From Leeuwenhoekiella polynyae (lineage in GTDB: Bacteria; Bacteroidota; Bacteroidia; Flavobacteriales; Flavobacteriaceae): a stretch of DNA of 64,000 nucleotides. Under the pieces are notes generated by a model, which saw nothing but the letters and a program-made list of their open reading frames with translations, had not been told where the DNA came from and ran no database searches. Below are positions 1 through 64,000 of the stretch, piece after piece (the first letter of the stretch is position 1; each line of letters begins with the position of its first letter). The stretch covers positions 124,001-188,000 of the forward strand of contig NZ_QOVK01000006.1 in NCBI RefSeq assembly GCF_004104075.1. Direction: 5' to 3'. The position numbers and the translations under genes were made by a program.

Positions 1-828
1 GGAAGTACCTAAACCTTCGATACCCAATTCAACTACATCGCCCGGTTTGAGGTAGCGTGGTGGCTTAAAGCCCATTCCTACACCAAAAGGAGTTCCGGTT
101 GAAATGACATCTCCCGGAAGTAGGGTCATAAACTGGCTGATGTAGCTCACCACCTGCTGCACATTAAATACAAAATCTGAAGTATTGCTGTTTTGCAATT
201 CCTCACCATTCAATTTTAGCCACAGGTTGAGGTTGTTAGGATCTTTGATTTCGTCTTTGGTCGCTATAAAAGGACCTAAAGGCGCAAAGGTGTCGCAGCT
301 TTTTCCCTTTACCCATTGCCCGGCACGTTCGATCTGAAAGGCACGTTCGCTGTAATCGTTGTGTAGGGTATAACCTGCTACATAATCTAAAGCTTCGGCT
401 TCACTCACATAAGAGGCTTTTTTGCCGATTACCACAGCGAGTTCAACCTCCCAATCTGTCTTTTCACTTCCCTTGGGAATGATCACATCGTCATTGGGAC
501 CCACAATTGCCGAGGTCGCTTTAAAGAACAAAATGGGTTCTTTAGGGACTTCCATCCCGGTTTCTTTAGCGTGAGAAACGTAATTAAGACCAATGCATAC
601 AATTTTTGATGGCCGCATCAGAGGTGCTCCCAGACGGGTTTCTGCGGAAACTTCCGGACAATTGTCCAGTTCTTTGCTTAACCATGTATTGAGTCGGTCA
701 AGACCATTTGTTTCAAAAAATGCTTCGGTGTAATCTTCACCAAAACCCGATACATCTATGCGTTTTCCGGAGTCTAAAAGCACTCCCGGTTTTTCATTTC
801 CGGCTTCGCCGAAACGTATTAATTTCAT
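1..828 (-). CDS. FAH-family hydrolase, probable 2,4-diketo-3-deoxy-L-fuconate hydrolase (3' end off window)
   Basis: This reads from an ATG at 826-828 to the left window edge without a stop, giving 276 codons; the family is usually about 285 residues, so only the C-terminal tip is missing. Fumarylacetoacetate-hydrolase-fold features are visible: KIVCIGLNYVSHAKETG, then DWEVELAVVIG carrying the paired metal-binding glutamates, then the NDYSER aspartate region. Members of this family end the non-phosphorylating L-fucose pathway by splitting the diketo acid into pyruvate and L-lactate; they are also often mislabelled ureidoglycolate lyase. It is the last visible gene of a tightly spaced minus-strand run (18 nt after the SDR gene) with fuconate dehydratase, so the fucose role is inferred from context and the fold call from sequence. 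Confidence 0.85.
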   Translation of the reverse strand, partial: MKLIRFGEAGNEKPGVLLDSGKRIDVSGFGEDYTEAFFETNGLDRLNTWLSKELDNCPEVSAETRLGAPLMRPSKIVCIGLNYVSHAKETGMEVPKEPILFFKATSAIVGPNDDVIIPKGSEKTDWEVELAVVIGKKASYVSEAEALDYVAGYTLHNDYSERAFQIERAGQWVKGKSCDTFAPLGPFIATKDEIKDPNNLNLWLKLNGEELQNSNTSDFVFNVQQVVSYISQFMTLLPGDVISTGTPFGVGMGFKPPRYLKPGDVVELGIEGLGTS

Positions 829-846
829 AATCTTCCAGTTAAAAAG

Positions 847-1623
847 TTATCCATTTAGTTTTATAAATCCGCCGTCAATAGGGAAGTCTGTCCCGGTGAT
901 AAAAGATGCTTCATCAGAGGCGAGGTACAGCGCTAAATGCGCGATTTCTACAGGTTTGCCCATGCGGCCTAATGGCTGTGTTTTAGATAGTTTCTCAAAC
1001 ATCTCTTCCTGATTGTCGGGGTAATTTTTTGCAATAAAACCATCTACAAAAGGCGTATGCACGCGGGCAGGGGAGATGCTGTTGCATCTGATGCCCTCAT
1101 CAACATAATCTTTAGCGATGGAATAGGTCATCGTGAGTACGGCGCCTTTTGACATCGAGTACGCAAAACGGTCTGAGATCCCAACCGAAGATGCAATGGA
1201 AGCCATATTGAGAATGACTCCGTTTTTGCCTTTCATGTGTTTAATCACGGCTTTTGCGCAGTTAAATACACCCTTGATGTTTATGGCATAAATACGGTCG
1301 AGATCTGCTTCGGTGGTATTTTCAATGTTTCCCACGTGGGCAACCCCTGCATTATTAACCAATATATCAAGCGAATTTTCATCGGCGATCTCATCAATCA
1401 CGTGCTGTACTTGATCTTCTTTAGAAACATCGCATATTTTATAGTGCAGCTCCAAGTTATCAGCTCTAAAGGTTTCAACAACTTCTTTTGCCTGCGTTTC
1501 ATTATAGTCAAGAATGTAAACCTGAGCTCCGTTTTTAGCAAATACTTCTGCGATGGCACGTCCTATACCGCTGGCTCCACCGGTAATTAGTGCTGTTTTT
1601 CCAGATAAATTAAAAGGGGTCAT
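847..1623 (-). CDS. SDR-family dehydrogenase, probable 2-keto-3-deoxy-L-fuconate dehydrogenase
   Basis: A 258-residue classical short-chain dehydrogenase. The NAD(P)-binding TGGASGIG is at residues 14-21, NNAG at 90-93, and the catalytic Ser142, Tyr155 and Lys159 lie in the usual spacing. The C-terminal FPIDGGF motif is typical of the family. It sits between a GH29 fucosidase (6 nt upstream) and an FAH-family hydrolase (18 nt downstream), the position expected for the enzyme that oxidises 2-keto-3-deoxy-L-fuconate to the 2,4-diketo acid. The family is certain; the substrate is inferred from the operon, and the second SDR in this locus (9946-10740) could in principle carry either oxidation step. 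Confidence 0.85.
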   Translation of the reverse strand: MTPFNLSGKTALITGGASGIGRAIAEVFAKNGAQVYILDYNETQAKEVVETFRADNLELHYKICDVSKEDQVQHVIDEIADENSLDILVNNAGVAHVGNIENTTEADLDRIYAINIKGVFNCAKAVIKHMKGKNGVILNMASIASSVGISDRFAYSMSKGAVLTMTYSIAKDYVDEGIRCNSISPARVHTPFVDGFIAKNYPDNQEEMFEKLSKTQPLGRMGKPVEIAHLALYLASDEASFITGTDFPIDGGFIKLNG

Positions 1624-1629
1624 TTCAAA

Positions 1630-2949
1630 TTATTTTAAAGTGAGTTTAATAATAGTATCTACCGCATCGCGATGCGCTTCATCCAGATAGATCGTCAATA
1701 TATTTTTCTTAAGCTTGTATTTAACCGGCTTACCATCATCAAACCAACTTAGTGTTTTAACGCGTTTTTTGGCGAAAGGGATACTCAGGGTATTCAGATC
1801 ACTATTTAAAACATGCAGATAGGTAGTTTGGTCTTTTTCAGTCGAAACATAATCGGTGCCCTGAAACATGCCGCCACGCGTGTCATAAATACTTTCTCCG
1901 TTTTCTTGCAGCCATGAACCCATTTGCAGCAACAAATCCTGATGCTCCTGCTGTATTTTTCCGTTAGGCATAGGACCTACATTAAGCAAAAAATTAGCAT
2001 TATTTCCGGCAGCCTTCACCAGATACTGAATCAATTCGTTAAATGATTTATGATTGCCATCCTGTAGATTGAAACCCCACGAATGATTTATGGTTTCACA
2101 GGTCTCTAAGGGTAAATTACCAATTTGAGAACCTTCACTAAAGCCGGCTGTATTTTTCCCCGGAAGGTCTTTTTCAAACATCTGAAAATCTTCACCGGCA
2201 ATGGGCGCAAGATGGTGGTTGTTGCCAATGAGCAAACCGGAATTCACGCCGTGAATGATTTTATACGTTGCTTCCAGATCAAAATCCTGATAGGGTTTGC
2301 CCGCTTTTTTTAAATCGTTTTGATCCCAATATCCATCAAACCAAAACCCTGCGATGTCATAGTTTTCTGCCAGTTCTTTAATCTGGGCGTTTTGATACGT
2401 TATATAATCTTGCCAGTTACCGGATTCTGGTCGACCCAAATCCTGACCGGTTTTCCCTCTGGGATAGTAATCAGGATGATGCCAGTCTAACTGTGAGTAA
2501 TAGGCAAAAAGCTTGATACCTTCTTTTTTACAGGCTTCCTCAAGCATTCTAAAAATATCTTTGCCATATGGTGTATCGTCAACAATGTTATAATCGGAAA
2601 CTTTTGAATCATACATCGCAAAACCGTCGTGATGCTTGGTCGTGATCGTGATGTATTTCATACCCGCTGCCTTGGCCAGTTTAACCCAGGCCTCGGCATC
2701 AAACTGCTGCGGATTGAAAAAATCCGGTAGTAATTCATACCGGTCTGTTTTTATTTTTTGAGTGTTCATCACCCATTCCCCGTCTCCCAGCGTACTGTAT
2801 ACGCCCCAATGAATAAACAAGCCAAATTTCGCATCCTGAAACCAGGCTCTGTTTTCCAGATTTTCTTTTGAAGGCGTATAGTCGGTTTGACCTAAAGCCA
2901 CATACAGATTTAGGAAGAGTAGGGCAGTAATGCATACGCGCTTTTTCAT
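1630..2949 (-). CDS. GH29 alpha-L-fucosidase, exported
   Basis: A 439-residue glycoside hydrolase family 29 protein that releases L-fucose from fucosides. It begins with a signal peptide (hydrophobic core about residues 6-18, probable cleavage near ALGQ). The family signature WFQDAKFGLFIHWGVYS is at about 36-52, HHDGF at 106-110, and the probable nucleophile Asp205 lies in GFWFDGYWD. The N-terminal barrel is followed by a short beta domain; no lipobox or T9SS tail is seen, so it is probably periplasmic. It begins 4 nt after the fuconate dehydratase gene, so fucose release and breakdown are transcribed together. A second GH29 enzyme of clearly different sequence is encoded on the other arm (6342-7982). 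Confidence 0.93.
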   Translation of the reverse strand: MKKRVCITALLFLNLYVALGQTDYTPSKENLENRAWFQDAKFGLFIHWGVYSTLGDGEWVMNTQKIKTDRYELLPDFFNPQQFDAEAWVKLAKAAGMKYITITTKHHDGFAMYDSKVSDYNIVDDTPYGKDIFRMLEEACKKEGIKLFAYYSQLDWHHPDYYPRGKTGQDLGRPESGNWQDYITYQNAQIKELAENYDIAGFWFDGYWDQNDLKKAGKPYQDFDLEATYKIIHGVNSGLLIGNNHHLAPIAGEDFQMFEKDLPGKNTAGFSEGSQIGNLPLETCETINHSWGFNLQDGNHKSFNELIQYLVKAAGNNANFLLNVGPMPNGKIQQEHQDLLLQMGSWLQENGESIYDTRGGMFQGTDYVSTEKDQTTYLHVLNSDLNTLSIPFAKKRVKTLSWFDDGKPVKYKLKKNILTIYLDEAHRDAVDTIIKLTLK

Positions 2950-2953
2950 AATT

Positions 2954-4273
2954 TTATTTGGTTTTGGCGATTTCCTGCCAGATTTTTCCGGTTGGAAATG
3001 TATACTCTTTAAGTGATTCCGGTTTCATAGTGATGCTGTAACCCGGCATTTGTGAAGGCATATAGGCGCCATTTTTTATAACTACAGGATCAAAGAAATG
3101 TTCGTGCAGGTGATCTACATACTCTATAATACGATTTTCAAGCGAACCGCTAATGGCAATATAATCAATCATAGACAAGTGCTGTACATATTCGCAAAGG
3201 CCTACACCACCGGCATGCGGACATACGGGAATTTCAAATTTAGCAGCCATAAGCAAAACCGCAAGCACCTCGTTAACACCGGCTAATCTGCAGCTGTCTA
3301 TCTGGCAAATCTCGATGGCACCGGCTTGCATGAGTTGTTTAAAAATAACCCGATTTTGGCAATGTTCTCCGGTCGCCACTTTTATAGGCGCTACCGCTTT
3401 TGCGATGGCCGCGTGTCCCAATACATCGTCTGGGCTCGTAGGTTCTTCAATCCACCAGGGGTTGAATTTTTTGAGTTCGACCATATTTGCGATAGCTTCG
3501 GTCACATCCCATTTTTGGTTGGCATCCATCATCAGCTTGAGGTCGTCACCTATTTCTTCGCGAATAATCTGAGCCCGGCGCATATCGTCTTTAAGGTCTT
3601 TGCCTACTTTGATTTTCATATGCTTAAAGCCTTCGGCTTTAGCCTCACGGCATAACTTTCGCATTTTCTCATCGCTGTAACCCAGCCAGCCGGCAGAGGT
3701 TGTATACGCGGGATACCCCTTTTCAAGCAGGTGATCTATACGTTCCTGCTTAGTGGCTTCGAGCTTTTTAAGCATGGTTATCGCTTCAGCAGGGGTAATT
3801 GCATCGGTAATGTAAGTGAAATCTACGCAAGAGACCAGTTCTTCCGGACTCATATCTGCCAGTAGTTTCCAAAGCGGTTTTTCTTCCGCCTTGGCGTATA
3901 AATCCCAAACGGCATTTACCACCGCTCCGGTTGCAAGGTGAATCACTCCTTTTTCGGGACCTAACCAGCGTAACTGACTGTCGCCGGTGATCATTTTCCA
4001 AAAGGCACCCATATTTTCGGTAAAGGATGACAACGATTTATTCAAAATCAGAGGCATTATAGAATCAATCGCGGCCACACACAGCTCGTTGCCACGACCT
4101 ATGGTAAAGGTGAGGCCATGACCTTCCAAACCTTTCTGCGAAGTTTTGAGAATAACATAAGCAGCAGAATAATCAGGATCGGGATTCATAGCATCTGAAC
4201 CGTCCAGAAACTGGCTGGTAGGGAAGCGTACATCTACAACTTCATAGCCGGTGATAATTACCTCTGTTTTCAT
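2954..4273 (-). CDS. L-fuconate dehydratase (enolase superfamily)
   Basis: A 439-residue enolase-superfamily acid-sugar dehydratase. The mandelate-racemase-type base motif K220-x-K222 lies in HMKIKVGKD. The metal ligands are Asp250 (MMDANQKW), Glu276 (WWIEEP) and Glu303 (TGEH), with a catalytic histidine in CPHAGG further on. Length and the N-terminal VRFPTS..DGSDAMNPDPDYS block match the fuconate dehydratase/ENOSF1 group, which removes water from L-fuconate to give 2-keto-3-deoxy-L-fuconate. It is the first gene of the left fucose arm, 104 nt downstream of the proximal AraC gene. Recognition is by sequence and supported by all neighbours. Confidence 0.9.
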   Translation of the reverse strand: MKTEVIITGYEVVDVRFPTSQFLDGSDAMNPDPDYSAAYVILKTSQKGLEGHGLTFTIGRGNELCVAAIDSIMPLILNKSLSSFTENMGAFWKMITGDSQLRWLGPEKGVIHLATGAVVNAVWDLYAKAEEKPLWKLLADMSPEELVSCVDFTYITDAITPAEAITMLKKLEATKQERIDHLLEKGYPAYTTSAGWLGYSDEKMRKLCREAKAEGFKHMKIKVGKDLKDDMRRAQIIREEIGDDLKLMMDANQKWDVTEAIANMVELKKFNPWWIEEPTSPDDVLGHAAIAKAVAPIKVATGEHCQNRVIFKQLMQAGAIEICQIDSCRLAGVNEVLAVLLMAAKFEIPVCPHAGGVGLCEYVQHLSMIDYIAISGSLENRIIEYVDHLHEHFFDPVVIKNGAYMPSQMPGYSITMKPESLKEYTFPTGKIWQEIAKTK

Positions 4274-4377
4274 GGGTTTGAGTGATTAAAGTGAACGTTC
4301 CAAATTTACCCAGGCTTGATTCTTTTTACCGACCGTTTTTTGACCAAGAATGATACTATTTTTGCTTAACAGTCAAA

Positions 4378-5247
4378 TTAGGGCATTTTTGAGTGAATTT
4401 CTGCGTATTCTTTTGGGGTTTTTCCGGTTACTTTTTTAAACTGTCTGTTGAAATTGGACAGGCTGTTGTAGCCGGAAGCAAAACCAATTTCGCTTACCCG
4501 TTCGTGCGGCTCCATTAAGAGTCTGCAGGCAAAGCCAATACGAATCTCGTTGAGGTAACGCATCAGGCTTTTTTTGTGAAACTTGCTAAACAACCTGCTA
4601 AAGGCCGAAGGATTCATCGGGATCAGTGCCGCGACATCATCAAGACTAATAGTTTCCCTAAAATTTTTATAGAGGTATTCATATACCTTGTCAAAATTGC
4701 CCACCCCGGTATTATAGGCCTCGCTCATATAACCCGCGCTGGTAAGTGCATTATGCTCTAGTGTAACAAGTTCTTTTAAAAGCTGAAGCAGACTCAGGCT
4801 GCGTTCAAAAGGTTCGAGATTTTTGAGGTTTTTAAGCTGGTGCAGAATCTCTTTCGGAATATTTTCAAATACGAGTCCGCGTTGTGCTGCCTGCAACAAC
4901 CGGGCAGGAATACGCATTTCGGGTCTGCTGAAAAAATCGGTACCTAAAAAATTCTGTTTAAAATGTATGGCGATCGCTTCCGCCTGCAGCTCCTTGTTTT
5001 CTTCCTTAAAATAAACCGGATCGTTTAGCCACATATGCGGCAGATTAGGCCCCAGCAAAACCAACTCGCCGGGATTGAATTTTGAAATGGAATCCCCAAT
5101 AAAGCGGGTACCTGTGCTCTCTAAAATAAGCACCAGCTCCAGTTCGGGATGGTAATGCCAGATTTTTAGAAAATGCCGGTCTAAGGTATGGCTGATTGTG
5201 AATGAACAATCATCGTGGCTTTGCCTGTCGAGTTTAATGAGTTTCAT
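4378..5247 (-). CDS. AraC-family transcriptional regulator with cupin sensor
   Basis: A 289-residue regulator. The N-terminal half is a cupin-like sugar-sensing region (HYHPELELVLILES at about 32-45), and the C-terminal hundred residues form two helix-turn-helix units. The second carries the AraC signature EIGFASGYNSLSNFNRQFKKVTG followed by PKEY. It starts 9 nt after the stop of a second AraC gene and points toward the fuconate dehydratase operon, so the pair probably controls both arms of the fucose locus. No binding site was proven. The sensed ligand is presumably L-fucose or a pathway intermediate; this is inference. Confidence 0.9.
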   Translation of the reverse strand: MKLIKLDRQSHDDCSFTISHTLDRHFLKIWHYHPELELVLILESTGTRFIGDSISKFNPGELVLLGPNLPHMWLNDPVYFKEENKELQAEAIAIHFKQNFLGTDFFSRPEMRIPARLLQAAQRGLVFENIPKEILHQLKNLKNLEPFERSLSLLQLLKELVTLEHNALTSAGYMSEAYNTGVGNFDKVYEYLYKNFRETISLDDVAALIPMNPSAFSRLFSKFHKKSLMRYLNEIRIGFACRLLMEPHERVSEIGFASGYNSLSNFNRQFKKVTGKTPKEYAEIHSKMP

Positions 5248-5256
5248 ATCAGCGCA

Positions 5257-6135
5257 TTAGGTGATTTTAAGGTTTTGCTTTCGATACGCACCCGGCGTAC
5301 TATTGAGGTGTTTTTTAAAGACTTTGTTAAAATGGGGCAGGTTATTAAAACCGGTTTCGATGGCGATATCGAGCAAGGTCTTGTTTGTGGTAACAATAAG
5401 GTATTGCGCACGTTCGATGCGTTTTTCGTGAATGTAAGCCAAAGGACGTTTCCCGGTATGTTCTAGAAATTCACGGGAGAAATAGTCCCGGTTTTGATTG
5501 GCTTTTTCGGCAAGTTCAGTGACGGTAATGGCCTGGTTTAAGTTAAGCTGAATGTAATTCATAGCATCAAGAACTACCGAAGGAATTTTTCGGCTTTGGG
5601 TTTCTGAATAGCGTATAGATTCAATAAACCGGGAAAGTAAAATCAAAATGATACCCTGGGTTTCAAACTGCACCGAAGCTTTCATGTTTCGATTTAAATT
5701 TTGGTATTCCTTGTAAAAAGCTTCTTTTTCATAAATTTCCGGATTGTCAGACCGGTTAATCCCACGCCCGGGATTGAGCTTCAGCAATTTTTTAAAGAGA
5801 ATCACCTCGGTTTCGGAAGCCGGGAGTTCCATCACTTCTCTGTTGTCTTTAAAAAGAGCCCCGGTATCTGGTGATTCTTCAAAAAACTGAACAAAATACT
5901 GCTGCATATAATCCGTGCATTTAAAATCACATAAAGTAAAACTGGGAATCAAATACAGGTGACCGGCTCTGAGATTCAATTTTTTTGACGGACTTGCGAG
6001 CACACCGCTTCCGGTCTCGATATAATAGATGCGATAATAAGGGCTAATCACGTTTTTATAGTCCCACCGGCTTGACAATTCTACACAATCTATGTTAAGC
6101 AGCGAAAAGGTATGTGTGAAGTGTTTAGAATTCAA
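5257..6135 (-). CDS. AraC-family transcriptional regulator (second, divergent to GH29 operon)
   Basis: A 292-residue AraC-family protein. The N-terminal ligand-binding part (to about residue 175) has YRIYYIETGSGVLASPSKKL and resembles arabinose-type sensor domains. The C-terminal DNA-binding part has the characteristic LLDIAIETGFNNLPHFNKVFKK followed by TPGAYR. Its start faces the start of the plus-strand fucosidase operon across a 206-nt intergenic region, the classical arrangement for a regulator acting on the divergent promoter. It is cotranscribed with the AraC gene downstream (9-nt gap). Having two unrelated-looking AraC proteins in one small catabolic locus suggests two separate input signals. 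Confidence 0.9.
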   Translation of the reverse strand: MNSKHFTHTFSLLNIDCVELSSRWDYKNVISPYYRIYYIETGSGVLASPSKKLNLRAGHLYLIPSFTLCDFKCTDYMQQYFVQFFEESPDTGALFKDNREVMELPASETEVILFKKLLKLNPGRGINRSDNPEIYEKEAFYKEYQNLNRNMKASVQFETQGIILILLSRFIESIRYSETQSRKIPSVVLDAMNYIQLNLNQAITVTELAEKANQNRDYFSREFLEHTGKRPLAYIHEKRIERAQYLIVTTNKTLLDIAIETGFNNLPHFNKVFKKHLNSTPGAYRKQNLKIT

Positions 6136-6220
6136 AATTGCAGGTTTTAGTGAAAACGGCTGTTCTTAAATAGATAAAAATAAGTCGTTTTTATATAATA
6201 AGATATAAACAATGCTAGAA

Positions 6221-6228
6221 TATCTTTG
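6221..6228 (+). promoter_or_regulatory. Candidate Bacteroidota promoter (-7 TATCTTTG) of the right fucose arm
   Basis: TATCTTTG fits the Bacteroidota sigma-ABfr -7 consensus TANNTTTG. It lies 114 nt before the ATG of the plus-strand fucosidase, within the 206-nt divergent intergenic region. No convincing TTG element is seen about 19-20 nt upstream, as expected if an AraC activator is needed. Motif match only. Confidence 0.4.
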
Positions 6229-6341
6229 GACGTTTACGCATCTGGAATTCTTTTCGAAATCGTTGTAATCGTATATTATTGAGAATCTAAATCTAAACGA
6301 GACATTAGCCAAAAGCGGAAATATATAACTTTAGAAAGACT

Positions 6342-7982
6342 ATGAAACGCAGGGATCTTATAAAATTAAGCGCAGCGGCAGCTGCGGGTTTGTATTTAAA
6401 CCCACTGCTGGCACGTGCAAATTTCTTCAACCCTGAGCAAAGAGGGCCATTTAAACCTAGCTGGAATTCACTTTCTAAATATCAGGTTCCAGACTGGTTT
6501 CGTGATGCCAAGTTTGGTATGTGGGCACATTGGGGTCCTCAGTGTGAGCCCGAGTCCGGAGATTGGTACGCTCGCGGAATGTATCAGGAAGGTTCGTGGC
6601 AGTACAAATCCCATATTGAGAATTACGGGCATCCTTCAGAATTTGGTTTTAAAGATGTGATCAACGTTTGGAAAGCCGATAAATGGGATCCTGAAGAACT
6701 GGTTAGTCTCTATAAAAAAGCCGGGGCTAAATATTTTATGGCGATGGCCAATCACCACGACAATCTGGATCTTTGGGATAGTACCCATCAGCCCAACTGG
6801 AATTCGGTTCAAATGGGACCTAAAAAAGATATTATTGCCGGTTGGGAAAAAGCGGCACGCAAGGCCGATTTGCCTTTTGCACTCAGTGTACATGCGGCTC
6901 ACGCGTGGAGTTGGTATGAGCCTTCTCAACGTGCAGATAAAAACGGTCCTTTGGCGGGAGTTCCCTATGATGGAAATTTGACTGTTGAAGATGGGGAAGG
7001 CACCTGGTGGGAAGGTTTGGACCCGCAGGAATTGTATGCTCAGAACCACGAGTTGAGTGAAGGCAGCTACGATAATGGTAAGATTCACAGTCAGTGGAAC
7101 TGGGGTAATGGTGTTACTCCGCCCTCAAAAGAATATTGCAAGAAATTTTACAATCGCACGATTGAGTTGATAGACAAGTTCAATCCAGATTTACTTTATT
7201 TTGACGATACGGCATTGCCGCTTTGGCCGGTAAGTAATGTAGGCCTTGAAATAGCCGCTTACCTATATAACAAAAGCCTGGACAAGGACGGCAATCCACA
7301 AGCTGTGGTTACCGGAAAAATTCTGGATGAAGAGCAACGCAAAGCTTTGGTTTGGGATATTGAAAAAGGCCAAAGCAATGAAATTGAGCCTTTGCCGTGG
7401 CAGACCGATACCTGTATCGGGAGTTGGCACTACGATAAAGGCATTTACAGAGATAAACGCTATAAATCTGCCAAACAGGTCATACACAGCCTTATCGATG
7501 TGGTAAGCAAAAATGGAAACCTCATGCTTAATATTCCGGTTAAGGGAGATGGAAGCATTGACGAGTTAGAGCGTGCGATTGTAGAAGAAATAGGGGAGTG
7601 GATGCGTCTCAACGGAGCAAGCATTTACGGTACCCGACCTTGGGAAATTTTTGGAGAAGGCCCCCAACAGGAAAGTGCTGCCGCCTTGACTGCTCAGGGA
7701 TTCAACGAAGGCAAAGGCAAGCCTTTTTCATCGCAGGATTTTAGATTTGTGACCAAAGGCAAGAAACTTTACGCTACGGTTATGAGCTGGCCCGAAAGTG
7801 GAAACGTAGTTATAAAATCATTAGCTTCAGATGCTGCTTATCGAAATAAACCCATCAAAAAAGTAAAACTGGTAAGTACCGGTAAAAAATTAAAGTTTCA
7901 GCAAACTGCAGCAGGTCTTGAGGTGTATTTTCCGAAGGAGAAACCTGCTGTTTCATATGCAAATGCTTTGGAAATCAGTTAA
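6342..7982 (+). CDS. GH29 alpha-L-fucosidase with twin-arginine-like signal
   Basis: A 546-residue glycoside hydrolase of the alpha-L-fucosidase type. The N-terminus MKRRDLIKLSAAAAAGLYL has a twin-arginine pair before an alanine-rich core, pointing to Tat export. The GH29 signature WFRDAKFGMWAHWGPQ is at about 52-67, a NHHDN motif follows, and the nucleophile is probably Asp288 or Asp289 in LLYFDDTALPLWP. It heads the right fucose arm, 14 nt before the zinc dehydrogenase. Its divergence from the other GH29 protein in this locus (longer, WAHWGP against FIHWGV) suggests different linkage or substrate preference. Tat export would fit a protein that folds or binds a cofactor before export. Confidence 0.9.
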   Translation: MKRRDLIKLSAAAAAGLYLNPLLARANFFNPEQRGPFKPSWNSLSKYQVPDWFRDAKFGMWAHWGPQCEPESGDWYARGMYQEGSWQYKSHIENYGHPSEFGFKDVINVWKADKWDPEELVSLYKKAGAKYFMAMANHHDNLDLWDSTHQPNWNSVQMGPKKDIIAGWEKAARKADLPFALSVHAAHAWSWYEPSQRADKNGPLAGVPYDGNLTVEDGEGTWWEGLDPQELYAQNHELSEGSYDNGKIHSQWNWGNGVTPPSKEYCKKFYNRTIELIDKFNPDLLYFDDTALPLWPVSNVGLEIAAYLYNKSLDKDGNPQAVVTGKILDEEQRKALVWDIEKGQSNEIEPLPWQTDTCIGSWHYDKGIYRDKRYKSAKQVIHSLIDVVSKNGNLMLNIPVKGDGSIDELERAIVEEIGEWMRLNGASIYGTRPWEIFGEGPQQESAAALTAQGFNEGKGKPFSSQDFRFVTKGKKLYATVMSWPESGNVVIKSLASDAAYRNKPIKKVKLVSTGKKLKFQQTAAGLEVYFPKEKPAVSYANALEIS

Positions 7983-7996
7983 CAGTAAAAACTACT

Positions 7997-9010
7997 ATGA
8001 ACTATATTGTTTGTCAGGAACCTGGCACCTTTTTATTAAAAGAACAAGATATTCCGCAGCCTAAAGCGGGAGAGTCGTTGTTGCGCATTCGCAAAATAGG
8101 GATTTGCGGTACCGATATTCATGCTTTTGGCGGGACACAGCCGTACTTCAATTATCCACGAGTTTTAGGTCACGAGTTGGCTGCAGAATATGTACAAGGG
8201 GATGCCGAAGGTTTCGAGAAAGGAGATGCGGTAAGTTTTATTCCGTATTTCAATTGCGGTACCTGTGTGGCCTGTCGCAATGGTTTGAGCAATTGCTGTA
8301 CGTCTATTCAGGTTTTTGGCGTGCACATCGATGGCGGGATGGCAGAATATGTAGTCGTTCCGGATTCCTATTTACTGCACGGCGAAGGACTTGATTTTGA
8401 TGAACTTGCTCTGGTAGAACCTTTAGCTATTGCCGCTCACGGCGTGCGTAGAGCAGGCATAAGATCTGGAGAAACCGTTCTGGTAATGGGAGCGGGCCCT
8501 ATAGGGATTGGTCTGATTCAGTTTGCACAACAGGCAGGAGCAAGAGTGATTGCGCTTGATGTAAATGCGCACCGCCTTGATTTTTGTAAAAAAGAACTCG
8601 GCGTTTGGGAAGCCATAAACCCAATGAACGTGGATGTGATGGAGCATCTGGCTGCACTTACCAATGGCGATATGCCCACAGTGGTTATAGACGCTACCGG
8701 TAATCGTAATGTGATGAATAGTGCATTTCAGTATCTTGCTCACGGTGGCCGTTATGTGTTGGTAGGTTTGCAAAAAGGCGAACTGGCGTTTAGCCATCCC
8801 GAATTTCATAAACGGGAATCTACACTGATGAGCAGCCGTAATGCGACGCGAGAAGATTTTCAATACGTGATAGATAGCATCAAGAGCGGGAAAATAACTC
8901 CTAAAACCTATATCACGCATCGCATTGATTTTAAGGATTTACCTTCGGGCTTTGAGGATTTACTGGCGCCCGAAAATAACGTGATCAAAGCTTTGGTAGA
9001 GATTCAATAA
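7997..9010 (+). CDS. Zinc-dependent alcohol dehydrogenase (sugar/sugar-acid dehydrogenase)
   Basis: A 337-residue medium-chain dehydrogenase. Catalytic zinc ligands are Cys37 and His59-Glu60 (GHE). The structural zinc cysteines are 87, 90, 93 and 101 (CGTCVAC...CC). The Rossmann motif GAGPIGIG is at about 169-176. The sequence most resembles the L-gulonate/L-galactonate 5-dehydrogenase-like (RspB-type) branch. It is cotranscribed with the fucosidase upstream. The core fucose pathway already has its two oxidations covered by SDR enzymes, so this enzyme may act on a related sugar such as L-galactose or D-arabinose or on a side product; its substrate is unknown. Confidence 0.85.
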   Translation: MNYIVCQEPGTFLLKEQDIPQPKAGESLLRIRKIGICGTDIHAFGGTQPYFNYPRVLGHELAAEYVQGDAEGFEKGDAVSFIPYFNCGTCVACRNGLSNCCTSIQVFGVHIDGGMAEYVVVPDSYLLHGEGLDFDELALVEPLAIAAHGVRRAGIRSGETVLVMGAGPIGIGLIQFAQQAGARVIALDVNAHRLDFCKKELGVWEAINPMNVDVMEHLAALTNGDMPTVVIDATGNRNVMNSAFQYLAHGGRYVLVGLQKGELAFSHPEFHKRESTLMSSRNATREDFQYVIDSIKSGKITPKTYITHRIDFKDLPSGFEDLLAPENNVIKALVEIQ

Positions 9011-9114
9011 ACTACCTCTAGAGGTCCATAAAGCATTATGCGGAACAATACATTTTTAGAACGATACAAGTCTCGGAACATTAAAATCTCGATTATCGAG
9101 TAAAGAGTTAAAGC

Positions 9115-9942
9115 ATGATACTAGATACCCATCAACATTTTTGGCAGTACAACCCGGTGAAGCACGACTGGATTGATGAGGAAATGGCTGTGATACGCCG
9201 GGACTTTATGCCTCAGGATTTACAACCGGTTTATCAAGAGCATGATGTTACAGGTTGCATCGCGGTGCAGGCCGACCAAACGTTGGACGAAAACACCTTT
9301 TTACTCAATCTTGCTGATGAGAACGATTTTATAAAGGGAGTTATTGGTTGGGTTGATTTTCAAAGCGATTCTGTGCAGCAGGATTTGGATTATTATGCTG
9401 AAATGCCTTTGATGAAAGGTTATCGCCACGTAGTACAGGCTGAAGCGGATCCGTCTTTTTTACTTCGGAAATCGTTTTTAAGCGGAATTTCAAAACTGAA
9501 AGATACCGGGGCCGTATATGAAATCTTGGTGTTTTCACATCAACTTCCGGCGGCACTCGAGTTTGTAAAACTGTTCCCTGAGCAGCAATTTGTCATTGAT
9601 CATATTGCGAAGCCTAATATCAAGGAAGGCTATATTGATTCCTGGGCTTTATTGATGCGTGCTATCGCCAGCTATGAAAATGTGAGTTGTAAAGTATCGG
9701 GTATGATTACCGAAGCCGATTATAAAACCTGGAAAACTATTGATTTAATGCCTTACATGAATATAGTTTTTGAAGCTTTTGGCCCCAACCGAATTGTTTA
9801 CGGTTCAGACTGGCCGGTATGCCTGGTTGCCGGAAGCTATTCTCAGGTTCTTAATGTAGCCAAGGCTTTTGCCGGACAATTATCACACGAAGAACGCAAA
9901 CTTTTTTTCTATAAAAATGCCCAGCACATTTATACTATTTAA
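9115..9942 (+). CDS. Amidohydrolase family lactonase, probable L-fuconolactonase
   Basis: A 275-residue amidohydrolase-2 (COG3618-type) TIM barrel. The metal-binding start DTHQHFWQYNP is at residues 4-14, VIDHIAKP lies in the middle strands, and the conserved YGSDWPVC is near the C-terminus. Family members open sugar lactones; L-fuconolactonases are close relatives. It lies 3 nt before the SDR gene that would make L-fucono-lactone, so it would hydrolyse that product to L-fuconate. About 100 nt separate it from the zinc dehydrogenase gene; no strong terminator was seen in that gap. Confidence 0.87.
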   Translation: MILDTHQHFWQYNPVKHDWIDEEMAVIRRDFMPQDLQPVYQEHDVTGCIAVQADQTLDENTFLLNLADENDFIKGVIGWVDFQSDSVQQDLDYYAEMPLMKGYRHVVQAEADPSFLLRKSFLSGISKLKDTGAVYEILVFSHQLPAALEFVKLFPEQQFVIDHIAKPNIKEGYIDSWALLMRAIASYENVSCKVSGMITEADYKTWKTIDLMPYMNIVFEAFGPNRIVYGSDWPVCLVAGSYSQVLNVAKAFAGQLSHEERKLFFYKNAQHIYTI

Positions 9943-9945
9943 CTC

Positions 9946-10740
9946 ATGGATTTAAACTTAAAAGATAAAATTGTTTTGGTAACCGGTTCTGCAGGAATGC
10001 CCGGTAGCATAGGTCATACGATTATTTTTGCCCTGGCAGCAGAAGGGGCAACCCCGGTTTTGTTAGATCGAAACGCCCGCGGTTTTGAATATGAAAGTCA
10101 ACTGCGCGAGCAAGGTATTGACAGCACATTTTATCAAACCGACTTGTCTGATGCAGATCAAATTAAAAAATCAGTTGAAAAACTTTCAGCTAAATATGGG
10201 CGTATCGATGCGATTATCAATAATGTGGGGGTAAACGATGGTGTTTCGCTTGAAGGTTCATTAGACGATTTTATGTACTCGTTAAAGCTTAACCTGGTGA
10301 GTTTTTATGCTACTGTAAAGTATGCCTTACCCTTGCTCAAAGAAAGTAAAGGAAACATTCTCAACGTAGGTTCAAAAGTGGCGATTACCGGTCAGGGCGG
10401 GACTTCAGGTTATGCAGCGGCCAAAGGTGGTGTGTTGGGACTTACGCGGGAATGGGCAGTAGATCTAATCAAATACGGTATTCGCAGCAATGCGCTTATT
10501 ATTGCCGAAAGTTATACTCCCGCATACGAAAATTGGATTGAAACATTGGAGAATGGTGCTGAAAAACTCCAGGCGATTCGAAATACCATTCCGTTAGAAA
10601 ACCGGATGACAAGCACTCAGGAAATCGCAGATACGGTATTGTTTACCATTTCTGAAAAATCATCTCATACCACCGGGCAGTTTCTATTTGTTGACGGCGG
10701 TTATGTACATCTGGATCGCGCGTTGCTTCCGGCCAAATAA
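9946..10740 (+). CDS. SDR-family dehydrogenase, probable L-fucose dehydrogenase
   Basis: A 264-residue short-chain dehydrogenase with cofactor motif TGSAGMPGSIG at 13-23, NNVG at 92-95, Ser143, Tyr156 and Lys160 as catalytic residues, and a C-terminal FLFVDGGY. It sits between the lactonase and the fucose permease, the expected position for the first pathway enzyme, oxidising L-fucose to L-fucono-1,5-lactone. The extended glycine-rich loop is unlike the TGGASGIG of the other SDR in the locus, so the two are not recent duplicates. The family is certain and the reaction is inferred from context. Confidence 0.85.
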   Translation: MDLNLKDKIVLVTGSAGMPGSIGHTIIFALAAEGATPVLLDRNARGFEYESQLREQGIDSTFYQTDLSDADQIKKSVEKLSAKYGRIDAIINNVGVNDGVSLEGSLDDFMYSLKLNLVSFYATVKYALPLLKESKGNILNVGSKVAITGQGGTSGYAAAKGGVLGLTREWAVDLIKYGIRSNALIIAESYTPAYENWIETLENGAEKLQAIRNTIPLENRMTSTQEIADTVLFTISEKSSHTTGQFLFVDGGYVHLDRALLPAK

Positions 10741-10746
10741 TCAATT

Positions 10747-12075
10747 ATGAAAAATCAATCTAAAGTACCAGTAGTGGCCAAGTCGGTACTGCTGCCATTC
10801 ATATTAATAACTTCTTTATTTGCACTGTGGGGTTTCGCAAACGATATCACAAACCCAATGGTTTCGGCATTTAAAAAAGTGCTGGAGCTTGACAATTTTC
10901 AGGCTTCGCTGGTGCAGCTGGCTTTTTACGGCGGCTATTTTACCATGGCGCTACCGGCAGCGATTTTTGTAAACCGCTATTCCTATAAAAAAGGAGTTTT
11001 ACTCGGTTTAGGTTTGTATGCAGTAGGAGCCTTGTTGTTCTATCCGGCAGCAGCTTATGAAGAGTTTGGTTTCTTCCTTGCCGCGCTTTACATTTTAACT
11101 TTCGGTCTTGCTTTTCTAGAAACCACGGCAAACCCCTACATCCTGTCTATGGGAGCCGAAAAAACCGCAACCCAGCGTCTCAATCTGGCTCAGGCTTTTA
11201 ACCCGATGGGGGCTTTACTCGGTTTGATCGTGGCACAAAAATTCATTCTGGCTTCGCTGCAATCAGATGATTTATTACCTGACGGAACCACGGTCTACTC
11301 AACGCTCGGTGAGGAAGCCAAGGCTGTGGTGCGCACCGCAGATTTAGCGGTGATCCGCGATCCGTATGTGTTGCTGGGTATTGTGGTTATTGGTTTTTTG
11401 GTTGTAATCAGTCTGGTTAATATGCCGCAAAATGAACATCAGGAAAATAAAGTAGGTATTGGCGGATCAATCAAACGACTTTTTAAATCCCGTAAATTCA
11501 CTGGTGGCGTTATCGCTCAGGCTTTTTATGTGGGTGCTCAGATTATGTGCTGGACCTATCTGTATCAATATGCAGAATCCTTTGGTATTGAAAATACGGA
11601 AGCCGTAAATTACGGTATTGCTGCTCTGGTGGTGTTTCTCATCGGTAGATGGGTTGGAACCGGATTGCTCAAATATATAGACTCCGGTAAATTGTTATTA
11701 TTTTTTGCAATAGGTGCCGCGCTGGCAACTTTGATAACGATTGTAGTTCCAGGGATGGTTGGTTTAATCGCTTTGGTGAGTATCTCCTTTTTTATGTCTA
11801 TTATGTTCCCCACCATTTACGGGATTGCACTTGAAGGACAGGGTGATGATGCTAAATTTGGTGCCGCTTTTCTGGTAATGGCTATTGTGGGAGGAGCTTT
11901 AATGCCAACGCTTCAGGGATTGATATTAGACTTGGGCGGTTCAGGATATACTGATATAAGTATCTTAGGGGTACCCGAAGTGAATTTTTCATTTATCCTG
12001 CCTTTTATCTGCTTTCTAATCATAGGAATTTACGGAAGGGATGTTTACAAAAACTATAATCTTAATAATTTATAA
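10747..12075 (+). CDS. fucP: L-fucose:proton symporter, FucP-type MFS permease
   Basis: A 442-residue major facilitator protein of the fucose-permease family, with about 12 hydrophobic segments. The hallmark first segment LFALWGFANDITNPMV (about 20-35) and LAFYGGYFTMALPA match FucP, as does the central LETTANPYILSMG followed by RLNLAQAFNPMGALLG. It imports L-fucose with protons across the inner membrane. It begins 6 nt after the SDR gene, and its stop overlaps the start of the mutarotase gene (TAATG), implying translational coupling. Confidence 0.93.
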   Translation: MKNQSKVPVVAKSVLLPFILITSLFALWGFANDITNPMVSAFKKVLELDNFQASLVQLAFYGGYFTMALPAAIFVNRYSYKKGVLLGLGLYAVGALLFYPAAAYEEFGFFLAALYILTFGLAFLETTANPYILSMGAEKTATQRLNLAQAFNPMGALLGLIVAQKFILASLQSDDLLPDGTTVYSTLGEEAKAVVRTADLAVIRDPYVLLGIVVIGFLVVISLVNMPQNEHQENKVGIGGSIKRLFKSRKFTGGVIAQAFYVGAQIMCWTYLYQYAESFGIENTEAVNYGIAALVVFLIGRWVGTGLLKYIDSGKLLLFFAIGAALATLITIVVPGMVGLIALVSISFFMSIMFPTIYGIALEGQGDDAKFGAAFLVMAIVGGALMPTLQGLILDLGGSGYTDISILGVPEVNFSFILPFICFLIIGIYGRDVYKNYNLNNL

Positions 12076-12413
12076 TGAAGCGACTTTGTTACGCCTGTGA
12101 CCTTAAAGATGATCCTATACTTATAGCAGAATATAAAGAGTACCACAATACTGTTTGGCCTGAAATTACAAGGAGTATAAAGGACGCCGGTATTCTGGAT
12201 ATGGAAATTTATTTATGCGAAAATCGGCTATTTATGATTATAGAAGTTTCTGAAGATTTTGATGCAGAAAGAAAGAAGCAAATGGATCTGGAGAACCCAA
12301 AGGTAAAGCAATGGGAAAAACTGATGTGGAAGTATCAGCAAGCGTTGCCTAAAGCTAGTAAGGGCGAGAAATGGATTCCAATGGAGGGGATATTTAAAAT
12401 GTCCGCTTTATAG
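12075..12413 (+). CDS. L-rhamnose/L-fucose mutarotase family protein
   Basis: A 112-residue member of the RhaM-like (DUF718) sugar mutarotase family: RLCYACDLKDDPILIAEYKEYH at the start, then VWPEI, a central YLCENRLFMIIE strand and a C-terminal EKWIPMEGIF. These small dimeric proteins interconvert alpha and beta anomers so that the dehydrogenase receives its preferred form. The start codon overlaps the fucP stop. As the last gene of the right fucose arm, it is more likely to act on L-fucose than on rhamnose here. Confidence 0.9.
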   Translation: MKRLCYACDLKDDPILIAEYKEYHNTVWPEITRSIKDAGILDMEIYLCENRLFMIIEVSEDFDAERKKQMDLENPKVKQWEKLMWKYQQALPKASKGEKWIPMEGIFKMSAL

Positions 12414-12756
12414 GGAGGAGGCCAGTATGCTTTTTAAACCCATAGTAGAACAAGCAAATGCGCCAATGTTGGATAGGGAAGAAGATGACTAATCTATAGC
12501 GGTTTGCCATCCGCAGAATTAGAGTCAAAGCTACTGAGCAAATTAAGACCCTTATAGACACTATCCCTTGACAAGGCCTTATAAATGCTCTATATTAGTA
12601 GATGTAAAGTACTTCTCATTCGTTTTACCCGAACAGCGTAGGATAGAAAAAGGCTTCTTTTTCTCTATAAGTTAGATATTAAAGGGTAGCTTGATACTAC
12701 CAGCTGCGCGAACTGCGTGATGCAATTATTCCATCTTAACCATTCTCATACCTCCA

Positions 12757-12811
12757 TTCACCCAAGGTTCACCCGTAGTTCACTCGAGGTTTACCCGTGG
12801 TTCACCCGAGG
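12757..12811. repeat. Five tandem 11-bp repeats (consensus TTCACCCGAGG)
   Basis: Five directly adjacent 11-mers: TTCACCCAAGG, TTCACCCGTAG, TTCACTCGAGG, TTTACCCGTGG and TTCACCCGAGG. A second array of the same period lies 16 nt on at 12828-12855 (GTATGGTAAAG twice plus a partial copy). The 11-bp period puts every unit on nearly the same helix face, which would suit protein binding, or it may be a slippage-generated minisatellite. Directly readable; function unknown. Confidence 0.85.
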
Positions 12812-12827
12812 ATAGTACATAGAAGAA

Positions 12828-12855
12828 GTATGGTAAAGGTATGGTAAAGGTATGG
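12828..12855. repeat. Second 11-bp tandem repeat (GTATGGTAAAG, 2.5 copies)
   Basis: Two perfect adjacent copies of GTATGGTAAAG and a third that begins GTATGG then breaks down. It has the same 11-bp unit length as the array just upstream but a different sequence. Confidence 0.8.
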
Positions 12856-12888
12856 AATATCCACAACAAGAGGTTAATCTAATCAAGA

Positions 12889-12959
12889 AGCTTAACAAAA
12901 GCAATTCTCAATAATTAAGTAAGCATGTATACGCGCCGCTGTAGATTTTTTGTTAAGCT
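12889..12959. repeat. Perfect 12-bp inverted repeat with 47-nt spacer
   Basis: AGCTTAACAAAA at 12889-12900 is the exact reverse complement of TTTTGTTAAGCT at 12948-12959. The arms could be a stem around a 47-nt loop or the termini of a small degraded element. No target-site duplication is obvious. Confidence 0.6.
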
Positions 12960-13459
12960 ATCATGGGACTTCGTAAATAGTATTTTTGATGACTTGCCTA
13001 GTCATACAGCCCATTTACAACTTTGATATTTTTATTTCAGAATTGATGTAATTCTTAAGGGAAATGCCCCCTTTTCATCCTCTATAAAAAGGCTTCCTTG
13101 TAAATTTTTGAAATAAAAACCGATTTGGTTTTACTTCATCTTTTTTAATAAGGGGTATAGTTCTAAAATTGATCTTCGCTCTTTAAAGGCTATAGACAGG
13201 AAAAAACACTTGAAATTTTGAATGGAAAATTTAAGTAAAAGCACGTTAAATCTGTCATTTACCAGGAATTTACTTTAAATGTTAATTAAATAATTATAGA
13301 AATAAGCTACTTTATTTTATCTATTTCGTAGAAAAACAAAGCATAATTTAAAAAATGTCATGAATAGATTCTTTTTTATGGAGAAAATCTAGGGTGTATT
13401 AATTTTCACCAAGTTCAAATTTTTATACAAGTTAAATTTAGTATAATTTTAACGTATCA

Positions 13460-14029
13460 ATGGGAAGTAAAATAAACAATAGAGATCAAGAATTAGTGGT
13501 CTCCCTCAAAGCAGGGAACAAGAAGGCTCTTAGTGTGCTCTATGATCACTACTGGAAACCCTTATATATTTCTTCCTATAATTTATTGCACGATAAGGAA
13601 ACCTGCGAAGAAATCATTCAGGATATTTTTATTGACCTCTGGAATAAGCGGGATAAACTTCAAATTCAATCTTCTTTAAAGACTTATCTTTTTGCATGTG
13701 TTCGTTACAAAGTATTTGCAGAATTTAGGAAAAATAAAAATTTACGTTTTGAGCTTTTTGAAAATATAGAAGAGCGTCTTCAAAATACTACCCCGGAAAC
13801 TGAGTTGATCCATAAAGAACTTCGAAAACAGATACGACTCGTAGTAGATAATCTTCCAGATAAATGCCGAACGGTTTATAAATTAAGCAGAAACGAACGT
13901 TTAACGCACAAGGAAATAGCTAAAAAATTGAATATTTCAACAAAAACTGTAGAAAATCACATAACCATTGCTCTTAACGCTCTTCGAGCCTCCTTAGGAA
14001 TTACCTTGTTACTTCTCCTTTTTGAGTAA
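13460..14029 (+). CDS. ECF RNA polymerase sigma factor (FecI/SusC-locus type)
   Basis: A 189-residue extracytoplasmic-function sigma factor. Region 2 spans about residues 25-95 (LYDHYWKPLYISSYNLLHD, then EEIIQDIFIDLWNKR), and region 4 with its helix-turn-helix is near 135-180 (LTHKEIAKKLNISTKTVENHI). A hydrophobic C-terminal tail (ITLLLLLFE) is common in Bacteroidota members. It is followed after 175 nt by a FecR-type anti-sigma gene and then SusC, the usual cell-surface signalling arrangement in which ligand binding by the STN-bearing SusC releases this sigma factor to transcribe the locus. Confidence 0.93.
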   Translation: MGSKINNRDQELVVSLKAGNKKALSVLYDHYWKPLYISSYNLLHDKETCEEIIQDIFIDLWNKRDKLQIQSSLKTYLFACVRYKVFAEFRKNKNLRFELFENIEERLQNTTPETELIHKELRKQIRLVVDNLPDKCRTVYKLSRNERLTHKEIAKKLNISTKTVENHITIALNALRASLGITLLLLLFE

Positions 14030-14204
14030 AATAATTTCTTTTCTTCTCGCCAGAGTCAAACGCTTTACATTGCGATTTCGATGGCTAAAAGTTCATTCTA
14101 CAACGCTTTTTATGTTAAAATTAGTAAATAGTTAAGTTTTTATTAGGGGATAAGTGCATTTTAATACACTTCATATATAAAGGCACTCATTAACTGCTTT
14201 GAGT

Positions 14205-15341
14205 ATGAACAAAGAAGATTTTCAAATTTTAATAAAGAAATACCTGAAAGGTGAAGCAGATCTTACAGAACTACAACGCCTCATTAATTATTATGAGAGT
14301 TTTCAGGAAGAGCATGAGTGGGTTGAGGAATTAGGCTCAGAGGAGACCCTAAAAACTAAAATGTTAATCTCTATCCTAGAGCGTATTGAAGATACTGGAA
14401 AGGTAAAACGTATACCCTTTTATAAGACCAATTGGTTCACCTATGGTGTTGCTGCCTCGTTGGTTTTACTGGTATTCACAACTATTTTTTACAAGGGAAA
14501 TCCTGCTCTCACAACATCTATCCAGAAGAATCAAATTGAAATAGGGAGTTCTAAGGCGACATTGACTCTGGGGAGTGGAGAGGAATTTTTTTTAGCAGGG
14601 GAAAAAGACTTTCTATTCAATACTGCAAAAAGTAACGGAAAAGAACTGATTTATAAAAAGGCACCTGCCTCATCCCCTCAATTATCCTATAATACATTAA
14701 CCATACCACGAGGAGGACAGTTTTATGTAGAGCTTGCAGATGGGACCAAAGTATGGCTTAATTCTGATTCTCAGCTTAAATATCCTGAGTCTTTTGCTAT
14801 AGGAGAACACCGTAAAGTGGAGTTGGTATATGGGGAAGCGTTTTTTGAAGTTTCACCCAGCTCAGCACATAACGGGGCTCGCTTTAAGGTCAATACTAAC
14901 AACCAGGAGGTAGAGGTATTGGGAACCGAATTTAATGTCAAAGCTTATAAAGAGGATGCTAACGTTCTTACTACTCTTATTGAAGGAACTATTCAACTAA
15001 ACACAGTTCATAAGAAAGCAGAGATACTAAAACCAGGGCAGCAATCTGTATTGAACAAGGATAGTGGTAACCTCCTTATCAGTGAGGTTGATACCGACTC
15101 TGAAATCGCTTGGAGAAAAGGATTGTTCAGCTTCAATGATAAATCTTTATATGAAATAATGAAGGTATTGTCCCGGTGGTATGATGTAGATGTGAATTTT
15201 GAGGAGGAAACGTTAAAAGAGGTCACCTTTAATGGACAACTCAAAAAAAATCAAGAATTGTCAAGCATTTTAAAATTAATCAAAAACACCAATTTTATTA
15301 CAGACTATGAGATAAAAAACAACACAATCATTTTAAAATAA
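14205..15341 (+). CDS. FecR-family anti-sigma factor
   Basis: A 378-residue membrane anti-sigma factor. The cytoplasmic N-terminal domain (to about residue 75) is followed by one membrane segment (WFTYGVAASLVLLVFTTIF). The periplasmic FecR domain has FYVELADGTKVWLNSDSQL and VELVYGEAFFEV, and a DUF4974-type C-terminal domain has MKVLSRWYDVDV. The ATG at 14205 is preferred to an in-frame TTG six nt upstream. It sequesters the sigma factor encoded just upstream and receives the signal from the STN domain of the SusC protein downstream. Confidence 0.93.
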   Translation: MNKEDFQILIKKYLKGEADLTELQRLINYYESFQEEHEWVEELGSEETLKTKMLISILERIEDTGKVKRIPFYKTNWFTYGVAASLVLLVFTTIFYKGNPALTTSIQKNQIEIGSSKATLTLGSGEEFFLAGEKDFLFNTAKSNGKELIYKKAPASSPQLSYNTLTIPRGGQFYVELADGTKVWLNSDSQLKYPESFAIGEHRKVELVYGEAFFEVSPSSAHNGARFKVNTNNQEVEVLGTEFNVKAYKEDANVLTTLIEGTIQLNTVHKKAEILKPGQQSVLNKDSGNLLISEVDTDSEIAWRKGLFSFNDKSLYEIMKVLSRWYDVDVNFEEETLKEVTFNGQLKKNQELSSILKLIKNTNFITDYEIKNNTIILK

Positions 15342-15345
15342 AAAA

Positions 15346-15387
15346 AAGGGTAAGGTTCCACTCGCCAAAGTAATACGCCTTACCCTT
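15346..15387 (+). terminator. Hairpin between anti-sigma and susC genes
   Basis: A perfect 10-bp stem, AAGGGTAAGG (15346-15355) with CCTTACCCTT (15378-15387), encloses a 22-nt loop just after the FecR stop codon. It is preceded by an A-run but not followed by a long T-run, so it may be a weak or bidirectional terminator, a processing site or an attenuator separating the regulatory genes from the highly expressed susC. Confidence 0.6.
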
Positions 15388-15441
15388 ATTAATCAATCAT
15401 TAACAGTTAATGAAATTAACTTATTAACGACTTTCAAATTT

Positions 15442-18400
15442 ATGGAAATAAACTTTACTAATGCCCTGCTTATTTTTAAAAGAGGGGTTATCCCTGTCCT
15501 TATGAAAGCTTTCATTTTCTTCTTTTGTATCACTGTTTCTGCTTTTACTCCCAACTCTGCTCTTTCTCAAGATGCTCAGATTATAATTGATGAAGACAAA
15601 ATAGTATCAGTAGATGAAGTTTTTAAATTAATTATGAATCAAACCGATATTGTATTCCTATATCAATCTGATATGTTTAAGGATTACCCTCCCGTCAAAA
15701 TTCATAAGGGAAAAACAAAAGTGTCTAAACTTTTGAAAACATCTATTCCAAAAAATAATTTCGAGTTTTCATTATCCGAAGGAAATACCATTATTATAAG
15801 GACTGTTATTAAGGGTGCTCCCACAAATCAAAACCTGATAGATGTAACTGGAAAAGTTACAGATCAGGACGGCGTGCCTTTACCCGGTACCAACATAACT
15901 GTTCAAGGTAACTCTAAAGGAACCATGACTGATTTGGAGGGTGTTTATGCTTTAAAAGTGGAAACTAATGCAACCTTAAAATTCTCGTTTTTTGGATTTA
16001 AAGATCAAGAAATTGCAGTAGACGGTAGGAAAGTACTAAATGTCGTTCTTCAGCCTAGTGTTGAAAGCCTTGAAGAGGTCGTCATAACGGGCTTGTTTGA
16101 ACGTTCTGAAAAGACGTATACAGGTTCAGCCGTATCTATTTCTCAGGAACAATTGCAGGGTGTAAGCAATGACAACCTGCTGGCTGCTATTCAAGTACTC
16201 GAGCCTTCTTTCCAACTTACAGAAAATATCAACCTGGGCTCTGACCCCAATGTTACTCCTAGTGTGGTCATAAGAGGCGGTAATAGCCTTCCTGATCTAG
16301 CAAATTCAAACAATGGAGATGTTTTTAATTATAACAATGATCCAAATGTTCCTCTTTTCATTTTAAATGGGTTTGAGGTGAACTTGCAACGGATCAATGA
16401 CATTAATATGAACCGTATAAAAAGTGTTACCATCCTTAAAGATGCTGCTGCAACTGCTCTTTATGGTTCACGGGCAGCTAATGGTATTGTGGTTATTGAG
16501 ACTATCACTCCAAAAGGGGGAACTTTTAGGGTGAGTTATACTGGGGGTGCTACTTGGGAAAATCCTGATCTTAGTAGTTATGATCTGCTAAATGCAGAAC
16601 AGAAGCTCGAAATAGAACAAGCGGCGGGAATCTACCGTTCAAACTTTCCTTTTTTCAGGGAAGAGAATGACTTTTTATATAATCAACGCTTAGGCTCTGC
16701 CAGAAGTGGAGTGGATACCGATTGGCTAAAAATACCAGTACGTAATGGTATAGGTACCCAGCAGAATGTTTATATAGATGGGGGCTCTTCAGATAACGTG
16801 CTTTATGGTCTGGGTTTAAATTATCAGCAGAACAGTGGTGCGATGAAAGGCTCCAGTCGGGAAAACCTTTCAGTTAACAGTTATCTCTCTTATCGGGTTA
16901 AAGATGTGCGCTTTCGTAACGAACTGGTTTTTATTTTCAATAAGGCTGTCAACTCTCCCTATGGTTCTTTTCGCAATTATGCGCTTATGAATCCATATTG
17001 GGCTCCTTACGATGAATTTGGAGAAACCAAGTTTTTTTTAGAAAACGTAAGGTCTCCCAATCGGGATGTTTTTTTGAATTCACAAATAAACCCAGTATAT
17101 AATACTACCCTGAATACGGTAGATGAAAGCAAATACCGAAACTTCTCCAATAATTTCGTAGCCGAATGGAAAGCTCTTGACTGGCTACGGTTTACAGGAC
17201 GGTTCTCGTATCAGGTTCAAAATGATGAGAGTGATAATTTTAAACCTGCGCAACATACCGATTTTGCAACGATACCCTTGGAGCGTTTTTACGAGCGTGG
17301 TTCATATCTTAAAGGTTATGGCAGGATGACCCGAATGGATGGTTCTGTTATAGGAAATGTAAACAAATCCTATGAAGAACACGTTTTATATGGTTCAATA
17401 GGTATGAATATTATTGAAAATAAATTTTCAGAAGAATTAATTACTGTTCAGGGATTCCCCAATTCCCGTCTTGATCAATTACTTGCCGGTAATAGGTATC
17501 CTGAAGGTCTTAGTCCTACAGGTGACGAAAGCATAAGCCGTACAGCTGGTTATTTTGCTAATGGAGGCTATGCTTACGATAATAGGTATTTTGCGGATGC
17601 TTCTTACAGGTATGACGGTTCATCCCAATTCGGGAGTAATAAACGATTTGCTCCATTTTGGTCTTTAGGTGCAGGATGGAATGTGCACGAAGAATCCTTT
17701 ATGGAGGATATGAATTCAGTAAACCGTTTGAAGCTGCGTTATTCTTATGGGTATACAGGCTCACAAAACTTTCCCAGTTATATGGGGATTACTACAAGTA
17801 AATATTATACAGACAGAGACTATAGATATAATATAGGTACTTACCTGTTGGGATATGGAAATGACAATTTACAATGGCAGCGTACCATCAAGAGCAATTT
17901 TGGTATGGATCTGGAATTCTTCAATAGAAAACTAAGTCTTACTTTAGATTATTTCTCTGAGAAAACACAAGGTAGTGTAATTAGTGTGACTTCAGCCCCA
18001 TCTACAGGTTTTACTACATATAGTGAGAATATTGGGGACGTTGTCAATAAAGGATGGGAGTTCAAAACCAGATATACTCTTTTAGATGATCCCAATTCCC
18101 GAAACCAGATATCCCTATTTTTAAATGCGTTCCATGTTAATGGTACTATAGAGAAAATTTCTAATGCATTAGAAGAAGCCAACGAGGCTAATGCAAACGC
18201 ATTATCAACAAACCCATTGCCCAGATATGTAGAAGGAAGGTCTACTACAGCCATCTGGGCCGTGCCTTCTGTAGGTATTGACCCTTCAACGGGTAGAGAA
18301 GCCTTTCTCACCCGTGATGGTATGTACACTACTGTATATGATCCTGCAAATCAAATCGTGGCCGGTGATAGCCGTGCAGATATTGAAGGTTCCTTTGGTA

Positions 18401-18843
18401 CCAGTATGGAATATAAAGGGATTGGACTTAATCTCTATTTTGGTTACAGACTAGGTGGACAAACTTACAATCAAACCTTAGTGGAACGCGTTGAAGGAGC
18501 AGATCTTAACTTTAATGTAGATCAGCGGGTATTCAATGACCGCTGGCGACAACCTGGTGATCAGACCTTTTTTAAGGGAGTGATAGACCCCGAAGGCTTT
18601 ACAATTAATTCTACTACTTATGCCAGTACCCGGTTTGTGCAAGATTACAATTGGTTAAATCTCAATAACGCTGCATTTTATTACAGGTTTTCAGAAAAAC
18701 TGAACAAAACACTTGGGATACAGAATACTAAAATCACCTTGTATACCAGTGACGTTTTCTTCCTTTCTTCTGTAAAAAGGGAGCGTGGTCTTGATTACCC
18801 ATACAGCCGCTCCTTTACACTTCAACTTCAAACCTCATTCTAA
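15442..18843 (+). CDS. SusC/RagA-family TonB-linked outer-membrane transporter with STN signalling domain
   Basis: A 1133-residue SusC-type receptor. A long signal peptide (hydrophobic core about 21-36, ending near ALSQ) precedes an STN/secretin-TonB short N-terminal domain (about 45-115; VFKLIMNQTDIVFLYQSDMF). A carboxypeptidase-regulatory-like domain follows (about 133-205; VTGKVTDQDGVPLPGTNITVQG), then a TonB-box-like EEVVITG, the plug (VTILKDAAATALYGSRAANGIVVIET) and a long barrel ending in LQLQTSF. The STN domain matches the sigma/FecR pair upstream. It forms the import channel whose lid is the SusD protein encoded 2 nt downstream. Thioredoxin and peptidase neighbours point to peptide rather than glycan cargo; this is inference. 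Confidence 0.95.
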   Translation: MEINFTNALLIFKRGVIPVLMKAFIFFFCITVSAFTPNSALSQDAQIIIDEDKIVSVDEVFKLIMNQTDIVFLYQSDMFKDYPPVKIHKGKTKVSKLLKTSIPKNNFEFSLSEGNTIIIRTVIKGAPTNQNLIDVTGKVTDQDGVPLPGTNITVQGNSKGTMTDLEGVYALKVETNATLKFSFFGFKDQEIAVDGRKVLNVVLQPSVESLEEVVITGLFERSEKTYTGSAVSISQEQLQGVSNDNLLAAIQVLEPSFQLTENINLGSDPNVTPSVVIRGGNSLPDLANSNNGDVFNYNNDPNVPLFILNGFEVNLQRINDINMNRIKSVTILKDAAATALYGSRAANGIVVIETITPKGGTFRVSYTGGATWENPDLSSYDLLNAEQKLEIEQAAGIYRSNFPFFREENDFLYNQRLGSARSGVDTDWLKIPVRNGIGTQQNVYIDGGSSDNVLYGLGLNYQQNSGAMKGSSRENLSVNSYLSYRVKDVRFRNELVFIFNKAVNSPYGSFRNYALMNPYWAPYDEFGETKFFLENVRSPNRDVFLNSQINPVYNTTLNTVDESKYRNFSNNFVAEWKALDWLRFTGRFSYQVQNDESDNFKPAQHTDFATIPLERFYERGSYLKGYGRMTRMDGSVIGNVNKSYEEHVLYGSIGMNIIENKFSEELITVQGFPNSRLDQLLAGNRYPEGLSPTGDESISRTAGYFANGGYAYDNRYFADASYRYDGSSQFGSNKRFAPFWSLGAGWNVHEESFMEDMNSVNRLKLRYSYGYTGSQNFPSYMGITTSKYYTDRDYRYNIGTYLLGYGNDNLQWQRTIKSNFGMDLEFFNRKLSLTLDYFSEKTQGSVISVTSAPSTGFTTYSENIGDVVNKGWEFKTRYTLLDDPNSRNQISLFLNAFHVNGTIEKISNALEEANEANANALSTNPLPRYVEGRSTTAIWAVPSVGIDPSTGREAFLTRDGMYTTVYDPANQIVAGDSRADIEGSFGTSMEYKGIGLNLYFGYRLGGQTYNQTLVERVEGADLNFNVDQRVFNDRWRQPGDQTFFKGVIDPEGFTINSTTYASTRFVQDYNWLNLNNAAFYYRFSEKLNKTLGIQNTKITLYTSDVFFLSSVKRERGLDYPYSRSFTLQLQTSF

Positions 18844-18845
18844 TT

Positions 18846-20324
18846 ATGAAAAAAACAATAAGTATGTTTAGATCATTCCGTATAGTACAGCTCAGAGTCG
18901 CGACCCTAATTATAGCAATTTTTCTTTTGACTTCTTGTGAAGATTATTTAGATGTGAACCCGGCTTCTGAGGTTAAAGAAGATGAATTATTTGAAGATGA
19001 GCAAGGGTATAAAGATGCGCTTTATGGAGTTTATCAAATGATTTCAGATAAAACACTTTATGGAGATAACCTTACGATGGGTTTCGTTGATGTTTTGGCT
19101 CAACAATACAATACCAGATCTTCTAGTCATATGTTTTATGACGCTGGTCTTTATAGGTATGAAGACAGTGAGGTGGAGGCAAGGATTTTCGATATATGGA
19201 GTTCTATGTACACCGCTATTGCCCAGATCAATTTTATTTTAGAGAATATAGATGCAAACCGGAACGTTTTTTCTTCTGATCAACTCTATAGTACAGTAAA
19301 AGGCGAGGCCTTGAGCTTACGTGCCTTTTTACATTTTGATCTGGTGCGCTTATTTGGTAGTGCTCCCATAACTTCAAGCGGTGCTGCCGCAATACCCTAT
19401 AGAGATGAGTTTTCGGTTAAAAATGAAGACAGATTAAGTGTCAAGGAAATTCTTAAAAAATGTGAGGCCGATTTTAAGGAAGCAGAAGCCCTTCTTGCAC
19501 CTTACCCCGAAATGGATGAAATCCGTAATCCGAAAGGGAGTTTAGGAGGGACTGACAATTTTTTAGCCTTTAGACAAAATCGTATGAATCTTTGGGCAGT
19601 TAAGGGGTTACTTGCCCGACTCTATCTCTATAAAGGAGATCAATCCCAGGCATTTTTATATGCAAATGAAGTAATAGACAGTGGATATTTCAGGTTTATG
19701 ACTCAGACAGAATTAAATACGACAGGGGAATTCAATGACCGTACCTTCTCTTATGAACATGTATTTTCATTAAGTGTATACGATCTAAGAGAGACCTCAG
19801 ATGAATACTTCAGATTTAGCACTGGTGAATCAGGATCAACAGACACAAAGTTGCTAGTGGAAGAAGACAAGGTTAAGAATGTTTATGAGGTTTCACAGGG
19901 GTATAGCAGTGATCCGCGTTACGATAAATTGTGGCAGTTTAGCCAATCAATTTTTGTTCATGCTAAGTTTTGGCAAGAAGATGAACTCTCCCCACTACTG
20001 AAAAACCTAGTTCCCGTTGTAAGGCTGAGTGAAATGTATTATATCGCCGCAGAAAGTACCCAGAACCCAGGAACTGCTGTGAAATATATCAATGAGGTAA
20101 GGCAGGCCAGATTTATCCCTGCGCTTCCAGATGATCTCAGCGCAGAAGTTCTGCAAAACGAGATTTTTAAAGAATACCGAAAAGAATTCTACAGTGAAGG
20201 ACAGCTTTTCTATTACTATAAACGTACCGATGCAGAAAATATAATTGATTCACAAATTTCTCCCGTAACCGACGAAGAATACGTATTACCTATTCCCTTA
20301 CGGGAAGTCGAGTTTGGAGGTTAA
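18846..20324 (+). CDS. SusD/RagB-family outer-membrane lipoprotein
   Basis: A 492-residue SusD homologue. The lipoprotein signal ends at Cys31 (FLLTSCEDYLDVNP). The family start DYLDVNPASEVKEDELFED is clear, as are RAFLHFDLVRLFG in the TPR-like core and the C-terminal VRLSEMYYIAAE and EYRKEFYSEGQLFYYYKR motifs. It binds the substrate on the cell surface and closes over the SusC channel. It starts 2 nt after susC, and its stop overlaps the long form of the next ORF. Confidence 0.94.
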   Translation: MKKTISMFRSFRIVQLRVATLIIAIFLLTSCEDYLDVNPASEVKEDELFEDEQGYKDALYGVYQMISDKTLYGDNLTMGFVDVLAQQYNTRSSSHMFYDAGLYRYEDSEVEARIFDIWSSMYTAIAQINFILENIDANRNVFSSDQLYSTVKGEALSLRAFLHFDLVRLFGSAPITSSGAAAIPYRDEFSVKNEDRLSVKEILKKCEADFKEAEALLAPYPEMDEIRNPKGSLGGTDNFLAFRQNRMNLWAVKGLLARLYLYKGDQSQAFLYANEVIDSGYFRFMTQTELNTTGEFNDRTFSYEHVFSLSVYDLRETSDEYFRFSTGESGSTDTKLLVEEDKVKNVYEVSQGYSSDPRYDKLWQFSQSIFVHAKFWQEDELSPLLKNLVPVVRLSEMYYIAAESTQNPGTAVKYINEVRQARFIPALPDDLSAEVLQNEIFKEYRKEFYSEGQLFYYYKRTDAENIIDSQISPVTDEEYVLPIPLREVEFGG

Positions 20325-20359
20325 TGTACCAATCAATTATCAACTTTAAAAACTTAAAA

Positions 20360-21094
20360 ATGAACAGGAAAATATATTCTTTTGTCCTAGCCGTTCTGAC
20401 CTTCGGAGGACTGTTAACAATCTCTTGCTCCGAAAGTGAAGAGCTGATGTTTGATCTTGAAAAGCCGGGCGTATACTTTTACAAACTGGCCGGTAATGAA
20501 TATCTGGATAGCCTCAATTATTCTTTTGTTGTATATCCAGAATCAGTTGTTAATGATACTTTGGAAGAGGAACTGAGGGTTCGAGTAATGGGTACTGCGG
20601 CTGATTTTGACCGGGAGATTAACCTTGTGGTCGAAGATTCCTCAACGGCTGTAAAAGGTACGCATTTTGATTTGCCGAATTCCATTGTAATGCCTGCCGA
20701 TGCCTACGAGGTCTATATCCCTTTATATCTGTACAGGACAGAAGATCTCAAGGAGAGTGAAAAGAAAATTTACTTCACACTAAAGAGCTCCGAATATTTT
20801 AATGTAGGGTACAATGATAATCTGCAGCATATCGTAACGGTAACAGATCAATTGACCCGTCCTTCAGACTGGGCAGGTGGTCTTACCGATGCCTTTTACG
20901 GGGCGTATTCAAAAAGAAAACACGAATTTATGGTGCAGACGTTGGGGACCGTATCCATCACCATGGGGACAGGATCATCCATTTCTGAAATGATGTCGTT
21001 TCAGCAAAAGATGCTTGTTGCTCTTTCGGAATATGAAGCAGAAAACGGACCAATGTTAGATGAAAACGGAAATCGAGTTTCGTTTCCCAGCTGA
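20360..21094 (+). CDS. DUF4843-type surface lipoprotein
   Basis: A 244-residue lipoprotein with signal peptide and lipidation cysteine at 23 (LLTISCSESEE). The pattern (FDLEKPGVYFYK near the start, LNLVVED-like strands, VKGTHFDLP, then paired beta strands) is that of the DUF4843 family found after SusD in many Bacteroidota loci. The ATG at 20360 is preferred to the one at 20324, which overlaps the SusD stop and lacks a signal peptide at the front. It is probably an accessory substrate-binding protein of the SusCD complex; the function is not established. Confidence 0.8.
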   Translation: MNRKIYSFVLAVLTFGGLLTISCSESEELMFDLEKPGVYFYKLAGNEYLDSLNYSFVVYPESVVNDTLEEELRVRVMGTAADFDREINLVVEDSSTAVKGTHFDLPNSIVMPADAYEVYIPLYLYRTEDLKESEKKIYFTLKSSEYFNVGYNDNLQHIVTVTDQLTRPSDWAGGLTDAFYGAYSKRKHEFMVQTLGTVSITMGTGSSISEMMSFQQKMLVALSEYEAENGPMLDENGNRVSFPS

Positions 21095-21133
21095 TTCATC
21101 ACCAATTAATAATTAACAAAAAGAACTAAACAT

Positions 21134-22603
21134 ATGAAACGATTCTATGGACTTTGCCTTTTTGGGCTATTTATCTGGCTTTTTTCCAGTTGTGAAATGG
21201 AGAATGATAATATTTATGACAATCCTAATTTTAATGAGGTTCAGGTAAATGTGGAAGAGACTGAAGCTCCTTCTACAATACTTCAATTTGAGACCTTGGA
21301 AATTACTCCTTCAATTTCGCAAAGTCAACAGTCTGGCGAGAGCAATTTGTCTTATGAGTGGACGCTTCGTACCGATGAACAGTATCTCAATGCTCCCATA
21401 GATTCTGTAGTAGCCACCATATCCAAAGAAAGGGATTTGCAATATGACATCAACCTTATTACTGGGGATTGGAAATTCGTTTTACGGGTAACTGACGAAA
21501 ATACGGGAGTAACTGCTACAGGTCAATTTTTTATCACGGTACAAAATCAGTTTAGTGAGGGCTGGTTACTTTTGGAAGAGAAGAACGAGATGGGTGATCT
21601 GTCTATAATCCTTCCGAATGGTAATATATTCCGTGATATTTATTCAAGCATCAATCCCGATGCTCCTTTAGACACCCCATTGCGCCAGCTGGTAGTGACC
21701 AATTTTTCTTACGGGGTAGATGAAATAGTGATTCTTTCAGAGTCCGGCGGGGTAAGATTAGACTATAATGAACTTCTCAAAATCTTTGATTTACAGGATC
21801 TTTTCTGGGAGGCACCCGTCCCATTTAATCCTGAGTATCACGTATGGCACGACGCTATTAATGGGTGGATTATTAACAATGGTAAAGTACATCTTCAGGT
21901 GCGTGGAGGGTTTCCAGGGGATAAAAAGTATGGTGCTGCCATGGCATTTCCTACAGTAGGGGATGCTTATCATGCAGCTCCCTTTGTGGCACAGGGATCA
22001 GATCCATATTCAGGACCATATCCAGCTATAATTTATGATGAACAAGGACAATATTTTGTTTATCTGTCCACGGCTTTGTCTCCAACCTTGAAAAATTTTC
22101 CCCCAGCCCCTGATGGTGCTGCGTTCGATATGAACAATGTAGGTCTTGATATGGTCTATATGGAAACAGGGAATACAGATTATCTTATAAATGCTATAAT
22201 GAAGGATGATAGCGATGAATACTTTATGCTTCAGATTCAAGGGGATCAAGCAGAGCCTGCAAGAAGTTACCGGGTTATGAATGAGGCTCCAGAAATCGCA
22301 AATCATAATGCCTTTGAAACTTCCAAGACACTAGATCGCTTTTATTATAGTGCCGGGAATACGATTTACCTTTATGATATTCCATCAGGTCTCATAATAG
22401 GAAACCCTTTCTTGCTGCCTGAGGGAGAAAGCATAACTGCAATGGAAATAAGTTACTTAGATCCAACGGTAATGGTAGTAACCACTTGGGACAATAGTGA
22501 AGGTAGAGTCTACAAACTTGCATTGTCTGGTACGGGTGAAATGTCTCTTTCAAGTGAATATGAAGGTTTTGGAAGGATAATCGATTTGGCATTTAAAGAC
22601 TAA
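21134..22603 (+). CDS. PKD-like-family surface lipoprotein
   Basis: A 489-residue lipoprotein, lipidation cysteine at 20 (WLFSSCEMEND). Residues about 40-135 form a PKD/Ig-like sandwich (SYEWTL, then LITGDWKFVLRVTDENTGVTATGQFFITV). The rest resembles a beta-propeller-like repeat region with LLLEEKNEMGDLSIILPNG. Such proteins commonly follow SusC/SusD/DUF4843 genes, as here. It is likely cell-surface exposed and part of cargo recognition. No catalytic motif was recognised. Confidence 0.75.
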   Translation: MKRFYGLCLFGLFIWLFSSCEMENDNIYDNPNFNEVQVNVEETEAPSTILQFETLEITPSISQSQQSGESNLSYEWTLRTDEQYLNAPIDSVVATISKERDLQYDINLITGDWKFVLRVTDENTGVTATGQFFITVQNQFSEGWLLLEEKNEMGDLSIILPNGNIFRDIYSSINPDAPLDTPLRQLVVTNFSYGVDEIVILSESGGVRLDYNELLKIFDLQDLFWEAPVPFNPEYHVWHDAINGWIINNGKVHLQVRGGFPGDKKYGAAMAFPTVGDAYHAAPFVAQGSDPYSGPYPAIIYDEQGQYFVYLSTALSPTLKNFPPAPDGAAFDMNNVGLDMVYMETGNTDYLINAIMKDDSDEYFMLQIQGDQAEPARSYRVMNEAPEIANHNAFETSKTLDRFYYSAGNTIYLYDIPSGLIIGNPFLLPEGESITAMEISYLDPTVMVVTTWDNSEGRVYKLALSGTGEMSLSSEYEGFGRIIDLAFKD

Positions 22604-22811
22604 AGAAGTTAATTGAAGCCAAAAAATTGTTTAGAGGATACAAATCATCGCTCAAGAGATGTGTCACGGAAAGGATTTTGATTCGAAGCACTTCTCTCTA
22701 ACTTCAATAGGGAAAGACGACCAAATCAGTTCCAAATCTACTTGAGCCACTAGAAAACTTAAAAACAAGTGCATTTAAGCACTAATTAAAAAGAACAATT
22801 CTACATTTATT

Positions 22812-23969
22812 ATGAGACATACTCTTAAATCTTTAATGTGCTTAGCTGTACTGACAGCCGTACAATGCAAAAAATCAGGATCAGAAGAAAAACCTGAAGC
22901 CACTGAGCAATTCCAAATATCGGGAACCATTAAGGATCAATCTTCTGGTATGGTCTACTTGAAAGAGCTTAATGCTCCCGAAGGGACAGACCCAAAGATG
23001 GATTCTGTAAAACTGCAAGAAGGCCATTTTTCCTTTACTGGTGAAGTGGATGCTGCTAAGTGGTACACCCTAAAAACAGCAGATACATTAGAGCGGCCGC
23101 TATATTTTATTTTGTCCAATGAAGACATTACGATAATGGCTGTAAAAGATTCTTTATATAAAGGAAAAATAACAGGGGCAACAGTAAATGCTGAATATCA
23201 GGACTATTACGATAATTATTTTAATCAGGTTCGTCTCAAAGCTCGACCAGTTTATGGTTTACTGGACTCTCTCAACCAAGGTGGAAAACGTGAACTGTCT
23301 AAAGATGAGCGTACAATGATAGATAAACAATTTGAGGATCTTGGTATGCTCAGCGATAGCTTGAGTAAATTGTATGTTTCCAAAAACAACACCAGCCTTG
23401 CTGCTCCACTTATTATTAAAGAGCGCTATATTCAATATCCAGATCCGGAAAAGGCTCAGGAGTTGTATGACCTGCTTCACCCTTCAGTCAAGGATTCCTA
23501 TTATGGAGTTGAACTTGCAGAAGCCTTAGAAGGTTATAAAGCCGTAGCTATAGGCAGTATCGCTCCAGCTATTAAAAATCAGGTTGACCTGGAAGGAAAA
23601 AAAATAGGTCTTGAAGATTATAAAGGCAAATATGTGTTAGTAGATTTTTGGGCGAGCTGGTGCGGACCCTGTCGCAAGGAAAATCCTAATGTTTTAAAAG
23701 CCTATAATACCTATCACGACAAAGGCCTTGAGATTTTAGCAATTTCCTTAGATGATAAGCGGGATCTTTGGGAAAAGGCCATTGATAAAGACGGTCTTCC
23801 CTGGGAACATGTTTCAGATTTAAAAGGCTTCAAAAATCAAGCTGCTGAGGATTACTCTGTTTCTGCTATACCCCAGAATTTTTTAATTGATCCAGATGGG
23901 GTGATCGTGGCTACAAATTTACGGGAAGAAGGACTGCATCAAAAATTAGCGGAAATCTTTGATAAGTAG
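22812..23969 (+). CDS. TlpA-like thiol-disulfide oxidoreductase with DUF4369 domain
   Basis: A 385-residue periplasmic lipoprotein-like protein (signal ending near Cys19). It has an N-terminal DUF4369 domain (about 33-130; FQISGTIKDQSSGMVYLKEL) and a C-terminal AhpC/TSA-TlpA thioredoxin fold. The active site is W283-Cys284-Gly-Pro-Cys287 in FWASWCGPCRKENP, and the cis-proline region SAIPQNFLIDPDG follows. It would reduce or isomerise disulfides. A strong terminator after it ends this transcription unit. Confidence 0.9.
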   Translation: MRHTLKSLMCLAVLTAVQCKKSGSEEKPEATEQFQISGTIKDQSSGMVYLKELNAPEGTDPKMDSVKLQEGHFSFTGEVDAAKWYTLKTADTLERPLYFILSNEDITIMAVKDSLYKGKITGATVNAEYQDYYDNYFNQVRLKARPVYGLLDSLNQGGKRELSKDERTMIDKQFEDLGMLSDSLSKLYVSKNNTSLAAPLIIKERYIQYPDPEKAQELYDLLHPSVKDSYYGVELAEALEGYKAVAIGSIAPAIKNQVDLEGKKIGLEDYKGKYVLVDFWASWCGPCRKENPNVLKAYNTYHDKGLEILAISLDDKRDLWEKAIDKDGLPWEHVSDLKGFKNQAAEDYSVSAIPQNFLIDPDGVIVATNLREEGLHQKLAEIFDK

Positions 23970-23998
23970 TTTGGCAAAATCATTCTAATTCTTATTTC

Positions 23999-24040
23999 GA
24001 GCATTACTCTTTAAGAGTTCAAATGCTCAGGATTTTTTTT
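23999..24040 (+). terminator. Rho-independent terminator after the DUF4369 thioredoxin gene
   Basis: GAGCATT (23999-24005) pairs with AATGCTC (24022-24028), with an inner ACTC/GAGT helix, followed by an eight-T run at 24033-24040. It ends the sigma-FecR-SusCD unit 30 nt after the last stop. Confidence 0.8.
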
Positions 24041-24152
24041 GGAAGAATAGATTTTCAAGTTTAAAAAAGGTCATTCCTGCAGATATCTTAGAACTCAATT
24101 TTTATATGACCGTAGGGGATCAAAACCCTGGATATTAATTATTCCAAATACT

Positions 24153-24185
24153 TATTGTGGGGTTTGAATATTAAACCTCACAATA
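24153..24185 (+). promoter_or_regulatory. 13-bp palindrome in the leader of the TPR-thioredoxin gene
   Basis: TATTGTGGGGTTT (24153-24165) and AAACCTCACAATA (24173-24185) pair over 13 positions with one G-T wobble and a 7-nt loop. There is no T-run after it and it lies 63 nt before the next start, so an operator or a leader stem-loop is likelier than a terminator. It restarts regulation after the terminator at 23999-24040. Confidence 0.45.
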
Positions 24186-24248
24186 CCTTATTGAGCCAGG
24201 TTCTAACATCTGCTTGAATCGACTATTCCAAGTAAAAAAATTTATACT

Positions 24249-25679
24249 ATGAAAAAAATTATAAGATATACTGTTTTAATATGCCTTCTGCTACTGTATT
24301 GCTATAAAGGACTTGCCCAAAATTATGGTGGCAATCCACGCCTGCAGGCTTTATTAAATACAAAAGATTCCATTGCTGCTGAAAAGGAAATCATCAAAAT
24401 GTTAAAAAGTAACGACGAAGAAGGCTACTTACTGGCTGTTCAATATTATGATCGAAAAAATCAAAAGGCTAAAGCAGAAGCTCTGGTAGAAGAAGCTATT
24501 ACTAAATATCCTAAAGGAAGGTTTTCATTCGTTCGTGCTGGGAATACTCTGGTTGGTGACAAAAATCCTAAAGCTAAGGAAGTGCTTTTGGTAAAAATGA
24601 TAAAGCGGTTTCCCAATAAAAAGAGTGATATGGGGATGTATTATTATGACGTCGTTGCCTCCTATGCACAAGCAGGAAATCTTGAAAAATCTAAAAAATG
24701 GTATGCTGATTTTCAGAGTGATGATATGTATCGCTATTTAGCTACAGGCTATGTGGCAGAAGTAATGAAAAAAAATGGTGAAGATTCAGAAGAGTTTTTG
24801 AAGAATGAAATCGCCGAAGCTACAGACCGAATTAGGCGTGCAGAACAAATAAAAAGCACAGTTGTTGATTTACAATTGAAACGTGCGTGGAATAAGCGGG
24901 AAGCCGGAGACAATTCTGCTGCTTTAGAGATCATTCAGAGGGCTTACGATTTAAACGAAAGAAGAAGTGACAATTTATTGAACAGTTACGCCATAATACA
25001 GGCAGACAACGGTAATTATGATAAGGCACTACCAATTTTAACCAGCACAGTAAAAAAAGGCCAGTCTGATGATCTGGTAATGGAGTATCTCAAAAAGTCC
25101 TATGAGAAGGTGAATGAAAATGGTTATGAAGAATTTTTAGGAGCCATTCAAGCGACAATGATTGACAGTATTAAAACGCATCTCGATAAAATAGTTATAG
25201 ATACTAAGGCGCCCTCCTATAAGGTGACAGACAGTGAAGGAAATACTGTAACATCAGAGGATTTGATGGGCAAGGTATTGGTAATAGACTTTTGGGCAAC
25301 CTGGTGCGGTCCTTGCAAAAAATCTTTTCCTTCTATGAAAAAGGCTCTTAAAAAATATCGAAAAGATCCTGATGTCCAGTTTTTGTTTGTACACACCTTT
25401 GAAAGGGATGAAGCTCCTTTGGCCTCAGCACAGGAGTATTTAGACGAAAATGATTACGACTTCCCGTTGTATATGGATTATCAAAATAAGGAAACCAGGC
25501 TTAATCCAATGGCGGCAGCTTTTGAAGTTAATGCCATACCTACGAAGGTAATTATAGATCCTAACGGCCAAATACGTTTTCGCATTGCGGGATTCTCCGG
25601 TGGTGAAAATGCGGCAGTAGCTGAAGTTTCGACAATGATTGCTATGGCTAAGGAAGCTGCAGAAACAGAAACACCTTAA
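24249..25679 (+). CDS. Thioredoxin-family protein with TPR-like N-terminal region
   Basis: A 476-residue exported protein. A signal peptide (about 1-24, ending GLAQ) precedes a helical region with TPR-like repeats (about 30-300; ALEIIQRAYDLNERRSDNLLNSYAI). The C-terminal thioredoxin domain has W352-Cys353-Gly-Pro-Cys356 in FWATWCGPCKKSFP, and NAIPTKVIIDPNG follows. It is the first gene after a terminator and a palindrome, and precedes the two DsbD-domain genes, so DsbD may be its electron donor. The second Sus locus encodes a longer protein with the same C-terminal design (35884-37914). Confidence 0.88.
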   Translation: MKKIIRYTVLICLLLLYCYKGLAQNYGGNPRLQALLNTKDSIAAEKEIIKMLKSNDEEGYLLAVQYYDRKNQKAKAEALVEEAITKYPKGRFSFVRAGNTLVGDKNPKAKEVLLVKMIKRFPNKKSDMGMYYYDVVASYAQAGNLEKSKKWYADFQSDDMYRYLATGYVAEVMKKNGEDSEEFLKNEIAEATDRIRRAEQIKSTVVDLQLKRAWNKREAGDNSAALEIIQRAYDLNERRSDNLLNSYAIIQADNGNYDKALPILTSTVKKGQSDDLVMEYLKKSYEKVNENGYEEFLGAIQATMIDSIKTHLDKIVIDTKAPSYKVTDSEGNTVTSEDLMGKVLVIDFWATWCGPCKKSFPSMKKALKKYRKDPDVQFLFVHTFERDEAPLASAQEYLDENDYDFPLYMDYQNKETRLNPMAAAFEVNAIPTKVIIDPNGQIRFRIAGFSGGENAAVAEVSTMIAMAKEAAETETP

Positions 25680-25773
25680 AATAAACCAATAAAATAATAA
25701 TGGGCCATTTATAAATAGCGTATTCATTTACTCGATTCTATAAAATGCACTCATGCTTAATTAATAATTGATT

Positions 25774-26220
25774 ATGAAATATACAATTTTATGCCTCGCC
25801 TTATTTTTCTTTGGGGTTGGACAGTCTCAAATTTTAGAACCCGTCAAGTGGTCAACCTCCGCAGAAAAAGTCTCGAATAAGGAGTATGTCTTAGTAGCAA
25901 CAGCCACTATAGAGCCTCACTGGCACCTCTATTCTCAAAATGTCCCTGAAGATGGTCCTGTACCAACCGTATTTACCTTTATAAACAACGGCAGTTTTCT
26001 CAAGAAAGGGAACACCTTAGAAGATAAAGGTCTAACGGTCAATGATCCCGTTTTTGAAATGCAGATTAAATATTTTGAAAACAAGGCCACCTTTAGACAA
26101 ACCGTCAGATTAAAAAATGAAACTCCTTTATCCATTAAGGGAAAGGTTGAGTTCATGGTTTGTGATGACGCAAGATGCCTGCCACCAACGGAAGTAGATT
26201 TAGTATTTACGCTAAAATAA
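25774..26220 (+). CDS. Free-standing DsbD N-terminal (alpha) domain protein
   Basis: A 148-residue exported protein consisting of a signal peptide (MKYTILCLALFFFGVGQSQ) and one DsbD-alpha-type immunoglobulin-like domain: EPHWHLYSQNVPEDGP, then VNDPVFEMQIKYFE and VCDDARCLPPTEVDLVF. The redox pair is Cys130 and Cys135. It lacks the membrane and thioredoxin domains of DsbD. The ATG at 25774 is preferred to the in-frame TTG at 25768. It ends 11 nt before the probable start of a full DsbD gene whose own alpha domain is closely similar but lacks both cysteines, so this protein may supply the missing redox step in trans. Confidence 0.85.
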   Translation: MKYTILCLALFFFGVGQSQILEPVKWSTSAEKVSNKEYVLVATATIEPHWHLYSQNVPEDGPVPTVFTFINNGSFLKKGNTLEDKGLTVNDPVFEMQIKYFENKATFRQTVRLKNETPLSIKGKVEFMVCDDARCLPPTEVDLVFTLK

Positions 26221-26231
26221 ATCAGGGCACA

Positions 26232-28181
26232 TTGAAGAAATTGTTTTTAGTATTAGCAGTTCTGGCCGCGACCATATCGGCTCAGGCCCAATTGGTAAAT
26301 CACGTAAAATGGGAGACATCGGTAGAAAAAAAATCAGAAACCGATTATGAGCTGATAACCCAAGGTACAATCGATGAAGGATGGCACCTCTACTCTCAGA
26401 ATGTACCTGAGGGAGGTCCCACACCAACTACCTTTATATATGATGATAGTAATGAGAAATTCACCATCGTAGGCAATACCAAAGAAGAAAAGGGAAGAGT
26501 TATTAATGATCCTGTCTTTGACATGGATATCTCCGTTTTTAATGGGCAAGCTGAGTTTCGCCAAACAATCACTATCAAAGAATCTATTGATCGTATTGAT
26601 GCTTTTTTAGAGTTTGCAGTAAGCGATACTGATCAATACCTGCCTCCGACTGAAGTGAATTTGACCTTTGAAATTGCAGATGTAGTCAATAAATCAGATA
26701 CGAGTTCGCAGGTGCTGGCTGCAGAAAACACAACAAAAAAAGCGGATAATGATAGCAACTTGGGGCTTTGGTCTATATTCATTATTGCCTTTTTTTCAGG
26801 TTTTGCCGCTCTTTTAACGCCTTGCGTATTCCCCATGATACCGATGACGGTAAGTTTTTTTACCAAACAAAGTAAAACACGTATAGCGGGTATAAAAAAC
26901 GCAATAATTTATGGAGTCTCCATCATTGTAATTTATGTATTGTTAGGGATTTTGGTAAGTGTTGTTTTTGGAGCAGATGCTTTAAATGCCTTATCTACTA
27001 ACGTATGGTTTAATCTGGTTTTTTTCATACTGTTGATAGTTTTCGCCGCATCCTTTATGGGTGCATTTGAAATTATGTTACCCAATAAGTGGGCTAACAA
27101 AGTAGATTCTCAAGCCGATAAAGGTGGGTTTATAGGTATCTTTTTTATGGCACTAGCTCTGGCGATTGTCTCTTTTTCCTGTACAGGACCTATAGTAGGT
27201 ACCCTGCTTGTACAGGCTGCCTCAGGAGGAGGTCACATAGGGCCTATTATGGGTATGTTGGGCTTTTCTCTTGCGATTGCCTTGCCGTTTGCATTATTTG
27301 CGGCCTTTCCGGGTTGGTTAAACTCGCTTCCCAAATCGGGTGGCTGGCTCAATACGGTTAAAGTAGTATTGGGATTTCTGGAGTTAGCATTTGCCTTTAA
27401 ATTTTTAAGTAATGCCGATTTAGTGCTGCAATTACATCTATTGGAACGCGAGACGTTTTTGGCGATCTGGATTGCCATTTTTGGAGGTCTGGCGCTTTAT
27501 CTTTTCGGAAAAATCACGTTGCCACACGATAGTCCATTGCCACATATATCGGTAGGAAGACTCGGCCTGGGGTTATTTGTTTTGGCCTTTGTAGTATATA
27601 TGATTCCCGGTCTTTGGGGAGCACCCTTACAATGGATCAGTGGTTTTCCACCCCCATCGCAATATAGCGAGTCTCCCTATGGGGTAGGAAATATTAAGGG
27701 AGGTTTGAACGCAGAAATAGAATTGCCACCACACGCAGAATTAGGCCCTCTGGATATTGTAACATTTAAAGATTATGAAGACGGAATGGCCTATGCTAAA
27801 AAGATGAACAAGCCGGTGATGCTAGATTTTACAGGATATGCCTGCGTAAACTGCCGTAAGATGGAAGAGCGTATTTGGCCGGATCCTCAGATTGCACAGA
27901 TATTGAAAAATGACCTCGTGCTGATTTCTCTTTATGTAGACGACAAAAAAGACCTGCCCAAAAGTGAACAGTATATTTCTGAAACCACCGGTAAGAAGAT
28001 TAAGACCATAGGAAACAGATGGAGTGATTTTCAAATCAAACACTATAAAGCAAATGCTCAGCCGTATTATGTGTTGATCGATAACAAGGGAGAAAACCTC
28101 AATGAGCCTACAGCTTACGATCCGGATATCGACTCGTATTTGAGCTGGCTAAAGCAAGGAATCGAAAATTTCAGCAATTAA
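26232..28181 (+). CDS. dsbD: DsbD-type thiol:disulfide interchange protein with cysteine-less alpha domain
   Basis: About 649 residues from a TTG start at 26232, which gives a proper signal peptide (KKLFLVLAVLAATISAQAQ). The earlier ATG at 26175 lies inside the previous gene and would bury that signal. The alpha domain (about 22-150) follows, then eight or so membrane segments with the transmembrane cysteines Cys198 (TPCVFPMIP) and Cys317 (FSCTGPIVG), and a C-terminal thioredoxin domain with Cys538-Val-Asn-Cys541. It normally passes electrons from cytoplasmic thioredoxin to periplasmic partners. Unusually, the alpha-domain cysteine pair is replaced by Ser131 and Tyr136 (SDTDQYLPPTE). Confidence 0.9.
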   Translation: MKKLFLVLAVLAATISAQAQLVNHVKWETSVEKKSETDYELITQGTIDEGWHLYSQNVPEGGPTPTTFIYDDSNEKFTIVGNTKEEKGRVINDPVFDMDISVFNGQAEFRQTITIKESIDRIDAFLEFAVSDTDQYLPPTEVNLTFEIADVVNKSDTSSQVLAAENTTKKADNDSNLGLWSIFIIAFFSGFAALLTPCVFPMIPMTVSFFTKQSKTRIAGIKNAIIYGVSIIVIYVLLGILVSVVFGADALNALSTNVWFNLVFFILLIVFAASFMGAFEIMLPNKWANKVDSQADKGGFIGIFFMALALAIVSFSCTGPIVGTLLVQAASGGGHIGPIMGMLGFSLAIALPFALFAAFPGWLNSLPKSGGWLNTVKVVLGFLELAFAFKFLSNADLVLQLHLLERETFLAIWIAIFGGLALYLFGKITLPHDSPLPHISVGRLGLGLFVLAFVVYMIPGLWGAPLQWISGFPPPSQYSESPYGVGNIKGGLNAEIELPPHAELGPLDIVTFKDYEDGMAYAKKMNKPVMLDFTGYACVNCRKMEERIWPDPQIAQILKNDLVLISLYVDDKKDLPKSEQYISETTGKKIKTIGNRWSDFQIKHYKANAQPYYVLIDNKGENLNEPTAYDPDIDSYLSWLKQGIENFSN

Positions 28182-28494
28182 ATTTGAGAAGCACTTTCTA
28201 GATAGAGAAACCAGCAATACAATAGCCTCAATTACTTAATCAAAAATTCTGATCTAAGGCTTAAGAAAGGTCCTTTTCAATACATTTGATGGAAAACAAA
28301 ATAAATCACCGGCTTAATAAGGGTTTTGCTTTCTAGAATCGTCTTTAATAAGAAAGCTATTTATAAAACTAAAAAAAGGTCTTGCACTATTTTGATAAGA
28401 ATTAGCTTTTTACAAGTTAAAATCCGAATAGAGTTCTGTAACATTCCTTGACCTAATTCTACTAATACTCTATTAATATTTAAGATCAAAAACA
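28182..28494. other. Intergenic region between dsbD and the M16 peptidase gene
   Basis: 313 AT-rich nt with no ORF of note, no clear terminator and no convincing promoter motif. It probably carries the M16 promoter. Confidence 0.5.
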
Positions 28495-31290
28495 ATGACT
28501 AAAACGGTAAATACCTTACTATTTCTTTTTATACTTCTAAGCACATCCCTGAGTGCTCAAAACGGATCCGAAACTCCCGTTAGACCTGAAAATTTGGAAA
28601 GCGGGGTTCTTGAAAACGGGATGCATTATTATGTGTTTCATAACGAAGAACCTAAAGATCGGGCCTCTTTTTATTTTGCACAAAATGTAGGTTCTGTTTT
28701 AGAAAACGATACCCAGCAAGGTCTTGCGCATTTCTTAGAACATATGGCCTTTAACGGGACGCAGAATTTCAAAGACAAAGAAATGCTGGAGTATCTGGAG
28801 AAAAACGGGATGAAATTCGGTTCTGAAATCAATGCGTTTACCAGCTTTGATGAGACGGTTTACAACATCAATCAGGTGCCGGTTACGAATGAGAAATTAC
28901 TGGATTCTGTTTTATTAATCCTCCATGACTGGTCGGGTTATTTATCGTTAACCGATGCAGAAATCGATAACGAGCGTGGAGTGATTAATGAAGAATGGAG
29001 ATCTCGTAATACGGCAGGTTTCCGGGCTAATTCAAAAGTTTGGCTTGATGGGTATTTAAAAGATTCAAACTATGGTCAAAGAATGCCCATAGGTTTGATG
29101 GATGTGGTCAATAATTTTGAATACGATGAACTGCGTGACTATTACAAGCGCTGGTACCGCCCAGATCAGCAAGCCGTAGTGGTTGTGGGCGATGTTGATG
29201 TAAAAGAGCTAGCGGCTAAAATCAAAAAGGTATTTTCATCCATTCCATTAAAAAAGAACTTGCCGGAGCGCCCTGTTTTTGATTTACCTATTACGGAAGA
29301 TTTGGTATATATCAATTCTACAGATAAAGAACTGGGAGAACCTTCCCTTCAATATTTTGTCAAGCGGCCCCCTTTAGATTTAAGTGTAGTTGAGGACATC
29401 AAAGAAGCTATTACAGCCAGCTTTGCTTCCTATATTTTAAACAACCGGTTTTCTGAACTGGTTTTAGAAAAGAATTGCCCGGTGTTGGGAGTGAGTTTTG
29501 GAGTGCAGGAATTTGTACGCCCCCTAGAGGTACTTAGTCTGAATGCACGTCCTAAAAAAGACAGTCTACTTAGCGGACTTAAATACATTGTGACGGAGTA
29601 TAACCGTTTTGCAGAATTTGGCGCAACGCCGGGCGAATTAGCCAGAGCTAAAGCAGCTTTTAAAACCAGTTTAGAGTCTTCAAAAGCAAATATAGCAAAA
29701 CGCAGCAACGACAGTTATGCAGGTGAGATTTATCAGGATTTCTTTGAGAGGGAGCCGGTAACGGATTACGCCTGGAAATTGGATTATCAATTAAGTCTTT
29801 TAGAGAAGGTGAGCAATGAATCTATTCTGGATTATCTGAAACGTTTTAAAGGCGATACAGGCAGAGGGGTAAGTATGGTAGGTTCTGATACAAACACCTA
29901 TCCAGATCAGCAAGCCATTGAAACAATCCTTGACGAAGTGGGAGCAAAGAAGCTCACTCCTTTTGAAGAAACCAGCTCAGATAAAAAGCTTATCAATACA
30001 GCTCTTGAAGGCAGCCCGGTAACAAAAACGGAAGCCATCGAAGGCATAGATGCTCAATTATACACCTTAGCAAACGGATTAAAACTGGCACTTTATCCTA
30101 CAGATTTTGATAAAGAGCAGGTGTTTATGACGGCCTTCAGTCCGGGAGGTAGTTCGCTACTTTCGGTAGAAGAATTGCCAAATACGTTTATCGCCTCCTA
30201 TCTGGTTGGTCAATCAGGCCTTGGGGAATTAAATAAAATTGAGCTTCAAAAATTGCTTGCCGGCACTGAGACTTCTCTGGGTGTTTCAATAAATGGCTAT
30301 AGTGAGAACCTTAGCGGAAGCAGTAAAACTAAAGACCTGGAGACTTTATTTAAGAAAATCTTCCTTCAATTTACCGCCCCTCGTTTTGATGCGCAGGCTT
30401 TTGAAATTATAAAACAAAATCTGGCGACTAATTTAATTGCTAAAGAAAAACAGGTGACCAGTGCTTTTCAAGACTCCCTCACACTCGCATCTACCGGTTA
30501 CAGCAAGCGGGCCGTTCTTTTTGATCAGAAGCTCATAGATCATGTGAGTTTAGAGGGAGCTGCTAAAGTTTATCGGGAGCGTATCTCCAATGCTAACGAT
30601 TTTACTTTTGTTTTTGTAGGGGATTTCGAAGAGAGCGAATTGCTTGATCTCGCTACAAAATACTTGGGAAGTATACCGGCAACGGATAAAACAGAAGAGG
30701 TTGTCAACCATAACATGCGTCCGGCGCAAGGGACAAAACCGGTTCATTTGACCAAACAAATGGAAACTCCTCAGACAACCATCAGTGTTAGTTTTAATGG
30801 TGATATGGAGTATTCCAAGAAAAATAACCTGGAGCTTTATGTGCTTTCTCAACTCCTTGATAAACGGTATATGGAACGTATTCGTGAGGAAGAAGGTGGT
30901 TCTTACGGTGTTCGGGTAGGCGGTTCTGTAAGCTGGGAACCTACAGGAAATTATGATTTAAGCGTGAGCTTTAACTGTAACCCAGATAAAGCAGACGACT
31001 TGTTAAAGATTGTTTATTCCGAATTGAAAAAGATGGAAACCAGCATCGATGCTGAGGAGTTGGCAGAAATAAAAAGCAATTACAAGAAGGGTGTTTCAGA
31101 AAACCAACGCAACAATAGCTATTGGTTGAGCAATATCGCGAATAACCTTCAAAAAGGAATGCCTGTTTCTGATGAGGCAGATAGTATAGCTTTAATTGAA
31201 AGCATCACAGCTGCAAATCTTAAAGCAACAGCAGCGTTAATCAATTCCAATGCGGCTATTGTAGAAGGTGTATTAATGCCGGTGGAGTAA
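28495..31290 (+). CDS. M16-family zinc metallopeptidase, exported (pitrilysin/PqqL-like)
   Basis: A 931-residue protein made of two tandem M16 halves with a signal peptide (LLFLFILLSTSLSAQ). The inverted zinc motif is H79-F-L-E82-H83 (HFLEHMAFNG), with the third zinc ligand expected in the ERGVINEEW stretch about 75 residues on; YKRWYRPDQQAVVVVGD is conserved. The second half (from about residue 520) lacks the motif, as usual. M16 enzymes form a closed chamber and cut peptides rather than folded proteins, which fits digestion of peptides brought in by the SusCD pair upstream. Confidence 0.92.
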   Translation: MTKTVNTLLFLFILLSTSLSAQNGSETPVRPENLESGVLENGMHYYVFHNEEPKDRASFYFAQNVGSVLENDTQQGLAHFLEHMAFNGTQNFKDKEMLEYLEKNGMKFGSEINAFTSFDETVYNINQVPVTNEKLLDSVLLILHDWSGYLSLTDAEIDNERGVINEEWRSRNTAGFRANSKVWLDGYLKDSNYGQRMPIGLMDVVNNFEYDELRDYYKRWYRPDQQAVVVVGDVDVKELAAKIKKVFSSIPLKKNLPERPVFDLPITEDLVYINSTDKELGEPSLQYFVKRPPLDLSVVEDIKEAITASFASYILNNRFSELVLEKNCPVLGVSFGVQEFVRPLEVLSLNARPKKDSLLSGLKYIVTEYNRFAEFGATPGELARAKAAFKTSLESSKANIAKRSNDSYAGEIYQDFFEREPVTDYAWKLDYQLSLLEKVSNESILDYLKRFKGDTGRGVSMVGSDTNTYPDQQAIETILDEVGAKKLTPFEETSSDKKLINTALEGSPVTKTEAIEGIDAQLYTLANGLKLALYPTDFDKEQVFMTAFSPGGSSLLSVEELPNTFIASYLVGQSGLGELNKIELQKLLAGTETSLGVSINGYSENLSGSSKTKDLETLFKKIFLQFTAPRFDAQAFEIIKQNLATNLIAKEKQVTSAFQDSLTLASTGYSKRAVLFDQKLIDHVSLEGAAKVYRERISNANDFTFVFVGDFEESELLDLATKYLGSIPATDKTEEVVNHNMRPAQGTKPVHLTKQMETPQTTISVSFNGDMEYSKKNNLELYVLSQLLDKRYMERIREEEGGSYGVRVGGSVSWEPTGNYDLSVSFNCNPDKADDLLKIVYSELKKMETSIDAEELAEIKSNYKKGVSENQRNNSYWLSNIANNLQKGMPVSDEADSIALIESITAANLKATAALINSNAAIVEGVLMPVE

Positions 31291-31400
31291 AATAATTATA
31301 ACCCCATTCATTCTCGTAAAAGCAGCATTTGAATAGGTTTATTTATTTGAATTAGCCTTTAAATAAAGACTTTTAATTTATGTTGACTTTAATTTGAAGT

Positions 31401-31435
31401 GAGCTTGAATCATCAGATTTGGGCTCTCTTTTTTT
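31401..31435 (+). terminator. Rho-independent terminator after the M16 gene
   Basis: GAGCTTGAATC (31401-31411) pairs fully, with three wobbles, to GATTTGGGCTC (31416-31426) around a 4-nt loop, followed by TCTTTTTTT. It separates the M16 gene from the PLP enzyme downstream. Confidence 0.85.
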
Positions 31436-31492
31436 AATCAACTCAATACAACTACATTTTTAGGATCAAAGGTTCTATTTAAAATATCACGT

Positions 31493-32974
31493 ATGTACTT
31501 AAACGAAGAAACCTCAATCAGTTTGGAAAACTATTTTGATCAATTTCGAAAAAATACCATTGGTTTAAACCATCAGTTTGAATCTATTTATGGCATTCAG
31601 AATCAGCTCTATGCAGATTGGATTGCCAGCGGTAGGTTATACCAACCTATTGAAGATATAATTTGTGAGCAGATAGGGCCATTAATGGCCAATACACACT
31701 CGTTTTCCAGCGAAAGTGGTAAAGCAGCTACGTATGCGTATCATCAGGCGCGAACGATAATCAAACAGCACGTCAATGCAGGTGATGATGATGTCTTGAT
31801 TACCACCGGCACGGGTATGACGGGAGCACTGGCTAAGCTACATCGTATTATGGGGTTAAGACCTAAAGATACTATTTCAGCTTCTGAAGAACGCCCTGTA
31901 GTTTTTATCAGTCATATGGAGCATCACTCCAATCAGGTACCGTGGATGGCGCTGGATGTGGACGTTGTTCTTTTGGAACCCAATGATCAGTTACAGATTT
32001 GTACAAAAACCTTAGAAACTCAGCTTAAAAAATATGCAGACCGAAAGCTGAAAATAGGTTCTTTCACCGCCTGCTCAAATGTAACGGGGGAGATAGCTCC
32101 TTTTTACGAACTGGCAGAATTAATGCACGCTTACGACGGACTTTGCTTTGTTGATTTTGCAGCCTCAGCTCCTTATGAAGCTATTGATATGCACCCTAAG
32201 AATCCGATGCAAAAACTGGATGCGATATTCTTTTCCCCACATAAATTTTTAGGAGGTCCTGGTACTTGTGGAGTTTTAATTTATGATAAAAAATTACATA
32301 AAAACACCATTCCTGATAATCCCGGTGGAGGTAATGTAAAATGGACAAACCCTTGGGGCGAATACGGTTATCACGCCGATTTAGAGACGCGTGAAGATGG
32401 TGGTACTCCCGGTATATTACAGGTAATCCGTACCGCCTTATGTCTAAAGCTTAAAGAGCAAATGACCCCTGAAAAGATGAAGCAACGCGAGCACGAATTG
32501 CTTGAGTTGTTTTACGATCAGGTCTCTGACTTACGGAAAGTTGAATTACTGGGTAATCGTAATGTGGATCGCATCGGGTGTATTTCATTTAATATAAGTG
32601 GTATGCATTACAATCTGGTGGTGCGCTTACTTAACGACCGTTTTGGTATTCAAACCCGTGGTGGATGGTCATGTGCAAGCAGTTATGCACATTACTTATT
32701 CAAGATTAAAGCCGAAAAATCAAAAGACTTAATAGAAGCTATTGAAAATAAACAGTTAACCGATAAGCCGGGATGGGTGCGGGTTTCCTTGCATCCAATA
32801 ATGACTGATGCTGAAGTAATTTTTATTACTCAAGCAATCAAAGAGATCATCGAGAACCACAAGGAGTGGGCTTCACAATACAGCTATAATCCTGCTTCTA
32901 ACGAATTTGATAGCCACAAACAAGATGATTCGAAATTAAAAGAAAGCATGAAGGCTATTTATAATTTTTCATAA
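31493..32974 (+). CDS. Class V aminotransferase / cysteine desulfurase-like PLP enzyme
   Basis: A 493-residue fold-type I PLP enzyme with no signal peptide. It has ITTGTGMTGALAKL (cofactor phosphate region), HMEHHSNQVPW, FTACSNVTGEIAP, VDFAASAPYEAIDM (PLP-binding aspartate) and the Schiff-base lysine in SPHKFLGGPGTCG. The C-terminal GGWSCASSYAH loop contains a cysteine where desulfurases carry the catalytic one. It could remove sulfur from cysteine or a related amino acid, but substrate assignment within this family is unsafe. Its position between two redox/peptidase Sus loci suggests a role in using amino acids, possibly cysteine, released from imported peptides. Confidence 0.82.
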   Translation: MYLNEETSISLENYFDQFRKNTIGLNHQFESIYGIQNQLYADWIASGRLYQPIEDIICEQIGPLMANTHSFSSESGKAATYAYHQARTIIKQHVNAGDDDVLITTGTGMTGALAKLHRIMGLRPKDTISASEERPVVFISHMEHHSNQVPWMALDVDVVLLEPNDQLQICTKTLETQLKKYADRKLKIGSFTACSNVTGEIAPFYELAELMHAYDGLCFVDFAASAPYEAIDMHPKNPMQKLDAIFFSPHKFLGGPGTCGVLIYDKKLHKNTIPDNPGGGNVKWTNPWGEYGYHADLETREDGGTPGILQVIRTALCLKLKEQMTPEKMKQREHELLELFYDQVSDLRKVELLGNRNVDRIGCISFNISGMHYNLVVRLLNDRFGIQTRGGWSCASSYAHYLFKIKAEKSKDLIEAIENKQLTDKPGWVRVSLHPIMTDAEVIFITQAIKEIIENHKEWASQYSYNPASNEFDSHKQDDSKLKESMKAIYNFS

Positions 32975-32993
32975 AATTTCATTGATAAAATAA

Positions 32994-33030
32994 CTCATAA
33001 CCGTAATGGGTTAATGAGAATTATTTTTTT
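32994..33030 (+). terminator. Terminator after the class V aminotransferase gene
   Basis: CTCATAACC pairs with GGTTaATGAG (32994-33018, one bulged A), followed by a T-rich run ending in seven Ts. It lies 20 nt after the stop codon. Confidence 0.7.
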
Positions 33031-33062
33031 ATACTAGTTAGAGCCGGTTAAATACTATCAGT

Positions 33063-33172
33063 ATGTTCTTTTAAGTATAATCAATGATTCGGTGAAGAGA
33101 TTAACTATTTAATCGGTTAGACACAGGAAATATAGGGGTGAAGGCGTCTATAAATTACCTGCCACCCCGATT
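33063..33172. repeat. Dispersed intergenic repeat, copy A
   Basis: Shares with 50842-50950, in the same order and near-identical spacing, the blocks ATGTTC-TTTAAGTATA, ACAGGAAATATAGGGG, TGA, and AAATT-CCTGCC. The 3' half can fold, pairing GGGGT with ACCCC. Both copies sit about 90 nt downstream of a plus-strand stop codon and between convergent genes. It could be a small non-coding element or a shared 3' RNA structure; unidentified. Confidence 0.65.
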
Positions 33173-33293
33173 AAATAGATATTAATGGATTTATAGTTAG
33201 GGGCTAATAAGCTGAAAGAATTTTAAAATTGGTTACTAAAGAGTCAGAATACTTCAGTAAAGTTTTAAGCTTGTAGTTTGAAATATTTAGAAA

Positions 33294-35882
33294 TCACATC
33301 CAAGAAGGTTTTTCCTGTTGCTTCAGATAATAATCAAAAAATTCCTGCATTCTTTTGCTCCAGTCTTTTTGATTGGATAATTCAGATAAAGTGTGAGCTT
33401 CATCTTTATAGTTGATTAACCAAGCTGGTTTAGAAAGCCGTCTTAAAGCAAAAAAGAGACTCAAGCCTTCTTCAAAAGGTACAGAAGTATCTCCTTTATT
33501 GTGAAAAATCAAAACCGGGGTGGTTATATTATCGGCTTGAAATACGGTTGAATTGCGAATGTATGCGTCCTGGTTTTCAAAAAGGGAACCTTCCATTCGG
33601 TATTGATCTGCTTCAAACTTAAACATATTAGACAATCCATTACCTCTGTAGCCGAGATAACTCGATGTGAAATTAGAAACTCCAGAACCTACAACGGCAC
33701 AGGTAAATAGGTCTGTTTTGGTTAGAACAAAGGAAGTCTCGTATCCTCCAAAACTGTGGCCTTGGATGCCTATTTTACCTTTAGCCGTGATTTTTTCCTT
33801 TATAAGGTACTCTAAACCACTTATGGCACAATTATAGGCGCTAAGTCCGGGGTTGTTATACGTGTAGTGAATGTCTGGCTGAAATACTAAATAACCCTCG
33901 CTTAAATAGGTGGGTATATTGATATTACTGGAGCTGTACTCAGGTATTTGATAGTTGTGTAAATCCTGTGTATGTTTTTCATAAAAATGAACAAGCAAAG
34001 GATAGGTTTTTGAGGCATCATAATCCTCAGGGACATATAAAATCCCTTCATTTAATTCCTGATTAAAGTTCTTCCAGTTTATAAGTTTTGCTTTGCCCCA
34101 CTTATAGTCCTTTTGTTGACCGTTGAGTTCTGTAATCATGGTTCGTTTCTTAAAATTTTGGTCTGCTATCCATAAATCAGGAAATGTGCTATAGTTTTCT
34201 TTATTAAAGAGGTAGTGTTTTTCATTACCTGAAATGCTTATTACATCAAAATTATAATCGGCATTTTGTGCTAAAGCCTCTACTTTTTTGGAGCTGAGAC
34301 GGTAAATACCTCTTGCCTTAGTAGTAGTGTCAAACCCTTCTAAAATGATACCTTCCAGATCTACTTTTTCAATATAATCATTGCTGTTAAACCTCAGTTC
34401 AACTTTATGTCTTCGTCCATATTCCTGTGTTAGGGAATAGGGTTTTTGCTTTTCAGTAAGGTCAAAAGCCCAAATGTCATACCGGTCGTAGAGAAGCACT
34501 GTGTTACCATGGTTTATCCACCCGGCTGCGCCATAAGCATCTTTGCGGTGCCCTGTATCTTGTGACTGATTTACAAAAGAATCCTGAGGGGAATTAAGAA
34601 GCGGTTTAAAATTCTGCTCTGGTGTGGTGGCATCATACACCAGCCAAATTTCTTGCGTTTCGTCAAACAGCAAAGCATAGTTCCCAGAAGGACTCCAGAT
34701 GGGATTGTTGTTGATTCCTTTTTTGATAAGCTTTTGGTTCCCGGTAAGAGCATCTAGGATATAGAGATCATGACGTTCATTAAACTTCCAGTCTACTTCT
34801 GTGAGATAAGGCGTATTATCGGTCTTGAAAAATTTAGAAAAATTTATCGTATTGGGCTTAATAATATGATCGTAGTCTGTAGCCAGCTTTTTAAGTTGTT
34901 TGGTTTGTAAATCATACACATACACAGGGTCTTTTACCATGGGTTTCGAGTTGCGTATTTTTGCTTCCCTGCGTAACATAGTGCCTTCGTCCCATTTCCA
35001 GATGTCGACATTACTTTTTGGGATAGCTTGTGAGCTGTATTTATCAAATTCAGCCTGAAGTTGTAAGTACACAAAACGGGTATCTTTTTGAACCGGATAG
35101 GCTATTCGGGATACGGAATAATTTGCATCGTCTAATTGAAGATTTTCAAAATCTAAAACAACCTCGTGTTTTTTCAATTTTAGATCAAAAAAATGCAGCA
35201 TGTTTGCTTGCCCGTTGATTTGGGTAGTAAATGTTACCGCCAAACCGTCGGGGTTCAGGTTGTAATTGCCAAATTCTGAAGCCTTACAGCTGTAGATGGT
35301 TTGATAAGGGCCATTAATGGGACCTGATTTTAAAAACGTTTTATCTCCTACCATCTGGGCGTATACAAGTTTGTTTAAACCGTAAAAATTATAGGAAAGC
35401 AGTTTGTCAAGACTGGTGCTGTCGTTTTTTTTAAGGTCGTAGATGACCAATTGGGTATTGGCATTATCTGGCGAAGCCTTAAAAGTGGTATAGTACAAAA
35501 AATCAGTATTTTTGAGGACATTTGTGTAGGCTTGAGATTGCCAGAGTCTAAACTTTTCTGTATCTAAATTGTGCAGGTAATTTTGCCCCTTCTTTTCATA
35601 AAGCACCCAGTTACCCGTCCCAACAAATTTAACCGAGCTTACATCTTTTAGAACCTGATTTTCTGAGGTTTTGGTATTAACGATATAGGTTTGCAGGGGA
35701 TTTTCTTTTTCAAAATCCTGATACACCGTGTTGTAGGCAACCCAATCTCCGGTATAGGAAATTTCAGAAGATTTGATATATTTCCATTCTTGATATGCAG
35801 TGCTGTCTATATCTTTTTTTTGAGCGGAAAGCCCCTGCATCACTATAAAAATAGCGATGCAGAGTATAGTTTTTCTAATCAT
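33294..35882 (-). CDS. S9-family serine peptidase (prolyl oligopeptidase-like), exported
   Basis: An 862-residue exported peptidase. A signal peptide (about 1-20, ending GLSAQ) precedes a WD/propeller-like middle and a C-terminal alpha/beta-hydrolase domain. The catalytic triad is Ser710 (GHSFGGYE), Asp798 (NKGDTSVPF) and His830 (DEAHTLSE). S9 enzymes cut short peptides, often after proline or at dipeptides. It is the last gene of the second Sus locus, 1 nt after the thioredoxin-family gene, giving this locus the same thioredoxin-plus-peptidase composition as the first. Confidence 0.92.
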   Translation of the reverse strand: MIRKTILCIAIFIVMQGLSAQKKDIDSTAYQEWKYIKSSEISYTGDWVAYNTVYQDFEKENPLQTYIVNTKTSENQVLKDVSSVKFVGTGNWVLYEKKGQNYLHNLDTEKFRLWQSQAYTNVLKNTDFLYYTTFKASPDNANTQLVIYDLKKNDSTSLDKLLSYNFYGLNKLVYAQMVGDKTFLKSGPINGPYQTIYSCKASEFGNYNLNPDGLAVTFTTQINGQANMLHFFDLKLKKHEVVLDFENLQLDDANYSVSRIAYPVQKDTRFVYLQLQAEFDKYSSQAIPKSNVDIWKWDEGTMLRREAKIRNSKPMVKDPVYVYDLQTKQLKKLATDYDHIIKPNTINFSKFFKTDNTPYLTEVDWKFNERHDLYILDALTGNQKLIKKGINNNPIWSPSGNYALLFDETQEIWLVYDATTPEQNFKPLLNSPQDSFVNQSQDTGHRKDAYGAAGWINHGNTVLLYDRYDIWAFDLTEKQKPYSLTQEYGRRHKVELRFNSNDYIEKVDLEGIILEGFDTTTKARGIYRLSSKKVEALAQNADYNFDVISISGNEKHYLFNKENYSTFPDLWIADQNFKKRTMITELNGQQKDYKWGKAKLINWKNFNQELNEGILYVPEDYDASKTYPLLVHFYEKHTQDLHNYQIPEYSSSNINIPTYLSEGYLVFQPDIHYTYNNPGLSAYNCAISGLEYLIKEKITAKGKIGIQGHSFGGYETSFVLTKTDLFTCAVVGSGVSNFTSSYLGYRGNGLSNMFKFEADQYRMEGSLFENQDAYIRNSTVFQADNITTPVLIFHNKGDTSVPFEEGLSLFFALRRLSKPAWLINYKDEAHTLSELSNQKDWSKRMQEFFDYYLKQQEKPSWM

Positions 35883-35883
35883 A

Positions 35884-37914
35884 TCAGTTTTCAGATTTTA
35901 GCATATCAATAACAGCATTCATTTCATCTTTGAGCTCATCAGGATTGCCCGAGTAGCCTTCAGATGTAAACCGTATTTTTCCATCTTTGATAATTACTTT
36001 TCTGGGGATGCCGCTCGAGTTGAACAGGGAAGCGAATTTTGAAAAGGTCTTGGTGTTTCTTTGGGCGTTTTCAGTTTTCTTATCAAATAAAACCGTCATA
36101 GTATCTAAATGATACTTTTTAAAGTAGGAGGCTGTAACTTCCTTATAGTCTTTTGAAGTCTCACTGGTATTGATAAAATAAAAAGCTACCGTTTTGTCAT
36201 TTTGATAATTCTCAACGAGCTGTTGCATTGCCGGAAATGATTTTTTGCAAGGCGCACACCAGTTTGCCCAGAAATCCAGGACGATGATTTTATCTTCTGA
36301 AGGGATTCTAACCTCTTTTCCTTTTTGGACTTCAAAAATCAGTTCTGGAGATTCTTCATCAATAAGGTCGCTTTGGATCCGGTCTTTAAGCCCTTTGTTT
36401 TTAAAACTGTTTAAATACGAATCAAAGCCGGCATCGGTTCCTTTTTTTACGGTATAAGTTTCTTTTAAAAGTTCTTTCAATTCTGGAGTGAGCGCTTGGT
36501 TTGCAGCGGCAACTTCCAGTTGCTGCGTTACTTCTTTATGTTCCTGAAGCAAGGCTTTAATGTAGATTTCATTGAGCTCAGAATCAGTGTATTTAGCTTC
36601 TGAAGAAAGATAATCCCCATATTTGATTACCTCACTGGGCTTATTCAGTTCGGCCGAGATACGCATTTGTACCCTTAGTTTGCGATTTAATTGTTCTTGT
36701 GCATTATTCAGTGCCTGTTGCGGCGATAAGTAGATCCCCTGTACATAGGATGCATCATCAAGTTTGGCAAGCAGTTCTGCGATGATAGCCTGAGATAATT
36801 CGTTTAAAACCGGAAAGGGAACAGCCTTATAATGATAGGCCTTAGAAATGGTAAAGTGATAGCCTTCGATCAGGTTTGCAAAATTCAGTTGAGGCAAGAG
36901 CGTCTTCAGTTTATCATATTCTTCGTTATTAAAATAGTCTTCAAGTAAGAAATTATAGATAGTCCTGTAGAAAAAAGGTTGCCCTCCCTCTAATTCGGTA
37001 ATCGGATATTTCTTAAGAAATGCTTCAAACTGCTTTACCTTCGCGCTGTGATCTGTAACCTGAGATGCAATTTGAAAGGATTTTAACTGTGCAGTACGTC
37101 CTTTTGGAAAGCGTTTTAAGAGTACCTCGCGGAGGGAATCTGCACGTTTTTCATCCTTTAGGTCAAACGCATACAGATTGTACATTTTAGCATATTGATC
37201 TTCAGTCAGGTCTGTATACGTGTTTAAAAATTGACGGGCAAGAACGTGGGCAATAGTATCAAATTGTTCAGGCTTTCTTATTTTTGCGATTTGAAAATAG
37301 GTTTCTACAAAACGCGGAAAATTTTCCGGATGTTCCTGAATTTCTTTTTTTACCCAAAATTCCGAAGCTTCATCTGAGGCGCTAAACTCCCTGAAATACT
37401 GTCCAAAATCAGTATTAAAATTAGAATTTCTAAAGGTGCCCCAGGCAACATTACTTCCGGGTATTTTTTGGTTTTCGGAGTCTACGGTAGTAAAAATATA
37501 GCCCTGATCCTGATTGGTGTCAGAGATTATACCTTCAGAAGTGTTTGCATAAAATTTGAAGGCCAAGAAAGCACAATCCTTGGGGATTTGATAGGAACAA
37601 GCATAAACAGCTCCTTTCTGTGTGATTTCAATATCATCCAGCTTCCACGTATAATTTGCATATATATACACCAGACCTTTTACATCCTTAACGTTTTCAA
37701 GACCATTTTTTGGGACATAGGTAAATTCTGCCTTAGTCCCCACTTTGGGTGGGTTTTTCAACCCCGGTAACAATTCAGATTCCTTACTGGATGGTTCTGC
37801 AGACAAGCTGATTTGCATTGTGCCACTTGTTCCGTTATTCGTTGTTTTTTGGCAAAAAATAATGCCGCTATTTAGCGCTGCTACTACAAGCAGCGCTAGT
37901 GTGAGTTTTTTCAT
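35884..37914 (-). CDS. Thioredoxin-family protein with long helical N-terminal region
   Basis: A 676-residue exported protein (signal peptide about 1-20, LLVVAALNSGIIFCQ). A beta-rich N-terminal part is followed by a long helical region (about 180-500). The C-terminal thioredoxin domain has Cys553-Ala-Pro-Cys556 in FWANWCAPCKKSFP and a later SGIPRKVIIKDG. It is a larger counterpart of the 24249-25679 protein in the first locus; both have CKKSFP after the active site. It lies between the SusD gene and the S9 peptidase gene, consistent with reduction of substrate disulfides before cleavage. Confidence 0.88.
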   Translation of the reverse strand: MKKLTLALLVVAALNSGIIFCQKTTNNGTSGTMQISLSAEPSSKESELLPGLKNPPKVGTKAEFTYVPKNGLENVKDVKGLVYIYANYTWKLDDIEITQKGAVYACSYQIPKDCAFLAFKFYANTSEGIISDTNQDQGYIFTTVDSENQKIPGSNVAWGTFRNSNFNTDFGQYFREFSASDEASEFWVKKEIQEHPENFPRFVETYFQIAKIRKPEQFDTIAHVLARQFLNTYTDLTEDQYAKMYNLYAFDLKDEKRADSLREVLLKRFPKGRTAQLKSFQIASQVTDHSAKVKQFEAFLKKYPITELEGGQPFFYRTIYNFLLEDYFNNEEYDKLKTLLPQLNFANLIEGYHFTISKAYHYKAVPFPVLNELSQAIIAELLAKLDDASYVQGIYLSPQQALNNAQEQLNRKLRVQMRISAELNKPSEVIKYGDYLSSEAKYTDSELNEIYIKALLQEHKEVTQQLEVAAANQALTPELKELLKETYTVKKGTDAGFDSYLNSFKNKGLKDRIQSDLIDEESPELIFEVQKGKEVRIPSEDKIIVLDFWANWCAPCKKSFPAMQQLVENYQNDKTVAFYFINTSETSKDYKEVTASYFKKYHLDTMTVLFDKKTENAQRNTKTFSKFASLFNSSGIPRKVIIKDGKIRFTSEGYSGNPDELKDEMNAVIDMLKSEN

Positions 37915-37929
37915 AAATACGTATATTTT

Positions 37930-39285
37930 TTATTTACCTAATTCCGGATTCAGGTCTATATAATTCTGGAAAATAGGAAAGACATAACCATCAGAATTAG
38001 GTTCTAATACATAGGTTTCCCCTTTAAAAATACGGGTAAAGGTTTGCTGATATTCAGAATCAAGATTTAAACGCCGTTGATCAAACCAGCTAAATCCCCT
38101 GCCTATAAGTTCTTTGGAACGCTCAGTGATGACATAATCCATAACTTCCTCAGGTGAGCTTGAGCTGAGCTCATAAGCACTTCCGCTCTGATACCGTTTT
38201 TCCCGTAGATCATTAAGATATTTTAATGCATTCTCAAGATCGCCAGATCTGGCGTATGCTTCTGCTGCAATTAAATGCATTTCGGGTACCGAAGGCCCTA
38301 CGTTTACACCGGTGTTAAAATTGTAGTTCGAAATACCAAAAGCCCTACCAGTAAAACTGGGATAGACATTAGCTCCATCAATCGTATAGTAATCATAACG
38401 CAGGTCATCATCTTCAAAACTCATAATCAGATCTTCAGATAGCGGAGCGTTATGATAGCTAAAGAGTAGTGTTTTTGATAAGAGAATCTCTGGGTTTTCA
38501 AATAAAGGAGGGTAATCATAACCTGAGGAAAAGGCGTTGAGATCTATTAAAGACCCCTCTAAATCCAGCGCTTCCAGCGAATTATCAAGCGCTAGATCAT
38601 AATTACCCATATAAAGATAGGTTCTGGCCAAAATAGCATAAGCCGCTGCCTTTGTGGGCAGGGTATTAAATTCTGCATTAACCTGAATAGAATTATCGAG
38701 TGATTTTTGAAGATCTGAAAGAATCAGCTCATAGACCTCAGCAACACTAGTGCGATCCAACTCAGTATACAGGCTGGGAGTAGTTAAAAGAGGAACAGCC
38801 TTTGCGGTGTTAGTACCCTGTGGGTCAAATTGAGGCGCATAGGTATTTACCAGTTGTAAATAAGCAAAGGCACGGTGTACGTAGGCTTCGGCAAGGATTT
38901 CCTGCTTTTCAGATGCATCACCTCTCTCGCTTCCCATAACACCATCTATTACGACGTTACTGTAATAAATAGCTTTATACAGATTATTCCAGTCAGCATC
39001 ACTTTGGGACTCATTATAAATGGCGTCTTTCCAGGTATAGGCATTAGCCCAAATGGGAGATACTATATCCTGATACGTTTCGGGAAATTGAATTTCGGTA
39101 CTTGAAATTAAATAAATACCTCCCGAGTTTTGAAAATTACTTTGATTATTTACCAGCGATCGGTAATCTGCAGTATACTTTAGTACCCGTGTATTGCCTA
39201 CAGGGTCTATTTCTACGTAATCACTACAACCAGTGATCATAAGCGTAGCCAATAAAATGAATATACTATATATAGGAGTTTTCAT
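37930..39285 (-). CDS. SusD/RagB-family outer-membrane lipoprotein (second locus)
   Basis: A 451-residue SusD homologue with lipidation cysteine 20 (LMITGCSDYVEIDP). Family blocks are AYVHRAFAYLQLVNTYAP, AILARTYLYMGNYDLAL (TPR-like), VPEMHLIAAEAYARSG, and ERSKELIGRGFSWFDQRRL near the end. It is shorter than its counterpart at 18846-20324 and not a recent copy of it. It starts 15 nt after the susC stop and pairs with that transporter. Confidence 0.93.
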   Translation of the reverse strand: MKTPIYSIFILLATLMITGCSDYVEIDPVGNTRVLKYTADYRSLVNNQSNFQNSGGIYLISSTEIQFPETYQDIVSPIWANAYTWKDAIYNESQSDADWNNLYKAIYYSNVVIDGVMGSERGDASEKQEILAEAYVHRAFAYLQLVNTYAPQFDPQGTNTAKAVPLLTTPSLYTELDRTSVAEVYELILSDLQKSLDNSIQVNAEFNTLPTKAAAYAILARTYLYMGNYDLALDNSLEALDLEGSLIDLNAFSSGYDYPPLFENPEILLSKTLLFSYHNAPLSEDLIMSFEDDDLRYDYYTIDGANVYPSFTGRAFGISNYNFNTGVNVGPSVPEMHLIAAEAYARSGDLENALKYLNDLREKRYQSGSAYELSSSSPEEVMDYVITERSKELIGRGFSWFDQRRLNLDSEYQQTFTRIFKGETYVLEPNSDGYVFPIFQNYIDLNPELGK

Positions 39286-39300
39286 AATGTGTTTTTAGAA

Positions 39301-42300
39301 TTAGAAACTTAGACTTACACTAAGGGTGTAATTACGCTCTGGAGGAAGGGTGCTGTAATTATTAATCGACCGGTATAACGGATCGATTTTTTGATCATTT
39401 GCCCTCCATAAAATACCCAGGTTGCGCACAGCAAGGTTAAGGCTCGCAGCTTTGAAGAAGCTATCCCCAAAGAAAGAAGCCGGGAGGTTATAACCAAGTC
39501 CTATTTGTTGCAGGCGGATGTGATCTGCAGATAATACATTGATAGATGCATTTTTAAACCTGTTGATACTGTTGAAATTAAGATTGCTTAATCCGGGAAC
39601 ATTGGTAAAGTTTTCGTCACCGGGATTCATCCAGCGTTCCGCGGCAAGCCCCTCTCTGCTTACCGGTCCATAGTGAATTCCTGAAAAGGAAGGATAGTTT
39701 GATAAAACCTGATTTCTGAATACGTGACCCATATAATAGGTCATTTGAATAGTAAGCGACCAATTTTTGTAGTTGAAATTGTTAAAAAACCCACCGGAAT
39801 AGGGTGCACGGGTGGTACCCATATAAACCAGGTCTTCCGGATTAACGTCTACTATGCCTTGATCTGAGTCAATGATATCCCCTGCAGCATTATAGATTTG
39901 AGACTGCCCATTTTCATCGAGACCTGCCCAGTTGTAAGCATAAAGACTGGTTAAGGGTTTGTTGAGAATAGGTGCTGCACCAAAGTATTGATTAGTGGTG
40001 GTTACTTCAAACCTGGAGTCTGTAACTTCATTGGTATTATACCCAAAATTGAAAGTGCTTGACCAACTCAGGTCACCATTGAGTATAATGCCTGTAATAC
40101 CCAAGTCTATGCCACTTCCCTTAAGGGTTCCTGTGTTATAGGTTAGGAATGAAAAGCCGTAGGTAGGATTAAAAGGAACATTGGTAAGAATGTCTAATGA
40201 TTTTTTAAAATAGACATCTACATTACCCGAAATTCTTCCGTTGAATAAGCCGTAGTCAAGTCCAAAGTTCCAAGATTTTGTGGTTTCCCATTTTAATTCT
40301 GCATTTTCTGGAGTGGAAATAGTTCCTACAGGCAATTGGGTGTTAAAATCTGTTGAAGTATTTATAATAGGATAGATGTTACCCAACCCTCCCGGAGGCG
40401 TACTGCCGGTTTTACCATAAGTTGCTCGCAGGCTTAAAACACTCAGCCAGTCTGTATCTTCGAGAAAGTTTTCTTTAGAAATATCCCATTTCAAACCCGT
40501 AGACCATAAAGGCATGATCCGGTTTCTGCTTGAAGCTCCCAAAAGGTTGTAATCATCAAGTCGCAAACTTCCTGAAACATGATATTTATTTCGAAAGGAA
40601 TAAGAGCCTAAACTGTAATAAGAAGCAAAACGATTTAAGTATTTTCCAATACTATTGTCAGAACTCCCTATAAATGTATCCCACCCATATACAGTTGTAT
40701 AATATTCGGTAGGGTTTACAGCTTTAAAAGTATTGGAATCTAAATCATAACCATAAACAGACCGGGCTGCCCTTTCATTTTTCTCTTCCCGGGTTTCCAA
40801 TCCTATTAAGAAATTTAAATTGTGTTGCCCATTAAAAACTTTGTCAACAGTTGCCTGAAGCCTTAGGGATTGATCTTCGGTAACGTCATAGGAGCTGTAG
40901 CGATAGGCACCTAAAGGAATTCCATAGACCAGTCCACCCGCTTGAGTATAACTTGTGGCTTCGTTAATCAAATTGCGGGTATAATAGCTTTCCTGCTGGT
41001 TGATTTGCTCAACTTCATCCCGTATTTTATTATACCTGCCGGAAGCAGAAACACGTAACCAGTTTGTAAGATTTGCAGTCAGTTTTGCCGTAAATCTAAG
41101 GGCATTACCGGTGGTGATATTGTTATTATAATTTAGCTCGTCAAGATAATTATACGTCCATGGAAGGTAGCCTTTACTGGTTAGATCATCTATTACGGCT
41201 GGGGTAAATTTTAAATATCGGTCTATACCGTTTCCATTCGCATCTGCAAGGAGGTCATAAGGCCGCAACGATGAATTAGAAGCAAGGGACAAGGCTTCGT
41301 TGGATGTGGTGTTTAAATTGTATTTAGATTTTACGTAATTAACACCGGTTTCAAGGGTAAGATAATCCCTGATATCGAAACTATTATTTAAAGTAACGTT
41401 ATACGACTTAGAAGAGTTGCTTTTCATAGCCCCTTTATCTTGATTATAACCTAAGGAAGCATAGTAGGTATTGTTTGTTCCCCCTCCAGAGACCGAGAAG
41501 TCATATTGCTGCGTGATCTTATTTTGCAAAAGATAATTGTTAACCTGACTTGAATTATCACGAGAAGCGAGTTCAGCGATAATGGCATCACGTTCTTCAA
41601 GGCTTATTTCTCCGCGTTTTTCCTGAAAATAAGCAGTTTGTAAGGCGCTTGGGTTAGCGGCCTGCCAGTTTGAGGAATTGTCTACTATGTAATTCTTTTC
41701 AAGCATTTCTAACTCCAGGTCCACGTATTGTGCGCTGTTCATTTCCCTCAGTTTATCTAAGCTGATTTTATCACTTATGGTTACGGTTGAACTTATATTG
41801 ACAACCGGGGCAGATTTTTTTCCTTTTTTAGTTTCGATCACGATCACCCCGTTTGCAGCTCTGGAACCCCAAATCGCAGTTGCTGCTGCATCTTTCAATA
41901 CAGTTAGGCTTTCAATATCATCGGGGTTTAAATAGCTGAGTATGGCATAACCCGGGTTAGCACGGCTTTTAGTAAATGAAAATTCTTCCGTAGACATAGG
42001 GAACCCGTCAATGACAATAAGAGGAGGCGTAAGCGAATAGCTGTTTGTTCCCCTTATTTCTATGTTACCTGTACGTGGATTTACATTTACGCCGGGTATT
42101 TTTCCTTCCAGGCGCTCATTTAAATCTATAGTGGGAACTTTTTGTAATTCCTCCTTTGAAACCGATGCAAAAGATCCTGTTGAACGTTCTTTAGGAATTT
42201 TAGTATACCCATTTGATTCGGCAGCGGTTACGGTGACTGCATTTAATTGCTCGATGTCTTCTTTCAATGAAATGTTAATGACCGTTCTCCTGTCAACAGG

Positions 42301-42867
42301 TACTTTAAGTTTTTTTAATCCCAGATAGCTAAACAGAAGTGTATCTGTAGCTTGGACTGTAAGCCTGTATTTCCCGCCATCACGGGTAATATCCCATTTC
42401 TTTTTATGAAGAACTTCTACTGTAGCCCCAGAGATGGTATTGCCAAACTCATCAGATACAGAACCGGTTAAGGTATAGTCTTCCTGTTGTATCTTGGAAT
42501 CCCTTTCAAATCTGGGCTTAATGGTGATGAGATTTTTATCTGCAAAAGCCGATTTAAAATCGTTCCCAATGATTTTTGGAAGAAGTTCTGAAATAGCAAT
42601 ATCAGCTTCCTGTATCGAGATGATTTTATCGCTATTGAAGAGATCACTGCTGTAAAAGAAATCTACACCTGTTTGTTGCGTTATCAATTTCAGGACTTCT
42701 GAAATGGGTTTCCTTTCTACATCGATGCTTACCTTTTGTGAAAAGGCAAATAGGGATAAGTTGAGAAAGAAGATTGATGTGAAAAGGGATTTTCTCATAA
42801 CAACCATAATTTTTGCTGAAATACTATTTGTAGTATGCCCACACGAAGCAGGTAGTATTTTTTTCAT
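39301..42867 (-). CDS. SusC/RagA-family TonB-linked transporter with STN domain (second locus)
   Basis: An 1188-residue SusC protein. A long N-terminal extension and signal peptide (core about 28-42, ending FAFSQ) precede the STN domain (about 45-110; ISEVLKLITQQTGVDFFYSSDLF). The carboxypeptidase-like domain (LTGSVSDEFGNTISGATVEV), a TonB-box-like NAVTVTA, the plug (LTVLKDAAATAIWGSRAANG) and the barrel follow. The start may instead be one of the internal ATGs (MVVMRKSLF) directly before the hydrophobic core. The STN domain implies control by the FecR and sigma genes encoded just upstream. Confidence 0.94.
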   Translation of the reverse strand: MKKILPASCGHTTNSISAKIMVVMRKSLFTSIFFLNLSLFAFSQKVSIDVERKPISEVLKLITQQTGVDFFYSSDLFNSDKIISIQEADIAISELLPKIIGNDFKSAFADKNLITIKPRFERDSKIQQEDYTLTGSVSDEFGNTISGATVEVLHKKKWDITRDGGKYRLTVQATDTLLFSYLGLKKLKVPVDRRTVINISLKEDIEQLNAVTVTAAESNGYTKIPKERSTGSFASVSKEELQKVPTIDLNERLEGKIPGVNVNPRTGNIEIRGTNSYSLTPPLIVIDGFPMSTEEFSFTKSRANPGYAILSYLNPDDIESLTVLKDAAATAIWGSRAANGVIVIETKKGKKSAPVVNISSTVTISDKISLDKLREMNSAQYVDLELEMLEKNYIVDNSSNWQAANPSALQTAYFQEKRGEISLEERDAIIAELASRDNSSQVNNYLLQNKITQQYDFSVSGGGTNNTYYASLGYNQDKGAMKSNSSKSYNVTLNNSFDIRDYLTLETGVNYVKSKYNLNTTSNEALSLASNSSLRPYDLLADANGNGIDRYLKFTPAVIDDLTSKGYLPWTYNYLDELNYNNNITTGNALRFTAKLTANLTNWLRVSASGRYNKIRDEVEQINQQESYYTRNLINEATSYTQAGGLVYGIPLGAYRYSSYDVTEDQSLRLQATVDKVFNGQHNLNFLIGLETREEKNERAARSVYGYDLDSNTFKAVNPTEYYTTVYGWDTFIGSSDNSIGKYLNRFASYYSLGSYSFRNKYHVSGSLRLDDYNLLGASSRNRIMPLWSTGLKWDISKENFLEDTDWLSVLSLRATYGKTGSTPPGGLGNIYPIINTSTDFNTQLPVGTISTPENAELKWETTKSWNFGLDYGLFNGRISGNVDVYFKKSLDILTNVPFNPTYGFSFLTYNTGTLKGSGIDLGITGIILNGDLSWSSTFNFGYNTNEVTDSRFEVTTTNQYFGAAPILNKPLTSLYAYNWAGLDENGQSQIYNAAGDIIDSDQGIVDVNPEDLVYMGTTRAPYSGGFFNNFNYKNWSLTIQMTYYMGHVFRNQVLSNYPSFSGIHYGPVSREGLAAERWMNPGDENFTNVPGLSNLNFNSINRFKNASINVLSADHIRLQQIGLGYNLPASFFGDSFFKAASLNLAVRNLGILWRANDQKIDPLYRSINNYSTLPPERNYTLSVSLSF

Positions 42868-42949
42868 ACTTTTAAATGTTTAGTTTATTAAAAAATGGAT
42901 TTGATGACTAGACTTAATTACCGGGAAATGTTGGCGCATTTTCCGGTTT

Positions 42950-44152
42950 CTATTTTTTGGTAATATTTAGTTCATAATGATCGTTACTTTTTTGGGTTAA
43001 ACTGTAATTAATAGTTGATGTTAGCTTGATGATTTCAAGCAACTCTACAAGGGTTTTATTTTTATCGATCACTCCGGTAAAGCGTACTTTATGGAGATCA
43101 CGATCCTTAAATGTGAATTGAAAATCATACCAGCGTGCCATTCGCATAAGAATTTGATCCAGCGGGACTTTTTCAAAATAGAATTTGCCGTCCTTCCAGG
43201 CCGAAGCGATTGTAGTATTTACATCGGTTACTTCAAGCTTATTGGTGTCTTTATACAAGGTAGCTTGTTCTCCGGGTTTAAGAACAATCGGGGGATCACT
43301 TGCATAGTCTTCTATATTTGAAAGTTGAACTTTTCCTTCAGTTAGCGTGACGGCATTAAAAGGATCTTCAGCATAAGCACTTACGTTAAACTGTGTACCC
43401 AGTACATTGATGTCTGTAAACGCTGTGCTAACTATAAAGGGTTTCTCCCGGTTTTTGGCTACTTCAAAGTAGGCCTCTCCCTTTAACACGACTTTTCGGG
43501 TATTTCCTATAAATGAAACCGGATAATACAAGTAAGACTCAGAATTCAACCAAACACGTGTGCCATCTGCAAGACTCAAGTTATACACGCCACCTCTGGG
43601 AACGAACAGAGTATTATACGACTCAGCAGAATTGTTTTTACCTGCTGAGTAAATCAGGGTATTGTTTAAGTTAACTATAGAACTGTCCTTTTCGATTATC
43701 GCATTTTGTGTGTTTTCAAGAGTAACTCGATCTCCATTACTTAAAATAAGAATAGCTTTTTTTGAGCCGGGTGCAAGATCTGTAACTGGATTAAGAGGAA
43801 GCTCATTCTCGGTTCTGGTCACAACAAAAATGCCGGAGCCTATCCCAATGGCCAGGATTAAAATAGCGGCGTACTTATAATACCTGTTGAAAAACGAAGT
43901 TTTGGGATTTTCGTAGGCTTTAATTCGTTTTAAAACCCTTTGATAAGGGGTATTGGTATCTATTGAGGACGACAAATCTTGCCTTGCTCTAAATTTGACA
44001 CTATTAAAAGGCTGAAGCTTTTTATTGGCTTTTGAACTTTCAGCCAATAACCTATCTAAGCCTTTTTGTTCCTCTTGAGAAATGATGTTTAAGCGGCTTT
44101 TGGCTATAAGTTTAGCCAACTCAAACACTTTTTTATAACCTTCAATTTTCAT
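42950..44152 (-). CDS. FecR-family anti-sigma factor (second locus)
   Basis: A 400-residue anti-sigma factor with a cytoplasmic N-terminal region, one membrane helix (about 91-108; AAILILAIGIGSGIFVV), the FecR domain (YNLSLADGTRVWLNSESYL, then VVLKGEAYFEV) and a DUF4974-like C-terminus (MARWYDFQFTF). It lies between the sigma gene (about 100 nt upstream) and the susC gene (82 nt downstream), the standard trans-envelope signalling order. Confidence 0.93.
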   Translation of the reverse strand: MKIEGYKKVFELAKLIAKSRLNIISQEEQKGLDRLLAESSKANKKLQPFNSVKFRARQDLSSSIDTNTPYQRVLKRIKAYENPKTSFFNRYYKYAAILILAIGIGSGIFVVTRTENELPLNPVTDLAPGSKKAILILSNGDRVTLENTQNAIIEKDSSIVNLNNTLIYSAGKNNSAESYNTLFVPRGGVYNLSLADGTRVWLNSESYLYYPVSFIGNTRKVVLKGEAYFEVAKNREKPFIVSTAFTDINVLGTQFNVSAYAEDPFNAVTLTEGKVQLSNIEDYASDPPIVLKPGEQATLYKDTNKLEVTDVNTTIASAWKDGKFYFEKVPLDQILMRMARWYDFQFTFKDRDLHKVRFTGVIDKNKTLVELLEIIKLTSTINYSLTQKSNDHYELNITKK

Positions 44153-44249
44153 TTAAACTCTTTAACTTTAAGATAGCTTAACATCTTCTTTACAGTTATA
44201 AGAGTCTAAAAGCCGAAAATGGGTGGAAGGTTTTTAACTTTTTTTTTGA

Positions 44250-44798
44250 TTAATTCGAACCAATTAAGAGTAAAAACAAAATAAAAGGATGGTTTTTGAG
44301 CTTTTCCTTTAGTAATTTGATAGCTCGTGTTCGTTGAGATTTTACAGTATTGACAGATATGTTAAGTCTGGATGCGATTTCCTTATATTTTAAACCTTCT
44401 ATTACCGATAATTCAAAAATCTCTTTGCAGCCTTCTGGCAACTGATTTAATTGTTCAATTAAAATAGCGTAAACTTCTTCTTCTAAAATTTTGTCGTCAA
44501 AATCTTCATCCGAATCCGGAGTAAGTTCTTCATGGAGTGCTATTTTCTCTTTCTCTTTATTTACAATGCGGTAGGCATCATTACGAACCATCGCATAGAG
44601 ATACGACTTAATGTTTATTACATTTTGAAATTTTTCCCTGTCCCGCCAAAGTTGGAACATGGTATTCTCAACGATGTCCTCGGCAGTTTGAGTATCAGAA
44701 ACAATTTCTTTAGCGTAGGTTAAAAGACGCGGGTATAGTTTATGAAAGATATTCTGGAAGTATGACTCATCAATAGTATTTAAACCTTTTCTGTTCAG
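44250..44798 (-). CDS. ECF sigma factor, second locus; no ordinary start codon before region 2
   Basis: The ATG at 44658-44660 gives only 136 residues (MFQLWRDREKF onward) and would remove the front of sigma region 2. Translation continues open upstream to 44810 and encodes a good region 2: SYFQNIFHKLYPRLLTYAKE, then AEDIVENTMFQLW. Region 4 is intact (LKYKEIASRLNISVNTVKSQR). No in-frame ATG, GTG or TTG exists between the stop at 44811-44813 and the conserved part; CTG at 44796-44798 is the best placed candidate and is used here as a provisional start. Either a non-standard start is used, or the gene has lost its start and the second Sus locus may be poorly inducible. Confidence 0.75.
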   Translation of the reverse strand: MNRKGLNTIDESYFQNIFHKLYPRLLTYAKEIVSDTQTAEDIVENTMFQLWRDREKFQNVINIKSYLYAMVRNDAYRIVNKEKEKIALHEELTPDSDEDFDDKILEEEVYAILIEQLNQLPEGCKEIFELSVIEGLKYKEIASRLNISVNTVKSQRTRAIKLLKEKLKNHPFILFLLLIGSN

Positions 44799-44810
44799 AT
44801 TGATCTTTAA

Positions 44811-45834
44811 TTAAATTAGAGTAAATTCAAAAGTAATGAAAAATTAAGATTTTTTTAGGAATTGAAGGCAGCATTTGTAGTCTGTAAATACGATATGGTT
44901 TGATTTAAATAAGGCAGGCGATGGGTTAGAGTACTTTAATATATTCCCAGATCTGTAATTGCTGAGATTATAGAATTGATACCAATTATTTGGTTTAAAT
45001 GGTTTTATCCGATAACCCTGAATCTTATGTTTGGAAAGAGGATTTGGTTAAATGCCTAAGAAAGATTCTGGCTCAGGTGAATACCTTTAAGCACTTGTAT
45101 GCTCAAATAGATGCGTTCGTGTTTATCGCAAAAAAAAAGATCTGATAACAATTGGTTTGTAGGTTCACTTACAACCAGGGGTTCGCGTTAAAATGAAAAT
45201 CCTGATAATCGATTGATTAACAGGATTTTTGATATAAACCGTGATTTGGATCGTCGGGATGAGAGAACTATATTCGAATGAAACTTCTCCTATATACCGT
45301 GGTTTAAAGCCTATTAATTTCAGTGATACACCTTATTGCCGATTTCTAGTAAAATTAGACTAAATGAGCGTAACTAAGATTAATATAAAGTTATGAAATT
45401 CTTCTATATATGTGAATTTTAATTATTGAAATTTTCATAAAGTTCTCGTAGAAAACACTCTCCTTTCTTAGCAAATTCATTACATCTTTTTCATTTGAAT
45501 ATTCAGTTAATGTGTCATCGTTTAAATTATCCATATAATGGTAGGGACGGATTATGGGAACCACTAAAAACAGCAATTATGAGCCACTCGAAATTTTGTT
45601 GTAGTAAATTGTAAGTCAATGCCTTATTAGTTGTTTTGGTATGTTCTTTCTATTCCGGAGAAGTGGTATACAATGCCCGTTTTTTGCAGCCTATATGAGC
45701 AATCTGCGAAAAAAAAAAGCACATCTGTATTTTATGAGCACTCTTAAACTGTATGATTAATCTTATGGTAATATGTGCTTAACACGTGATAATAAGGAAT
45801 GTAATAATTTCAAATCATAAAAAACAATAAAGCA
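44811..45834. other. Largely non-coding region containing the left end of the island
   Basis: About 1 kb of AT-rich sequence. A 48-codon ORF (44999-45145, beginning MVLSDNPESYVWKED, ending in an A-run) has protein-like composition but matches nothing I recognise; it may be a gene remnant. The left attachment-site duplication (45193-45265) lies next to it. A 61-codon minus-strand ORF at 45391-45576 is not convincing. The stretch 45266-45834 therefore lies just inside the island and appears empty. Confidence 0.5.
45193..45265 (-). repeat. Left attachment site: duplicated tRNA-Pro 3' end and terminator
   Basis: This 73-nt block aligns without gaps to 52381-52453, with 65 matches by my count. 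It includes the last 12 nt of tRNA-Pro (45254-45265) and a copy of the tRNA terminator hairpin. The longest unbroken shared core at the tRNA end is the 15 nt at 45251-45265. Similarity stops abruptly beyond it, as expected for an integration site. Confidence 0.85.
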
Positions 45835-46218
45835 ATGAAAATTCTGGGACTTAACTTTTTTTTGGGATTAACCATGGCCATGGCCATTCAATCCTGCGAC
45901 AACGATGACGATGGGAAAGGTCAAGAAAATGATATCACGGGCCAATGGCATCTATATCAACGCTTCGACGGAGATGGCATTGATCCTGTTGATAATGGCA
46001 AAACACTGACGTTTACGGAAGAAAATAATTTTATCGATAGTTTCTTACCTGACTGCCAAGGTACATTTTCCATGGATAACGACACGATCACAATTGATAT
46101 GCCGTGTAAGGATGAGCCTATACAATATGTTTTCAGTTTTGAAGAAATGAATCTGATCCTGGTGGAATTGCCGAGCACTTGCGATGAAGGTTGTTATGAT
46201 ATCTACAAAAAGAAATAA
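45835..46218 (+). CDS. Small lipocalin-like lipoprotein
   Basis: A 127-residue lipoprotein with lipidation cysteine 21 (MAMAIQSCDNDDDGK). The pattern DITGQWHLYQRF, then KTLTFTEENNF and further strands, resembles the lipocalin-like small beta-barrel lipoproteins of Flavobacteriia. Four cysteines after the lipid anchor could form disulfides. It lies 21 nt upstream of the secreted metalloprotease gene and is probably cotranscribed. A binding or inhibitory role toward the protease is conceivable but unsupported. Confidence 0.7.
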   Translation: MKILGLNFFLGLTMAMAIQSCDNDDDGKGQENDITGQWHLYQRFDGDGIDPVDNGKTLTFTEENNFIDSFLPDCQGTFSMDNDTITIDMPCKDEPIQYVFSFEEMNLILVELPSTCDEGCYDIYKKK

Positions 46219-46239
46219 TCCTATAAACCAAACCAATCC

Positions 46240-47820
46240 ATGAAGAAAAGATACTTATTTCAACTTGCTTTGATCTTTTGCTTTGGAACCATCCATTCGC
46301 AGGAGTGTGGGACCAGTGCACCATCGGTAAAGCATACCTATCCTACCAATGAGTCTTCCAAGGCAAGTGTAAGCAATTACTGTATAGATGTACAATTCCA
46401 TATCGTCAGGGAAACGAACGGTACGAATGCTTTTGCAGCCATAAATAGAACCGCCATTATAAATGATTTGAATGCTAGATATAATGACCATAACATTTTC
46501 TTCAACAACCTCGGTACGAACTTCATTAACAATAGCAACTTTGTCAATATAGACAATGATGGAGAAGCCGAAAATTTGGTTGCTATAAACAATAACCAGA
46601 ATGCCTTGAATTATTATATTGTCGAAACATTGTGGAGCACACCAACAGGTTTTATAGCCGGTACGGCCTTGGATATACCCTCCAATCATTTAGTGATAAG
46701 AAATGACAGGACACTTACATCGACTTCTTCCCATGAAGTAGGTCACTGTCTCGATCTCTACCATACCCATGAAACAGCATTTGGTACTGAGAATATCAAT
46801 GGCAACAATTGTGGCTCGGCAGGAGATTTGGTTTGTGACACGCCGGCAGATCCGCGACTTGGTAATGTAAATGTGAGCGCGGCATGTGTTTATACCGGAG
46901 GGGGTGGATACAACCCTTTGCCGGACAATATCATGTCCTATTCCATGTCCTTTTGTAGGGATGATTTTACCAATGGGCAAGGGGTTCGCATGAGACAGGC
47001 CCTGATATCTAATTCCATTTTTCAAAACTTTGTCAATACTTTTCAATTGAGTGGGCTGGAATACCTATGCTCCTCTGGATCGTATTCCGTCACTGGCTTA
47101 CCAACCGGGGCCACCATAAATTGGAGTACCAGTGGCAACATTACAAGGAACTCATCCCAAGGATCGAACCCTTGTACATTTTCCAGAACAGGTACAGGAT
47201 CTACAGGTTGGATAAGGGCGACAATATCCAATCCCGGAGCATGCGGGAACGGAATGGTCATAACCCAAAATGTGAGCCTCAATTCACAAAACCTCGACCT
47301 CTCCGTCACAAGCGTTGAGGGAGAAGGTTCTGCCATCTATGTAAGTGGCTATGTCTCCGGTGGGTCGAGTCCATTTAAATGGTACATCAATTCACAATTG
47401 ATCGCTACTACATCCTCACGAAATTTTAGCCATAGATATCGTTGTGAGGGTGGGTCATCCCAAATGGCCGTTACCTCGAACTGTGGTTCTGATTATACCT
47501 ATTTCTATGAAGACTGCACTGGCGGAGGGCACCGAATGACCGTATATCCAAATCCTGCTTCCTCAGAATTGAACATAACATTGGATCAAGGAAATCGAAT
47601 ACCCAACTATTATACCTCGTTCAATGCAGAGATTTTATCTAGGCCTAAAGATATTGGCTTGACGTTGTTGGATTTTTTGGGAAGACCTGTAATCGAAACC
47701 GTATTCAAGGGTCCAGCACAGGAAATGAAAATGGACGTTTCCACCTTACCTAAAGGAGTTTATTTTCTTCAGGTCATCGGAAAAGATGTTGATGAGAGGC
47801 ACACTGTTTTCATTGAATGA
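46240..47820 (+). CDS. Secreted M43-type (pappalysin-like) zinc metalloprotease with T9SS sorting domain
   Basis: A 526-residue exported protease. A signal peptide (about 1-20, ending TIHSQ) precedes the catalytic domain. The zinc motif is H165-E-V-G-H169-C-L-D-L-Y-H175, followed by the Met-turn DNIMSYSMSFCRDDFTNGQ, both in the style of family M43B. Cysteines around GNNCGSAGDLVCDTP match the family. Residues about 270-420 form immunoglobulin-like beta domains. The final 90 residues are a type A T9SS sorting domain (MTVYPNPASSELNI, ending KGVYFLQVIGK and an HTVFIE tail). It would be secreted by the type IX system, whose regulator porX is also in this window. Confidence 0.88.
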   Translation: MKKRYLFQLALIFCFGTIHSQECGTSAPSVKHTYPTNESSKASVSNYCIDVQFHIVRETNGTNAFAAINRTAIINDLNARYNDHNIFFNNLGTNFINNSNFVNIDNDGEAENLVAINNNQNALNYYIVETLWSTPTGFIAGTALDIPSNHLVIRNDRTLTSTSSHEVGHCLDLYHTHETAFGTENINGNNCGSAGDLVCDTPADPRLGNVNVSAACVYTGGGGYNPLPDNIMSYSMSFCRDDFTNGQGVRMRQALISNSIFQNFVNTFQLSGLEYLCSSGSYSVTGLPTGATINWSTSGNITRNSSQGSNPCTFSRTGTGSTGWIRATISNPGACGNGMVITQNVSLNSQNLDLSVTSVEGEGSAIYVSGYVSGGSSPFKWYINSQLIATTSSRNFSHRYRCEGGSSQMAVTSNCGSDYTYFYEDCTGGGHRMTVYPNPASSELNITLDQGNRIPNYYTSFNAEILSRPKDIGLTLLDFLGRPVIETVFKGPAQEMKMDVSTLPKGVYFLQVIGKDVDERHTVFIE

Positions 47821-47846
47821 TGTGATTCCAAAACATATTGTATTGA

Positions 47847-48605
47847 AACAAATTTCCATTCTATACCGCTACAAATATTGATGGAATTCAATTTAAAAAA
47901 GTTCCAAGAAAAGATAATTGGCGTAAGGACAATAGACTACCCAAAGAGTTTCAATTTGGTAAAGAGCTATATAGTGCCCCAAATAGTGAATTTGACAAAG
48001 GGCATATGACTAAGCGAGAGGACGTTCAATGGGGAGAATCACTCGCAATAGCTTTAAATGCAGCTAACTCCACTTTTTATTATACTAATGCCGTTCCTCA
48101 ACATAAAGATCTAAATAGATTTATATGGAGAAGTTTAGAAGATTACATACTTCATACCGAAACTAAGCAAAATGAACTACGTATTTGTGTTTTTACAGGT
48201 CCTGTTTTATCAAGCTTAAATCCATATTTTATAACACCTATAGGTGGTAATCAAATACAAATCCCATCTTTATTCTGGAAAGTAGTTGTTTTTCAGAAAG
48301 AAGATGGAAAAATTTACAGAGTTGGATTTATGATGAGTCAGAATAAACTGCTCCAAGAAAACCATATTATAGAGGAGTTAGAATTAGGCGAGGAGCTGTT
48401 TTTGCAATTTAAAGATGCTGATACTTATCAGGTCAATATCTCTTTGATCGAAGAATTAACAGGCTTAGAAATCCCTAAGGCAATTGACTCATATCAAGAT
48501 AAGAGAACAACAAGGTTGATTTTGGAAGAAATAGATATTGACCCTGATTTAGAGAATTATGGCTTTGATTCCTTAGGATATGATATCCTGAATATAAAAC
48601 TTTAA
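47847..48605 (+). pseudogene. 5'-truncated DNA/RNA non-specific endonuclease (NUC family)
   Basis: The open frame starts just after a TGA at 47844-47846 and encodes FPFYTATNIDGIQFKKVP, then the active-site motif FDKGHMTKRED (the family's D-R-G-H with the catalytic histidine), then FYYTNAVPQHKDLNRFIW with the metal-binding asparagine region. There is no start codon before the conserved nuclease core. The first ATG (48006) directly follows the catalytic histidine, so a protein begun there would be inactive. The N-terminal export and linker part is missing, probably lost when the preceding protease gene (stop 26 nt upstream) was inserted or the island rearranged. Confidence 0.75.
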
Positions 48606-48760
48606 TTAACTCTACCATAATTTCAGTTAAAACTCATTAATGAAGTTCAATAGCCCAAATTCTCTAGTTATGACCAGTGCCTAAATATGGGAGGAGGACA
48701 ATCATTTAAATTAATATTAAATTATCACTAAAAAGTACCATTTTTAGTAGCGTAGCGAAT

Positions 48761-48822
48761 ATAAAATGAGTAGCAAGAGGGTAACACGCTGCGCGATGTT
48801 ACAGATTTATAACTCATTTTAT
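48761..48822. repeat. Nested palindrome (11-bp outer, 6-bp inner stem)
   Basis: ATAAAATGAGT (48761-48771) pairs with ACTCATTTTAT (48812-48822), and GTAACA (48781-48786) with TGTTAC (48797-48802), leaving equal 9-nt internal loops on both sides and a GC-rich tip. It could be a transfer-origin stem, an RNA structure or a protein-binding cruciform. Confidence 0.65.
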
Positions 48823-49155
48823 TTCAATTACTTACGGTTTGTTTTTCCGCTTGATTTTGAACAATTTGCGACAAATGCGCTTTTAAGCCCTGTAAACAGG
48901 CAGGTTTTTGCGACAAATCCTATTTAGATAGCGGTAATGAAGGGTAATTTAGGTAGTCCTCACCACATTCCCCTACACTGGGTTTCGGGGAAAGAGGTTC
49001 GTCCAAAAGGTCTTGAACACAGGCCAAAAATGTCAATTTGATAGTATTGAAATCTTGTCAGCCATTTTTGACTTGAGTTCGCTGAGCATCCTAACTTGGA
49101 ATGGACAATCTTTTACTTTCGTGATTTATTTTCTTTTTAATACACTCCCAACAGC

Positions 49156-49285
49156 ATACCTTTTTTGATAGCAAAAGTACAGGATTCTAAATTAGTCGGG
49201 CGCATAAACCGGTCGGCTACGCCTTCCTATTTATAGCCCTCTTCTAATTTAAAATCCCGAAGGTAACAACTATCAAAAAAGGTAT
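49156..49285. repeat. 130-nt imperfect palindrome with perfect 16-bp terminal inverted repeats
   Basis: ATACCTTTTTTGATAG (49156-49171) is the exact reverse complement of 49270-49285. Inside, GATTCTAAATTAG (49183-49195) pairs with CTAATTTAAAATC (49244-49256) at 12 of 13 positions. The 47-nt centre is GC-richer. It could be a MITE-like element, a structured RNA or part of a mobilisation region; no transposase is present. Confidence 0.7.
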
Positions 49286-49568
49286 TGCGACGGCTCTGGA
49301 GGAAGTAAATGAAACAACCAGAACCCGTATACATTTTGATCTACAAATCTATTTTAGTTGAGCAAAAAAGGATTTGCTCAAGATGAAATAAGTAAATGGT
49401 TGATGTATGTGATTTAAGTTCCTGTATTTCACTGATTGTTTTTCTTTCACAAGCTTATTGATGACTCTTCCTATAAAAGATTTATCAGGCTCTATTAAAA
49501 CCTATTAACAGGAATTGTAGACAAAAATTAAGAAGCGACTTTTTTCAAGATAAATGGAAGTGAAAATT

Positions 49569-49597
49569 TGAGCCGATTATCATTCCTAATCGGCTCA
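49569..49597. promoter_or_regulatory. Fic-gene operator 1 (perfect 11-bp palindrome, 7-nt spacer)
   Basis: TGAGCCGATTA (49569-49579), seven-nt spacer, TAATCGGCTCA (49587-49597). It is followed by six Ts, so a terminator was considered; the near-identical second copy with the same spacer makes an operator more likely. Confidence 0.65.
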
Positions 49598-49612
49598 TTT
49601 TTTGATTATATT

Positions 49613-49641
49613 TGAGCCAATTAACTACTTTAATCGGCTCA
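49613..49641. promoter_or_regulatory. Fic-gene operator 2 overlapping the ribosome-binding region
   Basis: TGAGCCAATTA (49613-49623), seven-nt spacer, TAATCGGCTCA (49631-49641), ending 2 nt before the Fic ATG at 49644. It differs from operator 1 by one base in the left arm and lies exactly 44 bp from it, about four helical turns. Binding here would block initiation of the Fic gene. Confidence 0.65.
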
Positions 49642-49643
49642 TC

Positions 49644-50747
49644 ATGTATAACTGGCAACAGAAAGACTGGCCTAATTTTAAGTATACTACAACTGAAATT
49701 GAAGAGAAGCTCTTTGAGTTCAGCCAAAGGGCCGGGCGTGTTAATGGTATATTAGAAGGACTCTCAGATACCATGCAAATGGAAGCTATCTTATCGCTAA
49801 TGGTTGCTGAGGCTGTTAAAACGTCAGAAATCGAGGGAGAATACCTGAGCCGGGAAGATGTGATGTCTTCTATACGAAACAATATGGGTTATGGTACGCC
49901 CAAAGCGGTCAAAGACCCAATGGCACGGGGTGTAGGAGATTTAATGGTGCGCGTTAGGCAAAATTTTGCAGAACCTTTGACAGATCTGAAATTGTTCGAA
50001 TGGCACAGAACACTATTATCGAGTGCTAAACGCATAAATACCGGGCAATGGCGTAAGCACTCCGAACCGATGCAGATCGTATCCGGTAGCTGGGGCAGGG
50101 AGAAGATCCATTTTGAAGCTCCGCCTTCCCAGTTGCTTCCGAATGAAATGCAAGCCTTTATAACGTGGTTTAATGAATCTCATCCAGAAGGAGCCAATCC
50201 TATTAAAAAACCACTTATCCGTTCAGCGATTGCACATCTGTATTTTGAGAGTATTCACCCTTTTGAAGATGGTAATGGAAGGATAGGAAGAGCGCTTTCT
50301 GAAAAGGCGCTATCTCAAGACTTAAACCGCCCTATTCTGCTGAGTCTTTCAAAAGCAATAGAGCACGATAAACAAGCTTATTATAAGGCATTAAAAAAGG
50401 CCCAGCAGTCCAATGAAATAACCGATTGGATTATCTATTTTGTCAATACAGTTTTAGAAGCGCAATCTCAGGCGGAAGAGCTTGTTTCTTTTACGTTAAG
50501 AAAAGCCCGTTTTTTTGATCGCTATAGAAATTCGCTCAATGAGCGCCAATTAAAGGTCGTCAATCGAATGCTTGATGAAGAACCGGAAGGGTTTAAAGGG
50601 GGGATGACGGCAAAAAAGTATATCGCCCTTACCAAAACATCAAAAGCTACAGCAACGCGCGACCTTCAGGATTTAGCAGCAAAAAAACTATTTATACCTA
50701 TAGGGGAGGGACGGAGTACACGTTATGAAATCAACTTTGAGGACTAA
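49644..50747 (+). CDS. Fic-family protein (AMP transferase) with C-terminal winged helix
   Basis: A 367-residue Fic protein. The N-terminal DUF4172-like segment begins YNWQQKDWPNF. An autoinhibitory-helix motif of the T/S-xxx-E-G type is at Thr60-Gly65 (TSEIEG). The Fic core motif HPFEDGNGRIGR is at 205-216, complete with the catalytic histidine and the glutamate/aspartate-glycine loop. The C-terminal 90 residues contain a helix-turn-helix (TAKKYIALTKTSKATATRDLQDLAAKKL). Such enzymes AMPylate target proteins. The ATG at 49644 is chosen over 49602 because homologues begin MYNWQ-like and the upstream codons overlap the operators. Two palindromes abut the start, suggesting autoregulation by the winged helix. 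Confidence 0.92.
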   Translation: MYNWQQKDWPNFKYTTTEIEEKLFEFSQRAGRVNGILEGLSDTMQMEAILSLMVAEAVKTSEIEGEYLSREDVMSSIRNNMGYGTPKAVKDPMARGVGDLMVRVRQNFAEPLTDLKLFEWHRTLLSSAKRINTGQWRKHSEPMQIVSGSWGREKIHFEAPPSQLLPNEMQAFITWFNESHPEGANPIKKPLIRSAIAHLYFESIHPFEDGNGRIGRALSEKALSQDLNRPILLSLSKAIEHDKQAYYKALKKAQQSNEITDWIIYFVNTVLEAQSQAEELVSFTLRKARFFDRYRNSLNERQLKVVNRMLDEEPEGFKGGMTAKKYIALTKTSKATATRDLQDLAAKKLFIPIGEGRSTRYEINFED

Positions 50748-50841
50748 AGTTTTTTAATAAGCGATCGACTTGAACCCTAGTCTCGTTAAGGGCATTTTTT
50801 ATACTTAAAAGATATTAAAGACCATCAAATCAGATCAATTT

Positions 50842-50950
50842 GAATGTTCATTTAAGTATAGTGAATTATTTGGTAAATAGATCGAATAATTCAGCTGCAA
50901 GATACAGGAAATATAGGGGGTGAGTTGGTTTGCAAATTCCCTGCCCTCAA
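50842..50950. repeat. Dispersed intergenic repeat, copy B
   Basis: Counterpart of 33063-33172: ATGTTCATTTAAGTATA, then ACAGGAAATATAGGGGG, TGA, and AAATTCCCTGCC in the same order. It lies between the convergent Fic and integrase genes inside the island, 95 nt after the Fic stop. A weaker similarity extends about 40 nt further upstream in both copies. Confidence 0.65.
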
Positions 50951-50981
50951 TTGTTAGTGTGAATCAAATCATAATCGAAGA

Positions 50982-52226
50982 TCAAAATGACTCTTTAGTA
51001 TTCCTAGCTTCCATTTTACGCATTAAGGCATCCATATCGTCTCCAACTTTCTTTTGCAGTACTCTTGCATAGATTTGAGTTGTTTGTAGCTGTGTGTGGC
51101 CTAAAAGCTTTGATACGGTCTCAATGGGTACTCCGTTAGATAGCGTAACCGTAGTTGCGAAGGTATGACGGGCTACGTGGAAGGTTACATGTTTATGTAT
51201 TTGACAGACCTCAGTTATTTCCTTAAGGTATTTGTTCACTTTCTGATTACTATATAAGGGCATTAATTTGCCGGAGACCTCCAACTCCTCATCCTTTGTA
51301 TATTTCTTGACCAGTGCCAGAGCCTGGGGCAGGAGGGGAACCTTAACAGGCTCGTTAGTCTTTTCTCGTTTGGTATAAATCCACAAGCGTCCATTAGACG
51401 CCGGAATCAACTGGTCTTTTCGTAATGCTTTTAAATCCACATAGGCAAGTCCCGTGTAACAAGCAAACAGAAAGCAATCTCTTACGCGTTCATAACCTTT
51501 ACTCGTAAACTGCGTTTCTTCAATACGATGTAATTCACGCTGGGTTAAGTAGCAGCGTTCCTTTCGTTCCAATTTCAATTTATAATTGACAAAGGGATCT
51601 TTAGGCAACCATTCCATTCTTACTGCCAGATTAACCATTTTTCGAAGCCGTTCTAAATGCTTCCTCGTACCGTTTATGGAGCATGTCTTTCTTTCCTTCT
51701 TAGGCTTATAAGTACGTATATAGTGTTCAAACTCTGTTATAAACCGGTAGTTTAAATCAACCAAGAAGAAGTCATCTGATTTATAATGATCTAAGAGATA
51801 AGCCTTGATATACTTTTCGGTAGAATAGTAATTTTTCATTGTACCGGGCTTTAGCGACAATCCCATATTATCATTATGATACTTAACAAGTTCTAAGAGC
51901 GTCATACGCTCTTCATCTTCGCCCATATAGCGTAATTTGATCGCTTTCGCCGTAATTACTTTTCGTTCTGCATGCAGCTCTTTATGTGCGTTTAAAATTT
52001 CAGCCTTCACATCATCCATATAGGAGTTAAGCGTGATAAGTTGATCTGAAGTTTCTTTGGCTTTTACCCGGAGTATATCCCAGTCTTTTACATCAATATC
52101 TCGCTTTATACTCATTTCAGAGCGCTTTTTATTGACTGTAATTCTAAGATAGATATCCAGTTTATTGGGGTTGTTTCTTTTGGGGCGTGTAAAGAAGTTC
52201 ACGCCTAATGTGCTGTTTACAGGCAT
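50982..52226 (-). CDS. Tyrosine recombinase / phage-type integrase
   Basis: A 414-residue Bacteroidota-type site-specific integrase. It has an N-terminal Arm-type domain (FFTRPKRNNPNKLDIYLRIT), a SAM-like core-binding domain (about 100-205), and a catalytic domain with the first arginine near LAYVDLKALRK, His350-x-x-Arg353 (HVARHTF), a LLGHTQ histidine and nucleophile Tyr386 (TQIYARV). It starts 215 nt from the tRNA-Pro end, which matches an integrase that uses the tRNA 3' end as target. It is apparently full length and presumably moved the 7.2-kb island. Confidence 0.93.
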   Translation of the reverse strand: MPVNSTLGVNFFTRPKRNNPNKLDIYLRITVNKKRSEMSIKRDIDVKDWDILRVKAKETSDQLITLNSYMDDVKAEILNAHKELHAERKVITAKAIKLRYMGEDEERMTLLELVKYHNDNMGLSLKPGTMKNYYSTEKYIKAYLLDHYKSDDFFLVDLNYRFITEFEHYIRTYKPKKERKTCSINGTRKHLERLRKMVNLAVRMEWLPKDPFVNYKLKLERKERCYLTQRELHRIEETQFTSKGYERVRDCFLFACYTGLAYVDLKALRKDQLIPASNGRLWIYTKREKTNEPVKVPLLPQALALVKKYTKDEELEVSGKLMPLYSNQKVNKYLKEITEVCQIHKHVTFHVARHTFATTVTLSNGVPIETVSKLLGHTQLQTTQIYARVLQKKVGDDMDALMRKMEARNTKESF

Positions 52227-52380
52227 TTTGTAAGTCTTTTAGTTAAACGATTTTTAGTTAAAGACTACATCCAGATGGCCTAAATGCTATATAAATCTAC
52301 GATAATTTGCACACCTTATTGCACACCGAATTGTACACATTTACCTTGATTTTAGATGATATCAGATGGTATCATAAAAA

Positions 52381-52453
52381 ATGAAAAGCCTGTTAATTCA
52401 TTGATTAACAGGCTTTTTAATGTAAACCGTGATTTGGTTCGTCGGGATGAGAG
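52381..52453 (-). repeat. Right attachment site at the tRNA-Pro 3' end
   Basis: Counterpart of 45193-45265 (65 of 73 identical, no gaps). It includes the tRNA terminator hairpin and the last 12 nt of the intact tRNA-Pro. Confidence 0.85.
52384..52417 (-). terminator. tRNA-Pro terminator hairpin
   Basis: AAAAGCCTGTTAAT pairs with ATTAACAGGCTTTT around a 6-nt loop, flanked by A and T runs on both sides, so it can act in both directions. It lies 24 nt beyond the tRNA 3' end and also shields the tRNA from the integrase gene. Confidence 0.8.
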
Positions 52454-52516
52454 GATTCGAACCTCCGCTCTCGCGCCCCCCAGACGCGCACTTTAACCGG
52501 ACTAAGCTACATCCCG
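52442..52516 (-). tRNA. tRNA-Pro (anticodon GGG)
   Basis: A 75-nt cloverleaf read on the minus strand. The acceptor arm is CGGGATG with CATCCCG, the anticodon arm CGCGT/GCGCG encloses a 7-nt loop CTGGGGG with anticodon GGG, and the T-arm contains GGTTCGAATCC. The discriminator is A and CCA is not encoded. It reads CCC and CCU codons. Its 3' end is the integration target of the adjacent island. Confidence 0.93.
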
Positions 52517-52743
52517 AAATTTCAGGGTGCAAATATAAATATTTGGGTTAGATAGTAAAGACTTTAGACTAGAATCTATAATTTTTTTAAAGAGAACTAT
52601 AAAATCAAAATAGTGATTGGAAATAATTAATAAATTCTCCATTTAACGTAATTTTTTAAAAATTACAACGATATAGTTTGTTGATTATTAATTTTTTGTA
52701 ACTTAATAAGAGATAAATGTTGAATTCCTCAATCTTATGTATT

Positions 52744-53190
52744 ATGAAACTTTCACTTATTACTTTGCTTTTTTTGATCTCTATTTCATCGAGTACTAAT
52801 CAAATATTCCCAAAACAGGATAACGACGAGTTAATCATAGGCACCTGGGAACTCCAAGGTTTTTATCATTATGATGGAAATGAAATAACAGATACCGTAC
52901 CCACTACAGATGGTTATCGCCAAATTAAAATGTACACAAAAGATCATGTTATGTGGACACGCTATGTGCCCAAAGACTCTATTGAATGGTTTGGTTACGG
53001 TAGCTATGTAGCATCAGAAAATCAACTTATAGAAACGCTTGAATATGGTTCTGAAAGCATGATGAATGTAATAGATACGCTAAGAATATTTACATTTGAA
53101 CTTCAAATTTCAGAAAATGAATACAGTCAAATCACTGTAGATGAAGAAGGTAATCGAATATTTTCCGAAAATTATAAGCGTATTGAATAG
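52744..53190 (+). CDS. Exported lipocalin-like hypothetical protein
   Basis: A 148-residue protein from the ATG at 52744 (MKLSLITLLFLISISSS gives the signal peptide; the ATG at 52717 adds nine residues before it). The mature part begins near DDNDELIIGTWELQGFYHY, a lipocalin-like start, with several beta strands. No lipobox was seen. It is outside the island, on the far side of the tRNA gene. Function unknown. Confidence 0.7.
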   Translation: MKLSLITLLFLISISSSTNQIFPKQDNDELIIGTWELQGFYHYDGNEITDTVPTTDGYRQIKMYTKDHVMWTRYVPKDSIEWFGYGSYVASENQLIETLEYGSESMMNVIDTLRIFTFELQISENEYSQITVDEEGNRIFSENYKRIE

Positions 53191-53634
53191 TTATTTTTCA
53201 ATTTGCGCTACTTCCTTTTCAGTTACCATTTTTGATGATGTGTTGTTCCAGGAATTTAGAATATAATTCATAACATCTGCCACTTCTTCATCATATAAGC
53301 CCAACGGAGCCATAATACTCGTGTAGATGGCTCCGTTTACTTTTACTTCTCCTTTTAGCCCATATTTTACAGCTTTTATGGCTTTGACTCTGTTTTCTAA
53401 TAAAAAGTCAGCTTGTGCTAGAGGAGGAAACGTGCCGGGTATACCTTCTCCTGTTGCCATATGGCACTGCATACAAAAGTCTTCATAAACCACTTTACCA
53501 CGTTTTATGCTTGCTGTAAGTAAAGTGTCTTGTTGTATGGATATATAGTTTGCACTGAATGTCTTTTCAGGTTTGTTTTGATTACAAACAAACAACCATA
53601 AAATACTCGACGCGATAAGAATTAAAGTCTTCAA
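53191..53634 (-). CDS. Class I c-type cytochrome
   Basis: A 147-residue exported single-haem cytochrome c. The haem motif Cys54-Met-Gln-Cys57-His58 lies in EDFCMQCHMATGEG, and the probable axial methionine in SIMAPLGLYDEEVADVMNYIL. Its start overlaps the stop of the sugar dehydrogenase gene by 4 nt (ATGA), so the two are translationally coupled and the cytochrome is the likely electron acceptor of the PQQ enzyme. Confidence 0.9.
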   Translation of the reverse strand: MKTLILIASSILWLFVCNQNKPEKTFSANYISIQQDTLLTASIKRGKVVYEDFCMQCHMATGEGIPGTFPPLAQADFLLENRVKAIKAVKYGLKGEVKVNGAIYTSIMAPLGLYDEEVADVMNYILNSWNNTSSKMVTEKEVAQIEK

Positions 53635-54758
53635 TTTTTGATAAGTTTCACAATTCCTACTCCTTCGACACCTATATATATCAAGCCATCAGGACCTTGA
53701 ACAACATTACGCACACGGCCAATACCGTCTAGTAGTTTCTCTCTTTTAACAACCTTATCATTTGCTAAATAAAGTGCTTCGAGATAAACAAATTTCAGAG
53801 AACCTACTAATATATTTCCACTCAACTCAGGATATTTATTTCCGGTTACCAGAGTCATTCCGCTTGGAGCAATAGAGGGAACCCAATAGTAAAGAGGCTG
53901 TTCCATACCTTCTTTTTTAGTTTCGTCTGTTATATCCGTGCCGCTATAATTAATACCGTAAGTAATCACAGGCCAACCGTAATTAGCTCCTTTTTTTATT
54001 ACATTAATTTCATCACCACCACGCGGACCGTGCTCATGAACCCATATTTCTTGAGTTTCAGGATTAATAATCATTCCCTGCGGATTGCGATGCCCATAGG
54101 ACCAGATGGCCTCTTTGGCATTTGCTTGTCCTACAAACGGATTATCTGAAGGAATGCTTCCATCCAGATTAAGGCGATACACCTTACCATTATCACGTGT
54201 TATATCTTGTGGGTTAACATCTCGTTCGCCGCGTTCTCCTACGGTAAAATAAACATGACCAGAATTATCAAAAACAATTCGGCTTCCCCAGTGTTGCCCT
54301 TTAGTAGTATTTGGTGAAGCTTTGTAAAGAACTTCTTGATCTGTTAAGCTGTTCCCGGAAAGTTTGGCTCGCATCAGTGCGGTATTTCCCCCTTTTTCGT
54401 CACCTTCGGTAGAAGAGTAGGTGATATAAATCCAGTTGTCCTTCGCATAATCTGGACTTAAGCGTATATCCAATAAACCTCCCTGGCCACGATTATAAAC
54501 TTCAGGAACTCCCGAAATTTCAGTTTTAACACCTTCTTTGAAGTGAATAAGCTCGCCAGATTTTTCAGTAACGAGCAAACTTCCGTCAGGTAAAAAAGCC
54601 ATTCCCCAGGGATTTATAAGGTCTGGCACAATAACTTCATGACTATATGCTTCAGAAACTGTTATAGGAATATCATTTGCTTTAACCTCTTTAGGGTTTT
54701 GACCGCAGGCTAAAAATGTAGTAAGTAATGCAAGGAATACAAGTGTACCGTTTTTCAT
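53631..54758 (-). CDS. PQQ-dependent sugar (glucose/sorbosone-type) dehydrogenase, lipoprotein
   Basis: A 375-residue beta-propeller dehydrogenase with a lipoprotein signal ending at Cys18 (LTTFLACGQNP). Family blocks are LINPWGMAFLPDGSLLVTEK, NRGQGGLLDIRLSPDY, HWGSRIVFDNSGHVYFTVGERG, SYGHRNPQGMIINP, HEHGPRGGDEINVI and PSIAPSGM. These enzymes oxidise aldoses or related compounds in the periplasm and pass electrons to a cytochrome, here probably the one encoded next. The true sugar is unknown, and no PQQ synthesis genes are in the window. Confidence 0.9.
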   Translation of the reverse strand: MKNGTLVFLALLTTFLACGQNPKEVKANDIPITVSEAYSHEVIVPDLINPWGMAFLPDGSLLVTEKSGELIHFKEGVKTEISGVPEVYNRGQGGLLDIRLSPDYAKDNWIYITYSSTEGDEKGGNTALMRAKLSGNSLTDQEVLYKASPNTTKGQHWGSRIVFDNSGHVYFTVGERGERDVNPQDITRDNGKVYRLNLDGSIPSDNPFVGQANAKEAIWSYGHRNPQGMIINPETQEIWVHEHGPRGGDEINVIKKGANYGWPVITYGINYSGTDITDETKKEGMEQPLYYWVPSIAPSGMTLVTGNKYPELSGNILVGSLKFVYLEALYLANDKVVKREKLLDGIGRVRNVVQGPDGLIYIGVEGVGIVKLIKN

Positions 54759-54895
54759 ATCAATTTATTTGATTTAAAAATAATCAAAACAAACTTCAAT
54801 GCAATTTTTTTACACGTCTATGTCTGTAAATTTACAATGTTAATAACGACTTATAATTGTGCTTTGTAACTTTTTATAAAGTGTCTTTAAAGAAG

Positions 54896-54903
54896 TATTT
54901 TTG
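54896..54903 (+). promoter_or_regulatory. Candidate trxB promoter (-7 TATTTTTG)
   Basis: TATTTTTG fits TANNTTTG and lies 88 nt upstream of the trxB start, in the 233-nt divergent gap. No good -33 TTG at the usual distance. Motif match only. Confidence 0.35.
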
Positions 54904-54991
54904 TAAGAATATTTAATGCCTTTTTGCGGCTTCTTATTTTTTATAGAGGTCTTTTATTTAAAATTCCACATTGTGGACTAAAATAATTTAT

Positions 54992-55948
54992 ATGTCAGTA
55001 GAACGAATTAAATGTCTAATTATAGGATCTGGTCCTGCGGGTTATACCGCTGCAATTTATGCTTCGCGTGCAGATTTAAAGCCTGTGATGTATACCGGAA
55101 TGGAGCCTGGCGGACAGTTAACTACAACCACAGAGGTTGATAACTTTCCCGGTTATCCAGAAGGAATAGATGGACCTACTATGATGGTGCAACTGCAAAA
55201 ACAAGCAGAACGTTTTGGTACCGAAGTGCGTATAGGGATGATTACTAAGGTCGAATTTTCTCCTGAAATAGGAGGTATTCACAAAGCAGTTGTAGACAAT
55301 ACAACTGAAATAGAAGCAGAAACCGTAATTATCTCAACTGGTGCAACAGCTCGTTATTTGGGTTTACCTAGTGAGCAAAAGCTGCGTGGTGGTGGTGTAT
55401 CAGCTTGTGCCGTTTGTGACGGATTTTTCTATAAAAAGCAAAATGTGGCCATTGTGGGTGGGGGTGATACCGCTGCAGAAGAAGCTACCTACCTGGCCAA
55501 TATATGCGAGCATGTTACCATGTTAGTACGTAAAGATGAGATGCGTGCTTCTAAAGCAATGCAACACCGCGTAAATTCTCGTAAGAATATTACTGTTTTG
55601 TATAATACTGAAGTTGACGAAGTATTAGGTGAGCAAGTTGTTGAAGGGCTTAGAATGATTAATAGTGAGACTAAAGAAACTTCTGAAATTGAAATAACCG
55701 GTTTATTTATCGCTATTGGACACAAGCCCAATACGGATATTTTTAAAGGCCAGTTAGAGATGGACGATACCGGCTATATTATTACCGAAGCTAAATCTAC
55801 TAAAACTGCTAAGCCTGGAGTTTTTGCCAGTGGAGATGTGCAGGATAAAGAGTATAGACAAGCAATTACCGCTGCCGGATCTGGCTGTATGGCTGCTTTA
55901 GATGCAGAACGTTATTTAGCATCTATAGAAGAGGAAGTAGAAGCTTAA
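54992..55948 (+). CDS. trxB: Thioredoxin-disulfide reductase
   Basis: A 318-residue low-molecular-weight flavoprotein. It has the FAD motif GSGPAGYTAAIYASRA near the start, the redox-active Cys139-Ala-Val-Cys142 (SACAVCDGFFYKK), the NADPH motif GGGDTAAEEATYL and the C-terminal FAD motif GVFASGDVQDKEYRQAITAAGSG. It reduces thioredoxin with NADPH, and through DsbD that supply feeds periplasmic thiol proteins such as those of the Sus loci. The ATG at 54992 is preferred to a TTG at 54971. Confidence 0.96.
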   Translation: MSVERIKCLIIGSGPAGYTAAIYASRADLKPVMYTGMEPGGQLTTTTEVDNFPGYPEGIDGPTMMVQLQKQAERFGTEVRIGMITKVEFSPEIGGIHKAVVDNTTEIEAETVIISTGATARYLGLPSEQKLRGGGVSACAVCDGFFYKKQNVAIVGGGDTAAEEATYLANICEHVTMLVRKDEMRASKAMQHRVNSRKNITVLYNTEVDEVLGEQVVEGLRMINSETKETSEIEITGLFIAIGHKPNTDIFKGQLEMDDTGYIITEAKSTKTAKPGVFASGDVQDKEYRQAITAAGSGCMAALDAERYLASIEEEVEA

Positions 55949-55971
55949 CGTTTATTTCAAATAAATCAAAT

Positions 55972-56005
55972 AAAAAATGCTCTCAAATTATTGAGAGCAT
56001 TTTTT
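55972..56005. terminator. Bidirectional terminator between trxB and the acidic-tail protein gene
   Basis: AAAAAATGCTCTCAA (55972-55986) and TTGAGAGCATTTTTT (55991-56005) are perfect complements with a 4-nt loop, with A and T runs on both flanks, located between two convergent genes. Confidence 0.92.
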
Positions 56006-56030
56006 ATTTGTAAAGATGTTTGAAAAGGAA

Positions 56031-56360
56031 TTAATCTTCGTCTTCTTCATCATCAGATTCTTCAGGAAGATCTTCATCTTCATCAGCAATTTTCTCAGGA
56101 ATTTCGCTAATTGGTTCTGTTAGATCTTCATCATCGTAATCGTCTACATCATAATTCTCCATAGAGGTTTCAAGTTTTTTACTCACTTTAACCAGATAGA
56201 TGGTATCTGCAGTACGAACTTCAACACACTCGATGAGTTCATTTTTTGCATTTTTAAAAGATATGATTTGATCATCATCATATCCGTAGGGATACTTATC
56301 AACCAAGAGTGCTAAAATCTCAGGGGTAAGCTTCTTAAAATCAACAATAACGCGACGCAT
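56031..56360 (-). CDS. Conserved hypothetical protein with acidic C-terminal tail
   Basis: A 109-residue protein. The N-terminal 70 residues form a compact region (RRVIVDFKKLTPEILALLVDKYPYGYDDDQIISF), followed by a tail made almost only of Asp and Glu (ending EESDDEEDED). The tail resembles those of nucleic-acid- or ribosome-interacting factors, but no family is recognised. It lies 75 nt downstream of aroB on the same strand, a pairing I associate with Flavobacteriia. Confidence 0.8.
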   Translation of the reverse strand: MRRVIVDFKKLTPEILALLVDKYPYGYDDDQIISFKNAKNELIECVEVRTADTIYLVKVSKKLETSMENYDVDDYDDEDLTEPISEIPEKIADEDEDLPEESDDEEDED

Positions 56361-56435
56361 AAATAGTTTTTAATAATTGGTGCAATGTGTGGTTAAATGT
56401 AAAAAAAAACGATTGGGTTCTGCAAGACTAATCAA

Positions 56436-57515
56436 TTATTTATTGCTTATTTTTTTATAATAGTCAAAAGCATTAAAAATCAGTTCGTTTGAAACTTCCT
56501 GATTTAGTACCGGTTTGCCTATAGCATCAAGGAGTACAAAATAAATGATGCCGTGACTGTTTTTCTTGTCGTATTTGAGCAAAGTAATGATCGCTTCAAT
56601 ATCTTTTTCTTCAAATTTCACATACGGATAAAAGCTTAATATAGCTTTAGAAGTTTCATTGCACGTATCCTTATCTAAAGATCTAAGTGCTGTAGAAAGA
56701 AAGTTAGCTAAAACCATTCCTACAGAAATGGCCTCACCGTGAAGTAAACGAGTTTTATCTTTACGTTCCATAAAATAAGACTCAATTGCGTGACCGAGTG
56801 TGTGGCCATAATTGAGGCTTTTTCTAATATTCTGCTCAAACGGATCTTCTAAAACAACCTCATTTTTGATAGCAATAGATTGTCTTATCAATTCTCCCAG
56901 ACTTTCAAGGTCAGTATATTTAGCATCCTTTACCGCATTCCAGTAGCTTTCAGAATTGATAAGCCCGTGTTTCAGCATTTCGGCATAACCACTGCGCAAT
57001 TCTTCAATAGGAAGTGTACCTAGAAAATTAGTATCAACTAAGACCATTTCTGGGTTACTAATAACTCCTATTTGATTTTTTAAAGAACCAAGGTCTACTC
57101 CGGTTTTTCCACCTACGGAAGCATCAACCATCGCAAGTAGAGTAGTGGGGATATTGATAAAATCTATACCTCTTTTAAAGCAACAAGCTACAAAACCGCC
57201 TAAATCTGTAACTACGCCACCTCCAAGATTTAGTAAAGCGCTTTTGCGATCGGCATTTAATTCAGATAAAACATTCCAGACTCCTTCACAAGTTTCTAAA
57301 TTTTTAAACTCTTCGCCTGGATCAATCTCGATGATTTCTATAGTTTGAGTAGTTTCAACGTTTTGAAGAAAAGAAGCTAAACAATTTTCGTGCGTATTGC
57401 TATCGACTAAAACAAAAAGTATACTGTAGTTTTTTTCTTTTAATAAGACATTTAGATTTTCGTAGCCATTATTACCAAAAACTACCTTATAATCCTTTGC
57501 TTGAATTGCTTGCAT
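56436..57515 (-). CDS. aroB: 3-dehydroquinate synthase
   Basis: A 359-residue AroB protein, second enzyme of the shikimate pathway, converting DAHP to 3-dehydroquinate with NAD and a divalent metal. Visible blocks are IDPGEEFKNLETCEGVW, LNLGGGVVTDLGGFVAC (NAD-binding glycine-rich loop), INIPTTLLAMVDASVGGKTGVDL, RSGYAEMLKHGLI, and the metal-binding LNYGHTLGHAIE and LLHGEAISVGM histidines. It is divergent from proline dehydrogenase across an 87-nt gap. Confidence 0.97.
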   Translation of the reverse strand: MQAIQAKDYKVVFGNNGYENLNVLLKEKNYSILFVLVDSNTHENCLASFLQNVETTQTIEIIEIDPGEEFKNLETCEGVWNVLSELNADRKSALLNLGGGVVTDLGGFVACCFKRGIDFINIPTTLLAMVDASVGGKTGVDLGSLKNQIGVISNPEMVLVDTNFLGTLPIEELRSGYAEMLKHGLINSESYWNAVKDAKYTDLESLGELIRQSIAIKNEVVLEDPFEQNIRKSLNYGHTLGHAIESYFMERKDKTRLLHGEAISVGMVLANFLSTALRSLDKDTCNETSKAILSFYPYVKFEEKDIEAIITLLKYDKKNSHGIIYFVLLDAIGKPVLNQEVSNELIFNAFDYYKKISNK

Positions 57516-57577
57516 GTTAAAATTATTTTGGGCTGTGAAATTAATATCTTTTTATAATAATCCCTTTGCGATTTAGC

Positions 57578-57585
57578 TATATTTG
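57578..57585 (+). promoter_or_regulatory. Candidate proline dehydrogenase promoter (-7 TATATTTG)
   Basis: TATATTTG matches TANNTTTG 17 nt before the ATG at 57603, implying a very short leader. The -33 element is not clear. Motif match only. Confidence 0.4.
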
Positions 57586-57602
57586 ACGCCTAATTTTTCA
57601 AT

Positions 57603-58781
57603 ATGTTAGAACAAAGAATATTTGATGATACAAAAACTGCTTTTTCTTTAAAATCAGATAGTGAACTGACTCGTGCCTATTATTTATTTAAAATGATATC
57701 GCTTCAGCCATTAGTTAAAATAGGATCGGTTGTTACCAATTTTGCTCTAAATGCAAATCTACCAATAAAGAGACTGGTTAAGGCTACTGTATTTGATCAT
57801 TTTTGTGGAGGCGAAAGTGAAAAAGAGTGCACCGATACAATAGAAGCAATGTATTCTAAAAATGTACATTCGGTATTAGATTTTTCTGTAGAAGGAAAGG
57901 AAACAGAAGAACTTTTTGACGCCGCATTAAAGAGGGTGGTAAGTATTATCGATTTTGCTAAAGATAGAGCAGGTATTCCTTTTGCTGTTTTTAAGCCTAC
58001 AGGCTTTGGAAGGTTTGAAGTTTTGCGTAAAGTGACTGAAAATGAAAAACTATCAGACAAGGAGCGAGCAGAATGGAAACGCATTCAAGAACGGTTTCAT
58101 GAAGTTTGCAAAAAAGCCAAATCTTGCGATATAAAACTACTCATAGATGCCGAAGAAAGTTGGATGCAAGGAGCGGTAGATGATTTGGTTTTAGAGATGA
58201 TGCAAACCTATAATAAAGAAAAACCTATTGTATTTACAACCTTACAATGTTACCGCTGGGATCGTTTAGCATACCTTAAAGAGTTACATCTAGATGGTAT
58301 TGAAAAAGGGTATCATTTAGGAGTTAAAATTGTTCGTGGAGCTTATATGGAAAAGGAACGCGCTCGTGCAGATAAGCATGGTTATGCTTCTCCAATTTGT
58401 AAAGATAAACCCGAGACAGATGCTCATTTTAATGCGATGCTGGTTTATATCTTTGATAATCTTGATGATATTTGGGCCTTTGTAGGAACTCATAATGAAG
58501 AAAGTAACTATCTGGCGATAGAAATAATGGCGCAGAAAGAAATTGCAGCAAATGACGACAGAGTCTGGTTTGGTCAACTTTATGGAATGAGTGATCACAT
58601 CAGTTTCAATCTTGCAGAAGTAGGTTACAATGTAGCTAAATATTTGCCGTTTGGTCCTGTTAAAGATGTAATGCCATACTTAATTAGACGTGCTGAAGAA
58701 AATACTTCTGTTGCCGGTCAGACAAATAGAGAACTTACCTTAATTAAGGAAGAATATAAACGAAGAAAGCACAAGAAATAA
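57603..58781 (+). CDS. Proline dehydrogenase
   Basis: A 392-residue monofunctional proline dehydrogenase, an FAD-dependent TIM-barrel enzyme oxidising proline to pyrroline-5-carboxylate. Seen are SVLDFSVEGKE, VFKPTGFGRFEVL, LLIDAEESWMQGAVDDL, TLQCYRWDRLAYLKEL, GVKIVRGAYMEKER and the C-terminal YLPFGPVKDVMPYLIRRAEEN, all typical of PutA/PRODH barrels. It lacks the second (P5C dehydrogenase) domain. Divergent from aroB; a proline-rich peptide diet supplied by the S9 peptidase would give it substrate, but that link is inference. Confidence 0.95.
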   Translation: MLEQRIFDDTKTAFSLKSDSELTRAYYLFKMISLQPLVKIGSVVTNFALNANLPIKRLVKATVFDHFCGGESEKECTDTIEAMYSKNVHSVLDFSVEGKETEELFDAALKRVVSIIDFAKDRAGIPFAVFKPTGFGRFEVLRKVTENEKLSDKERAEWKRIQERFHEVCKKAKSCDIKLLIDAEESWMQGAVDDLVLEMMQTYNKEKPIVFTTLQCYRWDRLAYLKELHLDGIEKGYHLGVKIVRGAYMEKERARADKHGYASPICKDKPETDAHFNAMLVYIFDNLDDIWAFVGTHNEESNYLAIEIMAQKEIAANDDRVWFGQLYGMSDHISFNLAEVGYNVAKYLPFGPVKDVMPYLIRRAEENTSVAGQTNRELTLIKEEYKRRKHKK

Positions 58782-58796
58782 TTTTTGAAAACTGTT

Positions 58797-59183
58797 TTAC
58801 TGTTTTCTTATAACAGTTAAAACTTCAAATTTTTCATCACAAAGCTGTAAAGTTGTAATGATTGGGGTTGGCATCGTCTCTCGAGAATTTATGGTGTAGA
58901 GACCACAAGGTTTTTTTTGAGTATCACTAGTACTGAAATCTACTTCACCTTCTAAAAAAACCGTATTGAGATCAGTCGTGTCTAGTTTTAAAGCACTGAG
59001 TTGTTTCTCGGCATTTTCAGAAATGGAATATCCATTATTTCTAATGGTTTTTAAAACGCGAGCATTTGGCATATAATCGCAAGAGGGTAATTCTACACCA
59101 CTACCTTTAATGAAAAAAGCCAGTAAAATAAGGCCAATTGCAAAGCCACCCAGATAAAAACCGAATCTATATAAAACTTTCAT
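58797..59183 (-). CDS. Hypothetical single-pass membrane protein, possibly DUF4258
   Basis: A 128-residue protein from the ATG at 59183 (the one at 59198 adds five residues and nearly touches the ald stop). One hydrophobic segment (about 4-25; FGFYLGGFAIGLILLAFFIKG) precedes a soluble part with PSCDYMPNARVLKTIRNNGYSIS, a DUF4258-like pattern, ending FEVLTVIRKQ. It follows ald by 15 nt and is probably cotranscribed. No function is known. Confidence 0.7.
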   Translation of the reverse strand: MKVLYRFGFYLGGFAIGLILLAFFIKGSGVELPSCDYMPNARVLKTIRNNGYSISENAEKQLSALKLDTTDLNTVFLEGEVDFSTSDTQKKPCGLYTINSRETMPTPIITTLQLCDEKFEVLTVIRKQ

Positions 59184-59198
59184 GTAACTAATTAACAA

Positions 59199-60395
59199 TT
59201 AAAAAAACAAGAGATTAATATCTCTAAATGGAAGATCAAACCATTCTGCAACAGATTTGCTAGTGAGAATTCCGCGGTAAAAGTACAACCCGTTTTTCAA
59301 ACCTTTGTTCATACGCAGACTATTTTCTAGTCCTCCATGTTCACCGATTTCCAGAAGGTAAGGTGTGAAAATGTTACTGATTGAAAGTGAGGATGTTCGG
59401 GCATACCTGGAAGGGATATTAGGGACACCATAATGAATAACACCATGTTTTATAAATGTCGGTTTATCATGAGAAGTAACTTCGCTGGTTTCAAAACAAC
59501 CGCCCATATCGATACTTACATCAATAATAATAGAGCCCGGTTTCATGTATTCGATCATTGTTTCGGTAACAATAACCGGTGAGCGATCATTACCTCTAAC
59601 TGCTCCTATAGCGACATCGCAACGTCTTAACGATTTTAATAAGTTTTTAGGCTGAATGGTAGAAGTATATAAGGGTCGCCCAACATTCACCTGAAGATTA
59701 CGCAGCTTTGTCAACGAATTATCAAAGACTTTTACATTGGCACCAAGACCTAGTGCCGATCGAGTGGCAAATTCACCTACAGTTCCGGCACCAATAATAA
59801 CAACTTCAATAGGAGGAACACCACTTATATTGCCGAACATCAAGCCATTTCCTTCATCTTGCCGAGACATTATCTCAGAAGCGATAAGCACGGATGCAGT
59901 CCCGGCAATCTCACTCAATGCTCTAACAGCAGGGTAGGTGCCATCTGCATCTTTTATAAATTCAAACGCAAGTGCTGTTATGCGTTTAGTGGCGAGAACT
60001 TTGAAATACTCTTTTTTTTGAGTCTTAAGTTGAAGAGCAGATATAATTACTGTCTGCGGGTTCACCAATTCAAGTTCTTTTAGAGAAGGTGGTTCTACTT
60101 TAAGAACCATCGGGCAACCGAATACCTTAGAACGATCTGATGTGATTTCTGCTCCAGCTTCCGAATAATCGTGATCTGTAAAACGAGCATCTTCACCAGC
60201 TTTAGATTCCATTAAAACCCGATGACCATGTGCTACTAAAGCTCCTACTGCATCTGGAGTGAGACACACTCGTTTTTCCTGAAAATGATTTTCTTTAGGA
60301 ATACCTATAAAAAGAGAACCTTTACGTTGCTCTATCTCAAGTTTTTCTTCCTGTGGAATAAGTTGTTCGCGTGTAAACGGACTGTTTGAAATCAT
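59199..60395 (-). CDS. ald: Alanine dehydrogenase
   Basis: A 398-residue NAD-dependent alanine dehydrogenase, interconverting L-alanine with pyruvate and ammonia. It has FIGIPKENHFQEKRVCLTPD at the start of the substrate domain, MVLKVEPP, the NAD-binding VVIIGAGTVGEFATRSALG, SIIIDVSIDMGGCFET and the C-terminal HYGVPNIPSRYARTSSLSIS motif. It is somewhat longer at the N-terminus than the usual 370 residues, as common in Bacteroidota. It lies downstream of tsaE and porX in the same direction. Confidence 0.94.
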   Translation of the reverse strand: MISNSPFTREQLIPQEEKLEIEQRKGSLFIGIPKENHFQEKRVCLTPDAVGALVAHGHRVLMESKAGEDARFTDHDYSEAGAEITSDRSKVFGCPMVLKVEPPSLKELELVNPQTVIISALQLKTQKKEYFKVLATKRITALAFEFIKDADGTYPAVRALSEIAGTASVLIASEIMSRQDEGNGLMFGNISGVPPIEVVIIGAGTVGEFATRSALGLGANVKVFDNSLTKLRNLQVNVGRPLYTSTIQPKNLLKSLRRCDVAIGAVRGNDRSPVIVTETMIEYMKPGSIIIDVSIDMGGCFETSEVTSHDKPTFIKHGVIHYGVPNIPSRYARTSSLSISNIFTPYLLEIGEHGGLENSLRMNKGLKNGLYFYRGILTSKSVAEWFDLPFRDINLLFF

Positions 60396-60480
60396 TTTAA
60401 AAATTATGGAATACTAGACTTCAAAGTAAGTATAAATATATTGAATAGAAAAGATGATTTATAGGAATGACTATCAGATA

Positions 60481-61044
60481 CTAACCCATAAACAAGGGCT
60501 CGTCATCATCTTCATCAGTAGAGGAATATGGAGAGGTTAGTTCATCCTCATCTTTAATTTCTCCTTTAAGTGAAACGCGTTTCAACTCTGAAAGATCAAT
60601 GTTATGGATTCGGTCAAAAATTTTCATTCTTATAGTATACATAAAAATAAGAGCAACTAATATAATAGGAGCCATATAATAAATATCAACACTATCTGCA
60701 AAAGCTAAATCATCATTGAACGTACTTACTATTTGAAAGAAATACATACATATAGGAACTAAAATAGCATGATACCACCAATGCTTGCATGTTAAAAACC
60801 ATATAAGAAAAAGTAACATTGGAATAGCTTTACTAAAAACTATCCAAGCTACCACATCAACACCTACAAAATTTATACTTTCATATTTTAATGTAAGCCC
60901 AAAAAAAGAGGTTTCCCAAATTTTTGACTTTGGGAAACCTTCATATAAATAAAAAAAGTATGGAGAAGCAACAATAAATGCTGCTATTAAACTACCCGTT
61001 AGTAGGGATAGTGATCCTGCTTTTTTCGATTTTTTTTGATGCAT
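60481..61044 (-). CDS. Hypothetical inner-membrane protein, four predicted helices, acidic tail
   Basis: A 187-residue protein starting at the ATG 61044 (MHQKKSKKAGS); a longer form from 61095 is possible but would overlap the small ORF upstream. Four hydrophobic segments lie at about 12-33, 60-82, 87-106 and 118-137 (IIAFIVASPYFFYLY-like first helix, WIVFSKAIPMLLFLIWFL second). The C-terminal 40 residues are charged, ending SSTDEDDDEPLFMG. No family is recognised. Confidence 0.65.
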   Translation of the reverse strand: MHQKKSKKAGSLSLLTGSLIAAFIVASPYFFYLYEGFPKSKIWETSFFGLTLKYESINFVGVDVVAWIVFSKAIPMLLFLIWFLTCKHWWYHAILVPICMYFFQIVSTFNDDLAFADSVDIYYMAPIILVALIFMYTIRMKIFDRIHNIDLSELKRVSLKGEIKDEDELTSPYSSTDEDDDEPLFMG

Positions 61045-61129
61045 AGTCTGCTTTGCTGTCTTGAACTGTGTAAGTAACTGCTGTTGCACCTGCAATTAAA
61101 AGACCTAGGAGTAATGCTTTAATTTTCAT
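60992..61129 (-). CDS. Small exported peptide ORF overlapping the membrane protein gene
   Basis: A 45-codon ORF, MKIKALLLGLLIAGATAVTY followed by a charged tail ending RITIPTNG. The start has a typical lysine plus hydrophobic-core signal sequence and an A-rich upstream region. It overlaps the first codons of the next gene in another frame, so it may be a genuine small protein or a leader peptide coupling translation of the downstream membrane protein. Confidence 0.4.
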   Translation of the reverse strand: MKIKALLLGLLIAGATAVTYTVQDSKADYASKKIEKSRITIPTNG

Positions 61130-61385
61130 AATAAAATGTGTTTGAGTATTAATGATTTGTTGATTCAAATATCATAAACCTCATATACAAATCCGCATTT
61201 TATAATAGCACTACTTTTGCATCCTAAATATTTTATTTAACACTTTTCAACGATTATATTTATCAGACTAATTTAGGAATAATTAACTTACTCGTATAAT
61301 TTTTAAGTACAACTTTTAATGAATGTTCAAAATGTAAGAAATTTCTTCAAAAGGCATATTTACCCATTAACATATATTTAACAAT

Positions 61386-61793
61386 TTAAATGAATTGAAT
61401 TTTTCGTGTTGCTTCATTTATCGAACTAATTTTCGCTGAATGGACATCGTTTTCAAGTAAAGTGTTAATTTTTTGAGGCCATTCAATTAATTTTACACTA
61501 TCGCTTTCTAAGATTTCCTCAATACCAAGATCAAAGGCTTCATTTTCGTTCTTTAGGCGGTATAAATCTAAGTGGAAAATACTAGCATTAGTTTCAGTTT
61601 TATACTCATTTATAAGCGAAAAAGTTGGACTCGATACGGTATCATTCGAGCCCAACTCTTTAACTAGTGCTTTTATTAAGGTTGTTTTACCTGCACCCAA
61701 ATCGCCGTAAATTAAAATGGTGTCAAACTTAAGTTGATCAATTAATTCTCGGGCGACCTTGTTCACTTCAGATAAGTCATAATCCAACTCCAT
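61386..61793 (-). CDS. tsaE: tRNA threonylcarbamoyladenosine biosynthesis ATPase TsaE
   Basis: A 135-residue P-loop ATPase. The Walker A motif GDLGAGKTT is at 30-38, followed by ELGSNDTVSSPTFSLINEY and IFHLDLYRL, then IEWPQKI, all TsaE signatures. It drives turnover of the TsaBD complex that makes the t6A modification of ANN-decoding tRNAs. It starts 20 nt after porX and is transcribed with it. Confidence 0.95.
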   Translation of the reverse strand: MELDYDLSEVNKVARELIDQLKFDTILIYGDLGAGKTTLIKALVKELGSNDTVSSPTFSLINEYKTETNASIFHLDLYRLKNENEAFDLGIEEILESDSVKLIEWPQKINTLLENDVHSAKISSINEATRKIQFI

Positions 61794-61813
61794 AATAGTA
61801 TTTCTTAATTGAA

Positions 61814-63364
61814 CTAACGGGGATTTAAAACCACAAAAGGAATAATAACCTCTTCTAATGATACACCGCCGTGTTGATAAGTGTTGCGAAAATAACTAAC
61901 GTAATGGTTATAATTATTGGGGTACGCGAAAAAAAGATCTCCTTTTGCAAAAATAAATGAGCTACTCATATTAATTGTAGGTAAGTGTATTGCTTTTGGT
62001 TCTTTTGCTTCTAGAACATCTTTTTTGTCATAAGTAAGGCTTCGACCAGTTTTATACCTCAAGTTTAGACTGGTATTTTTATCTCCAATAACTTTTGAAG
62101 GATTCTTCACATTGATAGTTCCGTGGTCTGTTGTTAGAATGATTTTAAAGCCTAATTGCTGAGACTTCTGAATCATTTCTAGTAATGGCGAATTCTTAAA
62201 CCAACTTTCAGTTAGCGAGCGATACGATTTATCATTGCTGGCTAGTTCTTTAATAACTTCCATTTCAGTTTTAGAATGACTTAACATGTCTACAAAATTA
62301 TAAACCAACACGGTTAAATCATTATTCTTCAACGAATTGAAATTCTCTACCAATTTCTTTCCACTCTTTAAGTTGGTGATCTTGTGATATTCCCATTTTA
62401 AATCCAACCCCAGGCGTTTCAGTTGAGCATCAAGAAATTTGTCTTCATTTAAATTCTTTCCGCCTTCATCAGTATCATTTAACCATAAATCGGGATGTTT
62501 TTTTTCCATTTCGCTAGGCATTAAACCTGAGAAAATAGCATTTCTGGCATATTGAGTAGCGGTAGGGAGTATACTGTAATACGTACTTTCACTTTCCTTC
62601 TTATAATAATTGCTAATAATAGGTTCAAAAGATTTCCACTGATCGTATCTAAGATTGTCAATTACTATTAATAAGACAGGTTCTTCACTTTCACCTAAAT
62701 GAGGAACAATTTTGTCTTTAAATAAAGTATGAGACATTGTTGGCCTGTCTTCATTTGTAAACCAATCTTCATAATTACGTTCTACGAATTTAAAGAATTG
62801 ATTATTGGCTTCCGTTTTTTGAGATTCAAGTATTTCTTGCATACTTTGATCTTCTATGGCTTCTAGCTCTAATTCCCAGTAAATAAGCTTTTGATACAGT
62901 TCAGACCATTCCTCGTAAGAGTTGACCTGCGCCATATCCATCGCAATTTTTCTAAACTCCTGCTGATAGCTGAGTGTTGTTTTTTCTGAAACAAGGCGAC
63001 TGGTGTCTAGATTCTTTTTCAGACTTAGAAGAATCTGGTTGGGATTTACCGGTTTTATAAGGTAATCTGCGATTTTAGAACCTATCGCTTCTTCCATAAT
63101 ATATTCTTCCTCACTTTTAGTAATCATTATTACCGGTAAAGTGTCTCTTTTAGATTTTATTTCACTTAATGTTTCTAGCCCTGTAAGACCCGGCATGTTC
63201 TCATCAAGAAAAACAACGTCAAAATTCTGTTCTTCAACTAATTCTATAGCTTCTGTACCACTTTGGCAGGTGGTTACATCATAATTTTTCTTTTCTAAAA
63301 AAAGAATATGTGGCTTAAGTAAATCAATTTCATCATCAACCCACAGTATTTTTATCGTACTCAT
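61814..63364 (-). CDS. porX: PorX: response regulator with PglZ/alkaline-phosphatase-like effector domain
   Basis: A 516-residue protein from the ATG at 63364. The CheY-like receiver domain (1-120) has phospho-acceptor Asp54 (VVFLDENMPGL), Asp10-Asp11 and a conserved lysine in LIKPVNP. A helical linker follows, then a PglZ alkaline-phosphatase-superfamily domain (about 205-510) with LLIVIDNLRYDQWKSFEP, the nucleophile-region threonine in SILPTATQYARNAIFSGL, YNFVDMLSHSKTE and TTDHGTINVKNPS. PorX with the PorY kinase controls T9SS gene expression and secretion. It is divergent from the HD-domain gene. Confidence 0.95.
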   Translation of the reverse strand: MSTIKILWVDDEIDLLKPHILFLEKKNYDVTTCQSGTEAIELVEEQNFDVVFLDENMPGLTGLETLSEIKSKRDTLPVIMITKSEEEYIMEEAIGSKIADYLIKPVNPNQILLSLKKNLDTSRLVSEKTTLSYQQEFRKIAMDMAQVNSYEEWSELYQKLIYWELELEAIEDQSMQEILESQKTEANNQFFKFVERNYEDWFTNEDRPTMSHTLFKDKIVPHLGESEEPVLLIVIDNLRYDQWKSFEPIISNYYKKESESTYYSILPTATQYARNAIFSGLMPSEMEKKHPDLWLNDTDEGGKNLNEDKFLDAQLKRLGLDLKWEYHKITNLKSGKKLVENFNSLKNNDLTVLVYNFVDMLSHSKTEMEVIKELASNDKSYRSLTESWFKNSPLLEMIQKSQQLGFKIILTTDHGTINVKNPSKVIGDKNTSLNLRYKTGRSLTYDKKDVLEAKEPKAIHLPTINMSSSFIFAKGDLFFAYPNNYNHYVSYFRNTYQHGGVSLEEVIIPFVVLNPR

Positions 63365-63369
63365 AATAG

Positions 63370-63377
63370 TATCTTTG
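63370..63377 (+). promoter_or_regulatory. Candidate promoter of the HD-domain gene (-7 TATCTTTG)
   Basis: TATCTTTG fits TANNTTTG in the gap between the divergent porX and HD-domain genes. On the other strand TAAGTTTG (63457-63464) could serve porX. Motif match only. Confidence 0.35.
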
Positions 63378-63442
63378 TTATAGAACTGGTTATAAAACCA
63401 ATTCAAATGCGCTTTTGCGTAAATAATTATAAAGCCTTTCTA

Positions 63443-64000
63443 TTGAAGACTTCTAACAAACTTACGATAATTAACGACCCTATATATGGGTTTATTACCA
63501 TACCTAAAGGACTCATTTTTGATCTCATTGAACATAAATACTTTCAGCGCCTGCGTAGAATCTCGCAGATGGGAATGTCATACTTGGTATATCCCGGGGC
63601 ACACCATACCCGTTTTCATCATGCTATAGGTTGTTTGCATATTATGCGAAAAGCTCTAGAAAAGCTTGAACAAAAGGGTGTTGAGATTTCTGAAGAAGAA
63701 AAGCAAGCTGCTATGATTGCGATTTTGCTCCACGATATAGGTCACGGACCATTCTCGCATGCTATGGAAAATAGTATTGTAGAAGACGTGCATCACGAGC
63801 AAATATCGCTTCAATTTATGCAGGCACTCAACGAGGAGTTTAACGGAAGTTTAACCCTTGCACTTAACATTTTTAAGGGAACTTACGATCGCCCATTTTT
63901 ACATCAGTTGGTGTCTGGACAATTAGATATGGACCGTACAGATTACCTGAAGCGCGACAGTTTCTATACTGGTATGGCTGAAGGAAACATTAATACAGAC
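63443..64000 (+). CDS. HD-domain phosphohydrolase, dNTPase-like (3' end off window)
   Basis: Reads to the right window edge without a stop. It encodes KLTIINDPIYGFITIPKGLI, then YFQRLRRISQMGMSYLVYPG, AHHTRFHHAIGC (first HD-type histidines) and the HD motif ILLHDIGHGPFSHAME, then SGQLDMDRTDYLKRDSFYTG. This is the HD superfamily group related to SAMHD1-like deoxynucleotide triphosphohydrolases. The TTG at 63443 is chosen because homologous proteins begin just before NKL; an in-frame ATG at 63407 would add 12 poorly conserved residues. Divergent from porX. Confidence 0.85.
   Translation, partial: MKTSNKLTIINDPIYGFITIPKGLIFDLIEHKYFQRLRRISQMGMSYLVYPGAHHTRFHHAIGCLHIMRKALEKLEQKGVEISEEEKQAAMIAILLHDIGHGPFSHAMENSIVEDVHHEQISLQFMQALNEEFNGSLTLALNIFKGTYDRPFLHQLVSGQLDMDRTDYLKRDSFYTGMAEGNINTD

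Follow-up and report, generated by a model that had tools for sequence, protein, structure and literature searches.

Genes for thiol-disulfide redox proteins are linked beyond chance to a group of SusCD importer loci, two of which were analysed here in Leeuwenhoekiella polynyae. The window, that is, the whole stretch of DNA under analysis, covers 64,000 nucleotides (GCF_004104075.1, contig NZ_QOVK01000006.1, positions 124,001-188,000 of the forward strand). Judged from their gene content, the two loci stand an even chance of encoding SusCD importers for oligopeptides that are equipped with a dedicated periplasmic reductase and with peptidases. Many SusCD pairs have neither linked carbohydrate enzymes nor a known cargo, and a recurrent thiol-reductase partner is a tangible biochemical hint at what one such group imports. 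Since the pairing of importer genes with redox or peptidase genes recurs in many related bacteria, the uptake of disulfide-bonded peptides becomes a testable idea.

Gene content and motifs of the two loci

Locus 1 (13460-31290, forward strand) comprises, in this order, genes for an ECF sigma factor, a FecR protein, SusC, SusD, a DUF4843 and a PKD_2 lipoprotein, two TlpA proteins, a free DsbD alpha domain, a DsbD and an M16 peptidase; a gene for a SufS-like PLP enzyme (31493-32974) lies 3' of it. Locus 2 (33294-44798, reverse strand) encodes an ECF sigma factor, FecR, SusC, SusD, a TlpA protein and an S9 peptidase (Table 1). This content and order, including the peptidase, thioredoxin, DsbD and PLP assignments, had been proposed in an earlier note and was upheld by Pfam and NCBIfam, with the addition of the DUF4843 and PKD_2 genes, which the note had left unnamed. 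Each locus has the arrangement of a SusCD-type importer, a TIGR04056-subfamily SusC followed by a SusD lipoprotein. Locus 1 is under purifying selection, with dN/dS values of 0.05-0.18 against the sister species.

Table 1. Features of the two loci, with the basis of each assignment
Feature	Position	Strand	Basis
ECF sigma factor 1 (Sig70_bacteroi1)	13460..14029	+	TIGR02985 144.9 bits, above cut-off
FecR-type anti-sigma factor 1	14199..15341	+	PF04773, PF16344
SusC 1, long N-terminal extension (STN-like, inferred)	15442..18843	+	TIGR04056 568 bits
SusD 1 lipoprotein	18846..20324	+	PF14322, PF07980
DUF4843 lipoprotein, probable surface-exposed partner (inferred location)	20324..21094	+	PF16132 111.8 bits
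PKD_2-family lipoprotein, probable surface-exposed partner (inferred location)	21134..22603	+	PF16407 90.3 bits
TlpA1: DUF4369 and thioredoxin fold, WCGPC, putative lipoprotein	22812..23969	+	PF00578, PF14289; motif
TlpA2: TPR-like repeats and thioredoxin fold, WCGPC, export-type N-terminus	24249..25679	+	PF00578, TPR matches; motif
Free DsbD alpha domain, redox pair C-DDAR-C	25768..26220	+	PF11412; motif
DsbD: cysteine-free fused alpha; transmembrane beta and gamma (CVNC) with cysteines	26175..28181	+	PF02683, PF13899; motifs
M16 metallopeptidase, HFLEH and distal Glu intact, export-type N-terminus	28495..31290	+	PF00675, PF05193; motif
SufS-like PLP enzyme with conserved His, Lys, Cys and two Arg of the active site; probably cytosolic	31493..32974	+	PF00266; alignment with E. 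coli SufS
S9 prolyl-oligopeptidase-family serine peptidase, GHSFGG intact, export-type N-terminus	33294..35882	-	PF00326 94.7 bits; motif
TlpA3: beta N-terminus, helical-repeat middle, thioredoxin fold, WCAPC	35884..37914	-	PF00085, PF13905; outline from low-confidence model
SusD 2 lipoprotein	37930..39285	-	PF14322, PF07980
SusC 2, STN-like N-terminus	39301..42867	-	TIGR04056 563 bits; weak STN
FecR-type anti-sigma factor 2	42950..44152	-	PF04773, PF16344
ECF sigma factor 2, start codon uncertain	44250..44798	-	TIGR02937; longer open frame

Both loci carry the ECF and FecR genes of transenvelope signalling, with a receptor signalling domain that is weak or unscored by profile and an uncertain start for ECF 2. 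The 136-residue open reading frame of ECF 2 scores 71.1 bits with TIGR02937, above its cut-off, and 100.5 bits with TIGR02985, below the cut-off of 126.4. No ATG, GTG or TTG start was found upstream of 44660; as the frame remains open there and a custom-built sigma profile aligns from model position 7, the previously proposed end at 44798 is reasonable. The claim that both SusC proteins bear an STN domain was confirmed in part: an N-terminal extension of about 130 residues precedes the carboxypeptidase-like domain in each, which makes the domain likely in both, although we mostly infer it, the Pfam match being weak in SusC 2 (19.3 bits, cut-off 28.4) and absent at E 0.001 in SusC 1.

Catalytic motifs are intact in the three TlpA proteins, the DsbD gamma domain and both peptidases. 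As in TlpA/ResA-type reductases, TlpA1, TlpA2 and TlpA3 combine a thioredoxin fold with WCxPC and a downstream xxP cis-Pro motif, with export judged by eye; the AlphaFold model of TlpA3 (mean pLDDT 49.7) was too poor for fold comparison. In the M16 enzyme, H79, E82, H83 and E160 of the HxxEH motif and distal Glu are invariant, and the S9 enzyme has the nucleophile motif GxSxGG (GHSFGG at 708) and a candidate terminal His at 830.

The DsbD of locus 1 departs from the classical type, in which one protein bears cysteine pairs in alpha, beta and gamma: its fused alpha domain has no cysteine at all, and the pair (C-x4-C) resides on the free alpha protein of 150 residues. The presence of both genes had been recognized earlier, but the free domain, then regarded as spare, is the only alpha with a cysteine pair. 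A sequencing error in the fused domain is ruled out by the identical, cysteine-free residues in the sister species. The alpha motifs were compared with those of 17 other distinct full-length DsbD genes (two duplicate rows merged); of the two free alpha proteins of locus L024, one is without a match to the motif pattern. DsbD-TlpA reductive pathways include the DsbD, CcdA/ResA and ScsB types. Locus 1 resembles them in the beta and gamma cysteines of its DsbD and in the neighbouring exported WCxPC proteins, and differs in the separate placement of the alpha pair, which constitutes a natural experiment on electron hand-over by DsbD.

A fucose-type cluster (0.8-12.4 kb) adjoins locus 1; in the sister species (G533) this cluster is collinear up to 12596 and locus 1 does not follow it but lies on another contig, so that locus 1 cannot be regarded as part of the cluster. 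The loci are unlikely to be part of the integrase island, since a 15-bp tRNA-Pro repeat at 45251 positions this island right of locus 2.

Linkage of redox and peptidase genes to SusCD

In the L. polynyae genome, a TlpA gene occurs within 8 kb downstream of 6/12 FecR-linked SusC genes and of 0/40 other SusC genes, where random placement predicts about 0.25 cases among the 12. After exclusion of one locus with intervening opposite-strand genes the count is 5/12 (p 0.0003; Fisher tests assume independent loci, and these are not fully independent). In other genomes, among the matches listed, a thioredoxin-fold gene shares the operon (same strand, gaps below 700 bases) with 34 of the 47 close SusD relatives and with 2 of the 29 distant ones. 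A chance neighbourhood is thereby ruled out. The absence of thioredoxin genes from most orthologous loci, which had been named beforehand as an outcome that would contradict the proposal, was not observed. Among the matches listed, redox genes share the operon in 25/36 locus-2-like loci versus 2/20 distant SusCD loci, and in 9/11 locus-1-like loci versus 0/9. The linkage is not merely an effect of FecR, since redox genes are present in 9 of the 13 locus-2-like loci with FecR in the operon and in 16 of the 23 without. Three FecR-SusC loci of the L. polynyae genome (L017, L020 and L032) have neither a redox gene nor a recognised peptidase.

The locus-2-like set consists of the 36 listed SusD2 matches, the query's own excluded, with at least 96.7 bits, which span 20 genomes, 14 of them with at least one redox locus; the locus-1-like set consists of 11 listed SusD1 matches, chosen likewise, with at least 179.8 bits. 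Controls were 20 loci of 44.7-56.6 bits, hand-picked before their neighbours were viewed, and 9 of the 13 weaker matches listed, respectively. Per genome, about four SusD2 or three SusD1 candidates at most were scored in the class searches, and the lists are lower bounds. Contig ends shorten L118, L122 and L124 among the 36 and L166, L181, L183 and L184 among the controls; L117 overlaps L119, and control L159 overlaps L174.

Peptidases also recur as partners, with six families in the same loci as the redox genes. The families encountered in SusCD loci as a whole are M16, S9, S41, S33-like, HtrA-like, retropepsin-like Asp, DUF4953/5117 metzincin and Mx1. Neighbours were labelled by profiles grown from the window genes and a few relatives, so other peptidase families may have been missed. 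A redox or peptidase gene accompanies 35/36 locus-2-like and 8/20 distant loci among the matches listed. The 36 divide into 4 with both, 21 with redox genes only, 10 with a peptidase only and 1 with neither. Locus-2-like loci thus tend to carry either redox genes or a peptidase and seldom both, which counts against a reduce-then-cut order. Redox genes were found at 8/12 SusCD-linked M16 loci versus 3/38 others (5 kb on both sides; 80 of the 563 relatives among the matches listed were taken, and 50 of the 80 had enough flank). The S9 family of locus 2 follows SusD in 4/20 distant SusCD loci, and the L. polynyae genome has one further case; a special association of S9 with FecR loci was unsupported (2/12 FecR-SusC versus 4/40 other SusC within 8 kb, one of the two being the S33-like enzyme of L022).

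Proposed route, known relatives and alternatives

The earlier note's reading, in which cystine-bearing peptides would be imported, reduced, cleaved and perhaps tapped for sulfur, gains support in part. Under the oligopeptide reading, an occupied SusC would signal through FecR to the ECF sigma factor, which would switch on each locus. SusC-SusD would then import oligopeptides derived from proteins, in locus 1 possibly aided by the DUF4843 and PKD_2 lipoproteins, whose genes keep their position in 11/11 homologous loci among the matches listed. In the periplasm, the TlpA-type reductases may open disulfides, or mixed disulfides, of the imported material and would be recharged by DsbD. Electrons from cytosolic thioredoxin would enter the transmembrane domain of DsbD and reach gamma; the next carrier would be the free alpha protein (25768-26220), since its fused counterpart is cysteine-free, and TlpA would receive them last. 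The opened peptides would be cleaved by the M16 and S9 enzymes, and the SufS-like enzyme may take sulfur from the freed cysteine. It is possible, if doubtful, that the two loci typify a class of Bacteroidota SusCD systems, both widespread and hitherto undescribed, that imports disulfide-bonded peptides and opens them with a dedicated reductase; locus 1, with its split DsbD, its separate working alpha and desulfuration of the released cysteine by a cassette-borne PLP enzyme, would then be a dedicated route for organic sulfur from disulfide-rich protein.

The BT2261-64 system includes two further lipoproteins in addition to its SusCD pair. PDB sequence searches with single sequences and profiles gave no relative of solved structure for DUF4843 or PKD_2 and therefore do not connect either protein with known accessory lipoproteins; the AlphaFold model of the PKD_2 protein (mean pLDDT 49.9) was too poor for fold comparison. 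SusC 1 matches 8aa4 best (184.7 bits; RagA 147, BT2264 77) and SusC 2 matches 8ypu (280 bits; RagA 187, BT2264 95), 8ypt/8ypu being the best matches of SusC 2 and SusD 2. Neither SusC thus appears especially close in sequence to the oligopeptide importers BT2264 or RagA. Oligopeptide ligands are seen in structures of SusCD pairs from Bacteroides thetaiotaomicron (BT2261-64) and Porphyromonas gingivalis (RagAB) (PMC7782687). The window loci, whose own peptide cargo is putative, share with these the SusC-SusD outer-membrane importer and differ in the added ECF/FecR, thiol reductases, DsbD and peptidases. In a Muricauda population, single SusC genes adjoin peptidases and were proposed to serve oligo- or polypeptide use (PMC7029141); SusC beside peptidases is the shared feature, whereas the Muricauda genes lack SusD and are described, in the parts consulted, with no mention of thiol reductases, DsbD or a PLP enzyme. 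Peptide SusCD pairs are also cited in the parts consulted of PMC10434189 (iron stimulon) and PMC10132118, which do not otherwise bear on these loci.

Peptide import might also be coupled to redox proteins that protect or mature the periplasmic enzymes of the loci themselves, or counter oxidative damage, and leave the cargo untouched. The two cysteines of M16 and four of S9, and the 21/36 loci with redox genes beside SusCD and no recognised peptidase, fit this rather unlikely view. However, M16, SusC and SusD are cysteine-poor for three reductases to serve, and 10 of the 14 peptidase-bearing locus-2-like loci have no redox genes, the opposite of its prediction. With one or two cysteines each in SusC, SusD, DUF4843 and PKD_2, the reductases are also unlikely to serve importer folding.

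Control by FecR, ECF and STN is typical of uptake systems for metal- or haem-bound ligands, and thiol reductases could release such a ligand (siderophore or metallophore); the FecR domains are weakly similar to ferric-citrate FecR (Pfam/NCBIfam), and the FecR-SusC locus L017 has a di-haem peroxidase of the MauG family. This possibility is nonetheless unlikely: ECF/FecR in Bacteroidota controls glycan SusCD loci as well, several peptidase families recur, and the window loci gave no Pfam or NCBIfam match to a family for siderophore, haem or metal uptake.

Uptake of glycans or glycoproteins, with incidental reductases, seems quite improbable. The locus-1-like L174 has a GH2 beta-galactosidase where TlpA would be, but it is 1/11 and has no FecR in the operon; in the window loci, no glycoside hydrolase was matched by Pfam, as had been stated before, and the 18 locus proteins scanned contain no carbohydrate-active enzyme family that would define a polysaccharide utilization locus. 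A role in taking up, exchanging or conferring immunity to a modified or ribosomal peptide (bacteriocin, lasso peptide), in place of food peptides, is very improbable. ABC-2 exporter genes in the related loci L178 (Pfam), L191-L193 and L196 (by reading) and a weak match of the S9 enzyme to the lasso peptide isopeptidase model NF033523 speak for it; against it, that match reaches 61.6 bits where the cut-off is 400, and neither a maturase nor an ABC exporter family was matched in the window loci (Pfam, NCBIfam).

The SufS-like PLP enzyme

The earlier note placed a cysteine-desulfurase-like enzyme between the loci; the PLP assignment was retained, and the gene was reassigned to locus 1, because its product has no signal peptide by eye, for which reason it is also predicted to be cytosolic, and it follows M16 at 203 bp on the same strand. 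As in SufS-type cysteine desulfurases, the residues H145, K251, C394, R389 and R430 are invariant relative to E. coli SufS; we take them to be the active-site His, the PLP Lys, the mobile-loop Cys and the substrate Arg pair, and they mark the protein as a candidate desulfurase. It differs from E. coli SufS in its 26% identity and its 493 residues, and it fails to reach the cut-off of any of the 13 listed NCBIfam models. At E 1e-60, a match is absent in two congeners. The gene is also common without M16 and DsbD, as in 4/8 upstream contexts drawn from the long match list (L302 is the same locus as L219). M16, DsbD and PLP genes occur together in nine other loci, and the enzyme is widespread in the family, being present in 180 of 397 genomes.

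Composition of the two SusCD loci

The two SusCD loci of the window (table) were examined for their gene content and for the integrity of their active sites. None of their 18 proteins matched a carbohydrate-active enzyme family, which bears out the earlier note's statement that both loci lack a glycoside hydrolase. A motif check found HFLEH and the distal Glu intact in the M16 of locus 1, GHSFGG in the S9 of locus 2, WCGPC, WCGPC and WCAPC in the three TlpA proteins and CVNC in the DsbD gamma domain.

SusC, SusD, DUF4843 and PKD_2 carry 1-2 cysteines each, so the reductases are unlikely to serve importer folding; one cysteine per SusD, DUF4843 or PKD_2 lipoprotein is presumed to be the lipid site. 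M16 and S9 have 2 and 4 cysteines, respectively. Possible reductase targets are the periplasmic enzymes (M16, S9), a general role or the cargo, the last being preferred. The importer half of the window loci is known in kind from the SusCD pairs BT2261-64 and RagAB, which can hold oligopeptides (PMC7782687). For lone SusC genes next to peptidases, a role in polypeptide use has been proposed (PMC7029141). SusCD with TlpA or M16 was not found described as a locus type in the retrieved portions of the open-licence PMC literature, which is weak evidence. Disulfide peptides would be the simplest cargo accounting for both the reductase and the peptidase partners of related SusCD pairs.

Features of the window and of fetched stretches (L-handles; L041 from the same genome); bare coordinates are window positions, G533 is the sister species
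Feature	Position	Strand	Remarks
Locus 1	13460-31290	+	in order: ECF sigma, FecR, SusC, SusD, DUF4843 lipoprotein, PKD_2 lipoprotein, two TlpA-type proteins, DsbD alpha-domain protein, DsbD, M16
Separate DsbD alpha-domain protein	in locus 1		150 residues
PLP enzyme, class-V aminotransferase fold	203 bp behind locus 1	+	493 residues
Locus 2	33294-44798	-	in order: ECF sigma, FecR, SusC, SusD, TlpA-type protein, S9 peptidase
TlpA-type protein of locus 2			676 residues
Apparent L-fucose use cluster	847-12413		collinear in G533
74-bp intergenic repeat	9031-9104		in G533, >20 copies, full or partial
Second dispersed intergenic repeat	12757-12857		between G533 synteny break and locus 1
15-bp direct repeat of tRNA-Pro 3' end	45251-45265, 52439-52453		bounds ~7.2 kb
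Integrase	50982-52226		between the tRNA-Pro repeats
ABC-2 type exporter genes in SusCD-DUF4843 or SusCD-M16 loci	L178:10322-15773; L191:6673-9896; L196:15600-18988		L178, two genes by Pfam; others by reading
LysR-like regulator and histidine-utilisation-like enzymes	L201:10737-16300; L218:13464-19163		behind M16-DsbD-PLP cassette; by reading, two genomes
Small ORFs sharing first 45 residues	L041:653-1186, 11862-12398		either side of FecR-SusCD-metzincin locus

Redox and peptidase genes beside related SusCD pairs

SusD2 and SusD1 were searched against 395 genomes of the class, with at most about four and three candidates scored per genome, respectively. Surroundings of up to 20 kb were retrieved for the best listed matches of other genomes (36 locus-2-like and 11 locus-1-like loci), and weaker matches (20 and 9) served as controls. 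Redox genes, that is TlpA, DsbD, alpha or related thioredoxin-fold genes, stood in the operon (same strand, gaps <700 bases) in 25/36 locus-2-like loci versus 2/20 controls and in 9/11 locus-1-like loci versus 0/9. The proposed link between redox genes and these SusCD pairs was thus upheld, since homologous loci mostly keep such genes and distant ones mostly do not (34/47 vs 2/29 pooled; p = 1e-8, loci taken as independent). FecR alone is not the explanation, because 9 of 13 locus-2-like operons with FecR and 16 of 23 without it have redox genes; both redox-positive controls carry FecR. A frequent FecR-free form has TlpA immediately upstream of SusC. This TlpA-SusC-SusD arrangement, frequent among SusD2 relatives, was seen in L116, L118, L121-L123, L127, L132, L139, L141, L142 and L144.

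The order SusC-SusD-DUF4843-PKD_2 is kept in all 11 locus-1-like loci, and the two redox-free ones have a GH2 beta-galactosidase (L174) or an ABC-2 exporter (L178) behind PKD_2. The peptidases of the locus-1-like loci are HtrA-like (L173, L176), retropepsin-like (L175, L177) and M16 (L175); those of locus-2-like loci are a metzincin, M16, S41 or S33-type enzyme. The TlpA-plus-peptidase gene set of the earlier note survived in its parts, a redox or peptidase gene being present in 35/36 locus-2-like loci, but seldom as a set, both occurring together in only 4 (redox only 21, peptidase only 10, neither 1; p = 3.7e-5 for avoidance). Both kinds of gene are combined in the two loci of the window and in some relatives (e.g. 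L115, L149, L175). This avoidance tells against a single-locus pathway of reduction followed by cleavage and points to a place next to SusCD that is taken by one dedicated processing enzyme, either reductase or peptidase.

The window (C6:124001-188000) belongs to a 4.79-Mb genome with 52 SusC above cut-off. For 12 of these a FecR gene precedes SusC by no more than 3 kb; one more FecR, the 13th, adjoins a SusC scoring under the cut-off. Of the 12 FecR-SusC, 6 are followed within 8 kb by a same-strand gene for an AhpC/TSA-fold protein, versus 0/40 other SusC (p = 4.5e-5); the count is 5/12 (p = 0.0003) if L034, with opposite-strand genes in between, is left out, and random placement would give ~0.25 of 12. 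M16 occurs within 12 kb of 3/12 versus 1/40 (p = 0.034), and SusCD loci house four of the genome's six M16 proteins. S9 shows no preference for the 12 FecR loci over the 40 others. Partners at further FecR-SusC loci are a DUF4953/5117 metzincin (L041), Peptidase_Mx1 (L047) and an S33-type hydrolase accompanied by TlpA and DsbD (L022), besides an unrelated MauG peroxidase (L017), calcineurin phosphoesterase (L020) and GtaA-like protein (L032).

The M16-DsbD-PLP cassette and the split DsbD of locus 1

Genome contigs were searched with seven SusCD-linked M16 proteins; 80 named loci of 563 relatives were kept, and neighbourhoods were counted for the 50 M16 loci with at least 5 kb on either side. 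SusC or SusD lies on the same strand in 12/50, and redox genes accompany 8/12 of these versus 3/38 other M16 loci. Nine other loci (Wocania, Flavivirga, two in Seonamhaeicola, Bizionia, Tenacibaculum, an uncultured Flavobacteriaceae, L149 and L301) likewise contain M16, DsbD and PLP, in the order M16-DsbD-PLP as against DsbD-M16-PLP in the window, with extra ORFs ahead of PLP in Wocania and Tenacibaculum. Neither SusC nor SusD was seen in the L201 stretch, whose contig begins within the cluster, and neither was seen in full form in L206, L210 or L218.

PLP thus recurs in the cassette without being an obligate part of it: its family is present in 180/397 genomes of the bacterial family (E 1e-60), and four of eight upstream contexts of its relatives are linked to SusCD, TlpA or M16-DsbD (one being the Bizionia locus already counted), the other four being unlinked. 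Its description as cysteine-desulfurase-like is favoured by the active site and not by NCBIfam, all 13 of whose models listed for it fall under cut-off. Identity to E. coli SufS is 26%, and H145, K251, C394, R389 and R430 are invariant across ten sequences aligned with SufS; we take these to be the substrate-assisting His, PLP Lys, persulfide Cys and substrate Arg. Cysteine-sulfur lyase would be the most probable function. The gene has no match in G533 or in G713, a second congener (E 1e-60); its absence in G533 may be an assembly gap, because its first 50 bp stand at a contig end.

Among the loci examined, 17 further distinct DsbD genes of full length encode an alpha domain with C-x4-C ahead of the PP motif. 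The fused alpha domain of the window DsbD reads S-DTDQ-Y and the separate alpha protein C-DDAR-C, an arrangement shared by G533. The separate copy, previously regarded as spare, is therefore, judging by sequence, the only redox-competent alpha of the pair. Across the 11 genes of locus 1, dN/dS between window and G533 is 0.05-0.18. The fused alpha domain (dN 0.049, dS 0.18, ratio 0.27) is still conserved, as its dN is like that of the rest of DsbD (0.043, 0.41, 0.11). As the motifs suggest, electrons on their way from gamma to TlpA would have to pass through the separate alpha protein or bypass the alpha step. A free alpha copy is by itself not unusual, because L024, L210 and L218 pair one with a cysteine-bearing DsbD.

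Surroundings and mobile elements

The window left of locus 1 (2-12596) is collinear with G533 at 85-91%, and 13070-31543 aligns in a single piece (90%) to another G533 contig, which ends there. Two additional G533 contigs hold the window's right flank (52.4-64 kb) and its part with Fic and integrase genes (49.6-52.5 kb). Locus 1 therefore forms one unit with different surroundings in the two congeners. The stretch between the tRNA-Pro repeats, immediately to the right of locus 2, is probably a small tRNA-borne island; besides the integrase it encodes an M43 peptidase with a T9SS tail, a Fic protein and an endonuclease-family ORF.

By Pfam, the fucose cluster contains one alpha-L-fucosidase, dehydrogenases, an amidohydrolase, an MFS protein and a mutarotase; reading of the sequences adds another fucosidase-like protein, two AraC-type regulators and a protein of enolase type. 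The 74-bp repeat recurs in five more copies, full or partial, in the fetched stretches of the window's own genome.
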